Positions 1 through 32,936 of a DNA stretch of 32,936 bases are shown in pieces. The position numbers and the translations under genes are program-made. The first letter of the stretch is position 1; each line of letters begins with the position of its first letter. The stretch spans positions 26,766-59,701 of the forward strand of contig JAABQX010000059.1 in the NCBI GenBank assembly GCA_011391215.1, read 5' to 3'. A model generated the notes under the pieces. The model searched no databases. It had not been told where the DNA came from and saw only the letters and a list, made by a program, of their open reading frames with translations. This DNA is from Rhodocyclaceae bacterium (GTDB lineage Bacteria; Pseudomonadota; Gammaproteobacteria; Burkholderiales; Rhodocyclaceae).

Positions 1-240
1 ATACCGTCATTTTGCTTGCCACGAAAGACCCTCTTGCCACGCGGTGGGGATATATGCGAATGATATTACTCTATGAGAACTTCCGGGGTCTGTTCACGGA
101 CCCTATTTACGGCCCCCTACGCACCGGCATATGGAAAGTGGCAAGTCTCAATGATCGCCTTACTTTCATCTGTTGGATGGCGAACAGACGCCGGAATCAG
201 CGGACTTCACAATGCCATTTTCCGCTTGATAGACAACCCC

Positions 241-630
241 ATGTCATCCCCCAAACCCATACAGCTTATCCTGGCCCGGCAACTTGCCAGCACGCTTGCC
301 ATGTCCATCCTCATCGTGGATACCGAGGGAACGCTGATTTTCTACAACGAGCCGGCCGAGGTGATTCTGGATCAGCGCTTTGAGGAAACGGGGGAGATGT
401 CCGCCGATGCCTGGACCGAGCTGTTCGCCGTCGCCGATGAAGAGCGCAACCCCATCGCCCAGGAAGACCGGCCCATCATGATGGCGCTTTCCGAGCGTAA
501 ACCCTTCTCCCGAACGCTGTGGATGCGCTGTGGGCACCACGAGTGGCTGCACATGAACATCACGGCATTCCCGCTGATCGGTGAAGGCGGCCAGTTCCTT
601 GGCGCGAAAATGATTTTCTGGGAGCTTTGA
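241..630 (+). CDS. PAS-domain protein
   Basis: Small soluble protein of 129 aa that is essentially one PAS-like fold. The stretch SILIVDTEGTLIFYNEPAE near residues 21-39 is the typical PAS entry (hydrophobic strand, D-x-x-G-x-(I/L)-x-(F/Y)-x-N). A middle helical part and a C-terminal beta segment ending at FWEL follow. No output domain (kinase, GGDEF, HTH) is attached, so it probably acts as a stand-alone sensor or protein-interaction module. The ORF track begins at 73, but the first 56 residues have no PAS character. I chose the ATG at 241; no strong ribosome-binding site is visible there. The stop codon lies one base before the ATG of the metallo-hydrolase gene, so the two are probably co-transcribed and translationally coupled. 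The ligand is unknown. Confidence 0.75.
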   Translation: MSSPKPIQLILARQLASTLAMSILIVDTEGTLIFYNEPAEVILDQRFEETGEMSADAWTELFAVADEERNPIAQEDRPIMMALSERKPFSRTLWMRCGHHEWLHMNITAFPLIGEGGQFLGAKMIFWEL

Positions 631-631
631 G

Positions 632-1474
632 ATGCAGGTAACCCTGTGGGGCACGCGCGGTTCACTCGCCACACCCGGACCGGAGATGGCGCGTTATGGG
701 GGAAACACCTCATGCGTGGGTGCCGTCGGACGCGAAGGAACGATACTGGTGCTGGACGCCGGCACGGGCATTCGCCGCCTGGGGGCGACCATTCCGGCAT
801 CCTTGCGCCGCATAGACATCCTGCTGACGCATCTCCACATGGATCACATTCAGGGGCTGGGATTTTTCGCTCCGCTCTACCGGCCCGACATTGAAGTGCA
901 TATCTGGGGCCCGGCCAGCACCGCACTGGGATTGCAGGCGCGCCTGATGCGCTATCTTTCGCCGCCACTGTTTCCGGTGAATCTCTCCGAACTGCCATGC
1001 AAGCTGAGCTTTCACGAAATTGCGTCCAGAGACATCGACATTGGCGAGTTCCGCGTTCGTTCCGAACTCGTGTGCCACCCCGGCCCCACCGTGGGCTACC
1101 GTATTTCAGAAGTGGACGGCGGCATATTGACCTACCTGCCCGACCATGAACCCGCACTGGCCGCGCTGCGCTTTCCCTCCTTGCCACGGGAATGGACCTC
1201 AGGTGCCATGCTGGCCGCAGGAGCAGATTTGCTGATTCACGACGGTCAATACAGCGCCGCCGAGTATCACAGCCACTGCGGCTGGGGACATAGCTCTCTC
1301 AATCACACCCTGGACTTCGGCACGCTGACCGAAGTGAAGCAGATCGTGCCGTTTCACCATGACCCCGACCACACCGACGCCGACCTCGATCGGCTACTTG
1401 CGGAGGCCATCGACACGACGCAGCCCGATTATCAGGTCACGCTCGGCATCGAATGTACGGTATTCGAGTTGTAG
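632..1474 (+). CDS. MBL-fold metallo-hydrolase
   Basis: Protein of 280 aa with the metallo-beta-lactamase fold. The metal-binding signature THLHMDH (HxHxDH) is at residues 66-72. Further likely ligands are the His of CHPGP, the Asp of LPDHE, HDGQY, and the C-terminal PFHHDP. The N-terminal LWGTRGSLATPGPE and GGNTSC segments are typical of the branch that includes cyclic-nucleotide phosphodiesterase-like and PhnP/RNase Z-like hydrolases. A phosphodiester substrate is therefore plausible, but it is not shown by the sequence. There is no signal peptide, so it should be cytoplasmic. The start codon follows the PAS gene stop (TGAGATG), which suggests a two-component functional pair in which the PAS protein senses and this enzyme acts. 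That pairing is inference from spacing. Confidence 0.85.
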   Translation: MQVTLWGTRGSLATPGPEMARYGGNTSCVGAVGREGTILVLDAGTGIRRLGATIPASLRRIDILLTHLHMDHIQGLGFFAPLYRPDIEVHIWGPASTALGLQARLMRYLSPPLFPVNLSELPCKLSFHEIASRDIDIGEFRVRSELVCHPGPTVGYRISEVDGGILTYLPDHEPALAALRFPSLPREWTSGAMLAAGADLLIHDGQYSAAEYHSHCGWGHSSLNHTLDFGTLTEVKQIVPFHHDPDHTDADLDRLLAEAIDTTQPDYQVTLGIECTVFEL

Positions 1475-1494
1475 CAATTACCCAAGAGACAAAC

Positions 1495-1869
1495 ATGCGA
1501 ACGCAACCGTCTTGGCTCCATGATCTACCGTTAGTCAGGCAGCGCGTCTGGCTTATTCTGCTCGGTGTTGCCGGATGCGTCGTCATGTTGATCTGGATGC
1601 TGACATCGACCACCGTATCAGCAGAGCCGACTTTCGAGGCGGATTTGGAGCACGCACCGACGGACGTTACCGTCAGCGTCCGGACCACTTGCCCTGAGTG
1701 TGGCGTCGTGTCTTCAAGGCGGGAAATAGCCGGCGCCAATTCCGGCATCGAAATCACTGTCCGCATGCACGATGGATCGAAGCGCCAGTTCGCGGAGGCA
1801 AGTTCCTCAATCTGGCGGGTAGGCGAGCGCATGATCATCATCGACAGCACAAAACGGGCGGTTGATTGA
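1495..1869 (+). CDS. Small single-pass membrane protein with CPEC motif
   Basis: Protein of 124 aa, not assigned to a named family. One transmembrane segment lies at about residues 18-37 (rich in L, V, I and W), preceded by a short basic N-terminus, so the C-terminal part probably faces the periplasm. That part holds a CPEC motif at residues 66-69 and a C-terminal stretch (EITVRMHDGS, then WRVGERMIII). This stretch resembles the tail seen after glycine-zipper domains in SlyB-type envelope proteins; the resemblance is from memory. The ORF track starts at 1453, inside the hydrolase gene. I prefer the ATG at 1495 because it follows the hydrolase stop. A diverged copy of the 25-bp dispersed motif encodes the linker just after the membrane segment. 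Confidence 0.6.
   Translation: MRTQPSWLHDLPLVRQRVWLILLGVAGCVVMLIWMLTSTTVSAEPTFEADLEHAPTDVTVSVRTTCPECGVVSSRREIAGANSGIEITVRMHDGSKRQFAEASSSIWRVGERMIIIDSTKRAVD
1612..1636 (+). repeat. Dispersed 25-bp motif, copy A (diverged)
   Basis: A diverged copy matching GCCGT-NN-CGCCAGCGCCGACTTT at 17 of its first 23 bases, closer to copy G than to the consensus because both have AT as the variable pair. It is read as TVSAEPTF in the small membrane protein gene. It would not be noticed alone; it is included because the better copies define the pattern. Confidence 0.4.
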
Positions 1870-1915
1870 TGATTGATATCAAGCCAGACTGCTACTCCGC
1901 TTCATAAGTGCAGGT

Positions 1916-2632
1916 TCAGCGACCGCTCGGGCTGTCGGCGGTTCCCGGCGGGCTCCTGGTAGCAGGCTGCCAGCGTCCTGCGGATTCGCTGCAAAAGCCT
2001 GCCAGGCTTTCCAGCACCTCATGTACCGCGCGATTGGCCGCAATGACGCCGCTACGCGGATCGTCGCCTGCGGCGGCAACGCTTGCGTCGAATTCGCGCT
2101 GTGCCAGCACTTGTCGCGTTGCGTTATCCACCACATAGGCGCGCAAAGTGAAGCGCACCTGGCTCGGCCGGCTAACAAAATCCTGCTGCAAACGAACGAT
2201 CTCGGTGTCGAGCCGCAGGTCGCCGGCCGCAGCGCTGGGTGTGAGTACCACGGCGCGAAACGCCCCGCTGTTTTCGACCGCCGCGACGATGAGTGGCACG
2301 ATCATGCGCGCCGGCGTATCCACCCATTCGCTGTGCGCAAAATACTCGAGCTTGTGGGGCTCGCGCACATAGAGGATGCGTTGGCTGTCGAAGCCTGCAG
2401 CAGCGTGAGGTTGATTGACGATCAAAGTCGGCGCCTGCGAACGGTCGGTGCCGTCCCGCCAGCGCCGACTTTTTACGGCTGCCGTAGTGGCTTCACGGTG
2501 CGTGCTGTCGAGCGAATAAAACGCTGGTAGCGGCGTTGTCGTCGGTTGCAGCGCGCCGCAAGCACCGAGCAGCGACAGAAAAAGTAGGGCGGCACCCAGC
2601 CGGCAGGGGCTGGTAAAAGATAGTTGGGTCAT
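1916..2632 (-). CDS. ABC-type transport auxiliary lipoprotein (PqiC/DUF330-like)
   Basis: Lipoprotein of 238 aa. A hydrophobic signal sequence ends in the lipobox LGAC with Cys25, so it should be lipidated and, as for PqiC, probably placed in the outer membrane. The family pattern is clear: FYSLD after the linker, APTLIV, GFDSQRILYVREPHKLEYFAHSEW, WVDTPARM, and a C-terminal helix rich in Ala. This family accompanies MCE transporters and links the inner-membrane complex to the outer membrane. It is the last gene of the permease-ATPase-MCE-lipoprotein operon. Its ATG overlaps the MCE stop codon (ATGA). Two copies of the dispersed motif, in opposite orientation, encode residues about 54-70 between the lipobox linker and the conserved core. 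Confidence 0.87.
   Translation of the reverse strand: MTQLSFTSPCRLGAALLFLSLLGACGALQPTTTPLPAFYSLDSTHREATTAAVKSRRWRDGTDRSQAPTLIVNQPHAAAGFDSQRILYVREPHKLEYFAHSEWVDTPARMIVPLIVAAVENSGAFRAVVLTPSAAAGDLRLDTEIVRLQQDFVSRPSQVRFTLRAYVVDNATRQVLAQREFDASVAAAGDDPRSGVIAANRAVHEVLESLAGFCSESAGRWQPATRSPPGTADSPSGR
2424..2444 (-). repeat. Dispersed motif, copy B (partial, inverted partner of C)
   Basis: On the minus strand this reads CCGT, seven bases, then CGCCGACTTT: the motif with one base missing and the middle altered. It faces copy C across five bases. The APTL codons it supplies are typical of the PqiC family, so part of the match could be coincidence. Confidence 0.45.
2450..2474 (+). repeat. Dispersed 25-bp motif, copy C (consensus)
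   Basis: Consensus copy with variable pair CC, identical over all 25 bases to copy E 10 kb away. It lies antisense to the host gene, which reads it as KSRRWRDG. With copy B it forms an inverted pair whose outer 11 bases (AAAGTCGGCGC / GCGCCGACTTT) are perfectly complementary. Confidence 0.9.
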
Positions 2633-3579
2633 GGCTGCATTGCTCCTGTTGGCGTTTCTCCCGGCCCTTCGGGGACCGACTTGCGACCGAACAACAGGCC
2701 CGCCGGATCACGTTCGGTTTGCTCGGTCAGGCGCCGTAGCGAGGTCGATAACACACTCAGCTCGCCGAGCAGGCGTTCCAGCTCGGGCAGTGTCTCCGCT
2801 GTAAAACGCTTGACGTCGGCGCCGATGGAATTCGCCGTCTTGCCGGCACTGGCGCTGGTTATGGCGACTTCGTTGCCCATTTTCTCGACGGCGACGGCGC
2901 CACGTCCGATGCGATCAATCACTGGCCCGAGCTGCGCCGAGGCACGCGAAGAATTTTCGAGGGTGCGCGCGGCATTGAGCATGCCGGCATCGATGGCATC
3001 CTTGCGTGCGGCAATAGTCCTGGCCACGGTGGCGATGTCGGCGAGCGTACTGGTGAAGGCCGCCCGGTTCTCGTCGCTGAGCAGCGCATTGATGTTGTTC
3101 GATGTGCTGTCCAGCTTGGCCAGTACGCTGGTGAGCACATTCTCCAGGCGCGCGCTGAGCGATGGCTTGGTGGGAATCACCGGATAGCGGTCGCCCGCCT
3201 TGATGCGCAGCGGCAAGGAATCCACGGTTCCGCCGCTGAGCTCGACATAGGCGATGCCGGTCAGCCCCTGGGTTTTCAGCACGGCCACCGTATCTTCCTT
3301 GATCGGCGTGCCGCGCTCGATGGCAAAGATCAGGTTCACCCGTTCCGGGCTGCCTGAATCGAGCGCAATCTGCTGCACCTTGCCGACGTCGACACCGTTG
3401 TATTTGATCGGCGCATTCAGGTTGAGGCCGGCGACCGATTCGTCCTCGACAGCCAGATAGAGGTCGAACTTCTTCTGGAAAGCACCGCCTGAGGCGAGCC
3501 AGAGTACGCTGGCGATCAGCACGGCGCCGAGGACGAGGACGAACGCGCCGACGACCGAATAGTTCACTTTGGTTTCCAT
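2629..3579 (-). CDS. MCE-domain lipid transport protein (MlaD/PqiB type)
   Basis: Protein of 316 aa. An N-terminal transmembrane helix at about residues 9-29 is followed by one MCE domain at about 38-115, with the typical VAGLNLNAPIKYNGVDVGKV segment. The remaining ~190 residues are helical and rich in Ala, Ser, Thr and Leu, consistent with a long coiled-coil or needle-like extension. MCE proteins form periplasmic hexamers that carry lipids between membranes. It is longer than E. coli MlaD (about 180 aa) and has a single MCE domain, unlike PqiB with three. The start overlaps the 3' end of the ATPase gene by 16 bases, and the stop overlaps the lipoprotein start. Which lipid it carries, and in which direction, cannot be read from sequence. 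Confidence 0.9.
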   Translation of the reverse strand: METKVNYSVVGAFVLVLGAVLIASVLWLASGGAFQKKFDLYLAVEDESVAGLNLNAPIKYNGVDVGKVQQIALDSGSPERVNLIFAIERGTPIKEDTVAVLKTQGLTGIAYVELSGGTVDSLPLRIKAGDRYPVIPTKPSLSARLENVLTSVLAKLDSTSNNINALLSDENRAAFTSTLADIATVARTIAARKDAIDAGMLNAARTLENSSRASAQLGPVIDRIGRGAVAVEKMGNEVAITSASAGKTANSIGADVKRFTAETLPELERLLGELSVLSTSLRRLTEQTERDPAGLLFGRKSVPEGPGETPTGAMQP

Positions 3580-4412
3580 GATGGGCTCCCGATGAGTTCA
3601 CTTTGCGGCACGGCAGGCTTCTGCTGTCCCTGCTCCTGCGCTGCCCGGCCGCGCGGGCCGTCGAAGAATTTGCGGATGGCCGGCGTGTCCATTTGCGCCA
3701 GCTCGGCCATCGAACCGATGCCAGCCACCTTGCCGTCGCCAAGGACGGCGACGCGATCGGCCAACTGCCACAACAGATCGAGGTCGTGGGTGATCATGAC
3801 GATGGTCAGGCCACCCCCGTCGCGTAGCTTGCGCACGAGTTGGTCGACTTCGCCGGCGCTTTCCGGGTCGAGGCCGGCGGTCGGTTCGTCAAGAAACAGC
3901 AATTCAGGTTCGAGCACCAGGGCGCGCGCCAGCGAGGCGCGCTTCATCATGCCGCCACTGAGCTCGGACGGATATTGCGCGCCAACCTCCGGAGCGAGAC
4001 CCGTCAGGGCGAGCTTTTGCGCGGCCAGTGCATCGACCGCTGCGTTATCCAGCGTGCGGTGCTCGCGTAGCGGCAGCCCGATGTTTTCCAGGACGGTCAG
4101 TGAGCCGAACAGGCCGCCATGCTGAAACATCACGCCCCAGCGCAGGCGCAAGGCCAGAGCTGCCGCGTCGTCGATGTCTTGCAGGTCGACGCCGAGCACC
4201 CGGATGGAGCCGGCATTCGGGCGATGCAAAAGGATTATTTCGCGTAGCAGTGTCGACTTGCCGGAACCGCTGCCGCCAATCACGGCGAATATCTCGCCCC
4301 GGCGCACGTCGAGGTCGAGGCCGGTATGCACGATATGCTCACCGAAGCGCGTCGATAACTTGCTGATCTCGATGACCGCTACGTCTTCCGGCATCGTCGT
4401 TGTGATGGCCAT
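3564..4412 (-). CDS. ABC transporter ATP-binding protein (MlaF-like)
   Basis: ATPase of 282 aa with all nucleotide-binding motifs in order. Walker A is GGSGSGKST at about residues 46-54, the Q-loop is in MFQHGGLFGS, the signature is LSGGM at about 151-155, Walker B is LLFLDEPTAGLDP at about 171-183, and the switch His is in MITHDLD. The MFQ-x-GALF-like Q-loop with Phe and the adjacent permease place it in the MlaF group that powers MCE-linked lipid transport at the inner membrane. The ORF track extends to 4460, but those 16 residues lie inside the permease gene. I chose the ATG ending at 4412, one base after the permease stop (TGACATG). The C-terminal tail is rich in Gln and Pro and looks unstructured. 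Confidence 0.92.
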   Translation of the reverse strand: MAITTTMPEDVAVIEISKLSTRFGEHIVHTGLDLDVRRGEIFAVIGGSGSGKSTLLREIILLHRPNAGSIRVLGVDLQDIDDAAALALRLRWGVMFQHGGLFGSLTVLENIGLPLREHRTLDNAAVDALAAQKLALTGLAPEVGAQYPSELSGGMMKRASLARALVLEPELLFLDEPTAGLDPESAGEVDQLVRKLRDGGGLTIVMITHDLDLLWQLADRVAVLGDGKVAGIGSMAELAQMDTPAIRKFFDGPRGRAAQEQGQQKPAVPQSELIGSPSWKPK

Positions 4413-4413
4413 G

Positions 4414-5229
4414 TCAGAGATCCAGCGCGCTGAAGGCAATCGAGAACATGGCATCGGCAACGATCACCAGAAAACTGGATTGCACGACGCTGCGCGTAGT
4501 CTGGCGACCCACGCTGTCGGCGCCGCCTTTGGTGCGGAAGCCTTGAAAGCAGCCCACTACGGCGATGATGGCGGCGAATACCGGCGCCTTGCCGATGCCG
4601 AGCAGATAGGTCGTCACGCTGACCACCTTGGTGAAGCGATCGATAAATTCTTCAAAGCCGACGCCCAGTTGCGCGCGCGCCATGATCATGCCGCCGAACA
4701 CGCCGCATACATCGGCGAATACCGTCAGCAGGGGCAGCACGATCAGCAACGCGAGTATCTTCGGCAGCACCAGCACGTCCAGCGGCGCGATGCCGAGCGT
4801 GCGCATGGCATCGATTTCCTCGGTTACCGCCATGGTGCCGATCTGCGCAGCATAGGCGGAGCCGGAGCGCCCGGCGATGATGATGGCGGTGATCAGGGGG
4901 GCAAACTCGCGCAGCATGGAAATGCCGACCAGATCAGCCACGAAAATATTGGCGCCGTATTGCCTGAGCTGTCCGGAGCCTTGATAGGCGACCACGATCC
5001 CGAGCAGGAACGACAGCAACCCGACGATAGGTAGCGCACCGACCCCGGCACTGCCAATGTTGTAAAGCAGCGGCCGCCAGCGCATGCGTGACGGGTGCGC
5101 AATGCACTGCCCGAGCGCAACCGCGCTTTCCCCGACAAAGCTCAGTAGCGCAACGACTTCTTCCAAGGCGGTTGCGGCGCTCTGGCCCAGGCTTTCAAGC
5201 GGCGAGGGTTTCACGATGCGGGGTTTCAT
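4414..5229 (-). CDS. MlaE-family ABC transporter permease
   Basis: Inner-membrane permease of 271 aa with about five to six hydrophobic segments. It carries the MlaE/YrbE family hallmarks: VAYQGSGQLRQYGA, REFAPLITAIIIAGRSGSA, the cytoplasmic TEEIDAMRTLGI loop that contacts the ATPase, and GCFQGFRTKGGADSVG near the C-terminus. It is the first gene of the four-gene operon and starts with ATG at 5229. No N-terminal STAS domain is fused, and no separate MlaB-like STAS gene or MlaC-like periplasmic carrier follows. The operon therefore resembles the permease-ATPase-MCE-lipoprotein type and not mlaFEDCB. The 127 bp upstream, shared with the divergent small gene, should hold the promoters of both; I could not identify convincing boxes. 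Confidence 0.92.
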   Translation of the reverse strand: MKPRIVKPSPLESLGQSAATALEEVVALLSFVGESAVALGQCIAHPSRMRWRPLLYNIGSAGVGALPIVGLLSFLLGIVVAYQGSGQLRQYGANIFVADLVGISMLREFAPLITAIIIAGRSGSAYAAQIGTMAVTEEIDAMRTLGIAPLDVLVLPKILALLIVLPLLTVFADVCGVFGGMIMARAQLGVGFEEFIDRFTKVVSVTTYLLGIGKAPVFAAIIAVVGCFQGFRTKGGADSVGRQTTRSVVQSSFLVIVADAMFSIAFSALDL

Positions 5230-5356
5230 GATGCGCTGGAGATTAGTCGCAACGCGTCATCCAGTAAGTGCGCCAGCGTACAGAACCCCGGCAATGAAGG
5301 GACAACAATCGTAGTCGCGTCGTGGCTTACGACAGCATTACAAAAGGAGATTTACC

Positions 5357-5506
5357 ATGCTCTATACGATCGCAGTAGTTCTACTTATCTTGTGGCTGCT
5401 TGGCTTGGTCACGTCCACCACCATCGGCGGGTTTATCCACATTCTTCTGGTAGTCGCCCTTGTGATGATCCTGTTACGGCTCATCAATGGGCAAAGGCCT
5501 CTTTGA
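5357..5506 (+). CDS. Small hydrophobic membrane protein (lmo0937/DUF5670 type)
   Basis: A 49-aa protein missed by the ORF track because of its size. It begins MLYTIAVVLLILWLLGLV and continues with GGFIHILLVVALVMILLRLI, giving two short membrane helices joined by a Thr/Gly turn. It ends in a basic NGQRPL tail. This matches the widespread lmo0937 (DUF5670) family of tiny membrane proteins, often linked to stress or stationary phase; no molecular function is established. A strong ribosome-binding site (AAAGGAGA) lies six bases before the ATG. The BON lipoprotein downstream is a frequent companion among general stress genes. Confidence 0.85.
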   Translation: MLYTIAVVLLILWLLGLVTSTTIGGFIHILLVVALVMILLRLINGQRPL

Positions 5507-5738
5507 GCAAGGGCACCCACTGACCGCTGAAGACTTTGCGCTGTTGCTCGTTGGTGGCGATGGCGAACCGCCACGGCGGTGGCTGGGATGGACGACCCGT
5601 CGCGCTATGTGCGCCACCGTACCGTCAGCGCCGACTTTCGTGGCTATGCTGAATCCAAGGTTTAGACACAGCAAGCAAGCAGTGTGGTTCCAAACCGGAT
5701 CAGGCAGTTCTGTTTCACTCACCTTTGGAGATTCAATC
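5507..5738. other. Intergenic stretch with motif copy D and possible gene remnant
   Basis: A 232-bp gap between two short genes. It holds copy D of the dispersed motif at 5616-5638. Reading the minus strand from about 5600 to a stop at 5484-5486 gives a short protein-like stretch (PPWRFAIATNEQQRKVFSG and about a dozen more residues). It lacks a start and is cut off upstream, so it may be a decayed gene end. I could not match it to a family. A plus-strand ORF running through the gap into the BON gene is out of character with it and is not believed. Confidence 0.35.
5616..5638 (+). repeat. Dispersed motif, copy D (intergenic)
   Basis: ACCGT, variable pair AC, then CGTCAGCGCCGACTTT: 20 of 23 bases match copy C. 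It is the only copy outside a believable coding sequence. Like copy A, it ends TTTCG and not TTTTT. Confidence 0.75.
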
Positions 5739-6053
5739 ATGACACAACTTAAAAAATATCTTTCCGCACTGTTCCTGGCCATTACGCTGGCATCCGTCGT
5801 AGGTTGTGCTGCTACGTCGAAACAGGAAGGCACCGGCGAGTACATCGACGACAGTGCCATCACCACGAAGGTGAAGGCGGCTATTTTCAATGAACCTACG
5901 CTCAAATCCGCAGAAATCAACGTGGAGACATTCAAGGGCGTGGTGCAGTTGAGTGGCTTCGTATCTTCGCAAGCCGCAGAGAATAAAGCGGTCGAAGTGG
6001 CGCGCAGTGTCGGTGGTGTGAAGTCTGTCAAAAACGACATGCGTCTCAAGTAA
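5739..6053 (+). CDS. BON-domain lipoprotein (OsmY/YraP-like)
   Basis: Protein of 104 aa. A signal peptide ends in the lipobox SVVGC with Cys23. A single BON domain (about residues 38-104) follows: DDSAITTKVKAAIFNEPTL, then VETFKGVVQLSGFVSS, and VARSVGGVKSVKNDMRLK. BON domains bind membranes or phospholipids; single-domain lipoproteins of this kind are typically osmotic or envelope-stress induced. The ORF track merges it with upstream noncoding sequence from 5487. The ATG at 5739 has a good ribosome-binding site (TTTGGAG) and starts the signal peptide, so it is the right start. Its neighbours, a stress-type small membrane protein and an osmoregulated glucan synthase, fit an osmotic or envelope theme. 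Confidence 0.9.
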   Translation: MTQLKKYLSALFLAITLASVVGCAATSKQEGTGEYIDDSAITTKVKAAIFNEPTLKSAEINVETFKGVVQLSGFVSSQAAENKAVEVARSVGGVKSVKNDMRLK

Positions 6054-6063
6054 GCGATGACGG

Positions 6064-6108
6064 CCCGCAGACTGCTGTCCGACATGCTGTCTGGCAGTAG
6101 CCTGCGGG
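6064..6108 (+). promoter_or_regulatory. Large stem-loop between BON gene and AI-2E permease
   Basis: CCCGCAG pairs with CTGCGGG, and inside it ACTGC pairs with GCAGT, giving a 12-bp interrupted stem that closes a loop of about 18 bases. It lies 10 bases after the BON gene stop. No T-run follows, so it may be a processing or Rho-related site and not an intrinsic terminator. Confidence 0.4.
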
Positions 6109-6141
6109 AGCAGATGGCCACAAACACCGGAGATGATCCCG

Positions 6142-7326
6142 ATGGAAGTTATCGCACCTCCGGAAGCAACGATTTCCGAAAGCAATCAGTCTCCTGCAGG
6201 TCTTGAGTCGGCTGTTTCGCTGCAGACAGCCCATGTATCCGACATCGGACAGAGTTTGGCTCCGACCATCCTGGCTACCGTCGCCGTGGTCTTTGCCCTG
6301 GAATGGGCGCAGAGCTTTGTGATTTCCCTAGTGCTCGGCATTCTTTTCGCCTACACCCTGAATCCACTTGTCGCACAACTCGAGCGGGCGAGGATTCCGC
6401 GCATGCTGGGGACCTGCATTGTGATGGCCGGTGTCGTCTGCGCGCTGATCTTTGGCGGCTACGCGCTGCGCGGACAGATGCAGACCATCCTTGAACAATT
6501 ACCCGCTGCAGCAAGTAAGCTGACTACCGGGATCGCCGGCTTGCGCAACGGTCAGGCCAGCACCATGCAGATGGTGCAAGACGCCGCCAGCGAGATTGAA
6601 AAGGCGACGCGCCAGGCGGCAGGCATGACGGCGGCGCCTGTGCAGCGGGCAACGCGTGTTGTCATGGATCCGCCCGGCTTCAAACTTGGCAACTTCCTTT
6701 GGGCGGGTTCCCTGGGCGCCGCCGGGATGTTCGGCCAGGCATCCATGGTGCTCTTCCTGACTTTCTTTCTCCTGCTGTCCGGAGACACCTACAAGAGAAA
6801 GCTGGTGCGGCTCACGGGCCCCTCCTTGTCCAGCAGGAAGATTACCGTGCACCTCCTGGAGGACATCAACGCATCCATCCAGCGCTACATGTCCATGCTG
6901 TTGGCAACCAATCTGCTGGTGGGGTTGCTCACCTGGATCGTGTTGCGCTGGATCGGTCTGGAAAATGCCGGTGCCTGGGCAGTTGCCGCAGGTTTGCTCC
7001 ATGTCATTCCCTACTTCGGTACGGCCATTGCCGCCGCCGCGATTGGCATGGCGGCCTTCATGCAGTTCGACAATCTGTCAACGGTGCTCCTGGTGGTAGG
7101 GGCTTTCTTGGCGATCGCCACGTTCATCGGCTACTTCGTCACCACCTGGATGACGGGCCGGATTGCCAAAATGAATACGGCAGCCGTGTTCATCGCGCTG
7201 TTGTTCTGGGCATGGCTATGGGGCGTCTGGGGCATGTTGCTGAGCATTCCGATCACAGTCATCGTCAAAGTGGTTGCGCAGCATGTCGAACAACTCGAGT
7301 TGGTGGCTGAATTGCTGGGGGAGTAG
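6142..7326 (+). CDS. AI-2E family transporter (PerM/YdiK-like permease)
   Basis: Inner-membrane protein of 394 aa with about seven to eight helices and the AI-2E family layout. A pair of N-terminal helices (ILATVAVVFALEWAQSFV, then LVLGILFAYTLNPLV) is followed by a soluble helical section with Ala/Gln-rich sequence, then the C-terminal bundle. That bundle has the family motif LLHVIPYFGTAIAAAAIG and the ending LLSIPITVIVKV. Family substrates vary or are unknown; a role in AI-2 export is shown only for a few members. The track begins at 6133, but GGAGA ends right at that ATG. The ATG at 6142 has correct spacing and is preferred. The stop (TAG) is followed immediately by the ATG of the glucan synthase, implying coupled translation. 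Confidence 0.88.
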   Translation: MEVIAPPEATISESNQSPAGLESAVSLQTAHVSDIGQSLAPTILATVAVVFALEWAQSFVISLVLGILFAYTLNPLVAQLERARIPRMLGTCIVMAGVVCALIFGGYALRGQMQTILEQLPAAASKLTTGIAGLRNGQASTMQMVQDAASEIEKATRQAAGMTAAPVQRATRVVMDPPGFKLGNFLWAGSLGAAGMFGQASMVLFLTFFLLLSGDTYKRKLVRLTGPSLSSRKITVHLLEDINASIQRYMSMLLATNLLVGLLTWIVLRWIGLENAGAWAVAAGLLHVIPYFGTAIAAAAIGMAAFMQFDNLSTVLLVVGAFLAIATFIGYFVTTWMTGRIAKMNTAAVFIALLFWAWLWGVWGMLLSIPITVIVKVVAQHVEQLELVAELLGE

Positions 7327-10300
7327 ATGAACCTCGGCACCTATCTCAGCGGATCCATGCGTCGATTGAAGGCGCATTTGCATTTGAGCCGTAGCCACTG
7401 GCCAGGAAGCTCACCCGACGCGGAGCCTCCGCTGCGCGCGGAGCTATTCAGCGCCGATCAGATGGAGCTGCATGGCAAGGTACTCGCCGCTTCGCACCGC
7501 TTGGTTACGGGGCGCGCGCCGGACCAATTGCTGGCGCGACTGGCAGCGAACGAACACGCCTTGGTTGAAGTGTGTCAACTGCTGACGGGGGCGGTGACGG
7601 AGAAGCGCCGGATCTCGCCGGCCGGCGACTGGCTGCTTGACAATTTCTATCTCATTGAAGAGCAGATTCGCACGGCCAAGCGCCACTTGCCCAAAGGCTA
7701 CAGCCGGGAACTCCCGCGTTTGGCGGCCGGCCCCTCGGCCGGGCGTCCGCGCGTCTATGACATTGCTCTTGAAACTGTGGCGCATGGCGATGGTCGCATC
7801 GATACGGCAAGCCTCGCCCGCTTCGTGGCGGCCTACCAGAGCGTCACGGATCTCAAGCTGGGCGAGTTGTGGGCGATCCCGATCATGCTGCGGCTGGCCG
7901 TGATCGAGAATCTGCGGCGGGTCGGCGTGCAGATCGCCGCCGGTTGGGTCGAGCGCAACCTGGCCGACTCCTGGGCAGACCAGATGATGGAGACCGCCGA
8001 AAACGATCCGAAGAACCTGATCCTGGTGATCTCGGACATGGCGCGTTCGAATCCGCCCATGGTCGGCGCATTCGTCGCCGAGCTTGCCCGCCGCTTGCAA
8101 GGGCGTGGCCCGGCCCTCGCTTTGCCATTGACCTGGATCGAGCAACGGCTCGCGGAATCGGGTCTGACGATTGCGCTGCTGGTTCAGGGCGAGAACCAGC
8201 AACAGGCCGCTGACCAGGTTTCCGTCAGCAACAGCATTGGCAGCCTCAGGGTGCTGGGCGCGGTGGACTGGCGCGAATTTGTCGAGACCCTGAGCTCCGT
8301 CGAGCGGACCCTGCTTGAAGATCCGGACGGCGTCTATGGCCGGATGGATTTTGCGAGCCGCGACCGCTACCGCCATGCCACGGAGCGGATTGCGAAGCTG
8401 GGGTGTCTGACAGAGGTCGAGGTGGCGCGCAAGGCGGTCGAGCTGGCCCGTGCGGCAGAGGATGCAACCCGCGCTGGGCATGTTGGCTTCTATCTGATCG
8501 ACAAGGGCTTGCCCGCGCTTGAACGGGCAGCGGCAGTTCGCCTTTCCATCGCCATGGTCTGGCGCAGAAACGCCGGCCGCTTCCCCCTATTTGTCTATCT
8601 GGGCGCCATCGCGCTGCTCACGGCGATTGTCGCCGGCGGCCTGCTGGTGCAGGCGCTGGCTGTGGGAGTGAATGATTGGGCCTTGCTGGCGGTCAGCCTG
8701 GTCGCGCTGCTGGGCGCCAGCCAATTGGCTGTGGCGCTGGTGAATTGGCTGGTCACCCTGCTGGTGACGGCGCAGCCGCTGCCCAGAATGGATTTCTCGA
8801 AAGGTATCCCTGCACCTTCGCGCACGCTGGTAGTGGTCCCGACCATGCTAAGCAGCGTTGCCGGCATAGAGGAACTGGCCGAGGCGCTGGAAGTCAGGTT
8901 TCTGGCGAATCGGGATGAATGCCTGCACTTCGGCTTGCTGACAGACTGGCGTGACGCCCGACAGGAATCGCTTCCCGAGGATGAAGCGCTGCTGCAACTG
9001 ACGCGGACGCGGATCAACGAGCTGAACGAGAAATACCGTGGCAGCAAGCATGGGACATCGGACGACATCTTCTTTCTCTTCCATCGCCCGCGCCGCTGGA
9101 ATCCGCAGGAACGAGTCTGGATGGGCTACGAGCGCAAGCGGGGCAAGCTGGCCGATTTGAACGCGCTGCTGCGCGACGTTCCCAACGGTAGCGCCAGGGA
9201 TGGCTTTTCGCTGATTGTGGGTAACACCGCCGTATTGTCCGGCGTGAAATACGTGATCACCCTGGACACGGATACGCAGTTGCCACGCGATGCGGCGCGG
9301 CAGTTTGTCAGCACCATGGCGCATCCCCTGAATCGGGCGCACTATGATGCGATAAAACAGCGGGTCAGCGCCGGCTACGGCATTTTGCAGCCGCGCGTCG
9401 CGATCAGCCTGCCGGGCGCCAACCGTTCGCGCTATGCCCGCTTGTACGGCGGGGAGCCGGGCATCGACCCTTACACGCGCGCTGTCTCGGATGTGTACCA
9501 GGACGTATTTGGCGAAGGCTCATTCATCGGCAAGGGCATCTACGACGTCGATGCCTTTGAGCACGCGGTGGGCGGACGCTTCCCCGAAAACGCCATCCTC
9601 AGCCACGATCTGCTGGAAGGCTGCTACGCGCGTTCCGGGTTGTTGAGCGATGTGCAGTTGTACGAGGACACCCCCGCCCGTTACAGCGCCGATGTCAGCC
9701 GGCGCCATCGCTGGATGCGCGGCGACTGGCAACTCGCGGGATGGCTCAGGAGGCATGTACCGGGAGCGGGTGCGCAGCGACAAAAGAATCCACTCTCATT
9801 CCTCTCGCAATGGAAGCTGATCGACAATTTGCGCCGTAGCCTCGTTCCGGCGGCGCTGACAGTGTTGCTGCTGCTGGGGTGGACGGTGCTGCCCGCGGCA
9901 GGCTTGTGGACCCTGTCTGTGATTGGCATCCTGCTGCTGCCGGCGCTGTGCGGCGCAACGCTCGACCTGTTGCGCAAGCCGGAAGAATTGCTGTGGCGGC
10001 AGCACCTTGCCGCGATCGGCCACGCGCTGGTCCGGCATTTGCAACAGATGGCGTTCGAACTTGCCTGTCTGCCCTACGAGGCGTACTACAGCCTGGATGC
10101 CATCGCCCGCACCGTTTGGCGGATGCACATCGCGCACAAACGTCTGCTGGAGTGGAATCCATCCAGCGAATCGAACCGTGACAGCACGGGTACGCTCGCC
10201 GCCGAAATCCGGCGGATGTGGATTGGCCCCGTTCTCTCAATGGCCGTGACCGGTTACCTGCTGACATCGACACCGGTGGTGCCAGTATTGCCATTGGTAG

Positions 10301-13300
10301 CGCTGGTAGCGGGACCGCTTCTATTGCTGTGGTTTATCTCGCCAGTGATTGCGTGGTGGGTCAGCCGTCCGCTCACCCACCGCACGGACAGCCTGACGCT
10401 CGAACAGACCTTCTTCCTGCGCGCGTTGGCGCGGCGGACCTGGGCTTTCTTCGACAACTTCGTCGGCGCCGAGGATCATTGGTTGCCACCGGACAACTAT
10501 CAGGAATATCGTGTCGCCGCGATCGCCCATCGCACCTCGCCGACCAACATGGGCATGGCACTGCTGGCGAATCTGGCCGCCTATGACTTTGGTTACCTCC
10601 CGGCCGGCCAACTCATCGAACGCACGGCGCATACGTTCGACACGATGGAAGGGCTAGAGCGGCATCGCGGGCATTTCTATAACTGGTACGACACGCAGAC
10701 GCTGCAACCCCTGCCGCCACGCTACATCTCGACCGTGGACAGCGGCAACCTCGCCGGCCATCTGCTGACCTTGCGCGCTGGCTTGCTGGCGCTGGCCGAT
10801 GACAGGATTTTGCCAGCGCGCTTGTTCGACGGACTGAGTGACACTTTCCGCTTACTGGTGGACGACCTGGGCGGCATGACCAATGGCGCCGCCGGCGCAC
10901 TGGCTGCGCTACGGAGTGAACTGGCTGCAGCCAGCGCTGCCCCGCCCGCTACCCTCACTGCACTGCGCTTGATTCTGGCCCGGCTGGCTACCCTCGCCAC
11001 AGAACTCGTCACCGCGACTGTGGCCAGACGCGATGACCAGCGCGATGAACGGAGCAGCGATGCGACACCCGGCAGCGAAGCGCATGCGTGGGCCCAGGCG
11101 CTGGCCAGGCAAGTGAGTGCGGCATTGGATGAACTGAACTTCCTCGTCACAACGGAATATTTTGTTGACCACGGTAACCATGGCGCCCTCCCGACCCTGC
11201 GCGAATTGCTAACGGCGGGGAGTATTTCTGCCCGGGAGCGCATCGCGACCATCGAACATCTGGCACAGCGTTGCCTTGAGCTGGCGCGCATGGAGTTCGA
11301 CTTCCTGTTCGACAAGACGCGCCATCTGCTGATCATCGGCTACAACGTGGATGAGCGCCGGGCCGACACGAGCTACTACGACCTGCTGGCCTCCGAAGCG
11401 CGCCTGACCAGCTTTGTGGCTATCGCGCAGGGGCAGTTGCCGCAGGAAAGCTGGTTTGCGCTCGGTCGTTTGCTCACCAGTACCAGCGGTGAACCGGTGT
11501 TGCTGTCGTGGAGCGGTTCGATGTTCGAGTACCTGATGCCGCTCTTGGTGATGCCCGGCTACGACAACACGCTGCTCGACCAGACCTGCAAGGCGGCGGT
11601 GGCGCGACAGATCGAGTACGGCCGCCAGCGCGGCGTGCCCTGGGGCATTTCGGAATCCGGCTACAACACGGTCGACCAGCATCTCAATTACCAGTACCGC
11701 GCCTTTGGCGTGCCAGGGCTGGGGTTGAAGCGCGGATTGGCCGATGATCTGGTGATTGCGCCCTATGCCTCGGCGCTGGCGCTGATGGTGGCGCCCGAGG
11801 CCGCCTGCCTGAATCTGCAACGCCTGGCGGCGGAGGGCTTTATGGGTCGCTTCGGTTTCTTCGAGGCCATCGACTACACACCCGCCCGGCAGCGACGCGG
11901 GCAAACGGGCACGGTGGTGCGTTCCTTCATGGCCCACCATCAGGGCATGAGCCTGCTGGCGCTGGCCTACCAGATTCTGGACCGTCCAATGCAGCGGCGC
12001 TTCGAGTCGGATCGATTGTTCCAGGCGGTCATGCTGCTGCTGCAGGAAAGGATTCCCAAGGCCACGGCCTTGTTTTCGCACACGGCGCAGCTGGCCGACA
12101 TGCGCGCGGCGACAGACGTTACGGAAGCGCCGATCCGGCACTTCGACAGCCCCGACACGGCGCAACCCGAGGTGCAGTTGTTGTCGAACGGTCGCTACCA
12201 CGTCATGCTCACCAACGCGGGCGGCGGCTACAGCCGCTGGAAAGATCTCGCCGTCACGCGCTGGCGTGAGGACGGCACCTGTGACAACCGGGGCAGCTTT
12301 TGTTACGTCCGCGAAGTGGGCAGCTTCGAGCCATGGTCGGTCACCCATCAGCCGACGCTCAAACGAGCGGACAGCTATGAAGCGATTTTCTCGGAGGGGC
12401 GCGCCGAATTCCGCCGCCGCGATGGCCATTTCGAGACCTATTCCGAGATCGTCGTCTCTCCCGAGGACGATATCGAGCTGCGCCGCGTCCGTATTACCAA
12501 TCGCTCGCGCCAGCGGCGGCAGATCGAGATCACCAGTTACGCCGAAGTAGTCATCGCGCCGCCCGCTACGGACGCGTTACATCCGGCTTTCAGCAATCTT
12601 TTCGTGCAGACCGAGATCCTGCCCGAACGACACGCGATCCTGTGCACGCGGCGGCCACGCTCGCTGGGGGAGCAGGCGCCCTGGATGCTGCACCTGATGG
12701 TGGTGCATGGCGCGACGAACGGTGAGGTGTCCTGCGAAACGGATCGCCTGCGCTTCATCGGTCGGGGAAGGGATACCGTTGCACCTCTGGCGCTGCACGA
12801 CCATGACACACTTTCCGGCATGTTTTCCACACCACGCCGTCCCGCCAGCGCCGACTTTTTGCGTGGCATGACGATGCACAAGCATACTGCGCACTCATCC
12901 CCACTCTCGAATACTGCCGGCCCGGTACTCGATCCGATCGTCGCCATCCGCACTTCGATCATGCTCGATCCGGAACAGTCGGTCACCGTCGATATCGTGT
13001 CGGGCGTCGCCGAGACGCGCGACTTGGCTGTAAGCCTGGTCGACAAATACCAGGACCGCCATCTGGCCGATCGCGTTTTCGATCTGACGTGGACGCACAG
13101 CCAGGTAGTGCTGCGCCAGATCAATGCTACCGAGGCCGATGCGCAACTTTACGCACGGCTGGCCGGCGCCGTCATCCACGCCAACGCCACCTTGCGCGCC
13201 GATCCGGCCGTGCTTATCAAGAATCTTCGCGGGCAGTCGGGACTGTGGGGTTACGCGATTTCCGGCGACCTGCCGATCGTGCTGCTGCAGATCGGCGATG

Positions 13301-16116
13301 CGGCCAATATCGATCTCGTGCGCCAACTCGTGCAGGCCCATGCCTACTGGCGCCTGAAAGGGCTGGCGGTGGATCTGGTGATCTGGAACGAGGATCACGC
13401 CGGTTACCGGCAGCAATTGCAGGAACAGATCATGGGGCTGATCGCCTCGGGCATCGAGGCCAGCGTGATCGACCGGCCGGGCGGTATCTTCGTGCGGCCC
13501 GCCGAACAGATCTCCGGTGAGGACCGCATCCTGCTTCAGTCGGTCGCCCGCGTGCTCATCACCGACAGCCGGGGAACCCTCACGGAGCAGCTCGATCACG
13601 GCCTGCCACTGGAACCGCGCATGCCGCCGCTCAAGCCTATCCGGGCCTATCGACCCGATGCGCCGGCGGCGATTGCCCCGCCGCGCAACGATCTGATCCT
13701 GTGTAATGGACTGGGCGGCTTCACCCAGGATGGTCGCGAATACATCATGACCCTCGGTCCCGGCCAAACCACTCCGGCGCCCTGGGCCAACGTGTTGGCC
13801 AATCCGCACTTCGGCACGATTGTCTCCGAGAGCGGCGCGGCCTACACCTGGAGCGAGAACGCGCACGAATTCCGCCTCACGCCCTGGCACAACGATCCGG
13901 TCAGCGATGCCAGCGGCGAGGCGCTGTATCTGCGCGACGAAGAGACAGGCCAAGTCTGGTCGCCGACGCCCTTGCCGGTTCGCGACGCGATGCCCTATGT
14001 CGTCCGCCATGGTTTCGGCTACAGCGTTTTCGAAACACGGGTGGGCGGCATTCGCTCGGAACTCTGGGTTTATGTGGCGATGGATGCCGCCATTAAATTC
14101 TCGGTACTGAAACTGCGCAACGAGTCCGGCCGGCCGCGCCGGCTTTCTGCCACCGGCTACGTCGAGTGGGTGCTGGGCGATCTGCGCGAGAAATCGGCCA
14201 TGCATGTGAGTACCGAAATCGCTCCGCGCAGTGGCGCGCTCTACGCGCGCAACCCCTACAACCCGGAATTCGGCGAGCGGGTGGCGTTCTTCGACGTGGA
14301 TGTCCCGAGCCGTAGCCTGAGTGGCGACCGCACGGAATTTATTGGCCGCAACGGCACACTGCAAAATCCTGCCGCCCTGAAACGCACACGCCTGTCCGGC
14401 AAGGTTGGCGCCGGCCTTGATCCCTGCGGCGCGCTGCAGGTCAGCATCGATCTGGCCGACGGACAGGAGCGGGAGATCGTCTTCCGCCTCGGTGTCGGGC
14501 GCAATGCCGCTGATGCCGACACACTGGTAAAACGCTTCCGTGGTGCGCCGGCGGCACGCGGTGCGCTTGAAGCGGTGTGGCAGCATTGGAACCACACCCT
14601 CGGTGCGGTACAGGTCGACACCCCCGATCCGGCGATCAATGTTCTGGCCAACGGCTGGCTGGTGTATCAGACCCTGGCGTGCCGCATCTGGGCGCGCAGC
14701 GGTTATTACCAGTCGGGTGGCGCCTTCGGCTTCCGCGATCAGTTGCAGGACGTCATGGCACTCATACACACCCGCCCGGGACTGGTACGCGAACATCTGC
14801 TGCTGTGTGCAAGCCGCCAGTTCGTCGAAGGCGATGTTCAGCATTGGTGGCATCCGCCCTCGGGCCGGGGCGTGCGCACGCGTTGCTCGGATGACTATCT
14901 CTGGCTGCCGCTGGCGGTGTGCCGCTATGTGACCAGCAGCGGCGATACGGACGTGCTGGATGCGCCCGTGCACTTCCTCGAGGGCCGCCCGGTGAATGCG
15001 GAAGACGACTCCTACTACGACCTGCCCGGTCGTTCCAGCGATGCCGCCAGCCTCTACGAACATTGCGTGCGCGCCATTCGGCACGGCCTGCGCTTTGGCG
15101 CACACGGTCTGCCGCTGATCGGTTCCGGCGACTGGAATGACGGCATGAACCGGGTGGGAATACTGGGCAAGGGCGAGAGCGTCTGGCTGGGCTTCTTCCT
15201 CTGCGACGTGCTCAGACAATTCTCGGCGCTGGCGGGACGGCATGGTGACCCATCCTTCGCCGAACTGTGCGTCGAAGAGGGCGCACGGTTGCGCCAGAAC
15301 ATCGAGCAGCACGGCTGGGATGGCGCGTGGTACCGCCGCGCCTACTTCGACGACGGCACGCCGCTGGGCTCAGCCGAAAACGCCGAATGCCGCATCGATT
15401 CAATCTCGCAGAGCTGGTCCGTGCTCTCTGGTGCGGGCGAAGGTGTTGGCAACCTCGCGCGGGCGCGCCAGGCCATGCAGGCGGTTGACGCGCAACTCGT
15501 GCGGCGCGACGACGGTCTGGTGCAGCTGCTCGATCCACCTTTCGATACGGCGAACCTTGACCCCGGCTACATCCGTGGTTACGTGCCGGGCGTGCGCGAA
15601 AACGGCGGCCAATACACTCACGGTGCGGTCTGGGCAGCGATGGCGTTTGCCCAGTTGGGCGAGAATGAACGCGCCTGGGAACTGCTGAACATGATCAACC
15701 CGGTTAACCATGCCTTGTCGACAGAGGCCATTGCCACTTACAAGGCAGAACCCTACGTCGTCGCCGCCGACGTCTATGCTGCGGCACCCCACATCGGGCG
15801 TGGCGGCTGGAGTTGGTACACCGGATCGGCCGGCTGGATGTACCGGCTGATTGTCGAATCCTTGCTGGGCCTGCGTCTTGAGGGGGACAGACTGCATCTT
15901 GCACCCTGTCTGCCCGCCGATTGGCAGGGGTTCACGATCCACTATCGGTATCGCGAAACCGTTTATCACATTGCTGTTTCGCAAACGCGCGCAGGGATTA
16001 ATGGGGCGAGTGACGTGATGAGTGTGACAGTTGATGGCGTCAGGCAAGCCGACAGAGCCATTCCCCTTGCCGGCGGCCAGCATGAACATTGGGTTGAGGT
16101 GAAGATGGAAGGATGA
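7327..16116 (+). CDS. ndvB: Cyclic beta-1,2-glucan synthase (NdvB/ChvB/Cgs type)
   Basis: Giant membrane enzyme of 2929 aa, near the usual 2800-2900 for the family. It polymerises UDP-glucose into beta-1,2-glucan on a protein intermediate, adjusts the length and cyclises it, giving periplasmic osmoregulated glucans. An N-terminal region of about 420 aa is followed by membrane helices (about 420-480) and the GT84 glycosyltransferase (about 500-830). That domain has DTDTQLP at 647-653, SHDLLEG at 759-765 and RWMRGDWQ near 795-802. Further helices lie at about 837-888 and 968-1010. A glycoamylase-like domain starts near 1048 ([10 protein letters not shown]). Two glycosyltransferase-36/GH94-type regions start near 1614 and near 2127 ([13 protein letters not shown]). 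The GH94 catalytic motif [10 protein letters not shown] is at about 2599-2608, so all activities look intact. No NdvA-type ABC exporter is visible nearby. Motif copy E encodes residues 1837-1845. Confidence 0.95.
12836..12860 (+). repeat. Dispersed 25-bp motif, copy E (consensus)
   Basis: Identical to copy C over all 25 bases. It is read in the sense direction as RPASADFL inside ndvB, between an Arg/Pro-rich stretch and RGMTMHKH, probably a surface loop of the first GH94-like region. Confidence 0.9.
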
Positions 16117-16334
16117 GTTCACAATTCTGAACAGCAGACGCTCAACCATTGATCTGATAGCCAACAGCCATTCAGATCGATAATAAAACATCGATACTTG
16201 GTTCTGAAGGTCGGCAATCTGGTGAACTGCGGATGGCTCCAATGTGGGTGGCACACCAGTCGACCTCCAGCCAGCACACAGGTAGCACAAAGAGAAACGA
16301 CCTAGAGGGGTTACCTCTAAGCCGTTTTTAATGC
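16117..16334. other. Gap between ndvB and the tRNA pair
   Basis: A 218-bp convergent gap, AT-richer than its surroundings in the part next to ndvB. Apart from the hairpin at 16296-16328 I see no gene. The 322-aa minus-strand ORF crossing it is a shadow that runs through tRNA and ndvB sequence. Confidence 0.6.
16296..16328. terminator. Bidirectional hairpin terminator between ndvB and tRNAs
   Basis: AACGACCTAGAGG and CCTCTAAGCCGTT pair over 13 positions (two G-T wobbles) around a five-base loop. On the plus strand a run of five T begins inside the stem end, as in intrinsic terminators, suiting ndvB. On the minus strand the stem is followed by TTTCTCTTT, suiting the tRNA transcript. Confidence 0.6.
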
Positions 16335-16410
16335 TGGCGACCCCACGGGGATTCGAACCCCGGTTCATACCGTGAAAGGGTATTGTCCTAGGCCTCTAGA
16401 CGATAGGGTC
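16335..16410 (-). tRNA. tRNA-Glu (anticodon TTC)
   Basis: A 76-nt cloverleaf including encoded CCA. The 7-bp acceptor stem starts GACCCTA and pairs with TGGGGTC (one G-T). The D-arm ATCGTCTAGAGGCCTAGGAC is typical of tRNA-Glu. The anticodon loop reads CTTTCAC with anticodon TTC, and the T-arm has GGTTCGAATCC. It lies seven bases downstream of tRNA-Ala in the same transcript. Confidence 0.95.
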
Positions 16411-16417
16411 ATATCGT

Positions 16418-16493
<76 letters not shown>

Positions 16494-16507
16494 AAAAGAG
16501 AGCGCGA

Positions 16508-16536
16508 ATTATACGGACTGGTATCTCGTATGTAAA
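16508..16536 (-). promoter_or_regulatory. Sigma-70 promoter of the tRNA-Ala/tRNA-Glu pair
   Basis: On the minus strand TTTACA and a perfect TATAAT are separated by exactly 17 bases. The -10 box ends about 15 bases before the tRNA-Ala 5' end. The discriminator TCGCGC is GC-rich, the feature of stringently controlled stable-RNA promoters. Confidence 0.85.
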
Positions 16537-16555
16537 CATCCGGGGGGAAATATAT

Positions 16556-17956
16556 TTAGAGGATCTTGCCGGGGTTCATCAGCTGGTGCGGATCAAACGC
16601 CAGCTTGATGGAGCGCATCATGTCCATTTCAATGGAGCTTTTGTAGCGCAGAATCTCCTCGCGCTTCAGTTGTCCGAGTCCGTGCTCGGCGGAAATCGAG
16701 CCGCCGAGTTTGTTGGCCAGGTCATGTACGATACGATTGACGGCCTCCGTTTGTGCGATGAAGCCGGTATTGTCCTGCGCTTCAGGCTTCGACTGGTTGT
16801 AATGCAGATTGCCATCGCCGAGATGGCCGAAGCAGACGATGCGCACGCCGGGGAAGGCGCTTGCCAGAGCAGCATCAGCGCGGGTGATGAATTCGGCCAG
16901 GCGCGAGACGGGAACGGAAATGTCATGCTTGATCGAGAGCCCCTCGATTTTCTGAGCTTCGGAAATGTTTTCGCGCAACTGCCAGAGCGCTTGCGCCTGG
17001 GTTTCGCTCTTGGCGATCACGGCGTCGGTCGCCTCGCCGGCCTCGATGGCTTCGCTGAGTGTGTCCTCAAGCGGCGCATCGAGGTCGGATTCCATTGTGT
17101 CGGATAATTCGATCAGCACTTGCCAGTCCGAACGTGTGGCCAGCGGATCGCGACTGCCGGGGATGTGTCTGAGTACAAGGTCGAGCGCCGGCCGACCGAC
17201 CAGTTCGAATGCCGTCACGCGACCGCCGATTTTTTCCCGCAGACGCGTTAGCAAGGCGACCGCCTCTGCGGGGGTAGCGACGGTCGCCCAGGCGGTGGCG
17301 ACCTGGCGTGGCCGTGAGTACAGTTTGAGTACCGCCGCCGTGATGAGCCCGAGCGTGCCCTCGGCGCCGATGAACAGGTGTTTCAGGTCGTAGCCGGTGT
17401 TGTCCTTGCGCAAGCCGCGCAAGCCGTTCCACAGACGGCCGTCGGGCAGTACAACCTCCAGGCCGAGGCAGAGTTCGCGCGCGTTGCCATAGCGCAGCAC
17501 TTGCACTCCACCGGCATTGGTGGCGAGATTGCCGCCGATGGTGGCGGTACCTTCGGCGGCAAGCGAAAGCGGAAAGAGGCGGCCGGCGCTGGCGGCGGCT
17601 TCTTGCACCGCAGCCAGCGTGCAACCGGCTTCGACGGTCAGGGTGTTGTTCTCGGTGTCGATGGCGCGAACGCGGTTGAGGCGGGTGAGGCTTACCAGCA
17701 CTTCGCCGCCGACGGGGGTAGCGCCACCACATAAGCCCGTGTTGCCGCCCTGCGGCACAACCGCAATGCCGGCGGCGGCACAGGTCTGCACGACAGCCGC
17801 AACTTCTTCGGCAGTGCCCGGCCTGACTACGCAAAGTGGCTGCCCGGTGTAACGGCCGCGCCAGTCGGTGCAATACGGGGCAATGTCGAAGGGGACGGTA
17901 AGAATGTGCGTCGCGCCGATAATTTCGCGCAAGCGTTCCAAAAAGTCGGCGCTCAT
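16556..17956 (-). CDS. FAD-linked D-2-hydroxyacid dehydrogenase (GlcD/D-2-HGDH-like)
   Basis: Flavoenzyme of 466 aa from the vanillyl-alcohol-oxidase type FAD family. The FAD-binding half has [14 protein letters not shown] and [11 protein letters not shown] (about residues 68-78), then [10 protein letters not shown] and [12 protein letters not shown]. The C-terminal half has [13 protein letters not shown] and [12 protein letters not shown], the metal- and substrate-binding motifs of D-lactate, glycolate and D-2-hydroxyglutarate dehydrogenases. The exact D-2-hydroxyacid is not determined by sequence. There is no signal peptide, so it is probably cytoplasmic or membrane-associated and donates electrons to a quinone or ETF. 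The ATG overlaps the rimO stop codon (ATGA). This start lies inside copy F of the dispersed motif, which encodes MSADFL. Confidence 0.9.
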
Positions 17957-17964
17957 GGGACGGC
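17940..17964 (-). repeat. Dispersed 25-bp motif, copy F (carries a start codon)
   Basis: 22 of 25 bases match copy C. The only changes are three bases in the middle, where GCC became ATG, the start codon of the FAD oxidase. Both flanking blocks, GCCGTCCC and AGCGCCGACTTTTT, are intact. It spans the rimO stop and the oxidase start. Confidence 0.88.
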
Positions 17965-19299
17965 AGCGGGTGTGTCGCTTAGCGTTGCATACAGATCGTG
18001 AACGTCGCAGTCGGTAATGGTTACTTCGACGAACTCACCGATCTCGAGATCGAGGCCATCAGCGATGTAGACCAGACCGTCGATATCGGGCGCATCACCC
18101 TCTGAGCGGGCAATCGCGCCCTCGTCATCGATGTCGTCGACCAGCACCGTCAGGCGGCGGCCGATCTTGGTTTCGAGACGTTGCGTCGAGATATCTTCCT
18201 GATGGCGCATCAGGCGCATCTTGCGTTCTTCGCGGACTGCTTCGGGCAGGGCGCCAGGTAGTGCGTTGGCGGCGGCCCCTTCGACCGGAGAGTATGAAAA
18301 AGCGCCAACACGGTCGAGTTGTGCGGCGTCGAGGAAATCGAGCAGTTCATTAAATTCGGCTTCCGTCTCGCCGGGGAAGCCGGTGATGAAGGTGCTGCGG
18401 ATCGTCAGATCAGGCACCGCCTTGCGCCAGGAGGCGATACGTTCAAGCACCTTGTCAATATCGCCCGGCCGTTTCATCAGCTTGAGGATGCGCGGGCTGG
18501 CGTGCTGGAAAGGCACATCCAGGTAAGGCAGGAGCTTGCCTTCCGCCATCAGCGGCAGCAGGTCGTCGACGCTCGGGTACGGATAGACGTAATGCAGGCG
18601 CACCCACATGTCCAGATCGCCGAGTTCGTTGCACAGTTCGTAAAGCCTTGTCTTCACCGGCTTGCCGCCGACAAAACCCGTACGGTATTTCACATCGACC
18701 CCGTAGGCACTGGTGTCCTGCGAAATGATCAACAACTCCCGGACACCGGCATCGGCGAGTGTTTCAGCTTCCTTGAGCACTGCGCCGATGGGGCGGCTGA
18801 CAAGATCGCCGCGCAGACTGGGGATGATGCAAAAGCTGCAACGGTGGTTGCAACCTTCGGAAATCTTCAGATAGGCATAGTGGTCGGGCGTAAGCCGGAT
18901 GCCCTGCGGCGGTACCAGATCGACGAATGGGTCGTGCTCGGGCGGCAGGTGGGCATGCACCGCCTCCATGACTTCGGCCAGCGCGTGCGGCCCGGTGACG
19001 GCCAGCACGTTGGGATGCGTCTCGCGCACCACATTACCCTTGGCGCCGAGGCAGCCGGTGACAATGACTTTGCCGTTTTCGGCAAGCGCCTCGCCGATGG
19101 CGTCCAGTGATTCCTCGACGGCGGCATCGATGAAACCGCAGGTATTGACGATGACCAGATCGGCGCCGTCATAGCTGCCCGTAATTTCATAACCCTCGGC
19201 GCGCAAGCGTGTAAGAATCTGCTCGGCATCGCTGGCGGCCTTCGGACAGCCGAGCGAGACAAACCCCACCAACGGGGTACGGGTTTTTTTTGCCCGCAC
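17953..19299 (-). CDS. rimO: Ribosomal protein S12 methylthiotransferase RimO
   Basis: Radical-SAM enzyme of 448 aa that adds a methylthio group to the conserved Asp of ribosomal protein S12 (D89 in E. coli). The N-terminal UPF0004 domain has [11 protein letters not shown] with Cys18, VNTCGF with Cys54 and TGCLGA with Cys83, which hold one iron-sulfur cluster. The radical-SAM cluster is CNHRCSFC with cysteines 150, 154 and 157, and a TRAM-like domain forms the C-terminus. The start is GTG; its G is also the last base of the phaR stop codon (TAGTG), so translation is probably coupled to phaR. A run of eight A occurs a few bases after the start and is a possible slippage site. The stop overlaps the FAD oxidase start. 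Confidence 0.95.
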
Positions 19300-19877
19300 T
19301 ACTTTTTCTTTTCGGCGGTCTTTTCAGGTGCTTCCTGGCCGGGGGGCTGAACAGGCAGCTTGACACCGGCGAGCATCTTTCGCGTCTGTTCCTGGATGTT
19401 TTCCTGCATCTGATGGAACATGTTCTGACTTTGCTCGACATAGGTGCCCATCATGCTTTGCATGGCCGGCCCCTGAAAATTGAGGAACTGTGCCCACATG
19501 TCCTTGCTCATCGTGGTGTTGTCGCCGTAAAGATGCTTGGCCTGATCCTGCAGTTTCTTCTGCATATCGGAGAATGCGGCAACGTTATTCTCGAGATACT
19601 GGCCCATCATGCCCTGCATGGCGTTGCCATAGAAACGGATCATGTGCGACAGCAGATCGGAAGTGAACATCGGCGCGCCGCCGGCCTCTTCCTCGAGGAT
19701 GATTTGCAACAGGATGCTGCGCGTCAGGTCGTCGCCCGACTTGGCATCCACGACGCGAAACTCTTCATGCTTCAACACCAGTTCCTTCACGTCGACCAGT
19801 GTGATGTAAGTGCTGGTGCGTGTGTCGTAAAGGCGGCGGTTCGGATATTTCTTGATGAGACGAACCGGTTCGGTCAT
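19299..19877 (-). CDS. phaR: PHA synthesis repressor PhaR
   Basis: Protein of 192 aa. The N-terminal DNA-binding domain (about residues 5-65) has the family signature [20 protein letters not shown]. Two PHB-accumulation regions follow ([12 protein letters not shown] near 90, [12 protein letters not shown] near 140), and the tail is rich in Pro, Glu and Lys. PhaR represses pha and phasin genes and is titrated off DNA by binding to growing PHA granules. The ATG follows a G-rich ribosome-binding site (TAGGGGGG). It lies downstream of phaB on the same strand and overlaps rimO by one base, an unusual physical link between storage regulation and a ribosome-modifying enzyme. Confidence 0.95.
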
Positions 19878-19921
19878 TTTGTTACCCCCCTAAAACCCCT
19901 CAATACCTGGAAAATCCGGGT

Positions 19922-19950
19922 GCCTGCGCCACCGTCATGGGAGCGCAGGC
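19922..19950 (-). terminator. Hairpin after phaB
   Basis: GCCTGCGC and GCGCAGGC form a perfect 8-bp stem around a 13-base loop, starting 8 bases after the phaB stop on the minus strand. No clear T-run follows, so it may be a weak or Rho-assisted terminator, or an mRNA-stabilising hairpin before phaR. Confidence 0.4.
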
Positions 19951-19958
19951 GATACTGC

Positions 19959-20702
<744 letters not shown>

Positions 20703-20767
20703 GTTTTTTCCTTTCAGTACTCGTGGTAATTGGTGGTTGCTGGTGGTTGTTGCGTTCTCCGGCCCTG

Positions 20768-22516
20768 TCAGGCCTTTTCTTTTACATAGCGACCGGGTGC
20801 AGGTTCTCCCGGAGGATATTTCTTGTTGCCCATGCGGCCGCGGGCGTTGACTTCCCCGTCGGCAAACTGTTTGAGCCATTCGGCCCAGCGTTGCCACCAG
20901 CTGCCCTGGACTTCGGTAGCAGAAGCCAGCCATTCATCGGCGTCCTGGGTTGCGCTGTCGTTGATCCAGTGGCTGCGCTTGTTCTTCGCGGCGGGGTTGA
21001 TGACGCCGGCGATATGTCCGGATGCGCCAAGGACGAACGTGGTCTTGCCACCCAGCAGTTGGCGGCCGAGATAGGAAGACTGCCAGGGCACGATGTGATC
21101 TTCGCGCGTGGCCAGCATGAAGGTCGGCATGTCGACGCGACCAAGGTCGGCCTTGACGCCGCACATGGCCAGCTTGCCGGGTTCGCGCAGGCTGTTTTCG
21201 AGATACAAGTTGCGCAGGTACCAGGCGGTGAACGGTCCCGGCAGATTCGTCGAATCGCTGTTCCAGTGCAGCAGGTCGAAAGGCGCCGGCTTGTTGCCCT
21301 TGAGGTAGTTGCCGACGACGTATTGCCAGATCAGGTCATTGGCGCGCAGTGCGGAAAATGTGGTGGAAAGCTCCTTGGCGGTGAGCAGGCCGCCCTTGCC
21401 GATCGTGGCTTCGCGCTGGGCCACCGATTGCTCATCGACGAAGCAACCGATCTCGCCGGTGTCGGAAAAATCGAGCAGGGTGGTGAGCAAGGTCAGTGAG
21501 GTCACCGGATCTTCGCCGCGCGCCTTGGCCACGGCCAGTGCGGAAGAGAGGATGGTGCCGCCGACGCAGAAACCCAGTGTGTTGATCTGCTTGGTCTTGC
21601 AGATTTCCTGCACGATCTTGATCGCGGTGAGTGGGCCCTGCTCGAGATAGTCGTCCCAGGTCAGGTGCCCCTGCGCTTCCTTCGCGTTGCGCCAGGACAT
21701 CAGGAACATCGTCTGACCCTGTGACACGGCGTAGCGGATGAACGAGTTCTCCGGTTGCAGGTCGAGGATGTAGAACTTGTTGATGCAGGGCGGCACGACG
21801 AGCAGGGGCCGTTTGGCAACGGTATCGGTCAGCGGGGCGTATTGCAGCAACTGGAACAGCTCATTCTCGAAGACCACCGCGCCCGGCGTCGTTGCTAGGT
21901 TGCGCCCGACCTCGAAGGCGCTGTCATCGGTCATCGAGATGCGGCCCTTTTCGAGATCGCCCAGCAGATTCTGCAGGCCGAGCTTGATGCTCTCGCCATT
22001 GGTTTCCAGCGCCTTCTGGACGAATTCCGGGTTGGTGGCCGCGAAGTTCGTGGGGGCTAGCGCATCGGCGATCTGGCGCGCCATGAACTGCATGCGGCTT
22101 TTGGTGAGCCGGTCGGCGGCCGGTGCGGCATCGGCCATCTTCTTCATGTAGCTGGAATTCAGCAGATACGCCTGCCGCACATAATCATAAATCGGGCTTT
22201 CCGCCCAGGCCGGATGCGCAAAGCGCCGGTCGCCCGGTTCCGGTTGCACCAGCGGGGCTGATGCTTCACCTTTTTTGCGCTGGAGCATCGTTTGCCACAA
22301 GGCGGCATGCTGCTGTTGCCACTCCTTTTGCAAAGCGGCCAGCGCAGCATTTTCCTGTCCGGAATTCGTTCCGGCGGGTGGCGTCATGGCGGCCAGTTGC
22401 GCCTGCCAATCCTGCTGCTGGGCGCCACCGGTCAAATGCGCCATGCCTTGGGCGAATGACTGGCCGGCTTGCAAGAACGCCTGCATCGCGGCATTGGGAT
22501 CATGGGGAGTCGTCAT
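20768..22516 (-). CDS. phaC: Class I poly(3-hydroxyalkanoate) synthase PhaC
   Basis: Enzyme of 582 aa, the usual class I length, that polymerises (R)-3-hydroxyacyl-CoA at the granule surface. The N-terminal ~180 residues are the PhaC N-terminal domain. The alpha/beta-hydrolase core has the lipase-like box GFCVGG with nucleophile Cys317. It also has REDHIVPWQSSY and the catalytic His in GASGHIAGVINP. A Trp-rich end segment (SWWQRWAEWLKQF) is typical of the class. The ATG at 22516 has an AGGAAG ribosome-binding site. The gene heads the phaC-phaB-phaR series and has its own near-consensus promoter just upstream. Confidence 0.95.
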   Translation of the reverse strand: MTTPHDPNAAMQAFLQAGQSFAQGMAHLTGGAQQQDWQAQLAAMTPPAGTNSGQENAALAALQKEWQQQHAALWQTMLQRKKGEASAPLVQPEPGDRRFAHPAWAESPIYDYVRQAYLLNSSYMKKMADAAPAADRLTKSRMQFMARQIADALAPTNFAATNPEFVQKALETNGESIKLGLQNLLGDLEKGRISMTDDSAFEVGRNLATTPGAVVFENELFQLLQYAPLTDTVAKRPLLVVPPCINKFYILDLQPENSFIRYAVSQGQTMFLMSWRNAKEAQGHLTWDDYLEQGPLTAIKIVQEICKTKQINTLGFCVGGTILSSALAVAKARGEDPVTSLTLLTTLLDFSDTGEIGCFVDEQSVAQREATIGKGGLLTAKELSTTFSALRANDLIWQYVVGNYLKGNKPAPFDLLHWNSDSTNLPGPFTAWYLRNLYLENSLREPGKLAMCGVKADLGRVDMPTFMLATREDHIVPWQSSYLGRQLLGGKTTFVLGASGHIAGVINPAAKNKRSHWINDSATQDADEWLASATEVQGSWWQRWAEWLKQFADGEVNARGRMGNKKYPPGEPAPGRYVKEKA

Positions 22517-22551
22517 GCGGCTTCCTGAGGTGTATGGGCTATGAGCTTGCG

Positions 22552-22580
22552 ATTTTGCAATGCAGCATAGCTCCTGTCAA
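22552..22580 (-). promoter_or_regulatory. Probable phaC promoter
   Basis: On the minus strand a perfect TTGACA and CAAAAT (4 of 6) are 17 bases apart, 35 bases before the phaC start codon and directly after the pgeF stop. The spacer holds CTGCATTGCA, a TGC/GCA-rich stretch of the kind bound by PhaR in other bacteria. Binding here is a guess. Confidence 0.65.
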
Positions 22581-23306
22581 TCAACATCGCCAGATCAGGC
22601 TGGCCATGCGCCCGGTCACGCCGTCCCGACGATAGGAGTAGAAGCGTTCCGCGTCGCGTACCGTGCAAAAGTCGGCGCTGGCGATACGGCACACGCCGAG
22701 TGCTGCAAGCCGTTGCCGCGCCAGCTGATAGATGTCGCAGAGCCATCGGCCATTGCTGCGCTGTGCAAACGCCGACGCGGCCAGCGCGTCGTGGGTAATG
22801 AAGGCGTCCCGCACCTCACCGCCCACCTCGAAATTTTCCGGACCGATGGCCGGCCCCAGCCAGGCCATCAATTGCTCACCGGGAGCATTCATGCTGTGCA
22901 CGGTGGTTTCGATCACGCCGGCTGCCAGTCCGCGCCAGCCGGCATGCACGGCCGCTACCACACTGCCGGCTGTGTCGCACAACAAGATGGGGACACAGTC
23001 GGCCGTCAACACCGCACAAACCACGTTAGCGGATCGAGTGAAAGCGGCGTCAGCTTCGTTGGTGCTTGCACGCTGTGCGTCAATACACGTTACTCCATGC
23101 ACCTGCTTGAGCCAAAGCGGTTCGCCTGGCAGGTGCTTCCGCAAGCAGCGGCGGTTTTTCGCCACTGCACTCGGGTCGTCGCCGACGTGGTCGCCGAGAT
23201 TAAAACTTTCCCATGGTGCCAGGCTCACGCCGCCGCTACGGGTTGTCACTAGCGCATGCACATTGGCGGGTGCCGGCCAGTCAGGAGTGAGAAAACTATT
23301 CTTCAC
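22581..23306 (-). CDS. pgeF: Laccase-domain purine nucleoside/peptidoglycan-editing protein (PgeF/YfiH)
   Basis: Protein of 241 aa of the multicopper-polyphenol-oxidase-domain family, now linked to purine nucleoside phosphorylase/adenosine deaminase activity and, in E. coli, to peptidoglycan editing. Visible motifs are TTRSGGVSLAPWESFNLGDHVGD, KQVHG, LTADCVPILL, AVHAGWRGL and FEVGGEVRDAF with the metal-binding His and Cys residues. The end is SYRRDGVTGRMASLIW. The ORF track starts far inside rluD; I prefer the GTG at 23306, which gives VKNSFLTPDWPAP and overlaps the rluD end by 11 bases. This is the normal rluD-pgeF coupling. Motif copy G encodes RIASADF near the C-terminus. Confidence 0.88.
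   Translation of the reverse strand: MKNSFLTPDWPAPANVHALVTTRSGGVSLAPWESFNLGDHVGDDPSAVAKNRRCLRKHLPGEPLWLKQVHGVTCIDAQRASTNEADAAFTRSANVVCAVLTADCVPILLCDTAGSVVAAVHAGWRGLAAGVIETTVHSMNAPGEQLMAWLGPAIGPENFEVGGEVRDAFITHDALAASAFAQRSNGRWLCDIYQLARQRLAALGVCRIASADFCTVRDAERFYSYRRDGVTGRMASLIWRC
22666..22690 (-). repeat. Dispersed 25-bp motif, copy G
   Basis: 22 of 25 bases match copy C; the variable pair is AT and the last base is G. It is read in the sense direction as RIASADF in pgeF, in the segment between two conserved blocks near the C-terminus. Confidence 0.88.
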
Positions 23307-24249
23307 GCAGACTTTCCAGCAAGGTGTCGAAATCTTCCGGCAGCGGCGATTTCCAGCCCATGTGCTCGCCCGAGGCGGGATGTTCCAGTGCCAGTTTCCA
23401 CGCATGCAGCGCCTGGCGTGGAAAGGCATCAAGCGCCGCATCGCCGCACTTCGTCTTGCCATATACCGGGTCGCCAACCAGGGGATGGCGGATGCTGGCC
23501 ATATGTACGCGGATCTGATGGGTGCGGCCGGTTTCGAGCCGGCATTCGACCAGCGTGCAGCGCTCGAAATACTCTCTTACGGCATAGTGGGTGCGCGCCT
23601 CCTTGCCGCCGTATTTCAGCACCGCCATCTTGATGCGCTGCACGGGGTGGCGCCCCAGCGGCGCATCCACGGTGCCGTCGTGCTCGACCTGGCCATGCAC
23701 CAGTGCGAGGTAGTTGCGTTTCACGGTGTGCGCCTGCAGTTGGCGCACCAGGTCAGTCTGCGCCGCCAGGGTCTTGGCGACAACCAGCAGCCCGGAAGTT
23801 TCCTTGTCCAGCCGGTGCACAATGCCGGCGCGCGGTATGCCGGCGAGCGCTGGCGCGTGGTGGAGCAGGGCGTTCATCAAGGTGCCGCCGGCGTTGCCGT
23901 TGCCCGGATGCACCACCAGCCCGGCCGGCTTGTCGATGACGATCAGCGTTGCGTCTTCGAAGACGATGGGCAAGTCGATGTCCTCGGCGACATCGACAAA
24001 AGTCGGCGCTGGCGGGACGGCGATGGAAAGCGTTTCACCACCCCAGACCTTGTGCTTGGCATCGGCCGTGGCGCCGTCGAGAAGGATCAGGCCGTCCTTC
24101 AGCCAGGCTTGCAGCCGGCTGCGTGAATGCTCGGGCAGCAGCTTCGCCAGCGCGGCATCCAGCCGCAGGCCGGCACATTCGACCGGAATGGTGATTTCTG
24201 CTGGGCTATAATCGCCGGCACTTATTTGGCTCACTTGGAATTCGCTCAT
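23296..24249 (-). CDS. rluD: 23S rRNA pseudouridine synthase RluD
   Basis: Protein of 317 aa that makes pseudouridines 1911, 1915 and 1917 in helix 69 of 23S rRNA. An N-terminal S4 RNA-binding domain (about residues 20-75) leads to the RluA-type catalytic domain. That domain has IDKPAGLVVHPG, the catalytic motif HRLDKETSG with Asp148, and RLETGRTHQIRVHM. Two ATG codons in tandem (ending at 24252 and 24249) could start it; I list the second (MSEFQ). Either way the start region collides with the ATG of divergent bamD. The divergent bamD, the downstream pgeF and this gene form the common proteobacterial arrangement. Copy H of the motif encodes AVPPAPTF (about residues 77-84) in the linker between the two domains. 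Confidence 0.94.
   Translation of the reverse strand: MSEFQVSQISAGDYSPAEITIPVECAGLRLDAALAKLLPEHSRSRLQAWLKDGLILLDGATADAKHKVWGGETLSIAVPPAPTFVDVAEDIDLPIVFEDATLIVIDKPAGLVVHPGNGNAGGTLMNALLHHAPALAGIPRAGIVHRLDKETSGLLVVAKTLAAQTDLVRQLQAHTVKRNYLALVHGQVEHDGTVDAPLGRHPVQRIKMAVLKYGGKEARTHYAVREYFERCTLVECRLETGRTHQIRVHMASIRHPLVGDPVYGKTKCGDAALDAFPRQALHAWKLALEHPASGEHMGWKSPLPEDFDTLLESLREE
23997..24021 (-). repeat. Dispersed 25-bp motif, copy H
   Basis: 24 of 25 bases match copy C; only the last base differs (G). It is read in the sense direction as AVPPAPTF in the rluD interdomain linker, one frame different from copies E, F, G and I. Confidence 0.9.
24207..24212 (+). promoter_or_regulatory. Candidate -10 box of bamD
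   Basis: A perfect TATAAT lies 38 bases before the bamD ATG, inside the 5' coding end of rluD. No good -35 box is found at 16-18 bases; TTCGAC is 23 bases upstream, which is too far. It is plausible because bamD has no intergenic space for a promoter. Confidence 0.4.
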
Positions 24250-24250
24250 C

Positions 24251-25045
24251 ATGCGTAGTTTAGCCTCCCTGCTTGCCATTCTCGTCCTGACACTGTTTGC
24301 CGGTTGCGGTCTGCTGCCCGATCAGATCGACGAAACCGCCGGCTGGTCGGCCAACAAGCTGTATGCCGAAGCCAAAACCGCCATGGGCGAGGGCGCCTAC
24401 GACAAGGCGGTCAAGTATTTCGAAAAGCTCGAAGCGCGTTATCCCTACGGCCGCTATGCCCAGCAGTCGCAGCTTGAAGTGGCTTACGCCTACTACAAGC
24501 AGGAAGAAAAAGCCTCGGCTATCGCCGCCTGCGACCGTTTCATCCGCCTGCACCCCAACCATCCCAACGTCGATTACGCCTATTACCTCAAGGGGCTGGT
24601 GAATTTCAACGAGGATCTCGGTCTGATGGGCCACGTCAGCATGCAGGACCTGACCGAGCGCGACCCGAAGGCCGCAGCCGAGTCGTTTGCGGCGTTCAAG
24701 ACTCTGGTCAACAAGTTCCCGGATAGCAAATACGCTCAGGATGCCACGCAACGCATGGCTTACCTCGTGAATGCGCTGGCTTCGCACGAGGTGCATGTTG
24801 CACAGTACTACATGCGCCGTGGCGCCTATGTCGCCGCCGCCAACCGTGCTCAGGCAGCGCTAAAAACCTACCCGGACGCCCCCGCCAACGAAGAAGCGCT
24901 GTTCGTCCTGATCAAGGCCTATGATGCGCTGAACATGGCTGATTTGCGTGACGATGCCGAGCGCGTGATGCGGAAGAATTTCCCCAACAGCGAGTATTAC
25001 AAGCGTGGTCTGAACAAGGACGTGCCGTGGTGGAAACTCTGGTAA
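24251..25045 (+). CDS. bamD: Outer membrane assembly lipoprotein BamD
   Basis: Lipoprotein of 264 aa, the essential partner of BamA in the beta-barrel assembly machine. The signal sequence MRSLASLLAILVLTLFAGC ends in a lipobox with Cys19. Five TPR-like repeats follow: LYAEAKTAMGEGAYDKAVKY, YGRYAQQSQLEVAYAYYKQ, HPNHPNVDYAYYLKGLVNF and others, with the family's DLTERDPKAAAESFAAFKTLV. Length and order match YfiO/ComL. The start is fixed by the signal peptide. Its ATG overlaps the divergent rluD start region, leaving no intergenic spacer. It ends seven bases before the convergent rlmB stop. Confidence 0.95.
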   Translation: MRSLASLLAILVLTLFAGCGLLPDQIDETAGWSANKLYAEAKTAMGEGAYDKAVKYFEKLEARYPYGRYAQQSQLEVAYAYYKQEEKASAIAACDRFIRLHPNHPNVDYAYYLKGLVNFNEDLGLMGHVSMQDLTERDPKAAAESFAAFKTLVNKFPDSKYAQDATQRMAYLVNALASHEVHVAQYYMRRGAYVAAANRAQAALKTYPDAPANEEALFVLIKAYDALNMADLRDDAERVMRKNFPNSEYYKRGLNKDVPWWKLW

Positions 25046-25052
25046 GCGTTTC

Positions 25053-25790
25053 TTAGGAACGCTGGCGGCGTGCCTCGAACAGGCAGATGCCGCTTGCCAC
25101 CGAAACATTCAGGCTTTCCACCGAGCCGTACATCGGAATGCGCGCCAGTTCATCGCAGGTCTCGCGCGTCAGACGGCGCAGTCCTTCACCCTCGGCTCCG
25201 AGCACCCAGGCTGTTGCACCCTTCTGCTCGATGGCATACAAATCTTTCGTTGCTTCGCCGGCTGCGCCGATCGTCCAGATGCCGCGCTCCTTGATCTCGC
25301 GCAATGACCTCGCGAGGTTGGTGACGACGACGTAGGGCACGGTATCTGCCGCGCCGCTCGCCACCTTGATCGCCGTGGCGTTGAGGCCGCAGGCGCGATC
25401 CTTTGGCGCCACCACGGCATGCGCGCCGGCCGCATCGGCGACACGCAGGCAGGCCCCCAGATTGTGCGGATCGGTGACTCCGTCGAGCACCAGCAACAAC
25501 GCCGGCTCAGCGAGGTTGTCGAGTACATCGTCGAGCGTCACGAAGCGTTGCTGTGCCGCGACCTTCGCCACGACGCCCTGATGCCGCGCGCCCGGCGCCA
25601 TGCTGTCGAGTCGCGCCGCATCGACACTCGTGACGCGCACGCCGCGCGACTCGGCCAACTGGACGAGATCGCGCGCGCGGTTGTCGTGCCGGGCGGCGGC
25701 AAGATAAATCTCGCGCACGCCCTCGGGATCGTGGCGCAGCTTGGCGATCACGGCGTGAAAACCGTGGATCAGGCGTGTGTCGTCAGCCAC
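25053..25790 (-). CDS. rlmB: 23S rRNA (guanosine-2251-2'-O)-methyltransferase RlmB
   Basis: SPOUT methyltransferase of 245 aa that modifies G2251 in the peptidyl-transferase P-loop of 23S rRNA. The N-terminal substrate-binding domain begins with [15 protein letters not shown]. The SpoU knot has the three motifs: motif 1 [18 protein letters not shown], motif 2 [13 protein letters not shown], and motif 3 [18 protein letters not shown]. The start is GTG at 25790, eight bases after the upstream gene's last sense codon. rlmB usually follows rnr directly; here a HEAT gene and a mutarotase gene separate them, still on the same strand with short gaps, so the operon is probably preserved. Confidence 0.93.
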
Positions 25791-25795
25791 ACTGT

Positions 25796-26704
25796 TCAGC
25801 CATGCTTGATGACACGATACTGCGCCGTCATGCGGTGGGTCTCGCCCGGCGCCAGGGTAATGACATCGTCGGCCGCATTGGCGGTTTCGACGCAGACCAT
25901 TTTGTTCTCTCCTTGCCGGCCGAAATCGCCCATCTTTGTGGCCTTTTCAGCGCCCGGATTCCACACCACCGTGGAACGGCTGCCCGTGCTGGTGATGAGG
26001 ATCGTGCGTTTCAATACCGGGTCGATGATCCCGGTACAGCCAGTGGTACCCAGATAAACCCGGTCGGTTTCACCGGCAAAGCTCACTGCGCCCTTCTGTT
26101 TCTTGAGCTTGCCGCCGGCGACCTTGTCGATGTAGGCGCAGCCTTCCAATCCGGCGATGCTGGTTTGGCGAATATCGCCGATTTCAAAATAGGTATGCAG
26201 CGCCTGGCCCAACTGGAAAGGCGCCTTGCCGTCGTTTCGGGTGGACAGGCCGATGACGAGTTCCTGGCCGATGGTGATGCTGTTGCGCGCGGAGGTCGCG
26301 TGCGGCCACTGGGCGCGCGCTGTGTCGTTCATCGCTGGCTCAAACTCAAGGCGCACGCGCCCGTCGGGTAGTTTGCGGGCATCGAGCAGCGTCCAGGGAA
26401 TCGTCCGCGCGAAGCCGTGACCGGGATAGGCTGCTTCGGTCGCATGTGCGCCGAACCAGGGCCAGCACAGCGGCACACCGCCACGGATCGACTTGCCCGG
26501 CGCAAATTTCGCGGCCTTCGACAACCAGATCACCGGTTTCTGGCCTTTCGGTTGCCAGGTCATGACATGGGCGCCCTGCAAGGCCACGGTCGCCGTCGAA
26601 AAAGGCGTCGTGATCTTGAGGGTGATGAAGTCAGGTGCAACCTCGGTGAAAGATAAAAAGTCGGCGCTGGCGTAACGGCTCTGCAGGTCGGCAAGTTGTG
26701 TCAT
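25796..26704 (-). CDS. D-hexose-6-phosphate mutarotase (YeaD-like)
   Basis: Protein of 302 aa of the aldose 1-epimerase superfamily, YeaD branch, interconverting anomers of glucose-6-phosphate or related hexose phosphates. Family motifs are [53 protein letters not shown] with a catalytic-type His, and the C-terminal VCVETANA with the acidic residue. The ATG follows an AAGGAG ribosome-binding site. It is cytoplasmic. It sits between the HEAT gene and rlmB in the rnr group, where its metabolic role seems unrelated to RNA. Motif copy I encodes SRYASADFL at residues 9-17. Confidence 0.9.
26655..26679 (-). repeat. Dispersed 25-bp motif, copy I
   Basis: 23 of 25 bases match copy C; the variable pair is TA. 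It is read in the sense direction as RYASADFL near the N-terminus of the mutarotase, in the same frame as copies E, F and G. Confidence 0.9.
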
Positions 26705-26735
26705 TGCTGTGGCTCCTTGGTTTCAGTTGTTGGTT

Positions 26736-27176
26736 TTATGGTGTTTTGAATTCTGCCAGGCTTTCGCTGGCGATTTCCCTGACTTCGGCGTCCGGATCGT
26801 CCAGCCGTGCCTCCAGAAAGCGCATCGCCTCGGGTGCAGCCGAGAGGCCGAGAAAATGGCAGGCATCGGCACGCACTCGTGCATCGCCGTGCCCCGTCAG
26901 CATGCCGAGTGCCGGCACCAGCGTCTTGAGTGCGGCGCTACCTGCATATTGTTCGAAGACCGCGCTGGCGCCGAAACGCACATTCATGTCCGCTTCCGGA
27001 TTCGCGACAATGGGCAGGAGGTCGGCAAGCGTTGCCGGCTTCCGCGCCACAACTTCGAGCACGCGCTTCAGCTGCCCTTCGAACAGCCAGATTTGAAATT
27101 GCTCGGCGCGGTCGCGCATGCCCAGTCGCAAAGCCTCGCGCGTGGTGTGCGCAGCGAGCGGATAACCGAAACTCAT
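26736..27176 (-). CDS. HEAT-repeat domain protein
   Basis: Protein of 146 aa made of alpha-helical HEAT-like repeats. Recognisable units include NVRFGASAVFEQYAGSAAL, DARVRADACHFLGLSAAPE and DAEVREIASESLAEFK, each with the D-x-x-V-R-x-x-A pattern. Such proteins are protein-interaction scaffolds; related phycocyanobilin-lyase-like HEAT proteins occur widely without pigment. No enzyme residues are visible. The start ATG overlaps the rnr stop (ATGA), so the two are translationally coupled, which hints at an accessory role near RNase R, though only by context. The stop is 31 bases before the mutarotase start. Confidence 0.8.
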   Translation of the reverse strand: MSFGYPLAAHTTREALRLGMRDRAEQFQIWLFEGQLKRVLEVVARKPATLADLLPIVANPEADMNVRFGASAVFEQYAGSAALKTLVPALGMLTGHGDARVRADACHFLGLSAAPEAMRFLEARLDDPDAEVREIASESLAEFKTP

Positions 27177-29386
27177 TTGTCTTCTGCCAGCCGGAAGTCA
27201 ATCTTGTTCTGATCCAGATCAACGCGTACCAACTGCACGCGCACGCGGTCGGACAGACGGTAGCGTGCGCCGGTGCGTTCGCCGACCATGGCGTGTGCTT
27301 TTTCGTCGAAGTGGAAGTAGTCGCGGCCGAGGTCGGAAACGTGTACCAGGCCCTCGACGAATACCGTATCGAGCGCGACGAAGATACCGAAGGGCACCAC
27401 CGACGAGATGCTGCCGGTGAAGATTTCGCCAACGCGATCCTGCATGTACCAGCACTTGAGCCAGGCATCGACGTCGCGCGTGGCATCGTCGGCGCGGCGT
27501 TCGGTGGCCGAGCAGGCCAGGCCGATCTGTTCCCAGTCGCCGCCCGGATCGTAGTGCCGTCCCGCCAGCGCCGACTTTATGGCGCGGTGGATCAGCAGGT
27601 CGGGGTAGCGACGGATCGGCGAGGTGAAGTGCGTGTAGCTCTCGTAGGCCAGGCCGAAATGGCCGACGTTGTCGGGGCTGTAGATCGCCTGGCGCAGCGA
27701 GCGCAGCATCACGGTTTGCAGGAGTTGCTTGTCGGGCCGGTTGGCGATCTTGTCGATCAACTGGGCGTAATCCTTCGCCTGCGGATCATCGCCGCCGGTC
27801 AACTGCAGTCCGAAAGTACCAAGGAAATCGCGCAGCTTGGTCAGCCGCTCGGGTGTCGGCCCTTCATGCACGCGATAGAGCGCGAGATGTTCGCGTTCCT
27901 TGAGAAAGTCAGAGGCGCAGACGTTGGCCGCCAGCATGCACTCTTCGATGACGCGGTGCGCGTCGTTGCGTTCATAAGGCACAATGTTGGCGATCTTGCC
28001 GTGGTCATCGAACACCATTTGCGTCTCGACGGTCTCGAAGTCGATGGCGCCGCGCTTCTCGCGCGCCTTGGCGAGGGTGCGATAGAGGGCGTCCAGATTT
28101 TCGAGGAAGGGCAGCAGCTTGCCGACCTTCTCCAGCGCCGCCCCATCCTTGTCGTAAAGCGCTGCCGCGACTTCGGTATAGGTCAGTCGCGCATGCGACC
28201 ACATCACCGCCGGATAGAAACGATATTGCTTGATCGCACCGGTGGCGGAAATCGCCATGTCGCAGACCATGCAGAGGCGTTCGACTTGCGGGTTGAGCGA
28301 ACACAGCCCGTTCGACAGTTTTTCCGGCAGCATCGGGATGACGCGGCGCGGGAAATAAACGGAGTTGCCCCGCTCGCGGGCATCCTTGTCGAGCGGTCCG
28401 CTATCGGCGACGTAGTGCGATACATCGGCAATCGCCACGATGAGGCGATAACCCTTGCCCTGGCGCACGCAATAGACGGCGTCGTCGAAGTCCTTCGCCG
28501 TCTCGCCGTCGATGGTGACGAGCGGCAGTTGCGTAACATCCTCGCGGCCCTTCCAGTCCATCTTGCGCACGGCATCCGGCAGCTTCCTGGTTTCGGCCAG
28601 CGCATCTTTCGAAAACTCGAAGGGCAACTCGTGCTTGCGCAGGGCGATCTCGATTTCCATGCCGGGGTCGGCGTAGTTGCCGAGAATCTCGATGACGCGG
28701 CCGATCGGTTGCGATTGCTTCGACGGTTGCTCGACGATCTCGATCATCACCACTTGCCCGGCCTTGGGGCGCAATGCTTTCCGATCACCTTTTTCCGGCG
28801 GCGCGACGAGAATGTCCTGGCTGATGCGTTTGTTCTCGGCGACAACGAAGGAAACGCCATGCTCCTGGAACACCCGACCGACGATCTGCCGGTTGGCCCG
28901 TTCGGTGACTTCGACGATCTTGCCTTCCGGCCGTCCTTTGCGATCCAGCCCGGCCACGCGCGCGATGGCATGGTCACCGTGCAGCACCTTGTCCATTTCC
29001 TTTTCGGCGAGGAACAAGTCGGGGCCGCCATCCTCGCGCACGAGGAAACCGAAGCCGTCGGGGTGCCCCTGCACACGGCCCTTCAGCAGGTCGGCCTTGT
29101 CGGGAATCAGCCAGTCGTTGCGACGGTTTTGTAGCAGTTGCGCATCGCGCGCCATCGCCCCAAGCCGACGCCGGAACGGCTCCTGCTCGAAATCGGCGAT
29201 GTCGAGAAGATGGCAAATACGCTCGAAGCCAACGGGAACCCCCAAGTCGGCGAGCGTTTGCAGAATGTATTCGCGGCTTGGTAACGGGTGCTCATATTTT
29301 TTGACTTCGCGCTCGAACTCGGGGTCGGCAGTGCGAATTTTCGAGAGCTTGGTTGTCTTGGTTTTGTGGTTTGCTTTGTTTGACAT
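27173..29386 (-). CDS. rnr: Ribonuclease R
   Basis: Processive 3'-5' exoribonuclease of 737 aa that degrades structured RNA and takes part in RNA quality control. N-terminal helix-turn-helix and cold-shock domains (REYILQTLADLGVP; GHPDGFGFLVREDGGPDLFL) are followed by the RNB catalytic domain. That domain has TIDGETAKDFDDAVYC near residues 285-302, with the metal-binding aspartates, and RRYPDLLIHRAI. A C-terminal S1 domain (VGEIFTGSISSVVPFGIFVALD) ends the protein. It lacks the long basic tail of the E. coli enzyme (about 813 aa). The track start at 29512 reads through the opposite tRNA-Leu; I chose the ATG at 29386 (MSNKAN). Motif copy J lies in a variable stretch at about residues 603-610. 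Confidence 0.95.
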   Translation of the reverse strand: MSNKANHKTKTTKLSKIRTADPEFEREVKKYEHPLPSREYILQTLADLGVPVGFERICHLLDIADFEQEPFRRRLGAMARDAQLLQNRRNDWLIPDKADLLKGRVQGHPDGFGFLVREDGGPDLFLAEKEMDKVLHGDHAIARVAGLDRKGRPEGKIVEVTERANRQIVGRVFQEHGVSFVVAENKRISQDILVAPPEKGDRKALRPKAGQVVMIEIVEQPSKQSQPIGRVIEILGNYADPGMEIEIALRKHELPFEFSKDALAETRKLPDAVRKMDWKGREDVTQLPLVTIDGETAKDFDDAVYCVRQGKGYRLIVAIADVSHYVADSGPLDKDARERGNSVYFPRRVIPMLPEKLSNGLCSLNPQVERLCMVCDMAISATGAIKQYRFYPAVMWSHARLTYTEVAAALYDKDGAALEKVGKLLPFLENLDALYRTLAKAREKRGAIDFETVETQMVFDDHGKIANIVPYERNDAHRVIEECMLAANVCASDFLKEREHLALYRVHEGPTPERLTKLRDFLGTFGLQLTGGDDPQAKDYAQLIDKIANRPDKQLLQTVMLRSLRQAIYSPDNVGHFGLAYESYTHFTSPIRRYPDLLIHRAIKSALAGRHYDPGGDWEQIGLACSATERRADDATRDVDAWLKCWYMQDRVGEIFTGSISSVVPFGIFVALDTVFVEGLVHVSDLGRDYFHFDEKAHAMVGERTGARYRLSDRVRVQLVRVDLDQNKIDFRLAEDK
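27556..27580 (+). repeat. Dispersed 25-bp motif, copy J
   Basis: 24 of 25 bases match copy C; one T became A in the T-run. It lies antisense to rnr, which reads it as IKSALAGR just after the conserved IHRA motif. This is a different frame from copy C, the other clearly antisense copy. Confidence 0.9.
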
Positions 29387-29407
29387 TGGTTGTATTTTCT
29401 TTAGAAT
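29380..29407 (+). promoter_or_regulatory. Sigma-70 promoter of tRNA-Leu
   Basis: A perfect TTGACA and TAGAAT (5 of 6) are 16 bases apart. The -10 box ends 20 bases before the mature tRNA, with the GC-rich discriminator GCGCGCC. The -35 box overlaps the start codon of divergent rnr. Confidence 0.8.
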
Positions 29408-29426
29408 GCGCGCCTCTTGCACGTCT

Positions 29427-29511
<85 letters not shown>

Positions 29512-29533
29512 AACAGACGCGTGAGAATACATT

Positions 29534-29562
29534 AAAGCTGCTGGATTTCAGCGGCTTTTTTT
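29534..29562 (+). terminator. Rho-independent terminator after tRNA-Leu
   Basis: AAGC-T-GCTG pairs with CAGC-G-GCTT around a five-base loop, and a run of seven T follows. It starts 23 bases after the tRNA. Its end meets the stop codon of the convergent DUF1850 gene, so it may serve both directions. Confidence 0.85.
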
Positions 29563-29937
29563 ATTGCTGTGGTGCGCAGGGGACTAACTCCATCACCACA
29601 TTTTCCGGTAGGCTCGGCAGCCATTCCACGACGGTTTTGCATTGCTCCCGGCTGCACAGGATATAGGGTGCGACATACGGAGAATGGCGCAATGCGATGA
29701 CCGGCAAAAGCGGCAGACTGGGCTTGTAGTGCCAGGTACCCTCTCTCAGTAATGCGCCGGCAGGGGGTTCCATGCCCGCACCTGTGCTGCTTACCCGTGC
29801 TTCGGTCAGTTCGAGGGCGCCACCTTGCAGACGATAGTCTTCCTCCCAAACGGTTTTTTGCACGGAGTGCGTCCAGCGCAGCGTGATTGCCTCGCCGAGA
29901 GGCGCAATCAGCAAGCCGGCGATCAGGCAGATTCCGC

Positions 29938-29941
<4 letters not shown>
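29561..29941 (-). CDS. DUF1850 protein of a TRAP transporter operon
   Basis: Protein of about 126 aa that the ORF track hides in a much longer frame. A short hydrophobic N-terminus (LSGICLIAGLLIAPLG) resembles an export or anchor signal. Then comes the DUF1850 signature ITLRWTHSVQKTVWEEDYRL, with later REGTWHYKP and a C-terminal part containing CSREQC. DUF1850 genes regularly sit next to TAXI-type TRAP transporters; their function is unknown. No ATG or GTG fits. The best start is TTG at 29941, which overlaps the TRAP permease stop (TTGA), an arrangement expected for coupled translation. A start further in is possible but would cut the signal. Confidence 0.75.
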
Positions 29942-32007
<2,066 letters not shown>

Positions 32008-32017
32008 TTTGCCCTGC

Positions 32018-32936
32018 TTACTTCAGCAGTCCGGCTTCGCGGTAGTACTTCTCGGCGCCGGGGTGCAGCGGAACCGGCGAGCCGATGGCCACGGTTTCCT
32101 TCTTGATCGCCTTGGCGGCGGCGTGGGCGGCAACCATGGCGTCGAGGTTTTCCATCATCGACTTGGTCATCTTGTAGACCGTCTCGGCCGGAACGCCTTC
32201 ATGGGTGACCAGATAGTTCGGGACGATCACGGTCGGCACGTCGGTCGTCTGGCCATTGTAAGTATTCGACGGAATCACGCCGGACTGATAGGCGGGATCA
32301 CCGATTTTTGTTACCACGTCGGCAGGAATCGGGATGACGACAATCTTGACCGCCGTTGCCAGATCGCGTACCGCCGCGACACCGAGGCCCGAGGAGAGCA
32401 GCGTAGCGTCGAGCTGACGGTTCTTGATGAGTTCGACGGACTCCGCGTAACCCAGATATTCGACTTTACCCAGATCTTTGTAGCTCATGCCGACCGCCTT
32501 GAGAATGTCGCGACTATTCAGCTCGGTGCCGCTCTTCGGGGCGCCGACGGAAACGCGCTTGCCTTTCAAGTCGGCGAGCGAGTTGATGCCTGCGTCGGCG
32601 GCGGCAAGAAAGTGGATGTAGTTCGGATAGATGGAAGCGAGGGTACGCAGCTTATCGAGCTTGCTTTTGAAACCGACATCTGCATTGCCCTTCCAGGCTT
32701 CACTCAGGGTGTCGCCGAGTGTGAAGGCGACTTCACCCTTGCCCGCTTGCAGCAGGTTGAGGTTTTCGGCACTGGCCTTGGTGGCCTGCACGGAGGTCTT
32801 GGCATCGGGCATGACCTTGCCGTAAATCTGGGTCAGCGAGACGCCCAGCGGGTAATACACACCGCTGGTGCCGCCGGTCAGCACGTTGATAAATTCGGCG
32901 GCCTGGCTGGCGGAAACGGTCAGGGCGAGTGCAGAG
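32018..32936 (-). CDS. TAXI family TRAP solute-binding protein (5' end outside window)
   Basis: Periplasmic substrate-binding protein; at least 305 aa are visible and the start lies beyond the window. The ORF track starts at an internal GTG, but the frame stays open to the edge and encodes the end of a signal peptide (SALALTVSASQA before AEFINVLTGG). Family marks are TGGTSGVYYPLGVSL near the mature N-terminus, LQAGKGEVAFTLGDT, LKGKRVSVGAPKSGTELNSRDIL and the C-terminal PLHPGAEKYYREAGL. It captures the ligand for the fused permease downstream. The first gene of the operon, it is normally the most highly expressed; its promoter is not in the window. Confidence 0.93.
   Translation of the reverse strand, partial: SALALTVSASQAAEFINVLTGGTSGVYYPLGVSLTQIYGKVMPDAKTSVQATKASAENLNLLQAGKGEVAFTLGDTLSEAWKGNADVGFKSKLDKLRTLASIYPNYIHFLAAADAGINSLADLKGKRVSVGAPKSGTELNSRDILKAVGMSYKDLGKVEYLGYAESVELIKNRQLDATLLSSGLGVAAVRDLATAVKIVVIPIPADVVTKIGDPAYQSGVIPSNTYNGQTTDVPTVIVPNYLVTHEGVPAETVYKMTKSMMENLDAMVAAHAAAKAIKKETVAIGSPVPLHPGAEKYYREAGLLK

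What the first reader, a model, noticed from the sequence alone, without database searches (positions are those of the whole stretch)
1612..27580. Undescribed ~25-bp dispersed DNA motif, about ten copies in 26 kb
The motif is GCCGT, two variable bases, then CGCCAGCGCCGACTTTTT. Copies C (2450-2474) and E (12836-12860) are identical over 25 bases. F (17940-17964), G (22666-22690), H (23997-24021), I (26655-26679) and J (27556-27580) match at 22-24 of 25. D (5616-5638) matches 20 of 23; A (1612-1636) and B (2424-2444) are diverged. Under a uniform-base model, about 65,000 of 4^25 sequences are within three mismatches, so a chance hit anywhere in this window has a probability of order 10^-5 or less; seven are seen. 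Density is about one good copy per 4-5 kb, which would mean hundreds per genome if typical. Candidates are a DNA-uptake-type word (Neisseria and Pasteurellaceae use shorter ones), a chromosome-organising protein site, or a very small mobile repeat. I do not recognise it from any known family.
Basis: seen in the sequence. Interest (0 to 1): 0.95.

Follow-up and report, generated by a model that had tools for sequence, protein, structure and literature searches.

The report
Genome-wide 25-base self-label in Rhodocyclaceae
A group of freshwater and sediment bacteria related to Sulfuritalea and Sulfurisoma carries the same 24-25-base DNA word hundreds of times per chromosome, in a pattern that closely matches the "take up DNA of your own kind" labels known so far only from the Neisseria and Haemophilus families; the uptake function itself has not been tested.

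Summary
The motif is real and genome-wide. The window holds ten good copies and one weak one; its genome holds 558 (at most 3 mismatches; reversed-pattern control 2). It marks one clade of Rhodocyclaceae (Sulfuritalea/Sulfurisoma relatives) at about 240-730 copies per genome. It is nearly absent from some 60 other genera of the family and from the rest of the class. It carries about 37 bits.

Copies sit on both strands, without replichore bias, and are spaced more evenly than chance. They are twofold enriched between genes; inside genes they use the reading frames that encode mild peptides. Mobile islands lack them. Sites persist at orthologous positions while flanks diverge. In RNase R the same position holds the motif across the clade, a variant "dialect" in one genus, and an ungapped non-motif in most outside relatives.

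These are the published genomic hallmarks of DUS/USS DNA-uptake words, reported only from Neisseriaceae and Pasteurellaceae. The likeliest reading is a third, longer, independent uptake label (0.65). Function is untested. Canonical ComEA is missing from most motif-rich genomes by HMM, and no motif-specific receptor was found. A mobile repeat is largely ruled out; a chromosome-protein site is less likely but open.

The parts
1612..1636 (+). Weak, eroded copy (A): ACCGTATCAGCAGAGCCGACTTTCG
   Evidence: 13.1 bits; nothing above 8 bits in the reversed window
2450..2474 (+). Copy C, perfect, inside the ABC_trans_aux lipoprotein gene (1916-2632, minus strand)
   Evidence: (43.4 bits)
5616..5640 (+). 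Copy D, intergenic by the gene model used
   Evidence: 29.3 bits
12836..12860 (+). Copy E, perfect, inside the 2929-aa cyclic-glucan-synthase-like gene (7327-16116, plus strand)
   Evidence: 43.6 bits
15217..15241 (-).
   Evidence: 27.8 bits
17211..17235 (+).
   Evidence: 27.2 bits
17940..17964 (-). Copy F, overlapping the start codon of the FAD-linked oxidase gene and the end of the radical-SAM/TRAM (MiaB-type) gene
   Evidence: 29.0 bits
22666..22690 (-). Copy G, intergenic, upstream of the PhaC-type polymerase gene (20768-22516, minus strand)
   Evidence: (39.1 bits)
23997..24021 (-). Copy H, inside the pseudouridine synthase gene (23296-24279, minus strand)
   Evidence: (43.6 bits)
26655..26679 (-). 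Copy I, near the 5' end of the aldose-1-epimerase-like gene (25796-26704, minus strand); ungapped non-motif in G150
   Evidence: (33.5 bits)
27556..27580 (+). Copy J, inside the RNase R gene (27173-29512, minus strand); same position holds the motif across the clade
   Evidence: 39.4 bits

Best explanation
The motif ([C/T]GCCGTNNCGCCAGCGCCGACTTTT in this genome) is most likely a DNA-uptake label of the DUS/USS type. A DNA receptor on the competence type IV pilus would bind DNA that carries the word; DNA of the same clade is then preferentially imported and recombined into the chromosome, so copies are restored, spread between strains and kept at the same places (molecular drive plus selection), while newly arrived foreign islands lack them. 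Shown here: abundance, clade restriction, dialects, even spacing, island avoidance, maintenance in place, full-length ComEC in all 26 genomes tested, and DprA, T4P-type ATPases and prepilins in the genomes examined. Inferred: recognition by a pilin, biased uptake, and drive.
For: 558 copies in the genome against 2 for the reversed pattern. Six genera with 242-726 copies in every sampled member and most other genera of the family at 0-9; near zero in the rest of the class. Dialects: GT upstream in G150, CCAGCGTCGACTTT core in G341. Both strands, no replichore bias, no ori/ter gradient. Spacing more even than random, variance/mean 0.42, none of 20,000 simulations as low. Zero sites in 80 kb sampled from a mobile-island region. 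62-85% of sites shared at orthologous positions, motif identity 0.88-0.91 against flank 0.63-0.65. RNase R site: motif across the clade, G341 dialect at the same place, ungapped non-motif in most outside relatives. Information of 37 bits, far above the roughly 13 bits needed to specify some 600 sites in 2.7 Mb (the 13 is my arithmetic). The same genomic features are described for neisserial DUS: rich in the core genome, absent from recently acquired genes, in permissive places yet highly conserved (PMC2397512). ComEC, DprA and ATPases, ComP_DUS-type pilin.
Against: No uptake or binding was tested. A small ComEA-type ORF was found in only 2 of 15 motif-bearing genomes; PilT and PilQ were not found by simple patterns in the stretches held. 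The ComP_DUS/GspH pilin pair also occurs in motif-free genomes. The single motif is not arranged in close inverted pairs as DUS and USS often are. Some absent sites do show a motif-sized gap (4 of 26). Exact copies also occur in contigs classed as viral.
Confidence: 0.65

Rival explanations
1. Binding site of a chromosome-associated protein (nucleoid, segregation or recombination protein, a Chi- or matS-like role): a cytoplasmic protein binds the word and even spacing is selected for chromosome upkeep.
For: Even spacing, maintenance in place, hundreds of sites, and the scarcity of ComEA.
Against: No strand polarity relative to replication and no ori/ter macrodomain; 37 bits is far more than a protein needs to find about 600 sites; dialect differences between species of one genus are unusual for such sites (own knowledge).
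Confidence: 0.2
2. A very small mobile repeat (REP/REPIN- or MITE-like) that inserts copies of itself.
For: Many copies; G150 and G020 have a hairpin 54-bp unit built on the motif, often in tandem; 4 of 26 absent sites show a motif-sized gap.
Against: Most aligned genic sites are shared in place; in RNase R the motif replaces sequence without a gap; about 63% of G150 sites lie inside genes; no Y1-transposase-like ORF was found by pattern in the G150 stretches held; the 54-bp unit is absent from the G000 stretches; the copies carry no conserved flanks.
Confidence: 0.06
3. A self/non-self label read by something other than the pilus (defence, restriction or DNA repair).
For: Absence from mobile islands and clade-specific dialects; scarcity of ComEA.
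Against: About one copy per 4-9 kb is sparse for marking all self DNA; no candidate reader found; exact copies also occur in contigs classed as viral, though with lower extra density than in host contigs (38 per 721 kb against 74 per 569 kb), and some of those contigs may be host DNA.
Confidence: 0.07

Closest known systems
Neisseriaceae DNA uptake sequence (DUS; ComP receptor)
   Same: Hundreds to thousands of copies, both strands, core-genome rich, absent from recent imports, conserved in permissive places, clade-wise dialects (PMC2397512, PMC3630211, PMC12616744). A PF16732 (ComP_DUS) pilin is present in most of these genomes.
   Different: 24-25 contiguous bases instead of about 10-13; different word without the neisserial TCTGAA part; lower density; no close inverted pairs of the single motif; ComEA not found in most genomes.
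Pasteurellaceae uptake signal sequence (USS)
   Same: Genome-wide, conserved between orthologues, reading-frame preferences, dialect types; its extended form reaches about 32 bases (PMC12616744).
   Different: Unrelated word; here all 24-25 bases are strongly conserved, whereas USS is a 9-base core with two weaker AT-rich tracts downstream.
REP/REPIN and Correia-type small repeats
   Same: Short and multicopy; in G150/G020 a hairpin 54-bp unit is built on the motif.
   Different: The single motif is not palindromic, lies mostly inside genes, and replaces rather than inserts.
Chromosome sites such as matS, KOPS, parS or Chi
   Same: Recurrent short words on the chromosome.
   Different: No macrodomain and no strand polarity; far longer and more information-rich.

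Membership tests
DUS/USS-type uptake word (functional class) | Hundreds or more copies, far above chance, on both strands | tested here: met
DUS/USS-type uptake word (functional class) | Dialects that follow phylogeny | tested here: met
DUS/USS-type uptake word (functional class) | Conserved in the core genome, absent from recently acquired DNA | tested here: met
   one genome examined for islands
DUS/USS-type uptake word (functional class) | Competence machinery present | tested here: inconclusive
   ComEC in all 26, DprA and ATPases; small ComEA ORFs in 2 of 15 motif-bearing genomes only
DUS/USS-type uptake word (functional class) | A receptor specific for the word | tested here: inconclusive
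   ComP_DUS-type pilin in most genomes, with or without the motif
DUS/USS-type uptake word (functional class) | The word raises DNA uptake or transformation | not testable with these tools
   needs an experiment
Neisseriaceae DUS or Pasteurellaceae USS (sequence families) | Contains a known DUS or USS word | tested here: not met
   consensus lacks AAGTGCGGT and ACAAGCGGT (words as printed in PMC12616744) and the neisserial GCCGTCTGAA (own knowledge)
REP/MITE-type mobile repeat | Copies arise by insertion (clean empty sites) | tested here: not met
   RNase R ungapped; 4 of 26 absent sites with a motif-sized gap
Chromosome-organising site (matS, KOPS, parS kinds) | Macrodomain clustering or replichore polarity | tested here: not met
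   (uniform; right replichore 76+/94-, left 67/67)

The most novel reading that the evidence does not exclude
A third, independently evolved genomic label of kinship with a 24-25-base word, read either by a divergent uptake system that works without canonical ComEA or by a wholly different self-recognition machinery.
Probability: 0.25. Interest if true: 0.95.

Novelty: new variant of a known kind. Interest (0 to 1): 0.86.

Why it matters
A recent paper states that only Neisseriaceae and Pasteurellaceae are known to discriminate homologous DNA by such words (PMC12616744). A third, environmental family with a longer and unrelated word would show repeated evolution of sequence-biased DNA exchange outside pathogens, give a fresh test of how such words arise (drive or selection), and provide a natural series (gain, dialect switch, loss) for finding the receptor. 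It would also give a simple tool for spotting foreign islands and misbinned contigs in these genomes.

Tried and rejected
Local duplication: flanks unrelated. Mobile element. Terminator or hairpin function of the single motif: weak fold and no inverted close pairs in G150. GspH/FimT as a motif-specific receptor: no match in motif-bearing G248, G429 and G341, present in motif-free genomes. ComP_DUS pilin as motif-specific: also in motif-free genomes. Motif letters in the literature: no paper; no held paper joins Rhodocyclaceae, natural competence and type IV pili.

Full report
Observation. The window contains eight matches to GCCGTNNCGCCAGCGCCGACTTTTT at up to three mismatches, against none in 100 dinucleotide-preserving shuffles. 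A weight matrix built from the same genome finds ten good copies (27-44 bits) and one eroded copy (13 bits) in the window, and nothing above 8 bits in the reversed window.

Genome scale. The window's genome (a 2.33-Mb, 76% complete assembly in 102 contigs) has 558 copies at up to three mismatches, 292 on one strand and 266 on the other, against 2 for the reversed pattern. Information is confined to 24-25 bases with no flanking signal, about 37 bits.

Who has it. Among 151 genomes of the family, all sampled members of six genera carry 242-726 copies at up to two mismatches; two further genera carry 34 and 62 in one genome each; nearly all of the other genera sampled carry 0-9 (one fragmented genome, G350, has 16). 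In the rest of the order there are 0-5 sporadic copies, and with a 16-base core the class sample shows 193 in the own genome and 0-2 elsewhere. An RNase R tree places the motif-bearing genomes in one supported clade (100/99), which also includes the genus where the motif is mostly lost (G320, G376) and the one with a different dialect (G341).

Dialects. G000: [C/T]GCCGTCCCGCCAGCGCCGACTTTT. G150, same genus: GTGCCGTCCCGCCAGCGCCGACTTT, with GT upstream in 221 of 304 sites and only weak conservation after TTT; 266 of its copies fit the GT pattern at up to one mismatch, against 13-208 in the other genomes with many copies, mostly as GC variants where listed. G341: core CCAGCGTCGACTTT, 244 sites at up to three mismatches.

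Distribution on a closed chromosome. In 1.6 Mb sampled across the 2.74-Mb G150 chromosome there are 304 sites (reversed control 0), with no ori/ter gradient and no replichore strand bias. Leaving out six empty 20-kb windows, the counts are far more even than random (variance/mean 0.42; none of 20,000 simulations as low; the exclusion was made after seeing the data). Four of the empty windows (1.80-1.94 Mb) hold serine recombinases, phage-tail, D5-primase and MmeI-like restriction genes. One holds an RTX/type I secretion region with IS21, and one holds rpoC, fusA, tuf and secY, where protein constraint is the likelier reason. 31% of sites are intergenic against 16% expected. Inside genes four of the six reading frames are favoured (encoding [30 protein letters not shown]) and the two arginine-rich ones hardly used. 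The gene models are from a simple codon-usage finder of my own, so these fractions are approximate.

How copies come and go. In alignments of G000 with G150 (about 75% identical), 67 of 93 site comparisons are shared; motif identity is 0.88-0.91 against flank identity 0.63-0.65, and only 14-15% of random 23-mers in the same alignments have at most two differences. Among 26 absent-in-partner sites, 6 have no net gap, 10 a net gap under 18 nt, 4 a motif-sized gap and 6 another gap of 18 or more. The RNase R site in the window is the clearest case: most species of the clade keep the exact motif (NN free) while flanks vary, G341 has its own dialect there, G320, G376, G150 and G020 have eroded versions, and most motif-free relatives have an ungapped different sequence. 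So copies mostly appear by replacement in place and are then maintained. For neisserial DUS, strong conservation in permissive places and appearance partly through recombination have been described (PMC2397512).

Mechanism. These are the hallmarks by which DUS and USS are recognised in genomes. The best explanation is an uptake word: a pilus-bound receptor, preferential import of kin DNA, and recombination. The steps shown here are genomic only. Supporting machinery: full-length ComEC in all 26 genomes tested, DprA in G150 and G000 and T4P-type ATPases in G150, prepilins, and a ComP_DUS-family minor pilin, usually next to a GspH/FimT-like one, in most motif-bearing genomes. Against: that pilin pair is not specific to motif-bearing genomes, and a small ComEA-type ORF was found in only 2 of 15 motif-bearing genomes. 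Either another periplasmic protein replaces it (ComH does so in Helicobacter, own knowledge) or the uptake reading is wrong.

Rivals. A nucleoid- or recombination-protein site remains possible but does not readily explain the excess information, the dialect shifts or the lack of polarity. A mobile repeat is contradicted by in-place replacement, although G150 and G020 have a secondary 54-bp hairpin unit built on the motif. A label read by another self-recognition system cannot be excluded.

Known or new. No held paper contains the motif letters, and PMC12616744 says such words are known only from Neisseriaceae and Pasteurellaceae. It looks like, but by sequence is not a member of, either known word family. 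I rate it a new variant of a known kind, pending experiment.

Noticed in passing
G150 loci L078, L086, L251, L254, L258, L281, L288 and others; G020 loci L225/L488: A 54-bp unit built on the motif (motif, loop, inverted partial motif, spacer, partial motif), predicted to fold into a strong hairpin (-41.8 kcal/mol), alone or in tandem; 32 units in the 1.6 Mb of G150 held, none in the G000 stretches. Tandem units share private variants. Possibly a young hairpin element that uses motif sites as targets.
   Followed up: partly
motif-bearing clade: A small ComEA-type HHH protein was detected in only two of fifteen motif-bearing genomes (G440, G357), although ComEC is present in all tested; most other hits lie in open frames of about 800 aa, probably Tex.
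   Followed up: partly
G083, G011, G035, G350, G317, G201: A few perfect motif copies, often several within 10 kb on one contig, in genomes outside the motif-bearing genera: either DNA transferred from that clade or contamination of assemblies.
   Followed up: no
IMG/VR loci L308-L427; L328: At least 120 stretches of contigs classed as viral carry exact copies; L328 has five, four of them spaced exactly 316 bp. Some may be host DNA misclassified, others may be phages of these hosts.
   Followed up: partly
window 29427-29512: The longest RNase R ORF starts inside a tRNA-Leu(CAG) gene on the other strand (29427-29511); the true start codon is probably about 30 codons further in.
   Followed up: partly
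window 7327-16116: A 2929-aa cyclic-glucan-synthase-like protein (GH94 supersandwich, GH94 catalytic and glucoamylase-type domains) with two motif copies inside.
   Followed up: no
window 17940-17964: A motif copy overlaps the junction of two genes and holds the ATG start codon of the downstream FAD-linked oxidase gene inside it; the word departs from consensus just at the ATG.
   Followed up: no
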